A DNA stretch of 31,908 nucleotides from a virus, in the IMG/VR virus record IMGVR_UViG_3300003873_000039, positions 1 to 31,908 of that record. One strand, 5' to 3'. Position 1 is the first letter of the stretch; each line of letters starts with the position of its first letter. Positions 1 through 31,908 of the stretch are shown piece by piece. The position numbers and the translations under genes were made by a program. The notes under the pieces are model-generated. The model had not been told where the DNA came from and did not search any database. It saw nothing but the letters and a program-made list of their open reading frames with translations.

Positions 1-20
1 TTTGTCGCCATTTTGTCGCC
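1..20 (+). promoter_or_regulatory. Integrase arm-type site pair (same locus as 31880-31899)
   Basis: TTTGTCGCCATTTTGTCGCC is a tandem direct repeat of a 10-11 bp unit. The same 20 bases occur at 31658-31677 and 31880-31899, flanking the tRNA-like core. The integrase has an arm-binding N-terminal domain, so these are the expected arm sites. Binding is inferred. Confidence 0.55.
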
Positions 21-29
21 GGGGTCAAA
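1..29. repeat. Terminal direct repeat (contig overlap)
   Basis: The first 29 bases are identical to 31880-31908. The simplest reading is a circular molecule whose assembly ends overlap. The sequence also falls on an integrase arm-type repeat, so the ends are at a naturally repetitive spot. Confidence 0.85.
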
Positions 30-276
30 AGCCCATTTCTTGCTTAAATAAATCCTTTACGATTTCAGCAAGGGTCATGCATTCACTCATACGCATCCCC
101 GCTTGTATGAAGCTCACATCATACCTGCCATCAGCATCATCAAGCGCGACAATCATAATTTTCTTACCTTCAGCAAATGCACCTTCGGTTGACTGTTTCG
201 CATCATCAAGAGCTTGAGCCGGTGAACGTAATGTGCCATAGCCAGTCGCTTCGGATAAACTGATAAGATTACCCAT
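25..276 (-). CDS. Small hypothetical phage protein (last late gene)
   Basis: An 83-residue protein with no function I recognise. The core (about residues 37-83) alternates a beta-rich stretch (KKIMIVALDD) and a C-terminal helix (MTLAEIVKDLFKQ), giving a compact alpha/beta look. Its ATG overlaps the end of the upstream gene by 8 nt, so it is translationally coupled. It is the last gene of the leftward late operon, and its stop lies a few bases from the attP arm sites. There is no signal peptide or membrane segment. Confidence 0.7.
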   Translation of the reverse strand: MGNLISLSEATGYGTLRSPAQALDDAKQSTEGAFAEGKKIMIVALDDADGRYDVSFIQAGMRMSECMTLAEIVKDLFKQEMGF

Positions 277-502
277 TACAGCTACACCACAAATGCTCTC
301 TGTTCATTTTCACAAAGTGATCACAAAAGCCATCGCCGCCAATGTACTTCGCCAGGCAACTTGTAATGCTAACCATTTCATCTTGTGAAAAAGAACCTCC
401 GAACGGATTTCTCTCATTCACTTCCAATGCAGCACGAGCTGGACAGCGAACATGAAGACATGCATGGGTCCCATTTTGTTTTTGAATTTCAATAATCGGC
501 AT
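269..502 (-). CDS. Small cysteine-rich hypothetical protein
   Basis: A 77-residue protein if started at ATG 502. A longer frame reaches 577, but 502 gives the usual short overlap (14 nt) with the upstream holin-like gene, while the extra N-terminus only shadows that gene. Six cysteines (HACLHVRC, TSC, GFC, WCSC) suggest a metal site or disulfides. The family is not recognised. Its place just after the holin-like gene suggests a lysis accessory role, which is inference. Two copies of the dispersed 15-bp motif lie inside it (308-322 and 376-390); the second encodes FSQDE. Confidence 0.65.
   Translation of the reverse strand: MPIIEIQKQNGTHACLHVRCPARAALEVNERNPFGGSFSQDEMVSITSCLAKYIGGDGFCDHFVKMNREHLWCSCNG
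308..322. promoter_or_regulatory. Dispersed 15-bp motif TTTCACAAAGTGATC
   Basis: Symmetric core CAC-N3-GTG with two outer mismatches, inside the cysteine-rich small gene. Confidence 0.5.
376..390 (-). promoter_or_regulatory. Dispersed 15-bp motif TTTCATCTTGTGAAA
   Basis: Full match, oriented with transcription; identical to 17795-17809 and 24057-24071. Encodes FSQDE. Confidence 0.75.
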
Positions 503-1037
503 TATTTTCAATCTTCGCGATTTTTTCTTTGCCCCTGTGCCATGCTGTGATGCCGAGTATTGCTCCTGGAACGCCAAAGAGCGTTGTGAATGATGTCACA
601 AGTTGAGGGATCATATTCAATGCCGATGGCTTACCTTCCATCACAGCCTGATAAGCCAAATAGCAACAAAGCACAGAAACACACAAGAAAGCCAAGCCTG
701 AAACAAAACCCCAAAACGGTCGCCATGCCCATTGCGGCCAGTGCTCAGACTTACCCTCATCGCGCATCGTCTGATTGATCGTTTCAATGCGTTGCGTGCC
801 TGCCGACAATGACAACGCTTGCAGCTTTTCGCTGTGATTCGCTTCAATTTGTTTGATTTTGATAATCGCATCAGGATTGTCTTTCAACTCTTTCAGAATT
901 GCATCAGGGTTATTTTCAACACCCAGAGCAGATGAAATCATTGAACCAATCGCAGTACCAGCCGGGCCACCTAGCAAGGTTCCGACCATCGGAGCTGCTG
1001 AACCGATTACATTTTTTACTTCATTCCAAACATTCAT
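489..1037 (-). CDS. Holin-like protein (3-TM GTA holin family)
   Basis: A 182-residue protein with three hydrophobic segments: a Gly/Ala-rich one near residues 11-39 (TLLGGPAGTAIGS), and clear membrane helices near 108-132 and 142-167. They are separated by a charged, helical linker. The order and the glycine-rich start match the three-TM holin family first noted in gene transfer agents. It should form inner-membrane lesions that release or activate the lytic enzyme. It overlaps the DUF5675 gene upstream by 4 nt (ATGA) and sits in the lysis module. Family placement is by recognition, not search. Confidence 0.7.
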   Translation of the reverse strand: MNVWNEVKNVIGSAAPMVGTLLGGPAGTAIGSMISSALGVENNPDAILKELKDNPDAIIKIKQIEANHSEKLQALSLSAGTQRIETINQTMRDEGKSEHWPQWAWRPFWGFVSGLAFLCVSVLCCYLAYQAVMEGKPSALNMIPQLVTSFTTLFGVPGAILGITAWHRGKEKIAKIENNADY

Positions 1038-1426
1038 ACCGATACTTCCAGCGTGAATTCGTCAGGCAGTATAGATTCAAGCATGCTGTATGCAGCACCA
1101 GACGCGAGCACAGCCGGTTCATTATTAAGAATACCGAACCTCTGCCCTACGATAATGCATCCTTCAGTGTCATTTGCCGTGTTGCCTTTGTGGATCAAAA
1201 TATGTGATCTTCCGGGAACATCTTTAACCTGCCATGTGCTACCGAAATGATGAGAGTCTGTCCTTGCAACTCGATATTTGCCGGCAGGGATGCATGATTT
1301 TCCAACCGTATTATCAAGCCACGGTCGCTCAATCGTTACGCACAGCGGAAGACCCTTGATAGACAAGACACCGAAAGTTCGGTCATTGTCGCCTACTACT
1401 CTTTTCAATTTAACTAAATCACTCAT
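1034..1426 (-). CDS. DUF5675-like protein, candidate lysis enzyme
   Basis: A 130-residue protein that looks like the DUF5675 family found in phage lysis regions. Visible hallmarks are an early R..GDNDRTFGVLSI strand, CIPAGKYRV near residues 45-53, and a late ILIHKGNTANDTEGCIIVG block. The His-Gly-Asn...Gly-Cys arrangement recalls the H...GC active site of L,D-transpeptidase-like enzymes, so peptidoglycan remodelling is plausible. No biochemical role is established that I know of. No other endolysin is recognisable in this genome, so this may be the muralytic enzyme. There is no signal peptide. Confidence 0.65.
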   Translation of the reverse strand: MSDLVKLKRVVGDNDRTFGVLSIKGLPLCVTIERPWLDNTVGKSCIPAGKYRVARTDSHHFGSTWQVKDVPGRSHILIHKGNTANDTEGCIIVGQRFGILNNEPAVLASGAAYSMLESILPDEFTLEVSV

Positions 1427-1482
1427 GATGCCTCCTGTCCTTTTGTGTTATCATAAGTGATCAGGGAGTTATGTCTGAGCAG

Positions 1483-1731
1483 TCAAAGAAAAGTTTTTAT
1501 GAGTGCACCAAATGCTGCGCCAGTAATAATCAGCAGCACGCGTATCAACAGTTCATTAGCAACAGCTTTTTCGACATTACGCAAACGATTTTCATGATCT
1601 TCATCCACTTTGTCGCCGTGATTAATTCGAATATCTAATTGCACAAGATGTTCAATCGCATTCACGATCTTTTCAACGTGTTCATCGATTTTATCAAGCC
1701 TGGATTCAATTCCTTTAACTCTATCTTCCAT
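1483..1731 (-). CDS. Small coiled-coil protein with C-terminal membrane anchor
   Basis: Started at ATG 1731, 82 residues; a GTG one codon earlier is also possible. The stop of the upstream fibre gene and this ATG share TGATG, implying coupled translation. Residues 1-58 are highly charged and heptad-like (coiled coil). Residues 60-80 form one hydrophobic helix (LLIRVLLIITGAAFGALIKTF). This resembles XhlA/haemolysin-type phage membrane proteins that work with holins. It could be a second holin or a holin regulator. Inner-membrane location is inferred. Confidence 0.65.
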   Translation of the reverse strand: MEDRVKGIESRLDKIDEHVEKIVNAIEHLVQLDIRINHGDKVDEDHENRLRNVEKAVANELLIRVLLIITGAAFGALIKTFL

Positions 1732-2450
1732 CACTGGAATGCCCTAAAGGAGACATTGCTGAGCGATAAGAATGCTGAATTTGTGACAGATGCATAAACA
1801 TTGCCAGCACCATCAACATCGATTCTGCCGACCCCGGATAAAGTTGCTCCATAAAAAATCAACTGATTATTTGGTCTAAAGCCTGCCGGTAATATACCTA
1901 TCAAGCTGCCCGACGTGCCCCCCTTTATTAGTCCTGAGAGGCTGACGATGTTCGTGTTCGAGTCTTTGTAATAAAACGCGCCGTCCCATGTGCTTCCACC
2001 CGCTGCCCCGTAATTAGCCCAGGGAGCTTGCAGAGCAAGAGCTGTAGGCGCAGGCAGAGCAGCCAAGCCGCCGCCACCACCGCCACCGGTTTCAGGACTC
2101 CAAGAGCCATCGCCGTGCAAAATATCTGTTGGATTAGCTGCACCAGCACCGGCCGGGAGCTGTTGAATTTCACCCGCCGGGGTTATTTTCGGTACGACAA
2201 CATCAAGATCGGAAGTGTGAATAGCAGCGGCATCGGTCGAACTTTGCGTGCTCCACGTTCCATCCGCATGCAGCACATCTGTAGCTTGAGCAGCTTTCGC
2301 ACCTTTCGCCAGTTGTGATATTTCATTGTTAGCATCAACAGCGGGAGTTTTTACGCCAAGGTCATCAACTTGAACAAGCTGAGCATCTAGCTCAGCCCCG
2401 GTTATTGGTTGCCCGTTTGCTTCGCGCTGGGCAAAAGGTATCTTGGCCAT
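1731..2450 (-). CDS. Tail fibre / receptor-binding tip protein
   Basis: A 239-residue protein. An N-terminal attachment region is followed by two imperfect repeats (about residues 41-68 and 92-118), each ending in TD(V/I)LH(A/G)DG(T/S)WS. A run of seven glycines near residue 121 is the hinge. The C-terminal 100 residues are beta-rich and end in LPAGFRP...GRIDVDGAGNVY, a pattern common in C-terminal heads of phage fibres that form trimers. It is the last structural gene before lysis, a usual place for host-recognition proteins. SD GGGGAG precedes the ATG, which directly abuts the upstream stop. Confidence 0.75.
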   Translation of the reverse strand: MAKIPFAQREANGQPITGAELDAQLVQVDDLGVKTPAVDANNEISQLAKGAKAAQATDVLHADGTWSTQSSTDAAAIHTSDLDVVVPKITPAGEIQQLPAGAGAANPTDILHGDGSWSPETGGGGGGGLAALPAPTALALQAPWANYGAAGGSTWDGAFYYKDSNTNIVSLSGLIKGGTSGSLIGILPAGFRPNNQLIFYGATLSGVGRIDVDGAGNVYASVTNSAFLSLSNVSFRAFQ

Positions 2451-5400
2451 TTATGCTCCCCACAAGGTCATATTTAGTCTCTGTCTATCCCAGTGGGTAT
2501 CTTTTGCCATCATTATCATTCGATGTGGCCCAGGATCGCCGCCGGGTAGCTCATTGCTTTCAAACATTACAAGATCGCCCGGCTCTAAACGAAGCAGTCG
2601 CATGTTAGATTCACATTGAATAATTCGCCGACCATCTTTATGCCGTGCAAGATAGTCGCTCGAAATCAAATCAAGCTCAGACAACGGTACATTCCATTTG
2701 TCGCGAAATTCGTTCATCACAACAACTTTGTAATCATCAATTGACTGCGCATCAAAAACAGCTTCACCATCTGCGAAATTGGAAGTGTTATTTCCCAGAC
2801 CGTCCCAGGCTGTCAGCGTTATTGCCCCGTTTTTCAAATCTGACCAGCCGCGCTTGTAGTGAACTTTTTCAGAGATGTCGCTGTCTGTAATAATCTCAAT
2901 CGGCATATCAGTCGAAAGAGGTTCGACAACAAGTGAGATTTTTCCTTTTCGCATAACAAATTGAGCTTCAAGAATGTAAGCAAGCTCAGCCAGCATGGCA
3001 TCAGCAGATGTTGGCTTTTCTATAATGCGACTCGCAGTACGATTCGGAAAACGAGTTTTGGCATTCACGATTGAATCAAGATCGATTCTGTTTGTCTGCA
3101 CGTTTATTCTGTTTGTAAATATATCGATAATTATATCTGCGACATGCCATTCGACTCCGCCATTTGTTCCTGACGTGTAATCAACAGGCATCCAGATCGC
3201 GCCGGTTTTCTTCCATGTTACATTATCAGAACCGGGCAAGATATTTGTGTTCGCGACAAGGGCAGACCATGCCGAAGTCCCGGAAATGATAGTGTCACCG
3301 ATTTTGTAAGCTTTCGTGCCTGACCAAGATGGGTGCTTAACATTCGGGATTTTCACATCTTTCAAGTCAAGCGGGTCTTGAATGATAAGTGTGTATTTCC
3401 CTGACGCGTATGACATATCAAGAACAGTTCCCGCGTAAACATCAACAGACGATTCAATGTCAGCATAACCAAATCGAATAACAACTTCAGCACCTAGAAG
3501 CTTTTTAGACATCAGGGCATCAATATGACGATCAGCAACAAAAGTGGCAGTCGCTTTACCAACCATGCTTGTTGCGATTTTGGTTTTTAGCTGAGCAGGT
3601 GATATGCGAACATCAGCCAGAGCTTTCACACCACCTTTTCTCAGCCGCTTGTATGTTTTCGGCATCAAGGGAAGCTGCCAAGGCATCGGAAATGCTGTGT
3701 AATATTCAGTACCAAGCGTTGTCGAATGAGTCCCAATTACAACAGGAGAAAGCCTAAAACCCACACCAACTTTACCGATTTCAGGTGCTATATCATTAGA
3801 TGAATTGGAAGTAAGTTCGATTTTTATTTTCCAATACCTGTCAGCAGGTAGCGTTTGAGTTTGCGCAAAAATCGTATCATACGTTCCGAAAAACGTCAGA
3901 TTTGCAGTACCCGCCGCCGCTGCAACTACAGGATCAGCAGTATGCCACAGCGATAGCTTAGCAGTAGTGCCAGCCGGAACTATGTCGATAAGCTCAATTG
4001 CACCATCAGTGATTGGAACTTGATTAACATCAAGAGAACGCACAAGCGAACCGGCATCAGCATAGCCCTCATTCCCGCCAAGAGAAAAACCATCCTGACC
4101 GCTGACACGGATATGCCATGGCGATTTCAGTACAGTAAAAGCACCCACCGAAATTGTAGCAGCATATGTAGCCACGCCGCCCTGAGCACCGCCCATGGCA
4201 TGAATATCCGGTTTACTGTACCCAACTTCAAGAGAGTACGACCGGGAGCGAATTAGTGAAGCTCCAAAGCCGACAACAGTAATAGAACTCCAGTCCGACA
4301 CATTCACCGAAAATGTTATTTGTTTTCCAATCTGATTGCCTTTTTCATCAAGAAAACGGGCATACCAACCAGGAAAAATATTGCCCGAATGTTTGGCTAA
4401 TATGACAAGCTTATTTGCAACGATTGTCGCGTTAGATTTGAATTTAAAAATCTGGCCAGGTTGGTCAATATCTGTCACATATTCATAAGAATCATGAACA
4501 TATTTACGACCTTTCCAAGAGAATTTATGATGATAATGATCAATAACCCTGCCCTGCCATTTGCTCACCCAAGATTTGACAGGCGTGTAATCAAGTGGCC
4601 GCTGAAACATACCAGCAGCCAAACCCATCATATACGCGCTGCCGATTTTATACATCTGACCCAGCGGCCCGATTGTTCCCGCTGAGCTTCCGACTTCCCA
4701 TATTACAGCATCAGCAGACTGCAAAAAGTCGTTCTTATCAGTTGAAGCAAAGTAAACGCCATCGATGTGATTGAAAGCCACGAAACTGCCCTGTGCAGGC
4801 GTTTGAATAAGTTTCCAAGCTGCGCCAGTCGCTGAAGTGTAGAGCTGCCCTGCATTCCCCCTCACAAGCCACAGCCCACCAGCATATTTACTGACAGACA
4901 TCGTGAAACCATTCGGGATAGCCATCGCAGTAAATGAAGCTCCTTCATCCGTGCTGTATGCTGAAGCCTGGGTGCCGTGCAGAATCACGTTAGCCCCGGC
5001 AACCCCCATGCCGTATCCAGTTGTCCCAACTCCATACAAATAATTCCAAGTTACAGCATCAGTTGAATTATAAACCTTGCCGCCATTTGTCATCATGAAA
5101 AATTTAGAATTACCCGCGCCAAGCCCAACAATATTACCGCCGCTAAAAAACAAACCGCCTGCAATGCTCCAATTTATTCCGTTCGAGCTGGTGTAAGTGT
5201 AATATACACCACCTGAGAGGCCCATCGCTATAAACCCTTTAGACGGTGAATATGCTATGCGCTGAACAGTACCTGACAGAACTTGAGTGAAGTTTATGCC
5301 ATCAGTTGAACGCTGAATGCCACCTGACACGCGGTAAATGATGCCACCATATTCGACAGTAGAACGATAATCCCCGGCTTTTATATTCTGCCAGACCGGC

Positions 5401-5642
5401 TTTATAAAAATTGATGTGGGTTCGACAAGATTTCCCGGAGAAAGCGTTATGCTTCCCGGCCTTCTATCAAAATCAATGTTCACATCACTGGCAACATCAG
5501 GATCATTCACGCCCACCCAATCGAATTTCTGATCAAGCTTCGCGCTTGGGCCTCTGTCAGCGTAAATATCAAGCCACATAGCAGGATCAACAGCTTTGCG
5601 ACTTCCCGCCCGGTTCAAAATATCTTGCTGAAGTTCAAGCAT
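2451..5642 (-). CDS. Large tail-tip protein with beta-propeller domain
   Basis: A 1063-residue protein. Residues 1-80 hold a conserved-looking start (MWLDIYADRGPS). Residues about 95-345 form a run of repeats with degenerate Asp-box signatures (STDGINF, SSNGINW, STDAVTW), expected to fold as a beta-propeller. The middle is beta-rich. The last 400 residues (SADAMLAELAYILEAQF..., ending MTLWGA) resemble C-terminal hub segments of siphovirus central tail proteins. Its likely place is at the distal tail, contacting the host. It overlaps the next propeller gene by 1 nt (TAATG). It is the largest gene in the window, as the tail-tip gene usually is. Confidence 0.7.
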   Translation of the reverse strand: MLELQQDILNRAGSRKAVDPAMWLDIYADRGPSAKLDQKFDWVGVNDPDVASDVNIDFDRRPGSITLSPGNLVEPTSIFIKPVWQNIKAGDYRSTVEYGGIIYRVSGGIQRSTDGINFTQVLSGTVQRIAYSPSKGFIAMGLSGGVYYTYTSSNGINWSIAGGLFFSGGNIVGLGAGNSKFFMMTNGGKVYNSTDAVTWNYLYGVGTTGYGMGVAGANVILHGTQASAYSTDEGASFTAMAIPNGFTMSVSKYAGGLWLVRGNAGQLYTSATGAAWKLIQTPAQGSFVAFNHIDGVYFASTDKNDFLQSADAVIWEVGSSAGTIGPLGQMYKIGSAYMMGLAAGMFQRPLDYTPVKSWVSKWQGRVIDHYHHKFSWKGRKYVHDSYEYVTDIDQPGQIFKFKSNATIVANKLVILAKHSGNIFPGWYARFLDEKGNQIGKQITFSVNVSDWSSITVVGFGASLIRSRSYSLEVGYSKPDIHAMGGAQGGVATYAATISVGAFTVLKSPWHIRVSGQDGFSLGGNEGYADAGSLVRSLDVNQVPITDGAIELIDIVPAGTTAKLSLWHTADPVVAAAAGTANLTFFGTYDTIFAQTQTLPADRYWKIKIELTSNSSNDIAPEIGKVGVGFRLSPVVIGTHSTTLGTEYYTAFPMPWQLPLMPKTYKRLRKGGVKALADVRISPAQLKTKIATSMVGKATATFVADRHIDALMSKKLLGAEVVIRFGYADIESSVDVYAGTVLDMSYASGKYTLIIQDPLDLKDVKIPNVKHPSWSGTKAYKIGDTIISGTSAWSALVANTNILPGSDNVTWKKTGAIWMPVDYTSGTNGGVEWHVADIIIDIFTNRINVQTNRIDLDSIVNAKTRFPNRTASRIIEKPTSADAMLAELAYILEAQFVMRKGKISLVVEPLSTDMPIEIITDSDISEKVHYKRGWSDLKNGAITLTAWDGLGNNTSNFADGEAVFDAQSIDDYKVVVMNEFRDKWNVPLSELDLISSDYLARHKDGRRIIQCESNMRLLRLEPGDLVMFESNELPGGDPGPHRMIMMAKDTHWDRQRLNMTLWGA

Positions 5643-7234
5643 TAAATACTCTCTTCAAGTTGAAGTTTTAGTTTTCTAAATTCCGGAGTGATGAACGGGC
5701 TTTCAACTTTCCGACTCACATCACGAAACAAAACAGGCGAGCCAGCGTTTGTATCATCAAACTGAATAAAAAACGGATTTTTCGCTGTCAAAACAGTTGT
5801 TTTAAGTGTCTTTACATCAATTGATTCTTGAGAATCAAGAGCATTCCAAACCGGATTTACATGAATAGCATCAAATCTTCGCGACACGAATGCACGCCCG
5901 TTCGCGCTTGTAAATGTTGTCGCCTGGATTGCCAGCGACTCAGGATCGATTCCTAAATCAGGAGGGGCAATAGTGATAGCTGGCCCAGCGTATAGCTCCG
6001 GAATATTCACATCAGCTCCGGGGGTCTGTCCTGTAATCGTCAAGTTATAACGATAAAGATATGTCCGCCATGAAATATCAGTGATTCCCGCTGAAACAAA
6101 TACGCCCGCTCCAGTTTCGAGCGAGTAAACATCATAACCAATGTTATCAGCAGCAACCCACAGATCACCGTCAATCGATGACACTGAATCACCAGCATTA
6201 CCAGCGGCCATGTATGTTGAACCGTCATACGCAATGGCATTAAATACCTTGAGAACATCTTGATGAACGACAGTCCATAAGATGCCATCATATGACGCAA
6301 TCACACCGCCTGTGCATGCTGCAAAGAAACGAAGGCCATCAAACATCAGACCATTCAGCGAACCGATTCCAGCAACCGCCATGTTGGCTGAATTCCAGTT
6401 TGTGCCGTCATTCGAGTAAAGCGAATCGACAGCAGAACCAATAACGACCCTTGATATGCCTATCGTTATACTTAACAGGTTATCACTCACACCGGAAACA
6501 GATGGAAGCCATGACACACCATCCCCGGAAACAAGGATTACACCGGCATCACCAACACTGATGAAAGTCTCATTCACATTATGAAATAGAACATCATTGA
6601 GAGCAGTAGCTATTCCGCTTACTTGTGAAATCCAGTTGATGCCGTCTGACGATACAGCAACGAAACCGGCAAGTCCTACAGCCACATAAACGCCGTTTCC
6701 GTATGTAATTCCGCGCAATGCAGGAGCACCAGCAATCGCTACGCTTGTCCACACGGTTCCATCTATAGAATGATAAACAAGGCCGCCATCCCCAACAGCA
6801 ATCCAAGCCCCATTTATGAATTTCACATTGTGAACAGAAGATGCCAAGCCGATAGCCTGCCAGCCCGCCGGGATAATTGGGGTATGTGCTGAAACAGGGA
6901 AAACCTCTGAAGCTGATTCAGGAGTTGTGATTTGTGAATTCAGTATGCTTGCCCATCCTTGAGCTGTGAAAGCGTCAAGCTTTACAGTACCTGAAGCGGG
7001 CTTGAATCCGATTGAGTCATTTCTGTTCGCGCCTATTAGGATATAATCAATCAGTGGGGAAACAACAGATAGCGACAGCTTTACGCTGCCAGAACCATCG
7101 GCAATCGGTTTGAATGTGCTTGATGTATCACCATCGCTAAGATTAGATAGCGGATATGCGGGGTCTTCAGTCCCAATAATTAGTGATACAAGTGATGCAG
7201 CAATCTGATTATCGTGAAAAAATCTAACACTCAT
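5642..7234 (-). CDS. Tail protein with Asp-box beta-propeller
   Basis: A 530-residue protein. Between about residues 120 and 375 there are six regular repeats with an S-x-DG-x-x-W signature (SIDGTVW, SSDGINW, SGDGVSW, SNDGTNW, SYDGILW, SIDGDLW). These Asp-box repeats typify sialidase-like and related propellers. The flanks are beta-rich. Glycan or surface binding is a reasonable guess. I see no catalytic signature, so enzyme activity is not claimed. The gene lies between tape measure and tail-tip genes, which suits a distal tail role. TAATG overlaps occur at both ends. Two dispersed 15-bp motifs lie inside (6572-6586, 6821-6835). Confidence 0.7.
   Translation of the reverse strand: MSVRFFHDNQIAASLVSLIIGTEDPAYPLSNLSDGDTSSTFKPIADGSGSVKLSLSVVSPLIDYILIGANRNDSIGFKPASGTVKLDAFTAQGWASILNSQITTPESASEVFPVSAHTPIIPAGWQAIGLASSVHNVKFINGAWIAVGDGGLVYHSIDGTVWTSVAIAGAPALRGITYGNGVYVAVGLAGFVAVSSDGINWISQVSGIATALNDVLFHNVNETFISVGDAGVILVSGDGVSWLPSVSGVSDNLLSITIGISRVVIGSAVDSLYSNDGTNWNSANMAVAGIGSLNGLMFDGLRFFAACTGGVIASYDGILWTVVHQDVLKVFNAIAYDGSTYMAAGNAGDSVSSIDGDLWVAADNIGYDVYSLETGAGVFVSAGITDISWRTYLYRYNLTITGQTPGADVNIPELYAGPAITIAPPDLGIDPESLAIQATTFTSANGRAFVSRRFDAIHVNPVWNALDSQESIDVKTLKTTVLTAKNPFFIQFDDTNAGSPVLFRDVSRKVESPFITPEFRKLKLQLEESI
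6572..6586 (+). promoter_or_regulatory. Dispersed 15-bp motif ATTCACATTATGAAA
   Basis: Inside the propeller tail gene; one of two oriented copies that face against local transcription. Encodes FHNVN. Confidence 0.65.
6821..6835. promoter_or_regulatory. Dispersed 15-bp motif TTTCACATTGTGAAC
   Basis: Symmetric copy in the same tail gene; encodes VHNVK. Confidence 0.65.
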
Positions 7235-9672
7235 TATCCTGTCGCCACCGCCCTGTTTCCATAGCCTCTATCGAAGGCCTCTTGAACATATGGTGCCAGA
7301 TGCTCGCCAATCATCCGAGCAGCTTGCGGATCAACAGTTGTTCCAAGTGGTGCATCTTTCAGCGATACATTGAGATTGAACACATTGCCGCCGCCCTGGC
7401 CTGAGCCGCCTGAGCCGCCTGACGTGCCTCCCGATATGCTTGAGCCGCCTGCGCCTGCGCCTGAAACACTTGCAACAGACGCACCACCGGAAACAGAGCC
7501 GCCGCCAAATTGTTGTTTCGCAATCTTTTGATCATTCCCAACACCAGCAGCAACAGCCGCCGCCGCTGCTAAAGCACCAAGGGCAGGACCAACAATCGGG
7601 ATGCCCGCAAGGGAGGCATAGGCCTTGGTAGCTGAAAGGTAAGTGTTTACAGCATTTTCAGATCGTGCAGCGGCTTTACCAGTTTCAAACATGGCGCGAT
7701 TTTTTGAATTCATCAGCCCGGCCATCTTACCGAGCATGTGGCCTGTTAACTGTAATTTACCATCAAGCCCGGACTTCCATAGCTTTTCATCAGCCGACAT
7801 TTTAGCCGCTTCGATTTTGCCAAGCCGGTCTAAATGTACTGTCAGTAAATCTTCTTCAGCAGCATCAAACTGGCCATTCAGTTCCTGCCGTTTTTGTTTG
7901 TCATCACCGACAAGGGCAAGGAGCCTTTCGCGCTGTGCCTGCAAGTTTTCATATTCGCGCTGGTATTTTTCATTTGCTAAAAGCTCATTTTCACCCGATG
8001 CTTGTAGAGCTTGATCGTGTAGCCGTAGAAATTTTTCCTGCTGTAAGTTGATAACATTATCAGCAGCCGCTTTTGCATCAGCGAGTTCTTTTGCTCTTTT
8101 GTCCGCAGCAGCCTTTGCCGCGCTAAGTTCGCTTTTATGTAGAGTTGCTGCTTTAGCCGCTTTCGCTTTAGCTTCCGCAAGTTTCCTGTTTGCTTCAATC
8201 TCTTTTTGGATTTCTTCTAGTTTTGCTTTAGCGGCAGCAGCTTCAGTTTCACGTTTTTTCTTCTCAGCTTCAGTCTCTTTTTTGTTAGATGCTGATAATT
8301 CTTCATTTGAAGCAATTATGCCTCTAGCCATATTTTCAAATCGTGATGCATTCTCAGGGTCGGTCAGATGTATGATATGACTTTCCATATCATCAACAGC
8401 TTTTGTCCCAACAGCCATTGCCCCTGCGAAATCACCGTTCATCGCTTTCCATGCTTGTTTGGCTACAGTTTCAATTGAAGCACCTACAATTTCGAAGGGA
8501 AGAACCATGCCTTGCGCTGCATTGCCTATGAAATCAGCAACCTTACCTACATTTATTGCCAGGTTCTGTGCGCTTTTCTTAGCTTTATCGGTTTCTTTTG
8601 CCGTTTGTTTTTCAGCACTAATTACATCAGTAAAGCCTTGCACAAGCGTTCGCAGGGAAAGGCTAACAACACTTCCCGCCATTATGGCTTGAGCTTCCAT
8701 CGCTGAATTCAGTATCTTCAGATCGCCATCAAGGTTGTTTACGCGTGTTCTTGCCTGATCGTATGCCGTGTTTGTATCAGTCAGCTTGCCGGTTAACGTG
8801 TCAAGCGAATCAGCCTGGGTGATCAGTGCGCTTGCAGCGGTGATTGATTCTTGTCCGAATAGCTTAGCTTTTTCAGTTGTAGTCAGGTGCGCAGCCGCAA
8901 GATTTTTGATAGCTTGAGTAAAGCCGACTATTTCAGGATTGAACTCATCCCTCGACTGAGTAGATAGCTTCAGCAGTACCCCGCGAAGCCCTGTGCCTGC
9001 TTCTGAACCTTTGATGGCAACAGATGCAAGAGCCTGTATAGCTGCATTGGTTTGCTCGAAAGATAATCCAACGCTATGCGCGACAGTGCCTGAAACCTTA
9101 AGAGCTTCAGCCGTGTTTGATATTTCAGATGCGCCGAATTTTGCACCGGCTGCAAGTACGTTAATGAAGCGACCTGATTCTTTTGCATCAGCATTAAACT
9201 GATTCAGAGATGCGCCAAGGGTCGCTGCCGATTCTGGAAGTGATGTGCCAGCGGCTTCAGATAGTGTAATTGTTTCGCGGGTAACTGCTGCAAGTGCTTC
9301 AGCATTAGCTAACAGATCGGGCTTTGCAGATGCTACAAGCTTAAAAGCCTCAGCGGCTTGAGCCGCCGATTTAGTTGTTTGCGACCCGAATTCCATGGCC
9401 TTTGAAGAAAGGAAGTCCAAGTCTTTCCCGGTTGCCCCAGTAATTGCAGACAGATCGGACATCGATTTCTCAAACTCTTTCGCCTTATCGACAGCATAAA
9501 CAGCCGCCATTGCAGTTGATGCAGCGACAGCCGCCGTCCCAACAGCAGCCATCCGCTTTGCAGCAATAGACATTTCATTGCCAACGCCTTTTGCTTTATG
9601 TGCTACGCTATCAAGGGCCTGTTCAGCATCAGCAGCATCGCCGGTTATGACTATTTTTTCTGCAATCGACAT
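7234..9672 (-). CDS. Tail tape measure protein
   Basis: An 812-residue protein. Residues about 55-340 match the phage minor tail/TP901 tape-measure core (KEFEKSMSDLSAITGAT..., ESAATLGASLNQF..., GTGLRGVLLKLS). Residues about 455-640 are a long Ala/Lys/Glu-rich coiled coil. A hydrophobic stretch near 670-710 may insert in the host membrane during DNA ejection. The tail end is glycine- and serine-rich. As a helix, 812 residues would span roughly 120 nm, a fair estimate of tail length. Its start lies inside the reading frame of the frameshifted chaperone upstream, as in lambda-like tails. Confidence 0.9.
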   Translation of the reverse strand: MSIAEKIVITGDAADAEQALDSVAHKAKGVGNEMSIAAKRMAAVGTAAVAASTAMAAVYAVDKAKEFEKSMSDLSAITGATGKDLDFLSSKAMEFGSQTTKSAAQAAEAFKLVASAKPDLLANAEALAAVTRETITLSEAAGTSLPESAATLGASLNQFNADAKESGRFINVLAAGAKFGASEISNTAEALKVSGTVAHSVGLSFEQTNAAIQALASVAIKGSEAGTGLRGVLLKLSTQSRDEFNPEIVGFTQAIKNLAAAHLTTTEKAKLFGQESITAASALITQADSLDTLTGKLTDTNTAYDQARTRVNNLDGDLKILNSAMEAQAIMAGSVVSLSLRTLVQGFTDVISAEKQTAKETDKAKKSAQNLAINVGKVADFIGNAAQGMVLPFEIVGASIETVAKQAWKAMNGDFAGAMAVGTKAVDDMESHIIHLTDPENASRFENMARGIIASNEELSASNKKETEAEKKKRETEAAAAKAKLEEIQKEIEANRKLAEAKAKAAKAATLHKSELSAAKAAADKRAKELADAKAAADNVINLQQEKFLRLHDQALQASGENELLANEKYQREYENLQAQRERLLALVGDDKQKRQELNGQFDAAEEDLLTVHLDRLGKIEAAKMSADEKLWKSGLDGKLQLTGHMLGKMAGLMNSKNRAMFETGKAAARSENAVNTYLSATKAYASLAGIPIVGPALGALAAAAAVAAGVGNDQKIAKQQFGGGSVSGGASVASVSGAGAGGSSISGGTSGGSGGSGQGGGNVFNLNVSLKDAPLGTTVDPQAARMIGEHLAPYVQEAFDRGYGNRAVATG

Positions 9673-10279
9673 GCCTTAACCTCTCTTGAAAAAACGCCAA
9701 TAAGTTCCATTAGAACAACTGGCTGATCAGCCCATCCCCCTTTATGCGGCATTACGCCTTTTTCACCCCACTCATACCCATCAACAATCGGTTCAAGTTC
9801 ATGAGCACTCAGGACAGGGCATTCAAGTGATTCAACTTTCGGAGCATCAGGTATCCATGCTTTAGGCTTTTTTGACTTACAGCCGCCCGGCTTTAGCTTT
9901 CGCTTGGGACACTTTCGGCAGCTTTTTCCATGGAAATAGGCTGCGCCAGCGGCTCGGACTTTTTTACATCGTCTTCCGTCGGAAAACCTGCATCCATTCC
10001 CGCACGAACAATCGCGCCCATCACCTTTGCATGTTCAACATCATGCGGATTCAGAGAGTCAGAAAGCTCAAAGGGTTCAAAGGCAGTCCCATCGATAGTG
10101 ACTTTATCTGTCAAAGCCCGCAGGATATATTCAGACGCTTTTGCAACACCTTCCATGCCCCGTTCGCGGGATAAATCAGACAGCTTAGCGCGATGCATTG
10201 TGTTCATCGCAATAATGCTGATTGTGACATTCCCGATAGTCTTTGTGATCGCTTGACCTTTGAATAATTTGAACGACAT
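9651..10279 (-). CDS. Tail assembly chaperone GT, made by -1 frameshift
   Basis: This joins 10279-9960 to 9960-9651 through a -1 slip on A AAA AAG (9965-9959). The first 107 residues equal the shorter chaperone. The shifted frame then stays open for 102 codons and stops at TAG 9653-9651, giving about 209 residues. The extension begins VRAAGAAYFHGKSCRKCPKR and has a C-x2-C...C cluster (CRKC...GGC) like a zinc knuckle, then a C-terminal domain rich in Trp and Pro. It fills what would be a 220-bp gap. As in lambda gpG/gpGT, the extension should recruit tail tube subunits to the tape measure. Confidence 0.75.
9893..10279 (-). CDS. Tail assembly chaperone, short form (G-like)
   Basis: A 128-residue zero-frame product. 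It begins MSFKLFKGQA with beta strands, then a mostly helical middle (AKLSDLSRERGMEGVAKASEYILRAL). It ends with an acidic/proline tail past the slip site at codons 106-107 (Lys-Lys). Position between the tail tube and tape measure genes, and the -1 frameshift, identify it as the gpG-like chaperone. Sequence alone would be weak evidence. It should coat the tape measure during tail assembly and be absent from the virion. Confidence 0.75.
   Translation of the reverse strand: MSFKLFKGQAITKTIGNVTISIIAMNTMHRAKLSDLSRERGMEGVAKASEYILRALTDKVTIDGTAFEPFELSDSLNPHDVEHAKVMGAIVRAGMDAGFPTEDDVKKSEPLAQPISMEKAAESVPSES
9959..9965 (-). promoter_or_regulatory. -1 ribosomal slippery site A AAA AAG
   Basis: On the minus strand the codons are GTA AAA AAG, giving the classic heptamer of dnaX and many IS elements in the correct phase. 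The -1 frame downstream is open for 102 codons and encodes a plausible domain. No clear stimulatory hairpin was identified by eye. Confidence 0.8.
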
Positions 10280-10291
10280 ATGTACCCCTTT

Positions 10292-11203
10292 TTAAGAAAA
10301 GATGAGTTCAAACTGGTCATCGCCAGCAGACTCATAGAGCTTGAATGAAACTTCATTTGTAAACGTGTCAGCCTTCTCGCCTTTCTTGATTGTTTCACGT
10401 CGAGCGCGTGGAATATTCACTGTCAGAGTATTGCCAGCGGACTGACCAAACTGAGCATTGATTACAGCATCATTAGCTGACGTTAATGCAGTCCAATCAG
10501 ACGCATCAGAGACTGAATCTTTAGTGATAGAAGCACCGGGGGAACGATCCTTGACCGTGTATTCATTCTGACCCGTTCCGCGCTTAGATTGCACGTCATT
10601 GCCAAGGTCAAGGCTCAGACTGCCGATTACAACGGCTGTGCCAGTTTCAGTGACTACATCCAGAGTGTCACCCATGATCGGCTGAGTTGACTGGAACACC
10701 GCATTGGCAGGCATTGGCGCAACAACAGGATCAACCCAAGGAGCACTGATAGTGAATTTGACAACCTGGATAGCATCCATGGTGTATTGCAAAGATGCGG
10801 TTGCAACAGCATCAACACACTTCCATACAACGCCATCTTCATAAGCGTAAACCGTTCCCAACTTTCTGGGCTTAGAAATCGGAGCAAACCGAACATCAAC
10901 ACCAGCATTGGGAACCATTGCCAGCGCACAAATCTGCAACAGCGGCGCAAGCTCAGGGGCAGCACCGGCAACGCCAGAGCCATGCACCTCGCATTCAACT
11001 TCAATCTGAATGCCTTTCTTGTTCATTAAGTGAGGCAGTTCGCCCATTGTTGGCTTGATTACTTTACGCTTAACAGCATCAACAATAACACCAACACTCA
11101 GTGAGCTAATTCGGATAGCATTTAGAGCAGCAGTAGGACCAGCGTCAGCCTTTTTGGCGGTCTGAACTTTAGCCAGTAGCAGTTTATCAAAAATATCAGC
11201 CAT
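10292..11203 (-). CDS. Major tail tube protein
   Basis: A 303-residue, beta-rich protein located directly before the frameshifted chaperone gene, the standard place for the siphovirus tail tube subunit. It begins MADIFDKLLLAKVQTA and shows alternating strands throughout (IEVECEVHGSGVAG, VWKCVDAVATASLQY, ALTSANDAVINAQFG). An additional domain seems present, since many tube proteins are nearer 200 residues. No sheath gene is found, so the tail is non-contractile. It would polymerise around the tape measure. Confidence 0.75.
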   Translation of the reverse strand: MADIFDKLLLAKVQTAKKADAGPTAALNAIRISSLSVGVIVDAVKRKVIKPTMGELPHLMNKKGIQIEVECEVHGSGVAGAAPELAPLLQICALAMVPNAGVDVRFAPISKPRKLGTVYAYEDGVVWKCVDAVATASLQYTMDAIQVVKFTISAPWVDPVVAPMPANAVFQSTQPIMGDTLDVVTETGTAVVIGSLSLDLGNDVQSKRGTGQNEYTVKDRSPGASITKDSVSDASDWTALTSANDAVINAQFGQSAGNTLTVNIPRARRETIKKGEKADTFTNEVSFKLYESAGDDQFELIFS

Positions 11204-11205
11204 GA

Positions 11206-11322
11206 TTATTTACCATCCTTGCGCGGCTTGTGAGTTTCAGTTGGCACTTTTTTCATGCGCTTCGCTGGAACCTTTTTCGCCGGTTTCGTAGTTGTATTCG
11301 TGGGTTTAACCTGCGCTTTCAT
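11206..11322 (-). CDS. Small lysine-rich protein
   Basis: A 38-residue ORF with a strong SD (TTAGGAG) 6 nt before its ATG. About a third of the residues are Lys or Arg (TTKPAKKVPAKRMKK). It ends 3 nt before the tail tube start, so it is part of the tail operon. A basic peptide could bind RNA or DNA, but no function is known. Start and operon fit support it as a real gene; homology would be needed to be sure. Confidence 0.55.
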   Translation of the reverse strand: MKAQVKPTNTTTKPAKKVPAKRMKKVPTETHKPRKDGK

Positions 11323-11348
11323 ATCAATTCTCCTAAGCAGTAGTGAAC

Positions 11349-11801
11349 TTAAAAACCGTCAGTCGCCCGGCCTTCGTATTGAATTTTTATTGGCCTTTCA
11401 AAAAAGCCATATGGCAAACCTTCGGCGGCGAATTGCGAGCCGCTTCGCTCTTTGTACGGCATGATCGTTACTCTTGTGACAGCCCCACCCAAAGTCGGAT
11501 CAGCAGCTATAGCTTTCTTCAATTCCGTATCTAATTCATTTAGTGAAGTGGAGATTGAGTTCTTTGAACGGACATAACCAATCAGCGAAACTTCAAAAGA
11601 AACATTCGCAAAGCCGGATGATTTTAGCTGTATAGTTTCCGGCCCATCGTCTTCAATCAGAACAGCAGGGAAACCAACAGACGGAACCTTTGTAATTGGC
11701 GTGAATTGGCGTGAAATGAATTTCACATCTATCGCATATCCATTCGCGACAGTGATCCCTTTCACGATAGCAAAAAGCGCGTTTAAAATCGATTCACGCA
11801 T
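11349..11801 (-). CDS. Tail terminator / tail completion protein
   Basis: A 150-residue alpha/beta protein. It starts with a helix (RESILNALFAIVKGIT), followed by strands (FPAVLIEDDGPETI; VSFEVSLIGYVRS) and a helix (LNELDTELKKAIAADPTLGGAVT). That order, and the place between head-tail connector and tail tube genes, fit lambda gpU/DUF3168-like tail terminators. These cap the tail at its top and set its final length together with the tape measure. It starts 2 nt after the upstream stop. The assignment is from fold pattern and context. Confidence 0.6.
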   Translation of the reverse strand: MRESILNALFAIVKGITVANGYAIDVKFISRQFTPITKVPSVGFPAVLIEDDGPETIQLKSSGFANVSFEVSLIGYVRSKNSISTSLNELDTELKKAIAADPTLGGAVTRVTIMPYKERSGSQFAAEGLPYGFFERPIKIQYEGRATDGF

Positions 11802-11803
11802 GC

Positions 11804-12271
11804 TTATGCTCTCGAAGTTCGCCGCGTCTGCATCTTCACGCGCTCGATTTCCTCAAAGTTCCCATCGCCATCGAAATCATATAATGAAAGCAAGCGGATC
11901 GTATTCCATTCAGCTTCATACATTTTCTCAAAGTGAACAGATTTACGCCCGAACGAATCGCCATCAGCGGCCATATCGGATGACAGCTTAGGCAGGATGT
12001 ATGCGGACAACGCCCGATAGCATGTGATATTCACCATCAGTGCCGCGTTAAGTCTGTCAGGCTTAATTGCAGGCAACATCAATGCATCAAGCACCTGACT
12101 TTCGCGACCCATGCGACTTGATGCCGCTTGAGTCCACCAGCTCACCGTCAGACGGTTTAGAACATCATTGGAGGCCCGTTGCAGATCATTGGTGTTGTCA
12201 AGTCCGTACTCAGTTAAGTCCGGGACAAATTCAATCAAATCAGCCTGGGTCGCGAAAACAGGAGCCACCAT
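11804..12271 (-). CDS. Head-tail connector (adaptor) protein
   Basis: A 155-residue, mostly helical protein with the pattern of gp6-like/DUF1320-like adaptors: an early Asp/Glu-rich start (ATQADLIEFVPDLTEYG), a helix with RASNDVLNRLTVSWW, and a long helix near NAALMVNITCYRALSAYIL. It ends in a basic segment. Such proteins form the ring under the portal and stop DNA leakage. It overlaps the previous gene by one base (TGATG) and precedes the tail terminator. The assignment rests on context as well as pattern. Confidence 0.6.
   Translation of the reverse strand: MVAPVFATQADLIEFVPDLTEYGLDNTNDLQRASNDVLNRLTVSWWTQAASSRMGRESQVLDALMLPAIKPDRLNAALMVNITCYRALSAYILPKLSSDMAADGDSFGRKSVHFEKMYEAEWNTIRLLSLYDFDGDGNFEEIERVKMQTRRTSRA
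11924..11938. promoter_or_regulatory. Dispersed 15-bp motif, one core mismatch
   Basis: TTTCTCAAAGTGAAC in the connector gene. Could be chance. Confidence 0.4.
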
Positions 12272-12753
12272 CAGTCAGCCTTTTTAGCTGTTTTGCGGCG
12301 AGCGCGGGGCTTCTTTGCAGCTTCAACAGGGGCTTCAGGAGCCACTTCAGCTTCTTCAACAGCGACTTCAGGAGCCACTTCAGCTACTTCACCGGACTCG
12401 TCAGAGGCTTCAGGAGCCGTTTTAACGGGTTCAGCGGTGCCATCACCTGCATTTTCAGTTTCAGCTTCACCAGCGTCAACAGGTGCTTCCTCAGCAGCTA
12501 CTTCAGTCGCTTCGCCAGACGCATTCTGCGCATCTGCCACTTCAAGTGAATCCACATCACTTCCGTTTTCAGATTCAGCAACAGTGTCTTCATCTTCGAT
12601 CTCCACTTCATGACAGTAGGCAAGCGCAAGGTGTTCACACTCTTTCTTATTTCCAGAAAAATAGGCATGGCCATCATCTTCGACTGTGAAGACTTTGCCA
12701 CCGCGCTGGATTTCCATACCGATAGGGAAAGGCCCTTTGATTTTTAATTTCAT
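12271..12753 (-). CDS. Head-region protein with acidic linker and basic tail
   Basis: A 160-residue protein. Residues 1-50 are a small beta domain (KLKIKGPFPIGMEIQ..., KVFTVEDDGHAYF). Residues about 52-142 are low-complexity, Glu/Ala/Val/Pro-rich repeats (VAPEVAVEEAEVAPEAPVEA). The last 15 residues are strongly basic (KKPRARRKTAKKA). The basic end looks able to bind DNA, the acidic part to act as spacer. The gene follows the capsid gene across a hairpin. Its ATG lies inside a dispersed 15-bp motif (12748-12762). It may be a capsid decoration or connector-associated protein. Function unknown. Confidence 0.65.
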   Translation of the reverse strand: MKLKIKGPFPIGMEIQRGGKVFTVEDDGHAYFSGNKKECEHLALAYCHEVEIEDEDTVAESENGSDVDSLEVADAQNASGEATEVAAEEAPVDAGEAETENAGDGTAEPVKTAPEASDESGEVAEVAPEVAVEEAEVAPEAPVEAAKKPRARRKTAKKAD

Positions 12754-12762
12754 TATGTGATC
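12748..12762 (-). promoter_or_regulatory. Dispersed 15-bp motif over a start codon
   Basis: TTTCATTATGTGATC; on the sense strand GGAGATCACATAATGAAA puts SD, spacer and ATG of the 12271-12753 gene inside the motif. Confidence 0.65.
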
Positions 12763-12784
12763 TCCTGACTTGTATTAGCAGCAT

Positions 12785-12837
12785 AAAAGCCGCTTAGTTA
12801 AGGAGGCTGACGAATCAACCTCCTTTTGCTAAGCAGC
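12785..12837 (-). terminator. Long hairpin after the capsid gene
   Basis: On the minus strand a two-part stem forms: outer GCTGCTTAG with CTAAGCGGC, inner AAGGAGGTTGA with TCAGCCTCCTT, closed by a TTCG tetraloop. TTTT follows. It can end transcription or protect the 3' end of capsid mRNA, favouring capsid over downstream genes. The stem also hides an SD-like AAGGAGG. Confidence 0.7.
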
Positions 12838-12838
12838 C

Positions 12839-13780
12839 TTAGTTGCTTATGTCAGTCAGACGGGCAAGGCCTTTGCGATTGAAGCATGCAAAGTTCGCAT
12901 ACATCTTGACGCGATATAGCTCAGCGTCCTGATTTTCCATTTCGCCAATCGCTTTCACAGTGATACCCGCAGGGATTGTTTCAGGATGAATACCAGCGCA
13001 ACCAATCTTGCGTGAACCGTCATCGAACACACCAGCATAGACCGAAGCCAATGCACCACCGGCAAGAGCAGCCCCGCCCGCAGTTTCAACGATAGACAGA
13101 AAATCATTTCTGAAAACCGGAATCCCTTCAAAAGCCAGCACAGTGCGACCATCCGGGAGTGTAACCTGTTCCAAGGTGTTACCCGGCATAGCCCGCAGCA
13201 ACGCTTTGTAGCTGAAGAAAGTGCGCTTCGGCATAGCGATGAAGTCAACTTCACCATCCTTGGAAACCACGTTCCCGCACAGATTATCCAGATCGTCAAA
13301 GGTAAGTGCGCCACCGCCTGCACCAGCGTTTACACCGGCAATGGTCTGACCTACATCAGACATACCCGCAAGGGAGTTCATCTGAGGTAACGCACCATTG
13401 CCAGTTGCCATACCACCCTGAAACTGACGGCCAACAGATTTCGCTTTAGACGAAATTTCACGAGCAGCGGAATCAACACCAGAACTGCCAGATGTTGCAA
13501 CTTCCAAGCCATCAAGCTCAGCATCACCAACAATTTTTGTCGATTGGAAATTGACAGGAATGACTTGCGATGGATTTTTATGAGTGATCGTATCACCAAC
13601 ATTATAAAAACCAGAATCACCCATTACAAGTTCACGATTCACAACGATTGCTTGTCCCTGATAACCGTCAAAGGGCAATGCGCCAAAAAGTGGATTGACA
13701 GCAATGATGTCTTCCGCAACGCCTGCAACGATGTCATCGTTTATATATTTGGCAGCCTCTGCCAGTGTTTGAACAGCCAT
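12839..13780 (-). CDS. Major capsid protein
   Basis: A 313-residue protein that follows the scaffold gene (across the cargo cassette) and has the composition of HK97-fold capsid proteins. It has an N-terminal helix (TLAEAAKYINDDIVAGVAEDII), an E-loop-like stretch (NPSQVIPVNFQSTKIVG), a helix (AAREISSKAKSVGRQF), and a P-domain-like region (FIAMPKRTFFSYKALL). It ends with strands and helices (ENQDAELYRVKMYANFACFNRKGLARLTDI). There is no cleaved N-terminal delta domain, which suits a separate scaffold. The SD AGGAGG is very strong, as expected for the most abundant virion protein. Confidence 0.85.
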   Translation of the reverse strand: MAVQTLAEAAKYINDDIVAGVAEDIIAVNPLFGALPFDGYQGQAIVVNRELVMGDSGFYNVGDTITHKNPSQVIPVNFQSTKIVGDAELDGLEVATSGSSGVDSAAREISSKAKSVGRQFQGGMATGNGALPQMNSLAGMSDVGQTIAGVNAGAGGGALTFDDLDNLCGNVVSKDGEVDFIAMPKRTFFSYKALLRAMPGNTLEQVTLPDGRTVLAFEGIPVFRNDFLSIVETAGGAALAGGALASVYAGVFDDGSRKIGCAGIHPETIPAGITVKAIGEMENQDAELYRVKMYANFACFNRKGLARLTDISN

Positions 13781-13877
13781 GGTGGCCTCCTAATAAAAAT
13801 TGTTTTTTTTGATTTTGACTAGGTGGCTCCGGGCCATTTCGTATCAATCGTCAGTTAATACGCTTGCAGATTTTGAC

Positions 13878-13905
13878 GTGCTCTGCGCACACGCACCGCA
13901 GGCAC
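13878..13905 (-). other. GC-rich hairpin in capsid leader
   Basis: GTGC+CTGCG pairs with CGCAG+(A)+GCAC around a 9-nt loop, with one bulged base, about 100 nt before the capsid start. It could stabilise the capsid mRNA 5' region or mark a processing site. Role unknown. Confidence 0.45.
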
Positions 13906-14016
13906 CCGGCCATCGGTTGCAGATAACATATCAAGAGTCTGGAATACGCCAAAGCAGTAAGAGCTTTTTTCAGCGAAAATGAATGATCTTTATTTTTTGA
14001 TGCGTGCTGAAAATGT

Positions 14017-14083
14017 AAAAGCACATAAGTATATATATTCTATTATATTAAGTTCTATTAGTTAAACGGTTTTCAACTCGTAG
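14017..14083 (+). repeat. 67-bp dispersed repeat, copy A
   Basis: Matches 26174-26240 at 60 of 67 positions with no gap. It starts AAAAGCACAT and ends CTCGTAG. Both copies are non-coding and AT-rich. Copy A lies between an HTH gene and the capsid gene. Confidence 0.85.
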
Positions 14084-14190
14084 ATGGAAGCTATTGAAAT
14101 GAAAGGGATTTTTTTCAGAGTAATTTTTTGTGTTTTTTTGAAGATGATGAATTTTTATTATTTTTGGATGATTTAGTTGGAGAGTCATTT

Positions 14191-14210
14191 AACTAAAATA
14201 ACTTTTAGTT
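14191..14210. repeat. Perfect 8-4-8 inverted repeat
   Basis: AACTAAAA-TAAC-TTTTAGTT overlaps the start of repeat copy C. It could be a protein-binding site; the stem is all weak pairs except two, so RNA structure is less likely. Confidence 0.5.
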
Positions 14211-14237
14211 GAACGGTTTTCATCTCGTAGATGGAAG
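14203..14237 (+). repeat. Dispersed repeat, partial copy C
   Basis: Repeats the last part of copy A (TTAGTTGAACGGTTTTC, then CTCGTAGATGGAAG) about 145 bp downstream. The A and C copies extend together past CTCGTAG for about 7 bases, whereas the early-region copy diverges there. Confidence 0.7.
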
Positions 14238-14271
14238 GTGTTGAAATTAAAGGTCTTTTTTATGGATATGA

Positions 14272-14286
14272 TTTCACATTATGAAA
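14272..14286 (+). promoter_or_regulatory. Dispersed 15-bp motif TTTCACATTATGAAA
   Basis: A full match to the consensus, placed directly downstream of the terminator of the HTH cargo gene (in minus-strand reading). It is one of two oriented copies pointing against local transcription. Confidence 0.75.
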
Positions 14287-14287
14287 C

Positions 14288-14310
14288 AAAAAGCCCGACA
14301 AAAGCCGGGC
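14288..14310 (-). terminator. Terminator of the HTH cargo cassette
   Basis: On the minus strand GCCCG...CGGGC closes a short loop and is followed by TTTTTG. It lies just past the stop of the HTH gene, closing the three-gene cassette. Confidence 0.8.
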
Positions 14311-14317
14311 AAATCGT

Positions 14318-14572
14318 TCATCTTTGGCATTCGACTATCTTTTTTGCTGCATATTCAACGTCAGCGCATTCGAGTTTCTTTGCAGTGTAAAGTGCAGCAA
14401 TAGGGGCGCAGACAGACCGCACATTTTTTCGCGGGGATTTCCTACCATTTTCCCAGTCTGAAATGCGCTGGAATGGAATTGGATCGCTTCGCCCAAGCTC
14501 TTTAGCTAACCAAACCCCAAAAGCTTCTTGAGATAGATTGAGTGCTGTTCTTGTTGTCGATATAACATTCAT
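14318..14572 (-). CDS. XRE-type HTH protein (cargo cassette)
   Basis: An 84-residue protein whose residues about 8-50 read as a Cro/CI-type helix-turn-helix (LNLSQEAFGVWLAKEL...IPFQRISDWENGRKSPRKNV). The C-terminal 30 residues are helical with two cysteines. It has no protease or dimerisation domain of the CI type, so it is a small one-domain regulator. Its ATG overlaps the stop of the previous gene (ATGA). It may control the cassette's own promoter or be the antitoxin-like partner of the upstream genes. Both ideas are inference. Confidence 0.75.
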   Translation of the reverse strand: MNVISTTRTALNLSQEAFGVWLAKELGRSDPIPFQRISDWENGRKSPRKNVRSVCAPIAALYTAKKLECADVEYAAKKIVECQR

Positions 14573-14718
14573 TGTTGCTCCTGATTCCCACCATGCTCAT
14601 ATTCTTCAATAAATTCATCAAAAGAACATCCGCACAAATTTCCAACGAAAATATAAGCATTTAAATTAACATTGAATTCATAAACACCGTCATTAACTAA
14701 TCTATATTGATCTCCCAT
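14569..14718 (-). CDS. Small acidic hypothetical protein (cargo cassette)
   Basis: A 49-residue protein (MGDQYRLVND..., ending GGNQEQQ), acidic, with a CGC pair and SFDEFIEEYEHG near the end. The SD GGAG lies 9 nt before the ATG, and the stop overlaps the HTH start by 4 nt. Strongly AT-rich codon use matches the gene upstream and differs from the head genes. The family is not recognised. The tight packing supports a real gene. Confidence 0.65.
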   Translation of the reverse strand: MGDQYRLVNDGVYEFNVNLNAYIFVGNLCGCSFDEFIEEYEHGGNQEQQ

Positions 14719-14720
14719 TT

Positions 14721-15071
14721 TTATTTCTCCATTTTTACATATTCATATACACATAAATCTAAGTCATCATTCAGAAATGTAGTTCCTAAATTTGGTGTAT
14801 TTTTCTTGAAATCATTGCTTATTTTTGTGTGTAGAATTCTATTTTGATATGCATACATTCTCTCCACTTTTGCATGTAAGCTTGCCCATGAAATTTTATT
14901 TTTTTTGATAAAACTACTTATTGCAGACAACAGTTCATCATCTGAATGTGAGCCGTGTATAATTTCACTTATGATCATGTGATTGTTGTCTTGCTCTCTT
15001 GATGCACATTGTGAATTTGAAAGAAGTGATATTTTATTCTTCAGACATTCAAGATCGGTTACATTTTCCAT
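14721..15071 (-). CDS. Hypothetical protein (first gene of cargo cassette)
   Basis: A 116-residue, largely helical soluble protein of unknown family. The middle (SDDELLSAISSFIKKNKISWASLHAKVERMYAYQNRIL) looks like a helical bundle. Codon use is AT-rich, unlike the scaffold and capsid genes on either side, which suggests recent transfer. The SD GGAG precedes the ATG by 9 nt. A promoter at 15132-15159 sits just upstream. As the first gene of an independently transcribed cassette inside a head operon, it is a candidate for a lysogen benefit such as exclusion of other phages. That is inference. Confidence 0.7.
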   Translation of the reverse strand: MENVTDLECLKNKISLLSNSQCASREQDNNHMIISEIIHGSHSDDELLSAISSFIKKNKISWASLHAKVERMYAYQNRILHTKISNDFKKNTPNLGTTFLNDDLDLCVYEYVKMEK

Positions 15072-15131
15072 TTTCTATCTCCACACCCCGTCAGCCGGTG
15101 TCGCTATATTTTTCCCTTTCGGAATAACTGA

Positions 15132-15159
15132 ACACTACTCCTTTAAGAAGTAATGTCAA
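15132..15159 (-). promoter_or_regulatory. Promoter of the cargo cassette
   Basis: Minus-strand TTGACA (15159-15154), 16 nt spacer, TAGTGT (15137-15132). The -35 is perfect, the -10 moderate. It lies 60 nt before the first cassette gene. The nearest 15-bp motif is about 35 bp further upstream and does not overlap the promoter. Confidence 0.5.
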
Positions 15160-15193
15160 GCGTTAATTGTAATTTTTTTTACTACACCTTTGA

Positions 15194-15208
15194 TTTCACA
15201 AGCTGAAA
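15194..15208. promoter_or_regulatory. Dispersed 15-bp motif TTTCACAAGCTGAAA
   Basis: One mismatch in the second half-site. With 15245-15259 it brackets the terminator after the scaffold gene. Confidence 0.55.
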
Positions 15209-15213
15209 TAGAA

Positions 15214-15241
15214 AAAGGCCAGGAACAATGCCCCGGCCTTT
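15214..15241 (-). terminator. Terminator after the scaffold gene
   Basis: On the minus strand AAAGGCC pairs with GGCCTTT around a 14-nt loop, and the 3' arm continues as TTTTTC. It separates the scaffold from the cargo cassette. Confidence 0.7.
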
Positions 15242-15244
15242 CGG

Positions 15245-15259
15245 TTTCATTTTGTGAAT
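15245..15259 (-). promoter_or_regulatory. Dispersed 15-bp motif TTTCATTTTGTGAAT
   Basis: Reads ATTCACAAAATGAAA along transcription. It lies between the scaffold stop and its terminator. Confidence 0.7.
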
Positions 15260-15262
15260 CAG

Positions 15263-16003
15263 TTACGCTGCCTGTTTTGCTTTCAGCCCTCTTGCAATTC
15301 GGCTTTCGCCAGACACGTTACCACCTGGAGCTTTTCCACCTGTTGCTCCAGTTGAACCAGCACCGCCGCCAGATGCCTTAACAAAATGCAGATTCTCATC
15401 CAGAAAGGATTTCACATAACTTGCAACGGCCATCGGTTTGCCTGATTCATCCAGCGCAACTTTCCCATCAGCACCAAGCACTTCGACTGAGCCAGCATCA
15501 TTCAGACGCATCTTGGGTTTGAGTAGCGATGTGATTTGAGCTGGCTTGATAGCGTTGTTACTTGATGCCGCTGTGACGATTTCATTATCAATCAGCACTT
15601 CAGACAAACGCGATTCAAGCCCCTTGATTTTACCATTGAGGGATTCAACCTGAGTCGCGTGACGGCGTTCGATTTCGGCTTTTGCTTCATCGAACTTGCC
15701 CTTTGATGTCAGGTCATCTTGCTTGCGCTTATCAGCATCACTAATCAGATTCTTGATAGCATCTGCATCCAGATCGCCCAAAGTGTCCTTGAGTTCACGC
15801 AATGCAACGCGGTTACTTGCAGCATCACTTCGAGCGGACTTCAATTCATCCTTGAGCCGTGCGACTTCATCAGAGCCGCCCTTATCGCCATCGCCGCCCT
15901 TGTCGCCTTCACTATCACCAGAACCACCGGCAATATTCGGAACAACACCACCATCAGGCATGTGCCAGTACCTGCCAATCAAAATCGGTTTATCAACATT
16001 CAT
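15263..16003 (-). CDS. Scaffold protein
   Basis: A 246-residue protein. A Gly/Asp/Ser-rich low-complexity stretch near residues 26-45 precedes a long coiled coil (about 46-140, LKDELKSARSDAASNRVALRELKDTL...). A helix-rich segment and a basic C-terminus (SRIARGLKAKQAA) follow; the basic end would touch the capsid protein. This matches GP20-like phage scaffolds. The gene directly precedes the capsid in operon order, interrupted only by the cargo cassette. SD GGAGG is 8 nt before the ATG. It should guide procapsid assembly and leave the head, possibly with help from a protease. Confidence 0.75.
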   Translation of the reverse strand: MNVDKPILIGRYWHMPDGGVVPNIAGGSGDSEGDKGGDGDKGGSDEVARLKDELKSARSDAASNRVALRELKDTLGDLDADAIKNLISDADKRKQDDLTSKGKFDEAKAEIERRHATQVESLNGKIKGLESRLSEVLIDNEIVTAASSNNAIKPAQITSLLKPKMRLNDAGSVEVLGADGKVALDESGKPMAVASYVKSFLDENLHFVKASGGGAGSTGATGGKAPGGNVSGESRIARGLKAKQAA

Positions 16004-16022
16004 ATTTAAGCCTCCATGCGAA

Positions 16023-16050
16023 TTGTCGCTGCATGCAGTGTACTTAATAT
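16023..16050 (+). promoter_or_regulatory. Promoter of the secreted-protein cargo gene
   Basis: TTGTCG, 16 nt, TAATAT on the plus strand, opposing the head operon and 58 nt before the cargo ATG. No 15-bp motif is nearby, so it may be active in the lysogen. Confidence 0.5.
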
Positions 16051-16107
16051 TTGCCTGTTTCCTTAGCAGTGTTATCGTTTCTGTCGCGAAATCAAGGGAG
16101 TGATATT

Positions 16108-16509
16108 ATGAGGGTTATACTTTTGACCGTGGCGTTGTTGATGATAAATCCGGGGCATGTTGAAGCTAACAAATTCCTTGATGATCTGGCTAAAATGCCT
16201 CCATGCTATCAGTATGTTGGGGCACGGCCTCCTGGCACTACACATTGGACTGAACAAATGGTGGGATTTTATACCGAGCATGTCAGCCAGAAATTTGTCG
16301 ATACACACTCCCGACTTGAAATAATGATGACTTTAAAAACTCGTTTATTAAATCAATTAGACTCATTTGGAAAGATGAGCAAAAGGGAACACAAAAGAGA
16401 TATATGTATCATATCGAATGTCAGGTTTGACGATTTTGACCCTAAGCCTGGAGAAGGCTACTCAATGTCGATATTAGCAGATGTTATGTCAGCAGACTAT
16501 ATAAAATAA
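16108..16509 (+). CDS. Secreted hypothetical protein (lysogenic cargo)
   Basis: A 133-residue protein starting at ATG 16108, chosen for its SD (AAGGGAG) and because it opens a clean signal peptide: MR, then a hydrophobic core (VILLTVALLMINPG), then a likely cut after VEA. The mature part has two cysteines (PPCYQYVG; RDICIIS) that could form a disulfide in the periplasm. The family is not recognised. It is the only plus-strand gene among the late genes and has its own promoter, the hallmark of a moron. A role in the lysogen's envelope, such as blocking other phages or altering virulence, is plausible but unproven. Confidence 0.75.
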   Translation: MRVILLTVALLMINPGHVEANKFLDDLAKMPPCYQYVGARPPGTTHWTEQMVGFYTEHVSQKFVDTHSRLEIMMTLKTRLLNQLDSFGKMSKREHKRDICIISNVRFDDFDPKPGEGYSMSILADVMSADYIK

Positions 16510-16512
16510 TTT

Positions 16513-16552
16513 AACCTTTCGCAGACAAATAATGTCTGCAATTCGTAAGGTT
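16513..16552 (+). terminator. Hairpin between convergent genes
   Basis: AACCTT-tc-GCAGAC ... GTCTGC-7nt-AAGGTT forms a two-part stem between the plus-strand cargo gene and the minus-strand gene end. There is no T-run, so intrinsic termination would be weak. Confidence 0.4.
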
Positions 16553-16884
16553 CACAAAGTCTTAATGTCCGCCCCTTTGTTCGGATCATCGTTTTGAATG
16601 GCTTTCGCTGGCTTAACTGATTTAAGCTCCGGCGATTTCATCCCCATTGTTGATAACAGTGCTTTGAATTGGGATAGGTCTGACAGCGGATCATCTAAAA
16701 CAAATTCAGGGGAATGAGCGTGCTCACTGTATATCTCCCCATCTTTCATTGCGCTGTCCATTTTTGCATTGACCAGCCGTACGATGTCTTTATTCCCGGA
16801 AATCTGAGCAGTCTCAGTATCAAGTTTTATAGCCCCAAGCTTTACCCATTTTCCTGCGATGTATCTTTCAATTTTCAGCTTCAT
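16552..16884 (-). CDS. Hypothetical head-region protein
   Basis: A 110-residue protein with an N-terminal beta-rich part (MKLKIERYIAGKWVKLGAIKL) and a charged, flexible C-terminus (KSVKPAKAIQNDD). The ATG overlaps the stop of the MuF gene by 4 nt. The small N-terminal domain followed by a disordered tail echoes the protein at 12271-12753. No function is recognised. Its place between MuF and scaffold suggests a head-assembly role. Confidence 0.6.
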   Translation of the reverse strand: MKLKIERYIAGKWVKLGAIKLDTETAQISGNKDIVRLVNAKMDSAMKDGEIYSEHAHSPEFVLDDPLSDLSQFKALLSTMGMKSPELKSVKPAKAIQNDDPNKGADIKTL

Positions 16885-18458
16885 CCGTGCTCCAGTATGC
16901 CAAGCGTCATATCAAACATTTCCCGATCAATCATGTATAAGGCTTCGAAGTTTACGCTATCACCTCCAAGCAAATATTCAAAGGCAATGGTCATCACTTC
17001 TTTAGCACCTGTCTTCCCATATTCGCGCCCCATGTACGGGGTAACGTAGTGATCTTCGCGGGCTACTTCGTGAATTTTATATTTTTTATTCCCTGTCAGG
17101 TCGCGCAACCGTTTCAGCGGGTCGCCAGTTGTTCTTGACGCGTGTTCGGCTGTGAATACGGCATCAATATCAGGGAAAACATATTGCAGGCGGTGAGTGT
17201 ACTCATGGACAGCCGTACTCATGCGGCCTGCTAAAATGTAGCTATCACCGGCCTTCACACGTTCAATACCAAAGCCCCCGCCGATATGCCCGCGCTTTCC
17301 ATCGTATTCGCTTTTGATAACTTTATGCCAACCGCGCCCACGGCTATATCTTGTATGCGTATCGCCAGCTTGATTTGATTTTGATACCCACGCATCAGGG
17401 AACAGTGTTGATGCTTTACGCACCATCGGAGCTGCCTTGCCTGAGCCTACAATTTTTGCTTGCACGTTATCGAATGAACGACCCTTTTTCAGGTGTTTGA
17501 ATAGGGCAGCGATAAAGGCTTCACGGTTATCAGATGTCATCGGATCGTCAGGAGCCATGCCTATTTCTTTCTGCAAAGTATGGCGCAAGTTTTTGCCAGC
17601 TTTTTTCATAGAAGCCGGAGTGAGTTTTACTTTTGCCGGGGTTTTAGGTTTAGCTTTAGGCTCAGGAGCTGGCTTCGTTTTCTTTGTTGTCCCAAGAGCT
17701 GCTATCCAATGATGCCGGCAATTCCAGCCCCCACGCGTAATAAATGGATCGCCCGCCTTCTTTCCCTGCCATTTTTGATTTGACCAGGCTTTGATTTCAT
17801 CTTGTGAAAATGACTTGCCATGATGTTCAACACACCATTTCCTAGTGTCCTGCACACTTGACCCAAAATAGGTAAACTCTTTCACGCCAGCTTCAGTCGC
17901 TTTCTTTTTGAATAGCGTTGAATCCAGTTCCATCAAGCCTGTATGGGCGTATGTGTTGGCATATGCTGAAAGTGGCTGGCCATGCGCTGTCACGCCACCA
18001 ACCAGCATTTGAGATATGTCAGCAGCCAGTTCATCAAATGGAGTCCCGGCTATTGCTGCTGTGTAAATACTATTCCCGATGTCGCTTGAGTATTGCTGCC
18101 CAAGCGATGCCAGTGATTGAAATGTGTCCTGCTGATACGCTTCAATGATACCTGTATCAGCTTCGACAAACTGAATATCAAAGCCCCCGGCTTTCAGACG
18201 CGCTTTGACGTACTTCGCAGCCTCTGTGAATTCATCAGTCGAAGCCTTGGCGGCGGAAAGGTAGGGAGAAAGCTGCTGATATATCTTTTGGCGCATATCC
18301 ATGGCAGCGGCAAGATTCAGATCGGTTGTCATAATCGCGCCAGTGCTGTCCGTCTTCAGCTTCCCCATCAAAGACAGTATGCGACGTTCAACAACCACAA
18401 GCGATGCCTGTAGCCTCTTCTCATTGCGTGTAATGGCTTGATCAAGTGGAGATGGCAT
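16881..18458 (-). CDS. MuF-type minor head protein fused to a putative zinc metallopeptidase
   Basis: A 525-residue protein. Residues about 1-255 are a Mu gpF/SPP1 gp7-like head morphogenesis domain, seen in DTRKWCVEHHGKSF (204-217) and WNCRHHW (245-251). A Lys/Pro/Ala linker (258-285) follows. The C-terminal domain holds AVHEYTHRLQ with HEYTH at 418-422, the zincin HExxH signature. Glu487 in AKEVMTIAFEYL is a candidate third ligand. MuF proteins sit inside the head near the portal and may be injected with DNA. The fused enzyme could mature the head, act in the host, or be a polymorphic-toxin-like effector. A 17-nt overlap joins it to the gene upstream. Confidence 0.75.
   Translation of the reverse strand: MPSPLDQAITRNEKRLQASLVVVERRILSLMGKLKTDSTGAIMTTDLNLAAAMDMRQKIYQQLSPYLSAAKASTDEFTEAAKYVKARLKAGGFDIQFVEADTGIIEAYQQDTFQSLASLGQQYSSDIGNSIYTAAIAGTPFDELAADISQMLVGGVTAHGQPLSAYANTYAHTGLMELDSTLFKKKATEAGVKEFTYFGSSVQDTRKWCVEHHGKSFSQDEIKAWSNQKWQGKKAGDPFITRGGWNCRHHWIAALGTTKKTKPAPEPKAKPKTPAKVKLTPASMKKAGKNLRHTLQKEIGMAPDDPMTSDNREAFIAALFKHLKKGRSFDNVQAKIVGSGKAAPMVRKASTLFPDAWVSKSNQAGDTHTRYSRGRGWHKVIKSEYDGKRGHIGGGFGIERVKAGDSYILAGRMSTAVHEYTHRLQYVFPDIDAVFTAEHASRTTGDPLKRLRDLTGNKKYKIHEVAREDHYVTPYMGREYGKTGAKEVMTIAFEYLLGGDSVNFEALYMIDREMFDMTLGILEHG
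17795..17809 (-). promoter_or_regulatory. Dispersed 15-bp motif TTTCATCTTGTGAAA
   Basis: Inside the MuF gene, oriented with transcription; encodes FSQDE. Confidence 0.75.
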
Positions 18459-18939
18459 TTTTCAATTCATCCTTGAGAATTTTAGAAAGTTGTTTGCGTC
18501 CATCACTACCAAGCCCGAAAAAGTTACGCTTAGGAAGCTTGCCGCCGCCCGTGTTATGGCCATGCGCCTTAATGGCCTCTTGCGTTCGTGTGAATCGGAT
18601 AACAGCTCTGTCACGCCCGAAAACACGATGCTGAAGAGCAGACATCATCCGCCCTGAATCATGTAGCCAGCCGCCGCCCCGCGTTGCCTTGAACTCACGA
18701 TAGCCACCGGGGTAAAAGCGCGAATGCTTTTTGTTGCTGGATTTGATGTAAGCTGGCTTGCTCGAATAAGGCGCGAACCTTGACCCATTCACATCAAGTC
18801 CTTTCTCTGTCCGCACCTTGATTATCGTCACCGCTTTTGCTGCAACAGCTCCCATGATCTTCCTGGTCAACAGGGATCGCTTCATGTGATGAAGTTTAGC
18901 GATTACCTCCTGTTCACCGACCACGCGGGCTTTAAGCAT
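18442..18939 (-). CDS. Mu gpG / HK97 gp10-like neck protein
   Basis: A 165-residue basic protein with features of phage virion morphogenesis proteins: an early helix (EVIAKLHHMKRSLLTRKIMG), NGSRFAPYSSKP, GWLHDSGRMMSALQHRV near residues 89-105, and KRNFFGLGSDGRKQL near the end. Such proteins act at the head-tail junction or in tail completion. It overlaps the portal gene by 8 nt and the MuF gene by 17 nt, so the three are made together. An unusually perfect palindrome (CTTCATGTGATGAAG) lies inside, at 18880-18894. Confidence 0.65.
   Translation of the reverse strand: MLKARVVGEQEVIAKLHHMKRSLLTRKIMGAVAAKAVTIIKVRTEKGLDVNGSRFAPYSSKPAYIKSSNKKHSRFYPGGYREFKATRGGGWLHDSGRMMSALQHRVFGRDRAVIRFTRTQEAIKAHGHNTGGGKLPKRNFFGLGSDGRKQLSKILKDELKNAIST
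18880..18894. promoter_or_regulatory. Dispersed 15-bp motif CTTCATGTGATGAAG
   Basis: Symmetric variant (CAT-N3-ATG); all six half-site base pairs are complementary. In the gpG-like gene. Confidence 0.5.
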
Positions 18940-20347
18940 TGACTACATCCACAAGATTAGGAACTTTGACTTCATCATTGATAGCTTTCATGACTTCAGG
19001 ATCAGTGTCACCCAGCACGCGTTTGGCTACCCTGCCCCGGATTTCAGCATCAAAGGTTTTCGAGTTCACAAGCGGTTTAGCTTTCATCGCGTTATCAATT
19101 TCATTCGCAAGATCGCGCACACCGAATTTGCGCGGATAATCAACTTCGCCGTCAAATACCTGTTCTTCCCATGCTGCAAACAGGCGAAAAATCCCCATCT
19201 CAGCATTTTCACAGCCCTCGCCTTTCTCAGCCAGGATGCTGTTTAATTGTTGGAAAGTGATTTCAAGTGATACGCCTGATTGCACTTTTGTTGACTGCGC
19301 ATCAGTGCCACCAGTGCGAGCCAGGGCGCGAATATCATCAACCAGGGCGAGCCTCCATTCACGGATTTCTTTTAGTGAAGAGTGAGGCGGTTCCATCCAC
19401 TCCCATTTTGCAGTTGGATTGCGCGGATCGAATTCAAGCACATTACCGCTGCCAACCTCAATTTCAGCTTCATTGCCGCCCATAGTCTGTTCACGCGGTC
19501 CCTGAAGCATTGGGAAAGCAGTATTCTCAATGATTTCATGCGCATCAGAATCGATGTAAAAGATGCGGCGATTGATGTCAGCAATGTCATTGATGTCAGA
19601 ATTGCCGATGAATAGGCTTGATGTTTTACGATTTGCAAGCATCACAAACGGAATTTCCCCAAGAGTGTTCACGCCTTCATCAATCAGCTTAGCCTCTGTA
19701 TTGCCGTTGTTTTTCTTGTCTTCAACGCCATACAGCTTCCAATCTGTTCGAGTCCAAACGCGATACAGCTCAAAGCCATCGATCTCAGCCCCGTAAGTGT
19801 CTTCAACCATTTCTTCATGTAGAACAAGCTTGCTCAGAACAGGCCGGCCATTCTTGCGCACGAACTCAAAATTGATGATATGTTCAGGACTATACCTGAC
19901 CAGATACGGCCTAACGCCCGCAGCAACCTCTTCAGCCTTCGTCGTGAAGTTAGTTGCTGGCTTATCAAGCACCATGCCCACAAGGCCAGTAATAGAAGCC
20001 ATGCGAGCTGTTTCGCGCATCCAGGCTGAGAAATCAGTGCCATTAAAGTCGCAATCTTCCATGAAAGCATCCAGATTTTTATTACCTGCCAGCACACCGA
20101 ATTCGCGGGCGATTGTTTCTTTGAACAAATATGAAATGTAAATATCAATTACAGGCGCGGAATAGTTCACATATATAGCTTGCTTTAACCTGCGCATATA
20201 TTTCTTTTTCTGTTCGCGGGGATGCCGTTCAAGATAGCCAGCTTTGCGATATAGATCACCACCTTTGTATGACAGGTTCAGGAATTCCCATCGCTCAAGC
20301 ATTTCCTCAAAATCTTCATGCCGTTTGGTCAGTTGTTTTGCTTTCAT
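18932..20347 (-). CDS. Portal protein (DUF4055-like)
   Basis: A 471-residue protein from ATG 20347. A longer frame from 20371 is less likely, because 20347 has SD TAGGAG overlapping the terminase stop and avoids an overlap. It is helical, with the portal pattern of a long clip/stem and crown: YVNYSAPVIDIYISYLFK near the start, GEIPFVMLANRK, DINRRIFYIDSDAHE, and late GVSLEITFQQLNSILAEKGEGCE. It forms the dodecameric ring for DNA entry and docks with the terminase encoded just upstream. A dispersed 15-bp motif covers the start codon. Confidence 0.8.
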   Translation of the reverse strand: MKAKQLTKRHEDFEEMLERWEFLNLSYKGGDLYRKAGYLERHPREQKKKYMRRLKQAIYVNYSAPVIDIYISYLFKETIAREFGVLAGNKNLDAFMEDCDFNGTDFSAWMRETARMASITGLVGMVLDKPATNFTTKAEEVAAGVRPYLVRYSPEHIINFEFVRKNGRPVLSKLVLHEEMVEDTYGAEIDGFELYRVWTRTDWKLYGVEDKKNNGNTEAKLIDEGVNTLGEIPFVMLANRKTSSLFIGNSDINDIADINRRIFYIDSDAHEIIENTAFPMLQGPREQTMGGNEAEIEVGSGNVLEFDPRNPTAKWEWMEPPHSSLKEIREWRLALVDDIRALARTGGTDAQSTKVQSGVSLEITFQQLNSILAEKGEGCENAEMGIFRLFAAWEEQVFDGEVDYPRKFGVRDLANEIDNAMKAKPLVNSKTFDAEIRGRVAKRVLGDTDPEVMKAINDEVKVPNLVDVVNA

Positions 20348-20356
20348 TATGTGAAC
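20342..20356 (-). promoter_or_regulatory. Dispersed 15-bp motif over the portal start
   Basis: TTTCATTATGTGAAC; sense reads TAGGAGTTCACATAATGAAA, so the motif fills the SD-ATG spacer and start codon of the portal gene. Confidence 0.7.
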
Positions 20357-20358
20357 TC

Positions 20359-21627
20359 CTATTTCAGCCAAACTTTGCGGGCTTGTATGATTCGTGAAAC
20401 CGGGAACAAGTATTCAACAGGATAGCCAAGAGCGTCTGTTAAATGCGTCATGTGATCCATTTTCCTGATTCCCTCATGTGTTAGCCTTTCGCAGTAGCTG
20501 CGAAGCTTTGAGCAGCCCGGATCAAACGTAAGAGAGCCATCGCCGAGCTTCGTGTTGACTGCATTGTATCTGTCCCTAATCGCTGGATGTGCAAGATGTG
20601 CAAACACTTGCAGGCCCAGATTTTCAATGATTATATGGTCAGTGACACCGCCTGCCGAAGCAGTATGGCGAGCAGAGCCAGCCGGGTCAGGGTAAGCGCA
20701 AACGATCCCAGGCCATCTGCCTGTTGCGTATTTGATCATATCTTCCGTGTCTGAATTCGGCAGCTCTATTTCAGCAACAACATGCATATGGCCTTCATTA
20801 ATCCAGAAAACGCATGCAGCCATCGGATTTACATTGAAATCCATGCCCAATCGCAACGGAATTCCAGGAGGTGTAATTACAGACTGTAAATTTTTACACT
20901 TGTCAAACTGATGATATATCCGCCCGGTTGAAAGATTGATAAATTCGCCATTCATATAGGCCTGCACAGCCTTTTCATCGTAAGCTTTTCTCAGTGTATC
21001 AATGAAATCAGGTGGCAAGGCCAGGTTGCCGGCTGTCTTCGCTCTAACCATTTCCAGTAAATATTTTCCAGCGTCTTCGCCTTCAATAATGTCATAGCCC
21101 CAGTTGAGTTCTTCCGGGGTTCCTGTCAGCCAGATTTCACGAAGCCTGGAACGCGGGTCACGCACACGGGCAAGCATTTGGTCAAATACTGGCTTATCCA
21201 TGATGAACGGTTCATCAAGGTAAGCGGCGGCAAGGTTCGGGCCTTTGAGTGCGTCAGGGTTCTCCCCTGAGCCAATCCATAGCGTGCCTTGCCGTCCTTT
21301 ATACCTGATACGGAATTCCCAATCAGATGGCCTCCAGTCATAATCGATGCGCCGGCCATCCAATAGAGCTTTGATAGTAGGGATTGTGGTGCGCTTAGCC
21401 TGCCGATATGACGGGGAAACCCCCATGATAGGTACTGGAGCATTGAAGATGCAGGAAGCAATCATACGCTTGCTGCCGATCATTGTTTTGCCGGAACCGT
21501 AACCACCAACAAGGGCTTTGATGAATGCCTGCGAGTTCCACAGGTTCCGCTGATAATCCCACATCCCGCCTTTAATCACCCGTCCATCGAATAGCACCGG
21601 GTCATCTTTGCGCCAAAATGAAGACAT
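20359..21627 (-). CDS. Terminase large subunit
   Basis: A 422-residue protein. The N-terminal ATPase has Walker A GGYGSGKT (41-48), Walker B AYLDEP (135-140) and a coupling motif LTGTP (167-171). The C-terminal RNase H-like nuclease shows acidic residues in GMDFNVNP (Asp263), YPDPAG (Asp314) and HLTDALGY (Asp398). It pumps and cuts DNA at the portal. The start overlaps the small subunit stop (TAATG). Length is normal for compact siphovirus terminases. Packaging type (cos or pac) cannot be decided here. Confidence 0.9.
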   Translation of the reverse strand: MSSFWRKDDPVLFDGRVIKGGMWDYQRNLWNSQAFIKALVGGYGSGKTMIGSKRMIASCIFNAPVPIMGVSPSYRQAKRTTIPTIKALLDGRRIDYDWRPSDWEFRIRYKGRQGTLWIGSGENPDALKGPNLAAAYLDEPFIMDKPVFDQMLARVRDPRSRLREIWLTGTPEELNWGYDIIEGEDAGKYLLEMVRAKTAGNLALPPDFIDTLRKAYDEKAVQAYMNGEFINLSTGRIYHQFDKCKNLQSVITPPGIPLRLGMDFNVNPMAACVFWINEGHMHVVAEIELPNSDTEDMIKYATGRWPGIVCAYPDPAGSARHTASAGGVTDHIIIENLGLQVFAHLAHPAIRDRYNAVNTKLGDGSLTFDPGCSKLRSYCERLTHEGIRKMDHMTHLTDALGYPVEYLFPVSRIIQARKVWLK

Positions 21628-22034
21628 TACATAAACTCGTCTGGCAAGTTCTCTTCTTCTTCAATGATTGATTCAGGTGGCCTTTCAGCTCTGCCCCATC
21701 GTGTAGGATTACGCCGCTCAAGCTTCCATGCAGCGGCCTGCCAGACACCGGAACCGGCAACAGCGGTGATGATCGTCAGGTCATTAGCCTCAGCCTCAGC
21801 CATGGCCTTTTTTACAGCGTTAAGAAACCGCGTGTGGATATTGTTGCGCTTCAGGACTTGATCGCGTGCGCCTTTTTTCGCCCATGCATAGAAAGTAGGC
21901 TTAGAAACGCCACAGCAAGCGACAGCGGTTTCAATATAATTACCCTGCTTTATTACTTCGCAGATTTCATCCTGCAACGCCTGAGTCAGCTTTGTTGGCC
22001 TTCCGCCAAGGTTCTTTTTCTTCTTAGTAGCCAT
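21627..22034 (-). CDS. Terminase small subunit
   Basis: A 135-residue protein with an N-terminal helix-turn-helix (GRPTKLTQALQDEICEVIKQG...AVACCGVSKPTFYAWAKKG, residues 11-54). A helical oligomerisation region (FLNAVKKAMAEAEANDL) and an acidic C-terminus (ESIIEEEENLPDEFM) follow; the latter probably touches the large subunit. It recognises the packaging site and is made just before the large subunit. The SD upstream of ATG 22034 is poor, so expression may depend on read-through from the gene upstream. Confidence 0.85.
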   Translation of the reverse strand: MATKKKKNLGGRPTKLTQALQDEICEVIKQGNYIETAVACCGVSKPTFYAWAKKGARDQVLKRNNIHTRFLNAVKKAMAEAEANDLTIITAVAGSGVWQAAAWKLERRNPTRWGRAERPPESIIEEEENLPDEFM

Positions 22035-22072
22035 GAGTTCAGTATATGAAATAGAAGATGTCAGCTAAGCAG

Positions 22073-22225
22073 TTAAGCTTTGCCGGCAATGATTTTCATA
22101 GCGAATATGAAACGCTTATGGAATGAAAGCGAGTTGATTGAGTCAACCAGCTCAAGGCCAGCTTTGTGATAGAATTTATGCAGCTCTGCTTTGACTTTTT
22201 CTGCTAATTGTTCGTCTGATTTCAT
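22073..22225 (-). CDS. Small hypothetical protein before terminase
   Basis: A 50-residue helical protein (MKSDEQLAEKVKAELHKFYH..., ending IAGKA). SD GAGG lies 7 nt before the ATG. Charged helices dominate; the middle SINSLSFHKRFIFAMKII is amphipathic. It lies between the resolvase and small terminase genes in the same direction. The family is not recognised. Good SD and operon fit support it. Confidence 0.6.
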   Translation of the reverse strand: MKSDEQLAEKVKAELHKFYHKAGLELVDSINSLSFHKRFIFAMKIIAGKA

Positions 22226-22230
22226 AACGC

Positions 22231-22262
22231 CTCACATATTTAATATGAATCCATTATGTGAG
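22231..22262. repeat. 8-bp inverted repeat before the terminase genes
   Basis: CTCACATA and TATGTGAG flank 16 nt. It overlaps the candidate promoter -10 and a weak 15-bp motif, so it could be an operator or an RNA hairpin. Confidence 0.5.
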
Positions 22263-22263
22263 A
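22249..22263 (-). promoter_or_regulatory. Dispersed 15-bp motif, weaker copy
   Basis: ATCCATTATGTGAGA keeps the core CAT-N3-GTGA but differs at the outer bases. It covers the candidate -10 of a promoter before the terminase genes. Confidence 0.4.
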
Positions 22264-22281
22264 TAGAACGCGATGAACTAA
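22253..22281 (-). promoter_or_regulatory. Candidate late promoter before terminase genes
   Basis: TTAGTT (22281-22276), 17 nt, CATAAT (22258-22253) on the minus strand. It is a partial consensus match, but it lies at the only gap between replication and head genes. Confidence 0.3.
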
Positions 22282-22742
22282 GCAGCCTCTTTAAGCTCGA
22301 CACTAAATGTAGTGAGCGTATCACTAGCAGCTTTCAGCTTTTCACCTTTTTTCAGCCCATGTTTTTTAGGCCTGATATGCGTTATTGATCGTATATTACT
22401 ATCAGCATACAGCCCAAGCACAACGCGACCATCAGCAACAGGTGGCATTCTTGTTGTCAGGTCACAATCAATCTGACAATCATCATTATAGACACCGGCT
22501 TTTTGTAGCGAATCAAACAACGCTTTCTTGATGTTATCCAGATCGCGCCGCCGCCAATCCGGAGGATAAGCTTCAATAATGACAGTTAGCTTCTCCCCCG
22601 TCGTCTTCAGTTTCATTATGTGAATCAGATCGGTTATGGTTTTTATGTAATCTCTGCCTTGTTTGCTAATTATCACCCTGCCACGGCCAATCGAACGCCA
22701 ATATCGATTGACGCTGGGTGGCCATGGCATAACGATAATCAT
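22278..22742 (-). CDS. rusA: RusA-family Holliday junction resolvase
   Basis: A 154-residue protein. It has MPWPPSVNRYW at the start and the catalytic acidic set in RRRDLDNIKKALFDSL (Asp67, Asp69, Lys73) and GVYNDDCQI (Asp87/88), spaced as in RusA of E. coli. A C-terminal extension of about 30 residues is longer than the usual 120. It resolves branched DNA before packaging or during recombination. It overlaps the upstream gene by 4 nt. The dispersed motif at 22611-22625 encodes its IHIMK. Confidence 0.85.
   Translation of the reverse strand: MIIVMPWPPSVNRYWRSIGRGRVIISKQGRDYIKTITDLIHIMKLKTTGEKLTVIIEAYPPDWRRRDLDNIKKALFDSLQKAGVYNDDCQIDCDLTTRMPPVADGRVVLGLYADSNIRSITHIRPKKHGLKKGEKLKAASDTLTTFSVELKEAA
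22611..22625 (-). promoter_or_regulatory. Dispersed 15-bp motif TTTCATTATGTGAAT
   Basis: Inside the rusA gene, oriented with transcription; codons ATT CAC ATA ATG AAA. Confidence 0.7.
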
Positions 22743-23314
22743 ATAAACAAGCTGAGCTGATTAAGCCCACGGCAAACGCGGTCTGCGACTTTTGCTATTT
22801 CTGCTTTCTTGACCACTTCCATTTCAGTAAATGATTCAGACAGCGCGATTAAATATTCAGACTCTGAGGCTGTATCAGCATTAAGCAGCGACCGTTTGAT
22901 TATGTTAGGAACATTGTCCGACAATATCGCGCCGCCAATCACTTCTTGCATTTCTTGATCTTTCGCCAAAGTTTCCAGATTTTTAACAACAAGAGGGTCA
23001 TCATTGAACGAATTCTGAACCATTATTACTTGTTCAAGCTTATAATCTTCAACGAAAAGCCCAACCCATCTGAATGAGCCAATGCCGTCAGACTTATTCT
23101 GGAGCCAGGCAATAGCATCAGATGCAGCTTGAAAGTGCCTGTACTGCTTTTCTCGCACGAAATAATCATCGATCTTCATGATTTCGCTAAATGAAATAAT
23201 CGGATATGTCGCATCTTTGACCGCTTGAACAATCGCAGCTTGCCACAAGCCTTTTGGTCCACATCCTTCAAACGCACATTCCACATTTTCGATTTGCTCA
23301 CGATTCAAACTCAT
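22739..23314 (-). CDS. Hypothetical protein in replication operon
   Basis: A 191-residue soluble protein. The N-terminal half has helices around WQAAIVQAVKDA and HFQAASDAIAWLQNKSDGIGSF. The C-terminal half is helical and acidic. The family is not recognised. It is coupled to rusA by ATGA and follows the small membrane protein by 10 nt. The ATG is preceded by GAGGTCACATT, where a weak copy of the 15-bp motif overlaps the start. Replication or host takeover roles are guesses from context only. Confidence 0.65.
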   Translation of the reverse strand: MSLNREQIENVECAFEGCGPKGLWQAAIVQAVKDATYPIISFSEIMKIDDYFVREKQYRHFQAASDAIAWLQNKSDGIGSFRWVGLFVEDYKLEQVIMVQNSFNDDPLVVKNLETLAKDQEMQEVIGGAILSDNVPNIIKRSLLNADTASESEYLIALSESFTEMEVVKKAEIAKVADRVCRGLNQLSLFI

Positions 23315-23323
23315 AATGTGACC
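23309..23323 (-). promoter_or_regulatory. Dispersed 15-bp motif, weaker copy
   Basis: ACTCATAATGTGACC keeps TCAT-N3-GTGA and covers the start codon of the gene at 22739-23314. Confidence 0.4.
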
Positions 23324-23482
23324 TCAAGCGGGCAACATAATGAAATCAAAAAACGTGCTGAAGCCGTCTGATATATAAAGCCCAGCAAGGCCAATGGCTA
23401 TAAGCCAATAACCAACATTTTCCCGGCCCGGATGATCCCATCCTTTTTTGACTAATTTAGAAAATCCATTTTCTATTTTCAT
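23324..23482 (-). CDS. Small membrane protein
   Basis: A 52-residue protein. About 20 charged residues (KIENGFSKLVKKGWDHPGREN) precede a hydrophobic helix (VGYWLIAIGLAGLYI) and an aromatic C-terminus. SD GGAGG is followed by a 9-nt spacer. It lies between helicase and the 191-residue gene with gaps of 17 and 0-10 nt, so it belongs to the operon. A single-pass inner-membrane protein is expected; superinfection or replication-site anchoring are only guesses. Confidence 0.65.
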   Translation of the reverse strand: MKIENGFSKLVKKGWDHPGRENVGYWLIAIGLAGLYISDGFSTFFDFIMLPA

Positions 23483-23499
23483 TTTATTCAACCTCCATT

Positions 23500-24456
23500 T
23501 CAGCTTTGTTTAGCGATTATTTGTGCTGCGTATTGTTCCTTGATGTTGTCATGAGCATTCAAAAAACGGCGGGTCGCAGGCTGGTATTCGATAAGAGCCA
23601 GACCCGGCCTGCCGTCAAATTTATCTTTCACTTTCATAATGTGAATTTGAGTGATGTGAGTGAATTGGCCAACGACAGTCCGATGCACAGTGATCATGTT
23701 GTCCGCTTTATTGTACCAGTTTGCGCCGCCGCTGATGTCGTATGGCTTCGGCACTAAATATTCACCGCGATTGTCTTTGTTCATGATTTTTGGGTGCGCA
23801 ACAAGCACAATATGCACGTTATATTTGCGTGCAAATCGCTTAAGTTGCCCAGTTGCCCAGCTCACATAATCAGCCTCAGTCATTCTACCTTTTTTGTGAT
23901 CGATTTCGTTCCATGGATCAATGATGAATTGATTTATGCCATATTTTCCAACCATTTGTCGCATTTCGGAAAGCAGGCCATCAATGCTCAAATCGCTCAT
24001 TTTATCAGGGTCAAGCCAGAAAAAATGCTGATCACAAAACTTAATTGAGACTTCAATTTCATCTTGTGAAATCGATTGAAATCCGTTCCAGTTGCCACCG
24101 ATTGTCCGCCCGCTCAGGCGGTTAATCATTTTCATCATGTGAAATGAAATGTTGCGATTTTCAGGTGTGAAGAAAGCGGTTTTCCATTTTTCATTGATTG
24201 CCAAATTTGCCGCCGCCGCGTCAGTGAATTCGGATTTCCCCCGGCTTGGAATGCCTGTCACGATGGTTAATTGTTGCGGGCGGATTCGGATCAAATCATC
24301 AACATCGCGCCAGCCAAGCTGAATGCCCGGTGTGATGCCATTGGCGATAATGTCGCGCACATCATTTGACAGCACAGATGCAGTGACATGCGGTGAATTT
24401 GGCTCTTCAAGCTCTTCAAGTAAAGCCGCTGGAAGTTGGTGTATAGTCGCGTTCAT
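23500..24456 (-). CDS. Twinkle/DnaB-type replicative helicase
   Basis: A 318-residue RecA-fold protein. It has Walker A GIPSRGKS (68-75), TAFFTPEN (93-100), Walker B-like QFIIDPWNE (176-184), and VLVAHP followed by PKPYDISGGANWYNKADN near residues 217-255. These strongly recall the helicase half of phage and mitochondrial Twinkle primase-helicases. No primase or zinc domain is attached. It should unwind DNA as a hexamer, loaded by the protein encoded just upstream. Overlap is ATGA. Three dispersed motifs lie inside. Confidence 0.85.
   Translation of the reverse strand: MNATIHQLPAALLEELEEPNSPHVTASVLSNDVRDIIANGITPGIQLGWRDVDDLIRIRPQQLTIVTGIPSRGKSEFTDAAAANLAINEKWKTAFFTPENRNISFHMMKMINRLSGRTIGGNWNGFQSISQDEIEVSIKFCDQHFFWLDPDKMSDLSIDGLLSEMRQMVGKYGINQFIIDPWNEIDHKKGRMTEADYVSWATGQLKRFARKYNVHIVLVAHPKIMNKDNRGEYLVPKPYDISGGANWYNKADNMITVHRTVVGQFTHITQIHIMKVKDKFDGRPGLALIEYQPATRRFLNAHDNIKEQYAAQIIAKQS
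23632..23646 (-). promoter_or_regulatory. Dispersed 15-bp motif TTTCATAATGTGAAT
   Basis: Inside the helicase gene, oriented with transcription; codons ATT CAC ATT ATG AAA give IHIMK. Confidence 0.7.
24057..24071 (-). promoter_or_regulatory. Dispersed 15-bp motif TTTCATCTTGTGAAA
   Basis: Identical to copies at 376-390 and 17795-17809. Encodes ISQDE in the helicase. Confidence 0.75.
24130..24144 (-). promoter_or_regulatory. Dispersed 15-bp motif TTTCATCATGTGAAA
   Basis: Full consensus match inside the helicase gene, 59 bp from the previous copy; encodes FHMMK. Confidence 0.75.
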
Positions 24457-25223
24457 TGTGCTACCATATCAGCGATGTTGGCACGCCCATTTTCGTTCAA
24501 TTTAATCACATTTGAGGGTACTGATATGGCTGCCTGCTCAATATAGCTATCCAGTTTAGATGCTTGAAAAAGTGTTGCAGGCCTTAAGAATTTAGACATC
24601 TTTTGATCATTCAACCATTCTTCACACTTGCAATTGATAACGGCAATCAAAGCTTGCTCAGCATCATTCCAGCCACCTGATTTTAGATGCTCTTTTGTGA
24701 TTTTTTCCATCGCGGATTTTACTAACTTCAGCCCTGATGCGCCTGTTGTGAATTTTCTTCCTGCGACAGAATTCAGATGCGTAATTATTCGAATAGCCGC
24801 TTCACTTGTATCCTTTTTTCCTGAAGTTTTTGCCGGATTTTTTGTAACTGCCTCAACTTTTTTTCTCGCGTTTTCGTGCCGTTTTTTTCCTGCCTTGCGG
24901 GCTTTTTCGCGCCGAGCCGCTGCTGTGACAATCCATGATTGATTGATCGCCCAATCGTGGATGTAGTAGCCGGATTCAATTTTATCGACTGTTCCAACCC
25001 TTAGCATTTCTGCTTCAAATTTCCCCGGATCGCCGGGCCAATGGGCTGCTATTTCAAGGCTTTCTGCATCGATATTGAGTTCACCAGATTCGGCATTCAG
25101 GGCTGCATATTCCCACAATCGCATCAATGATATGATGCCATCAGACCCTAGATTTCTTGTTATCTTTTGGGTTTTGATATTATCAAAAAAACCAACTTTA
25201 AGTTGTAAAAATTGGACACTCAT
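24453..25223 (-). CDS. Replisome organiser / replication initiation protein
   Basis: A 256-residue protein. The N-terminal 90 residues look like a winged-helix DNA-binding domain of phage replication proteins (LGSDGIISLMRLWEYAALN). A Lys/Arg/Ala-rich linker (about 100-135) follows. The C-terminal domain (about 140-225) matches the conserved phage C-terminal family of initiation proteins: IITHLNSVAGRKFTTG ... CKCEEWLNDQKMSKFLRPATLF. It should bind the origin and load the helicase encoded next. The SD AAAGGAG precedes the ATG. The origin may lie within or near it, but no clear iterons were found. Confidence 0.75.
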   Translation of the reverse strand: MSVQFLQLKVGFFDNIKTQKITRNLGSDGIISLMRLWEYAALNAESGELNIDAESLEIAAHWPGDPGKFEAEMLRVGTVDKIESGYYIHDWAINQSWIVTAAARREKARKAGKKRHENARKKVEAVTKNPAKTSGKKDTSEAAIRIITHLNSVAGRKFTTGASGLKLVKSAMEKITKEHLKSGGWNDAEQALIAVINCKCEEWLNDQKMSKFLRPATLFQASKLDSYIEQAAISVPSNVIKLNENGRANIADMVAQ

Positions 25224-25264
25224 CCTTTTTTCTCCTTTTTTTGTTACGTTTGCGCGTTTGTGTC

Positions 25265-25277
25265 CAACTGTCAGTTG
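25265..25277. promoter_or_regulatory. Inverted repeat CAACTG-T-CAGTTG
   Basis: A perfect 6-1-6 palindrome between the Arc-like gene and the replication genes. A candidate operator for the Arc-like protein. Confidence 0.4.
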
Positions 25278-25289
25278 ATAGTCATTACC

Positions 25290-25475
25290 TTATTGATCAT
25301 CCTTCGTGCGTAACAAGGGATGGCCGAACAGTTCGCGTTCCACCAGAGCAATTACTTGCTGTGTGAATGCGCGATGTTCGAGTTGTGCAACACGGCTAAT
25401 CGCTTCATCGATGTGATCAGGGAAGCGAATGTGGCGAACCGTGTCACCTAAGTTAGAGCCTTTTAAGCTGGACAT
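25290..25475 (-). CDS. Arc/MetJ-type ribbon-helix-helix regulator
   Basis: A 61-residue protein. The pattern VRHIRFPDHIDEAISRVAQ...FTQQVIALVERELF (about residues 13-50) fits a ribbon-helix-helix fold: one strand that lies in the DNA groove, then two helices. It is the first leftward gene after the repressor region, the place of Cro-like or Arc-like early regulators. No SD is visible; the promoter at 25483-25510 would start transcription at or next to the ATG, so the message may be leaderless. It probably regulates early transcription. Confidence 0.7.
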   Translation of the reverse strand: MSSLKGSNLGDTVRHIRFPDHIDEAISRVAQLEHRAFTQQVIALVERELFGHPLLRTKDDQ

Positions 25476-25482
25476 ATGGCGA

Positions 25483-25510
25483 ACAATAATACTGCCTGTC
25501 TGTTTGTCAA
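25483..25510 (-). promoter_or_regulatory. Leftward early promoter
   Basis: TTGACA (25510-25505), 16 nt, TATTGT (25488-25483), reading leftward. Its start point would fall at about the ATG of the Arc-like gene. A perfect inverted repeat, CTGTT-TGTC-AACAG (25500-25513), overlaps the -35 and is a likely operator. Confidence 0.6.
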
Positions 25511-25554
25511 CAGTTAGTTTATACTATCGAAAAATAGTGCCTTATGTTGTTTAG

Positions 25555-25569
25555 ATTCACAATATGAAA
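25555..25569 (+). promoter_or_regulatory. Dispersed 15-bp motif ATTCACAATATGAAA upstream of the repressor
   Basis: Lies 16 bp before the repressor start, in the divergent control region. Position suggests autoregulation. Identical to the copy inside the integrase gene (30030-30044). Confidence 0.75.
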
Positions 25570-25585
25570 CAGAGATGGGGAAAAC

Positions 25586-26149
25586 ATGAAATTTGAAACG
25601 GAAGAAGAGTTAAAACAGCAAATCGGCAAAAATATTAAAGCCGCTATGGACAGCGCATCAATAAATGCGCGTCAGCTTGGCATTAAGCTTGATGCAACGG
25701 GAGCCGCAGTCGGATTGTGGCTTTCAGGCAAACGCGTGCCGAATATTTGGATCGCTTATCGCGCTGCTAAAATTCTAAATGTATCCCTAAATGAATTCTT
25801 TTTTGGCAAACAAACACTGCCTGTGATCGATGAAAAGGGGAATATTATTGATTCTTTTTCAATCCCTGAAAATGGAACAGACGATCTTTTTGCCATGCGT
25901 GTGCCAGCCGGAAACCGAACAAACAGCCCCATGATCGATCCCCTAGATATTGTGATTGCGAAAAAAACTGACTGCGCCAATGTTGATGATTATGTTATTG
26001 CTGAGCTACCTTGCTCCGGCCTGGCTGTGTTGCGTATCGATCAGGGATTCGGACAAATAAAATTCAGCACAGTCAGTGGCGATGCTCCAGCGAACAGCAA
26101 AGATATTATCATCAAAGGTGTTGTAACCGGGACATATCGCAGGTTCTGA
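25586..26149 (+). CDS. CI-like phage repressor
   Basis: A 187-residue protein. Residues about 12-70 form an XRE helix-turn-helix (SINARQLGIKLDATGAAVGLWLSGKRVP). The C-terminal half has the beta layout of the S24/LexA dimerisation domain (MRVPAGNRTNSPMIDPLDIVIAKK; DDYVIAELPCSGLAVLRIDQG). The expected G-D-S-M is replaced by TNSPM (Ser114), and the catalytic Lys by Arg150 (AVLRI), so self-cleavage is doubtful. It should hold lysogeny, divergent to the leftward promoter. It is the best candidate to bind the dispersed palindrome. SD is GATGGGG. Confidence 0.8.
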   Translation: MKFETEEELKQQIGKNIKAAMDSASINARQLGIKLDATGAAVGLWLSGKRVPNIWIAYRAAKILNVSLNEFFFGKQTLPVIDEKGNIIDSFSIPENGTDDLFAMRVPAGNRTNSPMIDPLDIVIAKKTDCANVDDYVIAELPCSGLAVLRIDQGFGQIKFSTVSGDAPANSKDIIIKGVVTGTYRRF

Positions 26150-26173
26150 CTGTGTTTTTTTACTTTTTGAAGA

Positions 26174-26240
26174 AAAAGCACATATGTTTATATATTCTAT
26201 TCTATTAAGTTCTATTAGTTGAATGGTTTTCTTCTCGTAG
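26174..26240 (+). repeat. 67-bp dispersed repeat, copy B
   Basis: 60 of 67 bases match 14017-14083. It lies 25 bp past the repressor stop and ends in CTCGTAG, the motif that recurs at 26350 and 26372. Confidence 0.85.
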
Positions 26241-26349
26241 TAGTAAGTGCTTAATATATAATCTATTTTTCAGATTTCTATTTTTCGTCATTTTTCGTGC
26301 TATCGGGCTTCGACTTTCTATCATTTATATTTAATCATCGTTATTTCTA

Positions 26350-26378
26350 CTCGTAGTAGCATATTCTCTTACTCGTAG
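26350..26378 (+). repeat. Two further CTCGTAG motifs
   Basis: TACTCGTAGTAG and TTACTCGTAGTT lie 22 bp apart (two helical turns). With the copy ending at 26240 they make three upstream of the early promoter. They resemble operator or iteron spacing. Confidence 0.5.
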
Positions 26379-26447
26379 TTCAATTATATCACCTTCCACA
26401 CGCTTATAACTATATGTATATATATCTAAGCCTGAGGAAACAAACTG

Positions 26448-26475
26448 TTGACATTTGATTTTTACTACCTACAAT
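26448..26475 (+). promoter_or_regulatory. Rightward early promoter
   Basis: TTGACA (26448-26453), 16 nt, TACAAT (26470-26475): the best sigma-70 match in the window. It drives the recombination and integration genes. No 15-bp motif overlaps it. Confidence 0.75.
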
Positions 26476-26483
26476 TTGCCGTG

Positions 26484-26565
26484 CAGACGGAAAGCCCGTC
26501 TGTAGGGGGTTCCTTCTTTTTCCTCCTTTCTCTGCGCATAGCCGGTGGGTGGCGACCCGCCGGCT
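26484..26565 (+). ncRNA. Structured early leader with two hairpins
   Basis: Hairpin 1: CAGACGG-AAAGC-CCGTCTG (26484-26502), at the very 5' end of the predicted transcript. Hairpin 2: AGCCGGTGGGT-GGCG-ACCCGCCGGCT (26540-26565), 11 pairs with one wobble. GTTCC between them can pair with GGAAC after hairpin 2. The paired layout recalls the put antitermination RNAs of phage HK022. Function is inferred; attenuation or mRNA protection are alternatives. Confidence 0.5.
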
Positions 26566-26620
26566 TAGGGGGAACACGAAAAAAGAGAAATGGAAAAATA
26601 AAAAATAAAGGAGATAGACT

Positions 26621-26764
26621 ATGAGATTAGTCGCATTAACAGTCCGCATCGGACGAAAAAAACATTACACAATCATTGACGAAAAAAGGGTAACTGCATC
26701 CGCCGCCACAGCTTCAACAGCTACCCTTCAACGCGCAAACCTTGCAAAAGGAGCTGCAAAGTGA
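26621..26764 (+). CDS. Small hypothetical early protein
   Basis: A 47-residue protein (MRLVALTVRIGRKKHYTIID..., ending NLAKGAAK) that is basic and alanine-rich. The SD AAAGGAG is strong. Its TGA overlaps the GTG start of the annealase gene by 4 nt (GTGA), so translation is coupled. No family is recognised. It is the first gene of the rightward operon. Confidence 0.7.
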   Translation: MRLVALTVRIGRKKHYTIIDEKRVTASAATASTATLQRANLAKGAAK

Positions 26765-27444
26765 GCCGGGCAAGTCTGCGCCCTGTAAGCGCATCAGACA
26801 ACAATCGCCAGCCAATCTTTGACATGCTTAACCGACCTCTTGATCGCAAGCACGTCAGCCAGCGTAAGCAATCAAACTTCACGCTGAGTTACATCGAAGG
26901 ACATCACGCTATCCGGGAGGCGAATCGCATTTTCGGCTTTGATGGCTGGGAATATGATGTTAAATCTTTCAATGTCGTTTCATCCGAGCAATATGAAAAA
27001 GCTGGATACAACAACGGGCCAGCAATCCCAATGCATCGCATATGCGTTGCAGCAATCGTCACAGTCACCGCCCTTGGCGTTACGCGGCAAGATGTAGGCT
27101 ACGGCACTGGCACTGCTAAAACTCTCGCTGATGCTCATGAATCAGCAGGCAAAGAGGCGGTCACAGATGCACTCAAACGCGCACTGCGAACTTTTGGGGA
27201 CCAATTTGGCAATGCTTTATATGACAAACAGCAAACAAATGTTGTCGATTATGATCAGGTTGCAAAAGAAGATCAGATCACCAGCCACATCCTGAATGCC
27301 ATCGCTAATGCGCAGGATATGCAGGTATTAAGCGGGCTTATTCAAGCATGCAGCCAGCTCAGCGATGCGAATAAAGCCAAGGTGCGACAGCCCTTTGCTG
27401 ACAAGAAAAAATCACTGACAGCGGCAATGGGGGTAGCATCATGA
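26761..27444 (+). CDS. Rad52/Rad22-family single-strand annealing protein
   Basis: A 227-residue protein from a GTG start with SD AAAGGAG. Residues about 8-155 match the Rad52/Rad22 annealase core: FTLSYIEGHHAIREANRIFGFDGWEYDV, RQDVGYGTGTA and AHESAGKEAVTDALKRALRTFGDQFGNALYDK. It would anneal single strands made by the adjacent exonuclease, like Red beta with lambda exonuclease. It overlaps that exonuclease gene by 4 nt. The C-terminal 70 residues are helical and likely bind partners. Confidence 0.85.
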   Translation: MSRASLRPVSASDNNRQPIFDMLNRPLDRKHVSQRKQSNFTLSYIEGHHAIREANRIFGFDGWEYDVKSFNVVSSEQYEKAGYNNGPAIPMHRICVAAIVTVTALGVTRQDVGYGTGTAKTLADAHESAGKEAVTDALKRALRTFGDQFGNALYDKQQTNVVDYDQVAKEDQITSHILNAIANAQDMQVLSGLIQACSQLSDANKAKVRQPFADKKKSLTAAMGVAS

Positions 27445-28325
27445 GTGATTTTCAGATTGTAGAGCTTGAACAAAATACGCCTGAATGGCATGACTGGCGT
27501 GCGACAGTCATTGGAGCAAGTGAAGGCCTTGACGCGATGAATATTAATAAGCGTTTATGGTTAATAAAGACTGGGCAAATTGAACGTCCATTCTTCTCCA
27601 CAGCGGCTACACGTCGCGGGCATGAACTTGAGCCGCAAGCCCGATTTATGATTGAGGTGGATTTGGGTATGTCCTTTATCCCATTATGCGCTCAGCGCGG
27701 CTTCATTGCTGCATCAGCAGATGGTGTGAACATCGAAGAGAGGGAAGGGCTTGAAATTAAATGCCCGTCAAATCCTGAAATACATGAAAAACATTTGAAA
27801 GGCATTATCTCCCGTATTTACCTGCATCAAATGCAACAGCAGATGTATGTTTTTGGCTTTGATCATATGAACTTCATCAGCTACATGCCTGAACATCAGC
27901 AGACTCACAAAATAATCAGGATTGAACGTGACGATGATTATATTGCTGAAATGATTGAAGGTCAGACGGAATTCTGGAGCCGTGTCGAATCAGGTGTTTG
28001 GCCTGACGATGGATTATCTGACCTAATCCTACAGGCCGCTGAAGCTACAGCGGCGGAAAAGGAAGCGACTGAAGCCGCTAAGATCGCCAAAGCTGAGCTA
28101 CAAAAGGCCATGGAGGCCGCTGGCGTTAAGTCCTCTGACGCTGATGGCATCAAAGTTTGCATGGTCAATCGCAAGATTGTTGATCGCAAATTGTTGTCTG
28201 GTGATGATAAGTTTGAGCCAGTAAAAAAAGAGCTGGATGAAGCCAAGGCAAAAATGAAAGAAATCGAAGACAAATACAAACTGGCTTCGACAACCTCCAT
28301 GCGTCTGACACTGCCAAAATCATGA
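27441..28325 (+). CDS. YqaJ/lambda-exonuclease-type recombinase nuclease
   Basis: A 294-residue PD-(D/E)XK nuclease. Visible motifs: TPEWHDWRATVIGAS at the start, RRGHELEP (Glu62, Glu64), ASADG (Asp94), LEIKCPS (Glu105, Lys107) and HQMQQQMYVFG, all as in YqaJ proteins. The C-terminal 80 residues are a charged helical extension beyond the usual 200-220 residues. It should chew one strand from DNA ends and feed the annealase. Part of a compact recombination operon with SSB. Confidence 0.85.
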   Translation: MSDFQIVELEQNTPEWHDWRATVIGASEGLDAMNINKRLWLIKTGQIERPFFSTAATRRGHELEPQARFMIEVDLGMSFIPLCAQRGFIAASADGVNIEEREGLEIKCPSNPEIHEKHLKGIISRIYLHQMQQQMYVFGFDHMNFISYMPEHQQTHKIIRIERDDDYIAEMIEGQTEFWSRVESGVWPDDGLSDLILQAAEATAAEKEATEAAKIAKAELQKAMEAAGVKSSDADGIKVCMVNRKIVDRKLLSGDDKFEPVKKELDEAKAKMKEIEDKYKLASTTSMRLTLPKS

Positions 28326-28630
28326 TTGATAATAATATCATATGGGATGATCCTGAAGGTGAAACGCTGACAACTGAACAGCGACAGCAGATCAATCTTG
28401 TTGTGGCTAAATGCATCGGCTACCCAAATGCCTACAAGTTTGATTCGGTCGTTGTGGGCGGCGTTTTTGGGCCAGTTGTTGATGTGTTTGACGATGTTCA
28501 GCGACAGCAGATGTGTGAATGGTTGTGGGGTGAAAATGCCCCTCAGCCAATCCCATCGGCGGCACAGATGGCAGCCTTTTTCAATGATTATATACAAAAC
28601 CAAATCAAAAAAAATAAAGGAGAGGTTTAA
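28322..28630 (+). CDS. Hypothetical protein between exonuclease and SSB
   Basis: A 102-residue acidic protein, coupled to the exonuclease by ATGA and to SSB by a one-base overlap (TAATG). It has VVVGGVFGPVVDVFDDVQRQQMCEWLWG in the middle and a helical C-terminus. The family is not recognised. The tight packing suggests a role with the recombination proteins. Confidence 0.65.
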   Translation: MIDNNIIWDDPEGETLTTEQRQQINLVVAKCIGYPNAYKFDSVVVGGVFGPVVDVFDDVQRQQMCEWLWGENAPQPIPSAAQMAAFFNDYIQNQIKKNKGEV

Positions 28631-29097
28631 TGAATATTTTTACAGTTACAGGTAATATCGGAAAAGATGCTGAAGTCCGACAAATCCAAAGTGGAGGGAG
28701 TGTTTGTTCGTTCCCTCTGGCATTTACATCCGGCTTCGGCGAAAAACAGAAAACCACTTGGGCGCGGTGTTCAATTTTTGGGAAACGTGCTGAAGGCAAG
28801 CTGCCTCAGTACCTGACAAAGGGGAACAAAATCACTGTCAGCGGTGAAATTTCGCTGGATAATTGGACCACAAATGAGGGCGAAAACAGGACTGATTTGA
28901 GTCTGTTTGTGAAAGAATTGGAGCTGTCCGGGAAGCCTGATAACGGCAATAACCAACAGCCACAACAGCAACAGAGCCAAGGCTATCAACAGCAACAACA
29001 GCAGCCACAACAGCAGAGCCAAGACTATCAACAGCAGCCACAGCAGCAGCAATTTGCCGCGCCCGCTGGCGACTTCACAGACGATATACCATTCTGA
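28630..29097 (+). CDS. ssb: Single-stranded DNA-binding protein
   Basis: A 155-residue protein with an OB-fold core (MNIFTVTGNIGKDAEVRQIQ; WARCSIFGKRAE; YLTKGNKITVSGEISL), a glutamine-rich linker (about 105-143) and the acidic tip DFTDDIPF that binds repair and replication partners. It protects single strands in recombination and replication. SD AAAGGAGAGG is strong. The linker is coded by CAG/CAA runs, which can vary in length. A terminator follows. Confidence 0.9.
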   Translation: MNIFTVTGNIGKDAEVRQIQSGGSVCSFPLAFTSGFGEKQKTTWARCSIFGKRAEGKLPQYLTKGNKITVSGEISLDNWTTNEGENRTDLSLFVKELELSGKPDNGNNQQPQQQQSQGYQQQQQQPQQQSQDYQQQPQQQQFAAPAGDFTDDIPF

Positions 29098-29114
29098 GAA
29101 GGTAGAACAAAAAA

Positions 29115-29143
29115 AAGGGAGGGGCTTCGGCCTCCCCTTCTTT
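29115..29143 (+). terminator. Terminator after ssb
   Basis: A GC-rich hairpin around CTTCGG (GGGAGG...CCTCCC) is followed by CTTCTTT. It lies 14 nt after the ssb stop and would reduce transcription into the integration genes. Confidence 0.7.
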
Positions 29144-29165
29144 AACACTAAAAGGAGTATAAAAA

Positions 29166-29330
29166 ATGAAATACAATCTGATAACATCGTTTATTTTAGC
29201 AGTGCTTTTTGCGGGCATGATGCAGCATGATCCTGCCGTCCGCATAGTGTGCTTTATTCTGTTTGGTCTTGTTGGCCGTGAGTTTTATCTTGTCAACAAG
29301 AGCGGCAACAGCGTAACTTCTCACGCATAA
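29166..29330 (+). CDS. Small two-helix membrane protein
   Basis: A 54-residue protein with hydrophobic segments at about residues 4-18 (NLITSFILAVLFAGM) and 25-38 (AVRIVCFILFGLVG), then a polar tail. SD AAAGGAG precedes ATG by 8 nt. No family recognised. Membrane proteins of this size near integrase often act in exclusion, but nothing here proves it. Confidence 0.65.
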   Translation: MKYNLITSFILAVLFAGMMQHDPAVRIVCFILFGLVGREFYLVNKSGNSVTSHA

Positions 29331-29331
29331 A

Positions 29332-29532
29332 ATGCCTAAATGGGTTTTGATTCCCAAATATGCCGAAATGTCTGGATACAGCGTTAAAGCGTTATATCAC
29401 AAAAAAGATAGTGGCGTATGGCTTGAAAATGTCCATTGGCGTAAGGCCCCCGATGGAAGGATTTTTATAAACATTTCAAGGGTTGATGAATGGGTAGAGA
29501 GAGGCAGCACAACACTGAGGCGCGTGGCGTAA
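29332..29532 (+). CDS. xis: Excisionase
   Basis: A 66-residue protein starting one base after the previous stop. It reads MPKWVLIPKYAEMSGYS..., then ENVHWRKAPDGRIFINISRVDEWVE, the layout of phage excisionases with a winged-helix DNA-binding fold. It would bend attP/attR and steer the integrase to excision. It overlaps the integrase by 43 nt, as in many xis-int pairs. Confidence 0.75.
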   Translation: MPKWVLIPKYAEMSGYSVKALYHKKDSGVWLENVHWRKAPDGRIFINISRVDEWVERGSTTLRRVA

Positions 29533-30671
29533 GGTCACGCGATGGCCTGTTATATATAGATTTTCAGTTTAAAGGGAAGAGATGCCGGGAATGTCTCGGC
29601 ATCGATGTAACTAAAGCAAACATCAAATATGCTTCGCGGCTCAGGTCTGCGATTCTGCATGAAATATCTGTTGGGACTTTCAGTTATCGCGCTCATTTCC
29701 CGGATAGTAAAAATGCTGTCATTTTCGCTGTAAGCGGAAAATGCGACATCTTCACAGGCGATGCGCTCAAGGATTATCTGAAGGTTAGAAAGCGCACGCT
29801 GGCAAAGTCAGCATATGATGGCTATGAGTCCGCAATAAGAATCCATCTTGTCCCAACTTTCGGGAACATCAAATTGCGTTCGCTTTCAACATCGCTGATT
29901 CGGACATGGATTGCTGATGATCTATCTCACTTAATGAATAAGACAATCAATAACATTCTGACACCATTGCGCGGCATGCTTGATGATGCTTTTTCAGACG
30001 GACTCATTGACAGCAATCCTATGAATCGGATTCACAATATGAAACCAAAGACACGGGAACCTGAGCCATTCAGCCCGGAAGAGTCACAGAGGATCATTGA
30101 TAAGCTGTCAGGACAGGATCGCAATATCATTCAGTTTGGATTCTGGAGCGGCTTACGCATCAGCGAACTTATCGCGCTTGAGTGGAGTGATGTTGATTTA
30201 GTGAATGAAGTTGCATCAATCCGACGGGCAAGCGTCCGTGGCGACGAAAAAGGGACAAAGACCGAAGCGGGTTCGCGTGAACTCAAGATATTACCTCCGG
30301 CCATGGAAGCATTGCAAAGCCAGCGTCAATATTCACAGCTTGCGGGCGGTAGAGTGTTTCTGAATCCACGCGAAAACGCGCCATGGATCAATGATGTCCA
30401 ATTGCGTTCCAGGGTTTGGAAATGTGCGCTGAAGCTGTCTGGTGTGCGTTATCGTAATATGTACCAGATGCGGCATTCATACGCCTCATTCTTACTGTCA
30501 GCCGGCGAAAACCCAGCATGGGTCGCTAATCAAATGGGGCATACTAATATGAGCATGACGCTTAAAGTTTATGCACGATGGATACCCAGCGTCGATCCCA
30601 ATGCTGGCAAGGTTGCAGCGGCTATGGCTGAAAAGTTATCAACAAAGGTTGTGGATAAGTCGCATAAATAA
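29490..30671 (+). CDS. int: Tyrosine integrase
   Basis: A 393-residue protein. The N-terminal 60 residues (RGVRSRDGLLYIDFQFKGKR) are a DUF3596-type arm-binding domain. A SAM-like core-binding domain (about 85-170) follows. The catalytic residues are Arg223 (SGLRISEL), Lys257 (KTEAGS), Arg328-His329 (YQMRHSYAS), His351 (QMGH) and Tyr361 (KVYARW). It should recombine attP near 31.75 kb with a host tRNA gene. The stop is followed by an endonuclease gene rather than directly by attP. A 15-bp motif at 30030 encodes IHNMK. Confidence 0.9.
   Translation: MGRERQHNTEARGVRSRDGLLYIDFQFKGKRCRECLGIDVTKANIKYASRLRSAILHEISVGTFSYRAHFPDSKNAVIFAVSGKCDIFTGDALKDYLKVRKRTLAKSAYDGYESAIRIHLVPTFGNIKLRSLSTSLIRTWIADDLSHLMNKTINNILTPLRGMLDDAFSDGLIDSNPMNRIHNMKPKTREPEPFSPEESQRIIDKLSGQDRNIIQFGFWSGLRISELIALEWSDVDLVNEVASIRRASVRGDEKGTKTEAGSRELKILPPAMEALQSQRQYSQLAGGRVFLNPRENAPWINDVQLRSRVWKCALKLSGVRYRNMYQMRHSYASFLLSAGENPAWVANQMGHTNMSMTLKVYARWIPSVDPNAGKVAAAMAEKLSTKVVDKSHK
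29925..29939 (+). promoter_or_regulatory. Dispersed 15-bp motif, weaker copy
   Basis: TCTCACTTAATGAAT, two mismatches, inside int and oriented with transcription; encodes SHLMN, the same phase as the 30030 copy. Confidence 0.4.
30030..30044 (+). promoter_or_regulatory. Dispersed 15-bp motif ATTCACAATATGAAA
   Basis: Identical to the copy upstream of the repressor. It lies within int, oriented with transcription. Confidence 0.75.
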
Positions 30672-30697
30672 AACGTGTCTTGATGTCAGTTGTTCTA

Positions 30698-30712
30698 TTT
30701 CAGATAGTGAAA
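30698..30712. promoter_or_regulatory. Dispersed 15-bp motif TTTCAGATAGTGAAA
   Basis: One mismatch, in the gap between int and the endonuclease gene. Confidence 0.55.
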
Positions 30713-30720
30713 CAGACTGT

Positions 30721-30738
30721 CTCCCAAAAAAAAGGGAG
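30721..30738 (+). promoter_or_regulatory. Hairpin that can hide the endonuclease ribosome site
   Basis: CTCCC-A8-GGGAG pairs the SD (AAGGGAG) with an upstream CTCCC, 5 nt before the ATG. SD sequestration is common for phage homing endonucleases, limiting expression. Confidence 0.55.
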
Positions 30739-30743
30739 CGCAT

Positions 30744-31643
30744 ATGAAAGAGGAATTGGCTTACTTCGCAGGGCTTTTTGACGCTGAAGGCTGTATCTCA
30801 TCATCAAAAAGGAGAGGTAATAAAGCTGCTGTATCTGTCAGCTTCTCAAACTGCGATTCACGCTTGGCAGGCTTCGCCGCTGGCATGCTTCACGGTGATT
30901 TATCGTTTTCGGACAGACCGAATCAAATGAGGGAATACACTGTGAAGGTGTGTTCCGAAAATGCGCTTAGTGCTCTTAAAATAATCAAGCCATATCTATT
31001 GATTAAGCGTCAACAAGCTGAAATAGCTATAAACTTTCCCGTCATCCCATTGCGCAGGATCAAGAATCATGATTTGATTTCACTTTATGAAATTGACTTT
31101 ATGAAAAATGCTCTGTTTCAGCTAAACAAACACCCGATGCACTTCTATTCACAAAGTGAAATCAAAAGGATGCTCGAAATCCAATCAGGTGAAATTCCAG
31201 AACGATGGAAAGAAAGGCCGGAGATTGCAGCATCATATATCGCAGGCCTTGTTGATGGCGATGGAACTTTTGTCATACCTTCAAAGCTCACATCATTTTC
31301 GCCGTCAATCTCAATCAGCAGCCGGCATTTGCCAGCTATACTTGAAATAAACAGGTATCTTATATCTATCGGTATAATGTCAAAGATTCAGTCTTGCTAC
31401 GATAAGCGGGGATACAATACGACTTACGCTGTACGCGTATTCAGTAGCAATGCTGTAGAGCTTGCTCATTTGATTGCATCGCGTCTTATCGCCAAAAAGG
31501 ATCAGGCGTTACTTATGGCCAGCCTTGCGCCCTTGTTGCGAAGCAGAAACGGCACGCGCGTTCCAGATACAATGCGTAATGATCGTTATAAGGCAGCAAC
31601 GAGAATGAAAAAGCTCAACAGCAGATTCAGAACAGTAAAATAG
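30744..31643 (+). CDS. LAGLIDADG homing endonuclease
   Basis: A 299-residue monomer with two LAGLIDADG helices: LAYFAGLFDAEG (5-16, acidic residues Asp13/Glu15) and SYIAGLVDGDG (164-174, Asp171/Asp173). Each is followed by a beta-rich half, giving the usual pseudo-dimer that cuts a long specific site. It is not inside an intron or intein that I can see; it is a free-standing gene between int and attP. Two dispersed 15-bp motifs lie in its coding region. Confidence 0.85.
   Translation: MKEELAYFAGLFDAEGCISSSKRRGNKAAVSVSFSNCDSRLAGFAAGMLHGDLSFSDRPNQMREYTVKVCSENALSALKIIKPYLLIKRQQAEIAINFPVIPLRRIKNHDLISLYEIDFMKNALFQLNKHPMHFYSQSEIKRMLEIQSGEIPERWKERPEIAASYIAGLVDGDGTFVIPSKLTSFSPSISISSRHLPAILEINRYLISIGIMSKIQSCYDKRGYNTTYAVRVFSSNAVELAHLIASRLIAKKDQALLMASLAPLLRSRNGTRVPDTMRNDRYKAATRMKKLNSRFRTVK
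31078..31092 (+). promoter_or_regulatory. Dispersed 15-bp motif TTTCACTTTATGAAA
   Basis: A full consensus match inside the endonuclease gene, oriented with transcription; encodes SLYE. Confidence 0.75.
31147..31161. promoter_or_regulatory. Dispersed 15-bp motif ATTCACAAAGTGAAA
   Basis: A near-symmetric copy 69 bp past the previous one, in the endonuclease gene; encodes SQSE. Confidence 0.7.
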
Positions 31644-31657
31644 CTGTTTTGAATTAA

Positions 31658-31677
31658 TTTTGTCGCCATTTTGTCGC
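31658..31677 (+). promoter_or_regulatory. Integrase arm-type site pair (int side)
   Basis: TTTGTCGCCATTTTGTCGCC, two direct 10-bp units in the same orientation as the pair at 31880. The tRNA-like core lies between the pairs, which is the layout of an attP. Confidence 0.6.
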
Positions 31678-31699
31678 CGCAAGCTATGGTGAAAAAGAA

Positions 31700-31723
31700 A
31701 AAGCCCTGCGATAACAGGGCTTT
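31700..31723 (-). terminator. Bidirectional terminator beside the tRNA 3' end
   Basis: AAAGCCCTG-CGATAA-CAGGGCTTT. The minus-strand 3' side continues in T-runs (CTTTTTCTTTTTC), so it is strongest after the minus-strand tRNA end, and would also stop the plus-strand endonuclease transcript. Confidence 0.8.
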
Positions 31724-31727
31724 ATAT

Positions 31728-31753
31728 TGGTGGCGCTTCAGGGACTCGAACCC
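31728..31753 (-). tRNA. tRNA 3'-end fragment (att core), not a whole gene
   Basis: On the minus strand it reads T-arm GGGTTCGAGTCCC, acceptor arm AAGCGCC, discriminator A, and CCA. Upstream bases do not form D- or anticodon arms, and the T-stem loses pairing beyond the fragment. Integration would rebuild a host tRNA gene with this end. Confidence 0.75.
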
Positions 31754-31879
31754 AGCAACAGCAATTTCAAGGGATTTACTGGAGGGGATTCAATGGGACT
31801 CGAAGGGCATGGGGTATAAGGATTTCAGACATTCCATGTTTTTCCCGTTTCCCCTGAGTTCCCGTAAAAGCCCCTCTGA

Positions 31880-31908
31880 TTTGTCGCCATTTTGTCGCCG
31901 GGGTCAAA
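31880..31908. repeat. Terminal direct repeat, second copy
   Basis: Identical to bases 1-29 and includes the second arm-type pair (31880-31899). Confidence 0.85.

Follow-up and report, generated by a model that had tools for sequence, protein, structure and literature searches.

The window, a 31,908-nucleotide stretch of viral DNA, is the circular genome of a temperate siphophage, across which about 27 strong, near-palindromic sites are selectively maintained, as judged by comparison with a related phage. From these sites we infer, with a probability of roughly 0.45, that one probably dimeric protein, not the immunity repressor and likeliest the HTH protein encoded at 14318, reads them and most likely damps transcription. 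The immunity region diverged between the two phages without a matching change in the sites.

Copy number and architecture of the dispersed sites

The dispersed motif TTTCAC-N3-ATGAAA forms a real and strongly over-represented network. The whole genome contains 6 exact positions, 16 with at most one mismatch and 31 with at most two, against means of 0.47, 2.5 and 10.6 (maxima 3, 7 and 20) in 1000 codon-preserving shuffles. Counted as strand-matches at up to two mismatches, the motif occurs 42 times versus 6.0 ± 2.6 in dinucleotide shuffles. The codon-preserving null is conservative, because most of its chance matches re-form at real sites, as found with a related symmetric search; away from real sites this search gave 3.1 chance matches per shuffle in genes, while 21 were observed in genes. 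A 23-bp weight matrix scored 30 sites at 16 bits or more (Table 1), and 300 codon-preserving shuffles gave a mean of 4.7 and a maximum of 9. The motif was also the top gapped palindrome of a de novo search in both phages. The over-representation claimed in an earlier note on this DNA is thus borne out by the codon-preserving shuffles; its count of about 19 copies at up to two mismatches was too low, and each coordinate that it listed by number holds a site in the present set.

The sites occur about once per kb on average, in early and late genes alike. With 34 genes called, 18 of the 30 sites are centered inside genes and 12 outside, yet the DNA outside the called genes makes up just 14% of the genome. 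Intergenic and start-codon positions are enriched, though they are not the rule.

The complete site spans 23 bp and is nearly palindromic: TYnrwTTCAY-WWn-RTGAAwynRA, with the half-site TYnrwTTCAY. The outer positions T(−3) Y(−2) and R(18) A(19) are conserved symmetrically, though they were not used in site selection; the 16 sites with at most one mismatch have T12/A4, C9/T6/G1, G11/A5 and A14/T2 there. Asymmetry is confined to positions 6 and 10 and is present in 16 of the 30 sites; further types include CAC/GTG (5), CAT/ATG (3) and others. An RNA hairpin element was considered and rejected: 11 pairs displayed no clear co-variation, and complementarity was close to what the column frequencies predict (for example, 7/27 versus 7.1 expected at −1/17; the largest excess, at 0/16, was 14 versus 10.7). 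An Rfam search gave no match at gathering scores.

Table 1. Dispersed sites (weight-matrix scores in bits), candidate operators and candidate regulators in the window
Feature	Position	Strand	Score	Relative or remark
Site, CAC/GTG type, intergenic	304..326	.	21.1	19.0
Site, exact 15-mer, intergenic	372..394	-	23.5	22.1
Weak site in gene 5642-7234	5710..5732	.	16.1	16.5
Site in gene 5642-7234	6568..6590	+	26.0	23.2
Site, CAC/GTG type, in gene 5642-7234	6817..6839	.	21.8	22.4
Weak site in gene 10292-11203	11017..11039	-	16.3	12.7, not kept
Site in gene 11349-11801	11530..11552	-	23.3	24.0
Site, CAT/ATG type, in gene 11804-12271	11871..11893	.	21.4	21.4
Site over start codon, gene 12271-12753	12744..12766	-	22.7	24.8
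Site beside terminator-like sequence after HTH gene	14268..14290	+	25.7	identical 23/23
84-aa HTH_3-like protein, favored putative reader	14318..14572	-		HTH_3 E 3.4e-4, below curated Pfam cut-off
Weak site in variable 116-aa gene	14998..15020	.	16.1	no counterpart
Site downstream of terminator-like 15242-15213, upstream of HTH cassette's promoter-like TTGACA	15190..15212	.	26.3	21.7
Site, other side of terminator-like 15242-15213	15241..15263	-	26.2	19.2
Site, exact 15-mer, in gene 16881-18458	17791..17813	-	25.1	identical
Site over start codon, portal gene 18932-20347 (portal family match)	20338..20360	-	22.9	identical
Site at start of terminase small subunit gene 21627-22034	22033..22055	.	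22.5	identical
Site, intergenic	22245..22267	-	16.5	18.8
Site in RusA-like gene	22607..22629	-	27.9	26.5
Site in gene 22739-23314	22818..22840	.	18.8	20.1
Site in gene 22739-23314	23178..23200	+	18.3	21.7
Site over start codon, gene 22739-23314	23305..23327	-	19.1	21.0 despite 5 substitutions
Site in DnaB-like gene	23628..23650	-	26.8	26.7
Site, exact 15-mer, best scoring, in DnaB-like gene	24053..24075	-	29.6	25.7
Site, exact 15-mer, in DnaB-like gene	24126..24148	-	26.2	25.5, only spacer changed
61-aa Arc/AmrZ-like ribbon-helix-helix protein, second putative reader	25290..25475	-		weak AmrZ match, E 0.027
Candidate operator of immunity repressor, leftward early promoter	25505..25520	.		shared with 26438-26453, different in relative
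Site between two early regulator genes, repressor gene's 5′ leader	25551..25573	+	25.9	18.5
Immunity repressor	25586..26149	+		PHROG repressor families; HTH-type by family; N-terminal domain diverged in relative
Candidate operator of immunity repressor, rightward early promoter	26438..26453	.		shared with 25505-25520, different in relative
Site in integrase gene	29921..29943	+	22.5	4.5, lost
Site in integrase gene	30026..30048	+	26.6	25.9
Site between integrase and LAGLIDADG genes	30694..30716	.	25.5	identical
Site in LAGLIDADG gene	31074..31096	+	28.4	28.4
Site, CAC/GTG type, in LAGLIDADG gene	31143..31165	.	22.9	identical

Conservation in a related phage

The sites were compared with those of one related phage, about 85% identical and present on two contigs. 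Among the 29 alignable strong sites, 27 still score at least 16 bits there, which confirms that the motif is conserved at the orthologous positions of the relative. Under the site cores, the third codon position is identical in 49 of 52 cases versus 35.4 expected (P 6e-6). Substitutions avoid the informative positions: over 20 pairs, the relative's mean leave-one-out score is 21.8 bits versus 17.2 ± 0.7 for an equal number of randomly placed substitutions. The mean scores of the dispersed sites are the same in both phages (22.1 and 21.8 bits, 20 pairs), and the consensus is unshifted. Conservation does not exceed expectation at positions 6 and 10 (42/46 identical versus 40.0 expected) or in the spacer (62/69 versus 59.1). 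Sites below 16 bits are often lost in the relative, as at 11924, 27858 and 9255. The copies described earlier as weaker are kept at 11875, 22249, 23182 and 23309, while that at 29925 is lost (22.5 to 4.5 bits). The earlier reading of a dispersed, genome-wide, operator-like network therefore stands, as a network conserved in the relative; its attribution to an L5-like repressor is not supported.

Candidate readers of the sites

The likeliest reader is HTH 14318, a predicted binder and, on its sequence, the best candidate. The earlier note had treated it as a rival to the repressor, and it is now the better placed of the two: the recognition block (residues 31–52) has 0/22 differences between the phages, whereas the whole protein has 15/84. 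The probability of such an invariant block is 0.006, for a block chosen after the alignment was seen. The gene lies in a small cassette, with the scaffold gene on one side and the capsid gene on the other. The cassette has three strong intergenic sites around it, a number not unusual at about one site per kb. The AlphaFold model is poor (pLDDT 68), and a fold search with this low-confidence model gave no match at E up to 0.001. No homologue was found among annotated phages and plasmids, and neither HTH 14318 nor the terminase turned up a relative in genome contigs. The network occurs in a single pair of related phages, so that co-occurrence of reader and network gives no independent test. Made from its cassette, HTH 14318 would bind the sites genome-wide; the bound protein would cover start regions and block elongation, and transcription would be damped. 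By analogy, this proposed second binder, genome-wide and independent of immunity, is probably a silencer or roadblock.

Reading by the Arc-like protein 25290 is rather unlikely. Encoded by the first gene of the leftward early operon, it would cover the genome at an early stage of infection, with a modulating effect on transcription. It matches AmrZ weakly, is 85% identical in the relative and has invariant residues 11–18, the expected DNA-contacting strand; a network site (25555) lies about 80 bp upstream of the gene start. In P22 the Arc operator has the spacing TAGA-N5-TCTA, which TTCA-N5-TGAA of the network matches, a point in favor of this protein. However, the AlphaFold model has low confidence and does not show the strand, and the short invariant strand alone is not significant (P 0.25). 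In the loci searched, phmmer found no homologue besides the relative's, and no tie to the motif elsewhere.

If the reader were a regulator or nucleoid protein of the host, the motif's independence of immunity type would be explained. There is a described precedent in CtrA, a host protein that reads TTAA-N7-TTAA sites preferentially located in promoter regions of alphaproteobacterial phages (PMC9437464); the likeness to the case described there is that multiple phage sites would be read by a regulator distinct from the repressor that the phage itself encodes. A host reader is nevertheless improbable. Among 235 viral loci listed by two motif patterns, at least three strong sites occur only in the relative's two contigs and in none of the remaining 233, a pattern that would speak against host-read sites, which phages of one host should have in common even when unrelated. 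Records for 16 of the 38 capsid-relative loci have at most 12 motif strand-matches each and no similar network, and a de novo search in seven of them found no comparable motif with conserved flanks. The palindrome TGCAG-N3-CTGCA of one (G010) was rejected as a network, since its flanks are unconserved and it looks like alanine codons; another (G003) has G-run palindromes. At an E cut-off of 1, the capsid relatives yielded no homologue of the repressor, the HTH protein or the Arc-like protein; the HTH and Arc-like queries worked on another locus set, and the repressor query lacks such a control. When viral contigs were scanned with alignments of the HTH protein and of the repressor, the relative alone came up. 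In the annotated sets, the repressor had three weak HTH-domain matches in plasmids and none in phages. The best 8 of 1911 integrase matches are Halomonas and Pseudomonas phages.

Repressor 25586, which the earlier note had favored, is quite improbable as the reader. Between the two phages, 14 of the 27 residues of its HTH block differ, with 34/75 differences in the N-terminal part and 16/112 in the C-terminal part. At each of the two early promoters the DNA has been exchanged for another sequence, and in each phage the two promoters have one sequence in common, different from that of the other phage; these phage-specific sequences look like the repressor's true operators. The repressor is an unlikely reader because its HTH and both early promoters have diverged while the network consensus and site scores have not. 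It could still read the sites, in the manner of L5 or P1, if the residue changes had no effect on specificity. Such reading is the common pattern, as in L5, P1 and SPbeta; one site lies in the repressor leader and is partly kept inside an otherwise replaced block, and the co-orientation of sites with transcription (13:3, see below) may be a real signal. In cluster A phages, stoperators are described as changing together with the repressor (PMC6550527).

Judged by repressor and promoter sequence, the two sibling phages changed immunity type and kept nearly all of the approximately 27 sites, which would mean that immunity and a binding layer over the whole genome can be passed on independently. 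Slightly more tentative than HTH 14318 as the reader is a model of two superimposed layers, a fast-evolving immunity switch at the two early promoters and a slowly evolving network with a small phage silencing or nucleoid-like protein as its reader. The network would then be a second silencing layer under the repressor, and heteroimmune siblings would share genome-wide silencing while differing in immunity. This makes it possible to test directly which protein reads the binding layer, what the layer does and how it affects superinfecting siblings. That the sites organize the DNA (condensation, packaging, segregation or recombination) and not transcription would suit their spread over early and late genes and their frequent location within genes, and is very improbable, since the excess of intergenic and start-codon positions points to gene control.

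Relation to known dispersed-operator systems

Phage phiC31 has dispersed, conserved inverted-repeat operators, mostly intergenic and read by the phage's repressor, and the present sites resemble them in being dispersed inverted repeats. In the published accounts of L5, P1 and SPbeta, dispersed operators are read by a master or immunity repressor (PMC6550527, PMC8546580, PMC10516654). The stoperators of cluster A mycobacteriophages L5 and Bxb1 are described as 13-bp asymmetric sites, oriented with transcription, located in promoters and short intergenic spaces and read by the immunity repressor (PMC6550527, PMC9283540). As in those accounts, one short motif recurs more than 20 times across a temperate phage genome, with counterparts in relatives. 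Unlike the sites described there, the present ones are 23-bp near-palindromes with a symmetric core and outer TY/RA, most lie inside genes (18/30, with 12/30 outside), and the motif does not change with the immunity repressor in the one phage pair compared.

With regard to orientation, which the earlier note had claimed to follow local transcription, the symmetric search found 13 co-oriented sites and 3 opposed (9:2 in genes, 4:1 outside). Codon-preserving shuffles gave a pooled ratio of 909:204, which is not an independent control because most shuffled matches re-form at real sites. Away from real sites the shuffles gave 122:15; seven phages that lack the network gave 76:60 for looser matches within their ORFs. 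As these controls disagree, orientation along transcription, as described for L5 and Bxb1, is not established here.

The C1 operators of phage P1 are described as 22 copies of a 17-bp asymmetric site, ATTGCTCTAATAAATTT, over the genome, read by the master immunity repressor (PMC8546580). The dispersal is similar, but here the site is near-palindromic and the immunity repressor an unlikely reader. SPBRE of Bacillus phage SPbeta is described as a 15-bp repeat in intergenic DNA of promoter regions, read by MrpR, a recombinase-like master repressor (PMC10516654). Placement and reader type set the present network apart from that description, most sites being intragenic and the repressor HTH-type. 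Both are repeated 15-bp elements found in silico, and by that account the reader of SPBRE was identified years later.

Genome organization and the sibling phage

The window encodes a temperate siphophage. Its genes include those for a portal protein, a terminase small subunit, a scaffold protein and a tape-measure protein, and further genes encode a DnaB-like helicase, RusA, an integrase, a LAGLIDADG protein, an excisionase and an immunity repressor. The 31,908-base virus record has a 29-base exact repeat at both ends. The TTTGTCGCCATTTTGTCGCC repeats, at 1–29, 31659–31687 and 31880–31908, lie close to a stretch resembling a tRNA 3′ end by eye (GGGACTCGAACCC). The region is a possible attP; ARAGORN detected no whole tRNA.

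A close relative is represented by a pair of contigs from a single metagenome, IMGVR_UViG_3300022697_000139 (22,722 bases, 85.4% alignment identity to the window) and IMGVR_UViG_3300022697_000311, or L115 (8,521 bases, 84.8%). Because their cover is complementary, they were taken as a single genome. L115 spans the window from 26887 to its end and then continues directly into 1–3506, which joins the window's two ends into a circle. This missing part of the relative's genome came to light only via a motif pattern scan.

A dispersed 23-bp near-palindrome under constraint

The motif TTTCAC-N3-ATGAAA occurs 6 times exactly, 16 times with at most one mismatch and 31 times with at most two. The over-representation claimed in the earlier note is borne out by 1000 shuffles preserving every protein and the codon use per gene, which average 0.47, 2.5 and 10.6, respectively, a null inflated by chance matches that tend to re-form at the peptides of real sites. 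A symmetric search within genes gave 21 matches, against 3.1 per shuffle away from real sites. In a 5-mer gapped-palindrome search with no prior motif, TTCAC-N3-GTGAA and TTCAT-N3-ATGAA ranked as the top two in both phages. A 23-bp weight matrix, fitted to this same genome, gave 30 sites scoring 16 bits or more, compared with a mean of 4.7 and a maximum of 9 in 300 codon-preserving shuffles. The outer positions, not used in site picking, are cleaner evidence. Since they are conserved (−3 T/A; −2 mostly C/T; 18 G/A; 19 A/T), the full site is a 23-bp near-palindrome, TYnrwTTCAY-WWn-RTGAAwynRA. The dispersed sites are real.

Conservation at orthologous positions was checked in the relative. Counterparts align to 29 of the 30 sites, and 27 of these 29 remain at 16 bits or more; sites 11021 and 29925 drop to 12.7 and 4.5 bits, and site 15002 lies in a gene missing from the relative. 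One strong site (22.1 bits) is private to the relative, the corresponding window position, 29157, scoring 6.6 bits; site 3791 passes the cut in the relative (17.2 vs. 15.8 bits here). Several sub-cut matches (11924, 27858, 9255) are lost, as chance matches would be.

For the 23 sites on the relative's first contig, with expectation taken from codon position, the two phages agree at 179 of 184 core positions (156.8 expected). Outer positions (86 of 92 vs. 79.2) show a weaker excess, and positions 6/10 (42 of 46 vs. 40.0), the spacer (62 of 69 vs. 59.1) and the far flanks (308 of 363 vs. 310.3) are near expectation. The ten-position core has 221 identities, compared with 198.4 ± 6.1 (maximum 216) for 2000 same-gene, same-phase placements. 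Across 20 orthologous pairs, leave-one-out scores average 22.1 in the window and 21.8 in the relative, while random scattering of the same 32 substitutions gives a mean of 17.2 ± 0.7. The sites are maintained by selection. Third codon positions within cores are frozen (49 of 52 identical vs. 35.4 expected; P = 6 × 10⁻⁶), and sites in different genes occupy one or other of two reading frames, the remaining frame being one that would hold an in-frame TGA; together, these features indicate a constraint acting on DNA, not protein. An RNA hairpin is not indicated, because paired positions do not clearly co-vary.

The immunity repressor and other candidate readers

The immunity repressor at 25586, named in the earlier note as the probable reader, is disfavoured because its HTH region and the DNA at both early promoters diverge between the phages. 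Differences number 34 in the N-terminal 75 residues and 16 in the C-terminal 112; in the HTH block, delimited with the alignment already in view, 14 of 27 residues are changed. The DNA separating the repressor from the Arc-like gene is mostly unalignable, as is the block directly before the rightward early promoter. The window's two early promoters have TGTCAACAGTT(A/T)GTTT in common at the −35 box, whereas those of the relative share a different sequence, around AAGAAATAAATTAACAC. These shared sequences look like true, phage-specific candidate operators of an immunity switch that changed type, though some of the similarity may come from A/T-rich promoter elements. The replaced blocks are probably the immunity operators of two heteroimmune siblings. 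Dispersed site 25555 remains recognisable within its replaced block (18.5 bits in the relative).

Published reports describe dispersed operators in L5 (PMC6550527), P1 (PMC8546580) and SPbeta (PMC10516654). In cluster A mycobacteriophages, according to PMC6550527, the dispersed motif changes along with the repressor; here, in contrast, it is unchanged despite a changed repressor. A partial literature search, covering largely abstract openings, brought to notice no description of a dispersed network uncoupled from the immunity repressor.

The 84-aa HTH protein at 14318, the rival candidate in the earlier note and here the better one, has an HTH_3 match slightly below the Pfam cut-off. Fifteen of its 84 residues differ between the phages, none of them among the 22 that form the recognition block (P = 0.006, the block being chosen after the alignment was seen). 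Its cassette sits between the scaffold and capsid genes, with sites 15245, 15194 and 14272 marking its limits next to a pair of terminator-like sequences. The cassette holds a different extra gene in each phage, encoding 116 aa in the window and 79 aa in the relative, and neither gene has a PADLOC match. The 61-aa Arc/AmrZ-like protein at 25290 should be taken seriously as another candidate reader. A host protein is less likely, as among 235 viral loci listed with a motif match, at least three strong sites occur only in the relative's contigs. Separately, five viral contigs of IMG/VR source 2744054871 (L078, L088, L105, L122 and L145) have a 27.1-bit site in common, TCCTTTTCACAAAATGAAATCGA, and no network; this is probably one repeated sequence.

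Coordinates of the features accompanying the network
Feature	Positions	Description
Non-coding element of ~97 nt	14017–14113, 14164–14260, 26174–26270	CTCGTAG core, three copies
Cassette region	14572–15190	Promoter-like TTGACA upstream and HTH gene in both phages; intervening gene different in each
Replaced blocks at both early promoters	25475–25585, 26391–26453	Sequence common within each phage, different between phages

Orientation, proposed action and adjoining elements

The earlier note read the sites as L5-like, transcription-oriented stoperators. In the symmetric-core search, 13 sites are co-oriented with transcription and 3 opposed (9:2 within genes, 4:1 outside); CAC/GTG-type and CAT/ATG-type sites are also present. 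Pooled shuffles gave 909:204, mostly from matches re-formed at real sites, and hence are no independent control. Shuffle matches away from real sites (122:15) and looser matches in the ORFs of seven network-free phages (76:60) disagree, and orientation therefore neither supports nor excludes L5-like directional action.

Twelve of the 30 sites have their centres in DNA outside the 34 called genes, which makes up 14% of the sequence, and the remainder lie within genes; several are over start codons or beside terminator-like sequences. These positions fit a bound protein that would cover initiation regions and obstruct elongation throughout the prophage, the network probably being a second layer beneath the repressor.

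Copies of the ~97-nt element, which has no Rfam match, lie 3′ of both the HTH gene and the repressor, with extra CTCGTAG cores at 26350 and 26372. The relative's own copies are closely alike. The hairpin-like arms differ between the phages and are still largely complementary at the better copies; those of the 14224 copy, the only one with notable folding (z = −2.4), are CATCT-CGT-AGATG here and CCTACT-CGT-AGTAGG in the relative. The LAGLIDADG-type protein (30744–31643) adjoins the integrase, and two strong network sites lie within it, both kept in the relative.

Follow-up and report, generated by a model that had tools for sequence, protein, structure and literature searches.

The window analysed here, one whole IMG/VR virus record of 31,908 nucleotides, carries a minus-strand operon of three genes (116, 49 and 84 aa) between its scaffold and major capsid genes. 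The question this locus raises is what such an operon does at a junction where, in most viral contigs whose capsid is related, scaffold and capsid genes directly adjoin and the cassette is absent, an adjacency that a sequence-only reading of the window had already taken to be the normal state. That reading had also proposed that the cassette serves to exclude other phages.

Anatomy and variability of the cassette

The 116-aa and 49-aa genes are separated by 2 nt and the 49-aa and HTH genes overlap by 4 nt (ATGA), and terminators were found at both ends of the cassette. The cargo genes have a GC content of 0.30-0.31, compared with 0.44 for the HTH gene and 0.49 for the scaffold and capsid genes. 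The tight, AT-rich operon with a terminator on either side that the sequence-only reading had described is thus borne out. The parts of the cassette and its flanks are as follows.

12839-13780, minus strand: major capsid gene, cassette flank (phrog_212, E 2.1e-42)
14272-14286: 15-bp dispersed near-palindromic motif, 3' side of the cassette
14293-14310, minus strand: terminator 3' of the HTH gene (fold z -2.9; 98% identical in the closest relative, L002)
14318-14572, minus strand: 84-aa HTH_3 protein, putative Aca-type autorepressor (Pfam HTH_3, E 3.4e-4)
14569-14718, minus strand: cargo gene 2, 49 aa, acidic, pI 4.1 (45-aa homolog in the L078 cassette)
14721-15071, minus strand: cargo gene 1, 116 aa, predicted with low confidence to be helical (replaced in L002)
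15072-15131, minus strand: conserved structured 5' leader (covariance model R1, folds)
15079-15082, minus strand: ribosome-binding site of the leader, GGAG
15083-15101, minus strand: leader hairpin 2 (folding)
15112-15124, minus strand: leader hairpin 1 (folding)
15132-15137, minus strand: weak -10 element TAGTGT, placed by its spacing
15136-15152, minus strand: putative operator, 6-5-6 palindrome TACTTC-TTAAA-GGAGTA, filling the spacer between -35 and -10
15154-15159, minus strand: -35 element TTGACA (GCTTGA invariant in six promoters)
15194-15208: 15-bp dispersed near-palindromic motif, 5' side of the cassette
15213-15242, minus strand: terminator at the boundary of scaffold gene and cassette (fold z -3.3; 97% identical in L002)
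15245-15259: 15-bp dispersed motif directly before the 5' terminator
15263-16003, minus strand: scaffold gene, cassette flank (phrog_206, E 2.9e-25)

Over 23 kb, L002 and the window are collinear, with about 85% of the DNA identical; the capsid protein of L002 is 92% and its scaffold protein about 90-92% identical to those of the window. All of that span is matched apart from the cargo and an ORF of 152 aa at another position: L002 carries an unrelated 79-aa gene in place of the 116-aa and 49-aa pair, and the two cargoes could not be aligned above shuffles. The non-coding surroundings of the cargo are well preserved, the promoter and leader being 93% and the terminators 97-98% identical, and because this conservation persists despite a dS of about 0.4-0.8 in the genes neighbouring the cassette, we consider these parts to be under constraint. 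The HTH gene, at 82% amino acid identity and a dN/dS of 0.14, is by this comparison under purifying selection. The cargo has thus been swapped between a conserved leader and a conserved HTH gene, and this exchange, with the absence of the cassette from other relatives, agrees with the earlier view of it as cargo and not as part of the phage core. A second accessory gene (16108-16509, plus strand), on the strand opposite to the head genes and encoding a hydrophobic, signal-peptide-like N-terminus, is missing in L002, where there is a 68-bp gap.

The 116-aa and 49-aa proteins gave no family match in searches that included Pfam and phrog, and neither they nor the 79-aa protein of L002 had a sequence match in the PDB. 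When the 116-aa, 84-aa and L002 79-aa proteins were used as single-sequence queries against viral contigs, phages and genome contigs, nothing but L002 was returned. Structure prediction for the 116-aa protein reached a pLDDT of 62, and the fold search based on it was uninformative, its empty result carrying no weight. The 49-aa protein is homologous to a 45-aa protein encoded by L078 (phmmer about 3e-18, 27 identical residues).

The sequence-only reading had described the cassette as bracketed by 15-bp motifs. Copies of this near-palindrome, TTTCATnnTGTGAAA, do lie at 14272, 15194 and 15245, and they are members of a genome-wide set of about 20 sites (22 matches against 3.2 expected; for example 376, 6572, 14272, 15194, 17795, 20342, 24057, 24130, 25555 and 31078). 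Seventeen sites can be aligned in L002, and 10 of these show full conservation, the expected number being 4.3. The cassette promoter is free of the motif, which is compatible with, though no demonstration of, the expression in the lysogen that the sequence-only reading considered likely. It is more likely that these are general repressor or stoperator-like sites than that they are parts of the cassette. One copy lies directly upstream of a CI-like repressor gene (25586-26149).

Several other features of the genome were recorded. Non-coding, AT-rich repeats containing the palindrome CTCGTAG occur at 14017-14113 and 14202-14261 (before the capsid gene) and at 26174-26270 (after the repressor gene); both arms of the palindrome have changed together in L002, from CCATCTACGAGATGG to CCTACTACGAGTAGG. 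Their resemblance to Cas12a repeats was judged not convincing, and this candidate was dropped. A LAGLIDADG homing endonuclease gene (30744-31643, plus strand) lies directly 3' of the integrase gene. A 29-bp direct repeat, TTTGTCGCCATTTTGTCGCCGGGGTCAAA, is identical at 1-29 and 31880-31908, with a partial copy at 31659, and has the signature of a complete genome or of an attachment site.

Control elements and their relatives in other phages

The -10 element of the cassette is weak, and a consensus scan does not report the promoter. We nevertheless accept the promoter as real because both L002 and more distant cassettes conserve it, and the TTGACA promoter proposed from the sequence is to that extent upheld. 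Six promoters from five elements (the window, L002, L078, L074 and two in L075) have a 17-bp palindrome between -35 and -10. By itself the window palindrome has a P of 0.03, and an unguided palindrome search of the window and L002 promoters alone gave no significant result; it was accepted only once the distant promoters showed the same geometry. The arms pair at 5 of 6 positions in the window and in the first L075 promoter, at 4 of 6 in L002, and at all 6 in L078, L074 and the second L075 promoter. The arms in L074 differ in sequence from the others on both sides, yet they pair.

All six promoters are followed by a two-hairpin leader ahead of the ribosome-binding site. The covariance model R1, when built without L078, recovered L078 at E 1.1e-12; Rfam contains no such family, and blastn with the L075 leader found no copy in phage and plasmid records. 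Covariation within the hairpins comes to one compensatory pair, which is not significant by itself. RNA-level control through the leader is a possibility, and Aca2 reportedly binds RNA in addition to DNA, which we take as a lead.

The predicted structure of the HTH protein was of low confidence (pLDDT 66), and the fold search was uninformative, its empty result constituting no evidence. A profile built from two HTH sequences found no match in 369 genomes of one class. In a phylum-wide sample the HTH profile gave four strong matches (E 4e-25 to 1e-11), all in one class, and an enlarged profile also picked up the viral contig L078. These distant homologs, L074 to L078, close variable operons in unrelated prophages.

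In L078 the order is leader, an 89-aa gene, the 45-aa gene and HTH, inside the head cluster. L075, a relative of L078 (portal 87% identical at the amino acid level), has its cassette at the same head-cluster site, in the order leader, 113 aa, second leader, 152 aa and HTH; the terminase, portal and capsid of both differ from those of the window. The L074 order is leader, 113 aa, 137 aa, PAPS reductase, ParB-like protein and HTH. This leader and HTH-family operon (3431-6397) adjoins an integrase, and its PAPS reductase appears as a DndC/BrxP-like region in PADLOC. The HTH gene of L076 shares an overlap with a 105-aa gene, and no leader was found there. The leading genes bear no resemblance to one another. 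The occurrence of the cassette type at other loci, on which its nature as cargo could be checked, is thus seen in the L074, L075 and L078 phages.

Possible functions of the cargo

As judged from these comparisons, the cassette is probably a swappable operon of Acr-Aca design in the head-gene cluster, carrying counter-defence cargo under repression by its HTH protein. On entry of the phage DNA into the cell, a strong promoter would drive a burst of synthesis of one or two small proteins acting in counter-defence (116 and 49 aa in the window), after which the HTH protein, the product of the last gene, would bind the palindrome inside the promoter and shut the operon down, perhaps also acting on the hairpin leader over the ribosome-binding site. 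The terminators would separate the cassette from head-gene transcription and in this way protect the late genes. The cargo would most likely be anti-CRISPR, or else act against another defence.

The link to CRISPR concerns the sister cassettes of L075 and L078, not the window phage. L075 has a solitary type I-F CRISPR repeat of 28 nt (6804-6831, plus strand) between its 152-aa and HTH genes, on the strand opposite to them, and 27 of the 28 positions agree with the repeat of a CRISPR array in another genome of the same class. Next to that array are a match to Cas1 and a series of genes laid out like a type I-F cas operon; the I-F subtype was assigned from the repeat sequence and this gene layout, without a typing tool. 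Directly 5' of the solitary repeat is TTGACC-17-TACGAT, apparently a promoter of its own, and directly 3', on the same strand, are a degenerate second repeat and a terminator. The L075 repeat is thus a candidate RNA anti-CRISPR. In addition, the portal genes of L075 (28/30) and L078 (27/30) are both matched by a CRISPR spacer from a genome of that class. The window cassette itself matched neither the 13 CRISPR repeats tested nor the type I-F pattern, and none of 223 extracted spacers matched the window phage. Of 78 genomes of the class, 30 have Cas1, among them 3 of the 4 that carry the HTH family, an overlap too small to count for much on its own. The capsid profile, searched in the class of the HTH relatives, gave no match.

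The proposal that the cassette excludes other phages found no specific support. It would make the locus a lysogenic-conversion (moron) cassette, whose small proteins, made in the lysogen, exclude phages while the HTH protein keeps their dose low. The cassette's own promoter and terminators, its AT-rich cargo and the freedom of the promoter from the dispersed motif all accord with this, but no membrane or secreted-protein features were noted in the cargo sequences, and the exchange of cargo above a conserved HTH gene, the palindrome, the niche shared with JBD30 (below) and the I-F repeat of the sister L075 cassette point to counter-defence instead. We therefore regard a moron function as unlikely.

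Less probable again is a toxin-antitoxin system in which the 116-aa (or 49-aa) protein is the toxin and the HTH protein both antitoxin and autorepressor. A small gene followed by an HTH_3 gene is the order such a system would have, and the L002 HTH protein is weakly similar to the HTH antitoxin families NadS, Y4mF and MqsA. The partners should co-vary, however, yet the HTH protein is 82% conserved beside an unrelated partner, and the cargo showed no match to a toxin family, on which membership among such systems would rest. Loss of the HTH gene could be toxic under the Acr-Aca design as well, because removal of an autorepressor would be harmful.

That the small proteins aid capsid assembly and the HTH protein times the late genes, as the position between the scaffold and capsid genes might suggest, is very improbable, given that the cassette is missing from most relatives sharing the capsid, that unrelated inserts (a 544-aa protein in L018, a 226-aa DNA-methylase-like protein in L024) occupy the same junction, and that the cassette type sits elsewhere in L074, L075 and L078.

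Within the counter-defence interpretation, the L074 cargo suggests that the cassette platform carries other functions too; with a PAPS reductase and a ParB-like protein on board, the cargo need not be anti-CRISPR. A broader proposal, which we offer tentatively and as somewhat short of an even chance, is that the promoter, operator and leader together with the HTH gene form the docking site of a new mobile counter-defence platform, through which unrelated phages of one bacterial group swap protein and RNA anti-CRISPRs and other cargo, with the leader RNA adding a second tier of regulation by the HTH protein, at translation.

The HTH family and its leader would provide a new handle for association-based discovery of anti-CRISPR genes, and the candidates at hand are the unmatched small proteins whose genes precede the one for the HTH protein in the window, L002, L078, L075 and L074. 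A leader shared across unrelated phages and outside Rfam allows a direct test of whether a hairpin beside the ribosome-binding site controls anti-defence operons, and a protein cassette and a CRISPR-repeat mimic on one platform would join protein and RNA anti-CRISPRs in one regulated locus.

Comparison with known anti-CRISPR systems

In acr-aca operons small acr genes are followed by a gene for an HTH protein that acts as repressor of the operon via a palindrome in the core promoter; every Aca family tested has its operator there (PMC9410906). Judged by its anatomy, the window cassette matches this arrangement point by point, except for a proven Acr.

The acrIF1-aca1 operon of the Pseudomonas phage JBD30 (NC_020198) lies between gp34 and the protease gp37/capsid gp38 genes (PMC11445458). 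Like the window cassette, it has small cargo followed by a short HTH gene, overlapping frames, and its own promoter with palindromes, placed among head genes (PMC11445458). No sequence similarity was detected, however, between the HTH proteins (hhalign probability of the window protein with Aca1, 0.4%), the palindromes differ, and the window cassette has two genes of cargo and a conserved hairpin leader that is longer.

As RNAs, solitary phage CRISPR repeats are inhibitors of CRISPR-Cas, and they occur in clusters with acr genes (PMC10651486). These Racr elements resemble the L075 cassette in having a solitary I-F repeat with an apparent promoter and terminator of its own; the repeat belongs to L075, not to the window cassette.

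With Aca1-Aca10 (PMC9410906) the window shares a short HTH protein encoded by the last gene and a palindrome in the core promoter, its HTH_3 domain being of the type found in Aca3, 5, 6, 7 and 9 (PMC9410906). The window cassette differs in its long conserved leader, and a search of the PDB with the HTH profile (E up to 10) returned no Aca chain among its matches.

AcaFinder defines short operons by genes on one strand, proteins of <200 aa and gaps of <250 bp (PMC9765179), and the window operon, with its 116-, 49- and 84-aa proteins, minus-strand genes, 2-nt gap and 4-nt overlap, falls within these limits. For an Aca, the last gene should encode an HTH protein of <150 aa with an HTH model match at E < 1e-3 and coverage of >40%; the window HTH gene is last and encodes 84 aa, with E 3.4e-4 and 33 of 55 model positions (60%) covered. 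The inverted repeat expected of an Aca operon is present as the 6-5-6 palindrome in the spacer of six promoters, stronger in the relatives. Judged against Aca1 and the Aca chains in the PDB, the HTH protein is probably an Aca-type repressor of a new family.

What the first reader, a model, noticed from the sequence alone, without database searches (positions are those of the whole stretch)
16881..18458. MuF head protein carrying a putative zincin (HEYTH) domain
The C-terminal 270 residues hold HEYTH at 418-422 and a candidate third ligand Glu487. MuF proteins of temperate phages are known carriers of C-terminal toxin-like domains. This one could be an injected protease, a head maturation protease (no separate prohead protease is seen although a scaffold exists), or an effector in phage competition.
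Basis: partly seen in the sequence, partly recalled or inferred. Interest (0 to 1): 0.75.

Follow-up and report, generated by a model that had tools for sequence, protein, structure and literature searches.

The report
Phage head protein carrying a protease
This phage fuses a zinc protease of an unnamed family to a protein of its head and pairs it with a small neighbouring gene, which looks like a weapon-plus-safety-catch carried in the virus particle rather than a part needed to build the particle.

Summary
The gene is on the minus strand (16881-18458, 525 aa): an N-terminal MuF-type head domain, then a zincin domain (about 279-525). H418, E419, H422 and E487 are invariant in 53 aligned homologues. 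Of these, 42 are matched only by the search pattern lacking HExxH, and all 42 carry HExxH. AlphaFold2 gives pLDDT 93.7; the best solved matches are Pro-Pro endopeptidases and lethal-factor-type proteases (VIA Z 8-9).

A head-maturation role is unlikely. Relatives of this head module have MuF without any C-terminal domain, near-identical MuF N-domains occur with and without a zincin, and the closest zincin relatives have a separate prohead protease. The zincin is 34-46% identical to domains on unrelated MuF N-domains, so it moves as a cassette.

In 52 homologous loci a small, mostly acidic ORF sits there; 38 of 52 end in a hydrophobic residue plus Tyr/Phe (background 1.4%). [quoted passage not shown]

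Best reading: a MuF polymorphic-toxin-type protease effector with its own immunity/inhibitor protein. Substrate, delivery and inhibition are untested.

The parts
16881..18458 (-). MuF head protein with C-terminal zincin, 525 aa
   Evidence: MuF by PF04233 (sub-threshold) and phrog_324
17694..18458 (-). N-terminal MuF-type head domain (residues 1-255), ends in a GGWNCRH motif
   Evidence: about 23-33% identical over its length to MuF genes of HTVC202P/112P/026P and L091-L168; dN/dS 0.058 against L001
17625..17693 (-). Lys/Pro/Ala-rich linker (residues 256-278)
   Evidence: sequence
16884..17624 (-). zincin domain, modelled region residues 279-525
   Evidence: AlphaFold2 pLDDT 93.7, pTM 0.91; PPEP and lethal-factor folds, Z 8-9
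17193..17207 (-). HEYTH, residues 418-422: two zinc ligands and the catalytic Glu
   Evidence: invariant H, E, H in 53 homologues; independent check
17034..17036 (-). Tyr475, invariant; one of two candidates for the transition-state Tyr
17019..17021 (-). Tyr480, 52 of 53; the other candidate transition-state Tyr, seven residues before Glu487
16998..17000 (-). Glu487, third zinc ligand of gluzincin type
   Evidence: invariant in 53 homologues
16552..16884 (-). partner ORF, 110 aa, overlaps the MuF stop as ATGA with a GGAG upstream; candidate immunity/inhibitor protein
   Evidence: overlap; conserved position in homologous loci; family alignment; dN/dS 0.267
18442..18939 (-). context: tail completion/Neck1 or virion morphogenesis protein
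   Evidence: phrog_26 1.5e-7, PF05069 sub-threshold
18932..20371 (-). context: portal protein
   Evidence: phrog_145 9e-81
20359..21627 (-). context: large terminase
   Evidence: PF03237 4e-18
15263..16003 (-). context: scaffolding protein
   Evidence: phrog_206 2.9e-25
12839..13780 (-). context: major capsid protein
   Evidence: phrog_212 2e-42
29490..30671 (+). context: tyrosine integrase, so the phage is probably temperate
   Evidence: PF00589 3e-16, PF12167 5e-23

Best explanation
The gene encodes a MuF head protein whose C-terminal domain is an active-looking zinc protease carried as cargo, in the manner of MuF polymorphic toxins. Proposed course: the N-terminal MuF domain is built into the capsid at the portal (inferred from MuF biology). 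The zincin travels with it and enters the next cell with the DNA (inferred), where it cleaves an unknown host or rival-phage protein (inferred). In the producing cell the translationally coupled 110-aa partner binds and blocks the protease as an immunity protein (inferred from gene order and co-occurrence). Shown here: the predicted fold and the conserved zinc-site residues, that the domain is dispensable for and exchangeable between head modules, and the near-constant partner gene.
For: Invariant H418/E419/H422/E487 and near-invariant Y475/Y480; confident zincin model matching PPEPs and lethal-factor-type proteases. Cassette exchange: the window N-domain has no significant match (best E 0.8) to the N-domains of the phages and prophages with the closest zincins, while the C-domains are up to 46% identical. 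Dispensability: HTVC202P and HTVC112P have the same head order with a short MuF; HTVC026P carries a different, lethal-factor-like zincin plus a 60-aa ORF; L139/L143 (zincin) and L163 (none) have N-domains 89% identical. Partner ORF in 52 homologous loci including prophages in bacterial genomes, in Flavobacterium phage pippi8-1 and after the tandem zincins of PaV-LD; 17/17 extended against 1/41 short MuFs, p 9e-14. The zincin-partner pair also stands alone in a bacterial contig, L177. The C-domain and partner change faster than the terminase, portal, scaffold and capsid proteins, still under purifying selection. MuF toxins Apk2 and Bxa with tested, adjacent immunity proteins that block the toxin are published (PMC12226406, PMC11699363).
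Against: No toxicity, proteolysis, packaging or inhibition has been shown for this family. The window partner is only weakly similar to the other partners (hmmsearch E 0.005 in a 53-sequence set), is not acidic (net +1) and lacks the terminal aromatic residue (ends DIKTL). The partner could instead be a chaperone or a substrate. A few loci lack an obvious small ORF directly behind the gene; several of these are explained by tandem zincin genes with the partner behind them, but L040, L073 and L077 remain unexplained.
Confidence: 0.62

Rival explanations
1. Head maturation protease: the zincin cuts the scaffold, capsid or portal during assembly, replacing the usual prohead protease.
For: No Peptidase_S78, Mu-like_Pro or ClpP-type protease in the window, and a scaffold gene is present. 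PHROGs labels a matching family (phrog_595) 'head maturation protease'.
Against: Pelagibacter phages with the same order (terminase, portal, MuF, scaffold, capsid) have a short MuF without the domain. The closest zincin relatives carry a Mu-like prohead protease too: L008, L009, L010 above the cut-off, L011 weakly; five further records have Peptidase_S78, one a ClpP type. An actinophage record annotated 'capsid maturation protease' matches in the MuF region, not the zincin, so the phrog_595 label is weak evidence for the zincin.
Confidence: 0.12
2. Self-processing protease: the zincin cuts its own MuF linker or the small partner, releasing a fragment before or after injection, as proposed for MPTase domains of polyvalent proteins.
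For: Lys/Pro-rich linker between the domains. The DdrB precedent of processing before packaging is discussed in PMC5512222. PPEP-type folds cut Pro-rich sites (names of the matches).
Against: No further effector domain follows the zincin in the window protein. The zincin also occurs without a MuF domain (L003, L177, L081), still with a partner gene.
Confidence: 0.15
3. Counter-defence enzyme: the injected zincin destroys a host immune protein; the partner keeps it off until injection.
For: Fits an injected head-borne enzyme; protein delivery by T4 Alt and MuF fusions is established or proposed (PMC5512222, PMC5576092).
Against: No specific defence target is indicated by any result here. It differs from the best explanation only in target.
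Confidence: 0.2
4. Structural relic: the zincin is catalytically dead and serves as a DNA- or portal-binding module.
For: None specific among the tool results.
Against: All catalytic residues are invariant across very divergent homologues.
Confidence: 0.03

Closest known systems
MuF polymorphic toxins (Jamet et al. 2017, PMC5576092), tested members Apk2 (PMC12226406) and Bxa (PMC11699363)
   Same: MuF N-domain in the head gene cluster of a probably temperate phage, variable C-terminal enzyme, small ORF directly downstream. Apk2 and Bxa have non-enzymatic immunity proteins that block the toxin.
   Different: The enzyme here is a zincin of a clade absent from Pfam and NCBIfam; the partner is unrelated to Pfam families and has its own C-terminal signature in most members. 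Toxicity is untested. Jamet et al. report metallopeptidase domains in 20% of MuF toxins; whether this clade was among them could not be checked (supplements not readable here).
Pro-Pro endopeptidases (PPEP-1/Zmp1, PPEP-2, PPEP-3) and anthrax-lethal-factor-type zincins
   Same: Best solved fold matches: Z 8-9 over about 140-149 residues, rmsd 3.2-3.8; catalytic Glu plus Tyr architecture.
   Different: Only 10-15% identity; no sequence match to Pfam ATLF; longer stretch between HExxH and the third Glu; presumed intracellular phage cargo rather than a secreted protein.
Zincin-like MPTase domains of polyvalent proteins (PMC5512222)
   Same: Zincin fold in proteins of phages thought to be injected.
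   Different: No Pfam match to those families in the 55 homologues scanned; single MuF fusion with a dedicated partner gene.
Phage prohead proteases (S78, Mu gpI, ClpP types)
   Same: A protease encoded in the head cluster.
   Different: Different fold and catalytic class; co-occurs with them in several relatives.

Membership tests
Zincin/gluzincin metallopeptidase | HExxH on a helix | tested here: met
   invariant H, E, H; helix 135-149 of the model
Zincin/gluzincin metallopeptidase | third ligand Glu on a following helix | tested here: met
   E487 invariant, first residue of helix 209-219 of the model; distances not measured
Zincin/gluzincin metallopeptidase | metal-dependent proteolysis | not testable with these tools
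   needs purified protein
MuF polymorphic toxin | N-terminal MuF domain | tested here: met
   PF04233 E 0.00029 but below the curated cut-off, phrog_324, position between portal and scaffold
MuF polymorphic toxin | C-terminal enzymatic domain that recombines between different N-terminal parts | tested here: met
   C-domain up to 46% identical, N-domain no significant match, in the closest relatives
MuF polymorphic toxin | small immunity-sized ORF directly downstream | tested here: met
   immunity function itself not tested
MuF polymorphic toxin | encoded by a temperate phage | tested here: met
   integrase in the window; prophage-like copies in bacterial contigs
MuF polymorphic toxin | toxic to bacteria and neutralised by the neighbour | not testable with these tools
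   needs expression assays
M34 (lethal factor / PPEP) peptidases | fold | tested here: met
   VIA Z 8-9 over 140-149 residues, 3.2-3.8 A; Foldseek E 6e-3, prob 0.99 for PPEP-3
M34 (lethal factor / PPEP) peptidases | sequence membership (Pfam ATLF) | tested here: not met
   no ATLF match in the window protein at E 1 or, at E 0.01, in 55 homologues
Polyvalent-protein MPTase | match to its profile | tested here: inconclusive
   no Pfam match at E 0.01 in 55 homologues; the 12 published clades could not be compared directly
Prohead (head maturation) protease | required for, and constant in, its head module | tested here: not met
   same module without the domain; separate prohead protease beside it in relatives

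The most novel reading that the evidence does not exclude
The partner family consists of dedicated inhibitors whose free C-terminus (most often -[VI]-[VIL]-Tyr-COOH after an acidic stretch) is inserted into the zincin active site like a cleavage product, giving a mobile protease-inhibitor pair used in phage heads and also kept as a stand-alone pair in bacterial chromosomes.
Probability: 0.28. Interest if true: 0.75.

Novelty: new variant of a known kind. Interest (0 to 1): 0.55.

Why it matters
It adds a widespread, unnamed protease clade to the enzymes that phages fuse to MuF, with a partner gene that makes the toxin/immunity idea directly testable by co-expression. It corrects a likely misreading (and a database label) that such proteins are head maturation proteases. 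If the partner tail plugs the active site, it would be an uncommon kind of natural inhibitor for a lethal-factor/PPEP-type fold. It also offers a simple route to the open question of what head-borne phage proteases do in the infected cell.

Tried and rejected
1) Sequence search of solved structures with the domain profile gave only chance-level hits (best E 0.03), so kinship to PPEP/lethal factor rests on fold alone. 2) The partner model is poor (pLDDT 63.5; beta-hairpin plus helix, C-terminal tail of low confidence), so no fold search was run on it. 3) A search for zincin positions that vary with the presence or absence of a terminal aromatic residue in the partner gave nothing beyond p about 0.002 over some 240 positions, confounded by relatedness; rejected as evidence. 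4) The wide alignment A2 could not be used for a genome scan; the narrower A1 was used. 5) PHROG 595 'head maturation protease' was considered as evidence for a head role and rejected. 6) No Pfam or NCBIfam family matches the C-terminal domain above its cut-off. 7) The partners matched no PHROG beyond one member each for three unnamed families, and no Pfam family beyond chance. 8) Relatives by genome kinship could not be drawn because the window is a virus record.

Full report
WHAT IS THERE. The finding's coordinates hold one open frame on the minus strand, 525 aa. Its first 255 residues are a MuF-type head domain: Pfam PF04233 reaches E 0.00029, under the curated cut-off; phrog_324 head morphogenesis E 5e-8; and it aligns end to end with the MuF-position gene of Pelagibacter phages. 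The gene lies between portal (18932-20371) plus a neck-type protein (18442-18939) and the scaffold (15263-16003) and capsid (12839-13780) genes. An integrase marks the phage as probably temperate. The record is a single 31,908-base virus contig.

THE ZINCIN. Residues 279-525 carry HEYTH (418-422) and E487. A viral-contig search found 80 loci and a genome search 11. In 53 aligned proteins H418, E419, H422, E464, D469, Y475 and E487 are invariant, Y480 is 52/53, R375 43/53. Because one search pattern contained HExxH, the 42 proteins matched only by the other pattern are the fair test: all 42 have HExxH. AlphaFold2 on a 52-sequence alignment gave mean pLDDT 93.7 and pTM 0.91; HEYTH sits in one helix and E487 opens a later one. 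The best solved matches are Pro-Pro endopeptidases (Z up to 9.0, rmsd 3.6, 149 residues) and lethal factor's catalytic domain (Z up to 8.5, 3.5, 140 residues), 10-15% identity; Foldseek gives PPEP-3 first, E 6e-3, prob 0.99. Z values of this size are moderate, but these two families fill the list well above unrelated rows and cover the catalytic core. In those families a Tyr lies seven residues before the third zinc ligand (own knowledge: PPEP-1 Y178/E185, lethal factor Y728/E735); in the window Y480 and E487 show the same spacing, though some homologues have insertions there. No Pfam or NCBIfam model covers the domain; PHROGs holds it in families without function (33618 matches all 55 homologues).

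NOT A HEAD-BUILDING PART. Pelagibacter phages HTVC202P and HTVC112P have the same order of terminase, portal, MuF, scaffold and capsid with MuF proteins of only 330-340 aa. HTVC026P has the same N-domain but a different zincin of lethal-factor type (PF07737 E 0.0008, sub-threshold) and an overlapping 60-aa ORF. In the wider N-domain family (L089-L168) most MuFs end within about 50 residues of the NCRH motif and others carry 220-960 more residues, usually with an HExxH of other types. Near-identical N-domains occur with and without a zincin: L139/L143 and L163, 89%; L126 and L138, 85% (those zincins are not of the window's clade). Conversely, the closest zincin relatives (L008-L016, L169-L174; C-domains 34-46% identical) have N-domains with no significant match to the window's (best E 0.8). 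L008, L009 and L010 have a Mu-like prohead protease above cut-off (L011 weakly), and further records have S78 or ClpP types (many records are fragments, so absences mean little). The window has none of the three, as is usual for scaffold-type heads that are not processed (own knowledge, for example P22 and SPP1). The PHROG label 'head maturation protease' on family 595 may stem from actinophage records such as the one whose 'capsid maturation protease' match lies in the MuF region; this source was not proven.

THE PARTNER GENE. The MuF stop codon overlaps the start of a 110-aa ORF (ATGA, with GGAG upstream). In the homologous loci an ORF of 60-125 aa follows within about -30 to +20 bases. Where it seemed missing, tandem zincin genes often come first and the small ORF follows them (PaV-LD, L019, L025, L037, L076). 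Of 52 partners, 47 are net negative and 38 end in a hydrophobic residue plus Tyr or Phe; 15 of 1,068 background ORFs end so, and none of the 17 small ORFs behind other C-extensions in the N-domain family (Fisher p 4e-8 against the 17). The annotated gp29 of Flavobacterium phage pippi8-1 fits too (70 aa, ends KEIY). The window partner ends in DIKTL, is not acidic, and joins the family only weakly by profile (E 0.005 in a set of 53), though its position, length and the aligned motifs (G at 30, PL at 66-67) agree. Within the N-domain family, 17 of 17 MuFs with a C-extension have a small ORF behind them against 1 of 41 short ones (p 9e-14; related sequences are not independent, but the contrast recurs in separate lineages such as L143 and HTVC026P). 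Jamet et al. reported the same trend overall: 89.4% against 25.5% (PMC5576092). The zincin and partner also occur as a pair without MuF: behind a different MuF gene (L081) and alone in a bacterial contig among housekeeping-type genes (L177).

EVOLUTION. Against the closest relative (L001), dN/dS is 0.058 for the MuF N-domain, 0.128 for the zincin region and 0.267 for the partner, with 0.03-0.06 for terminase, portal, scaffold and capsid: the pair is constrained but changes faster than the head proteins around it (the low-complexity gene 12271-12753 is similar to the partner, at 0.264).

HOW IT PROBABLY WORKS. Shown: the predicted zincin fold and zinc-site residues, exchange between head modules, dispensability in kin, and the coupled partner gene. 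Inferred: packaging at the portal, delivery with DNA, proteolysis of a target in the next cell, and inhibition by the partner in the producing cell. Two MuF toxins with tested neighbouring immunity proteins support the type of system: Apk2 with IapK, which occludes the active site (PMC12226406), and Bxa with Bsi and BAH (PMC11699363). The conserved free C-terminus of most partners suggests, but does not show, a product-like plug in the active site.

NOVELTY. MuF toxins with metallopeptidase domains are known as a group (20% of MuF toxins in PMC5576092). New here, as far as the libraries and papers searched show, are the zincin clade as a defined family, its partner family with a C-terminal signature, the tandem zincins in cyanophages, and the stand-alone chromosomal pair. 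Whether the clade was among the published 20% could not be checked.

Noticed in passing
L177:4299-5736: Stand-alone zincin (259 aa) with a 105-aa partner ending MIVY in a bacterial contig whose neighbours look like housekeeping genes (FlhB-, HpnH-, IspH-like by eye), directly after a small ORF that resembles XisI.
   Followed up: partly
L003:3227-5749, also L019, L025, L037: PaV-LD-type cyanophages carry two or three tandem zincin genes in the head cluster, several with an N-terminal Cys-rich motif instead of MuF, and one small partner ending DI[VI]Y (EIVY in L025).
   Followed up: partly
L088:2929-4927; L097, L098, L104, L113, L119, L143: MuFs of the same N-domain family carry other zincin classes (lethal-factor-like in HTVC026P), each followed by a different small ORF: further candidate MuF toxin/immunity pairs.
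   Followed up: partly
L081:1844-4569: A MuF protein with an ADP-ribosyltransferase-like C-terminus (by eye) followed by a separate zincin gene and partner: two candidate effectors in one head cluster.
   Followed up: no
window 14318-15071: An HTH gene (PF01381, sub-threshold) and a 116-aa ORF of unknown kind sit between scaffold and capsid genes; an HTH-type ORF is also present there in L001.
   Followed up: partly
window 30744-31643: LAGLIDADG homing endonuclease gene directly after the integrase (PF14528 2e-16).
   Followed up: no
window 2451-7234: Two adjacent tail-region proteins share repeated S-x-DG-x-x-W-type motifs, as in beta-propeller or BNR-like repeats.
   Followed up: no
window 16881-18458 (phrog_595 match): The PHROG family 595 label 'head maturation protease' may come from actinophage MuF annotations and could mislead annotation of MuF proteins.
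   Followed up: partly
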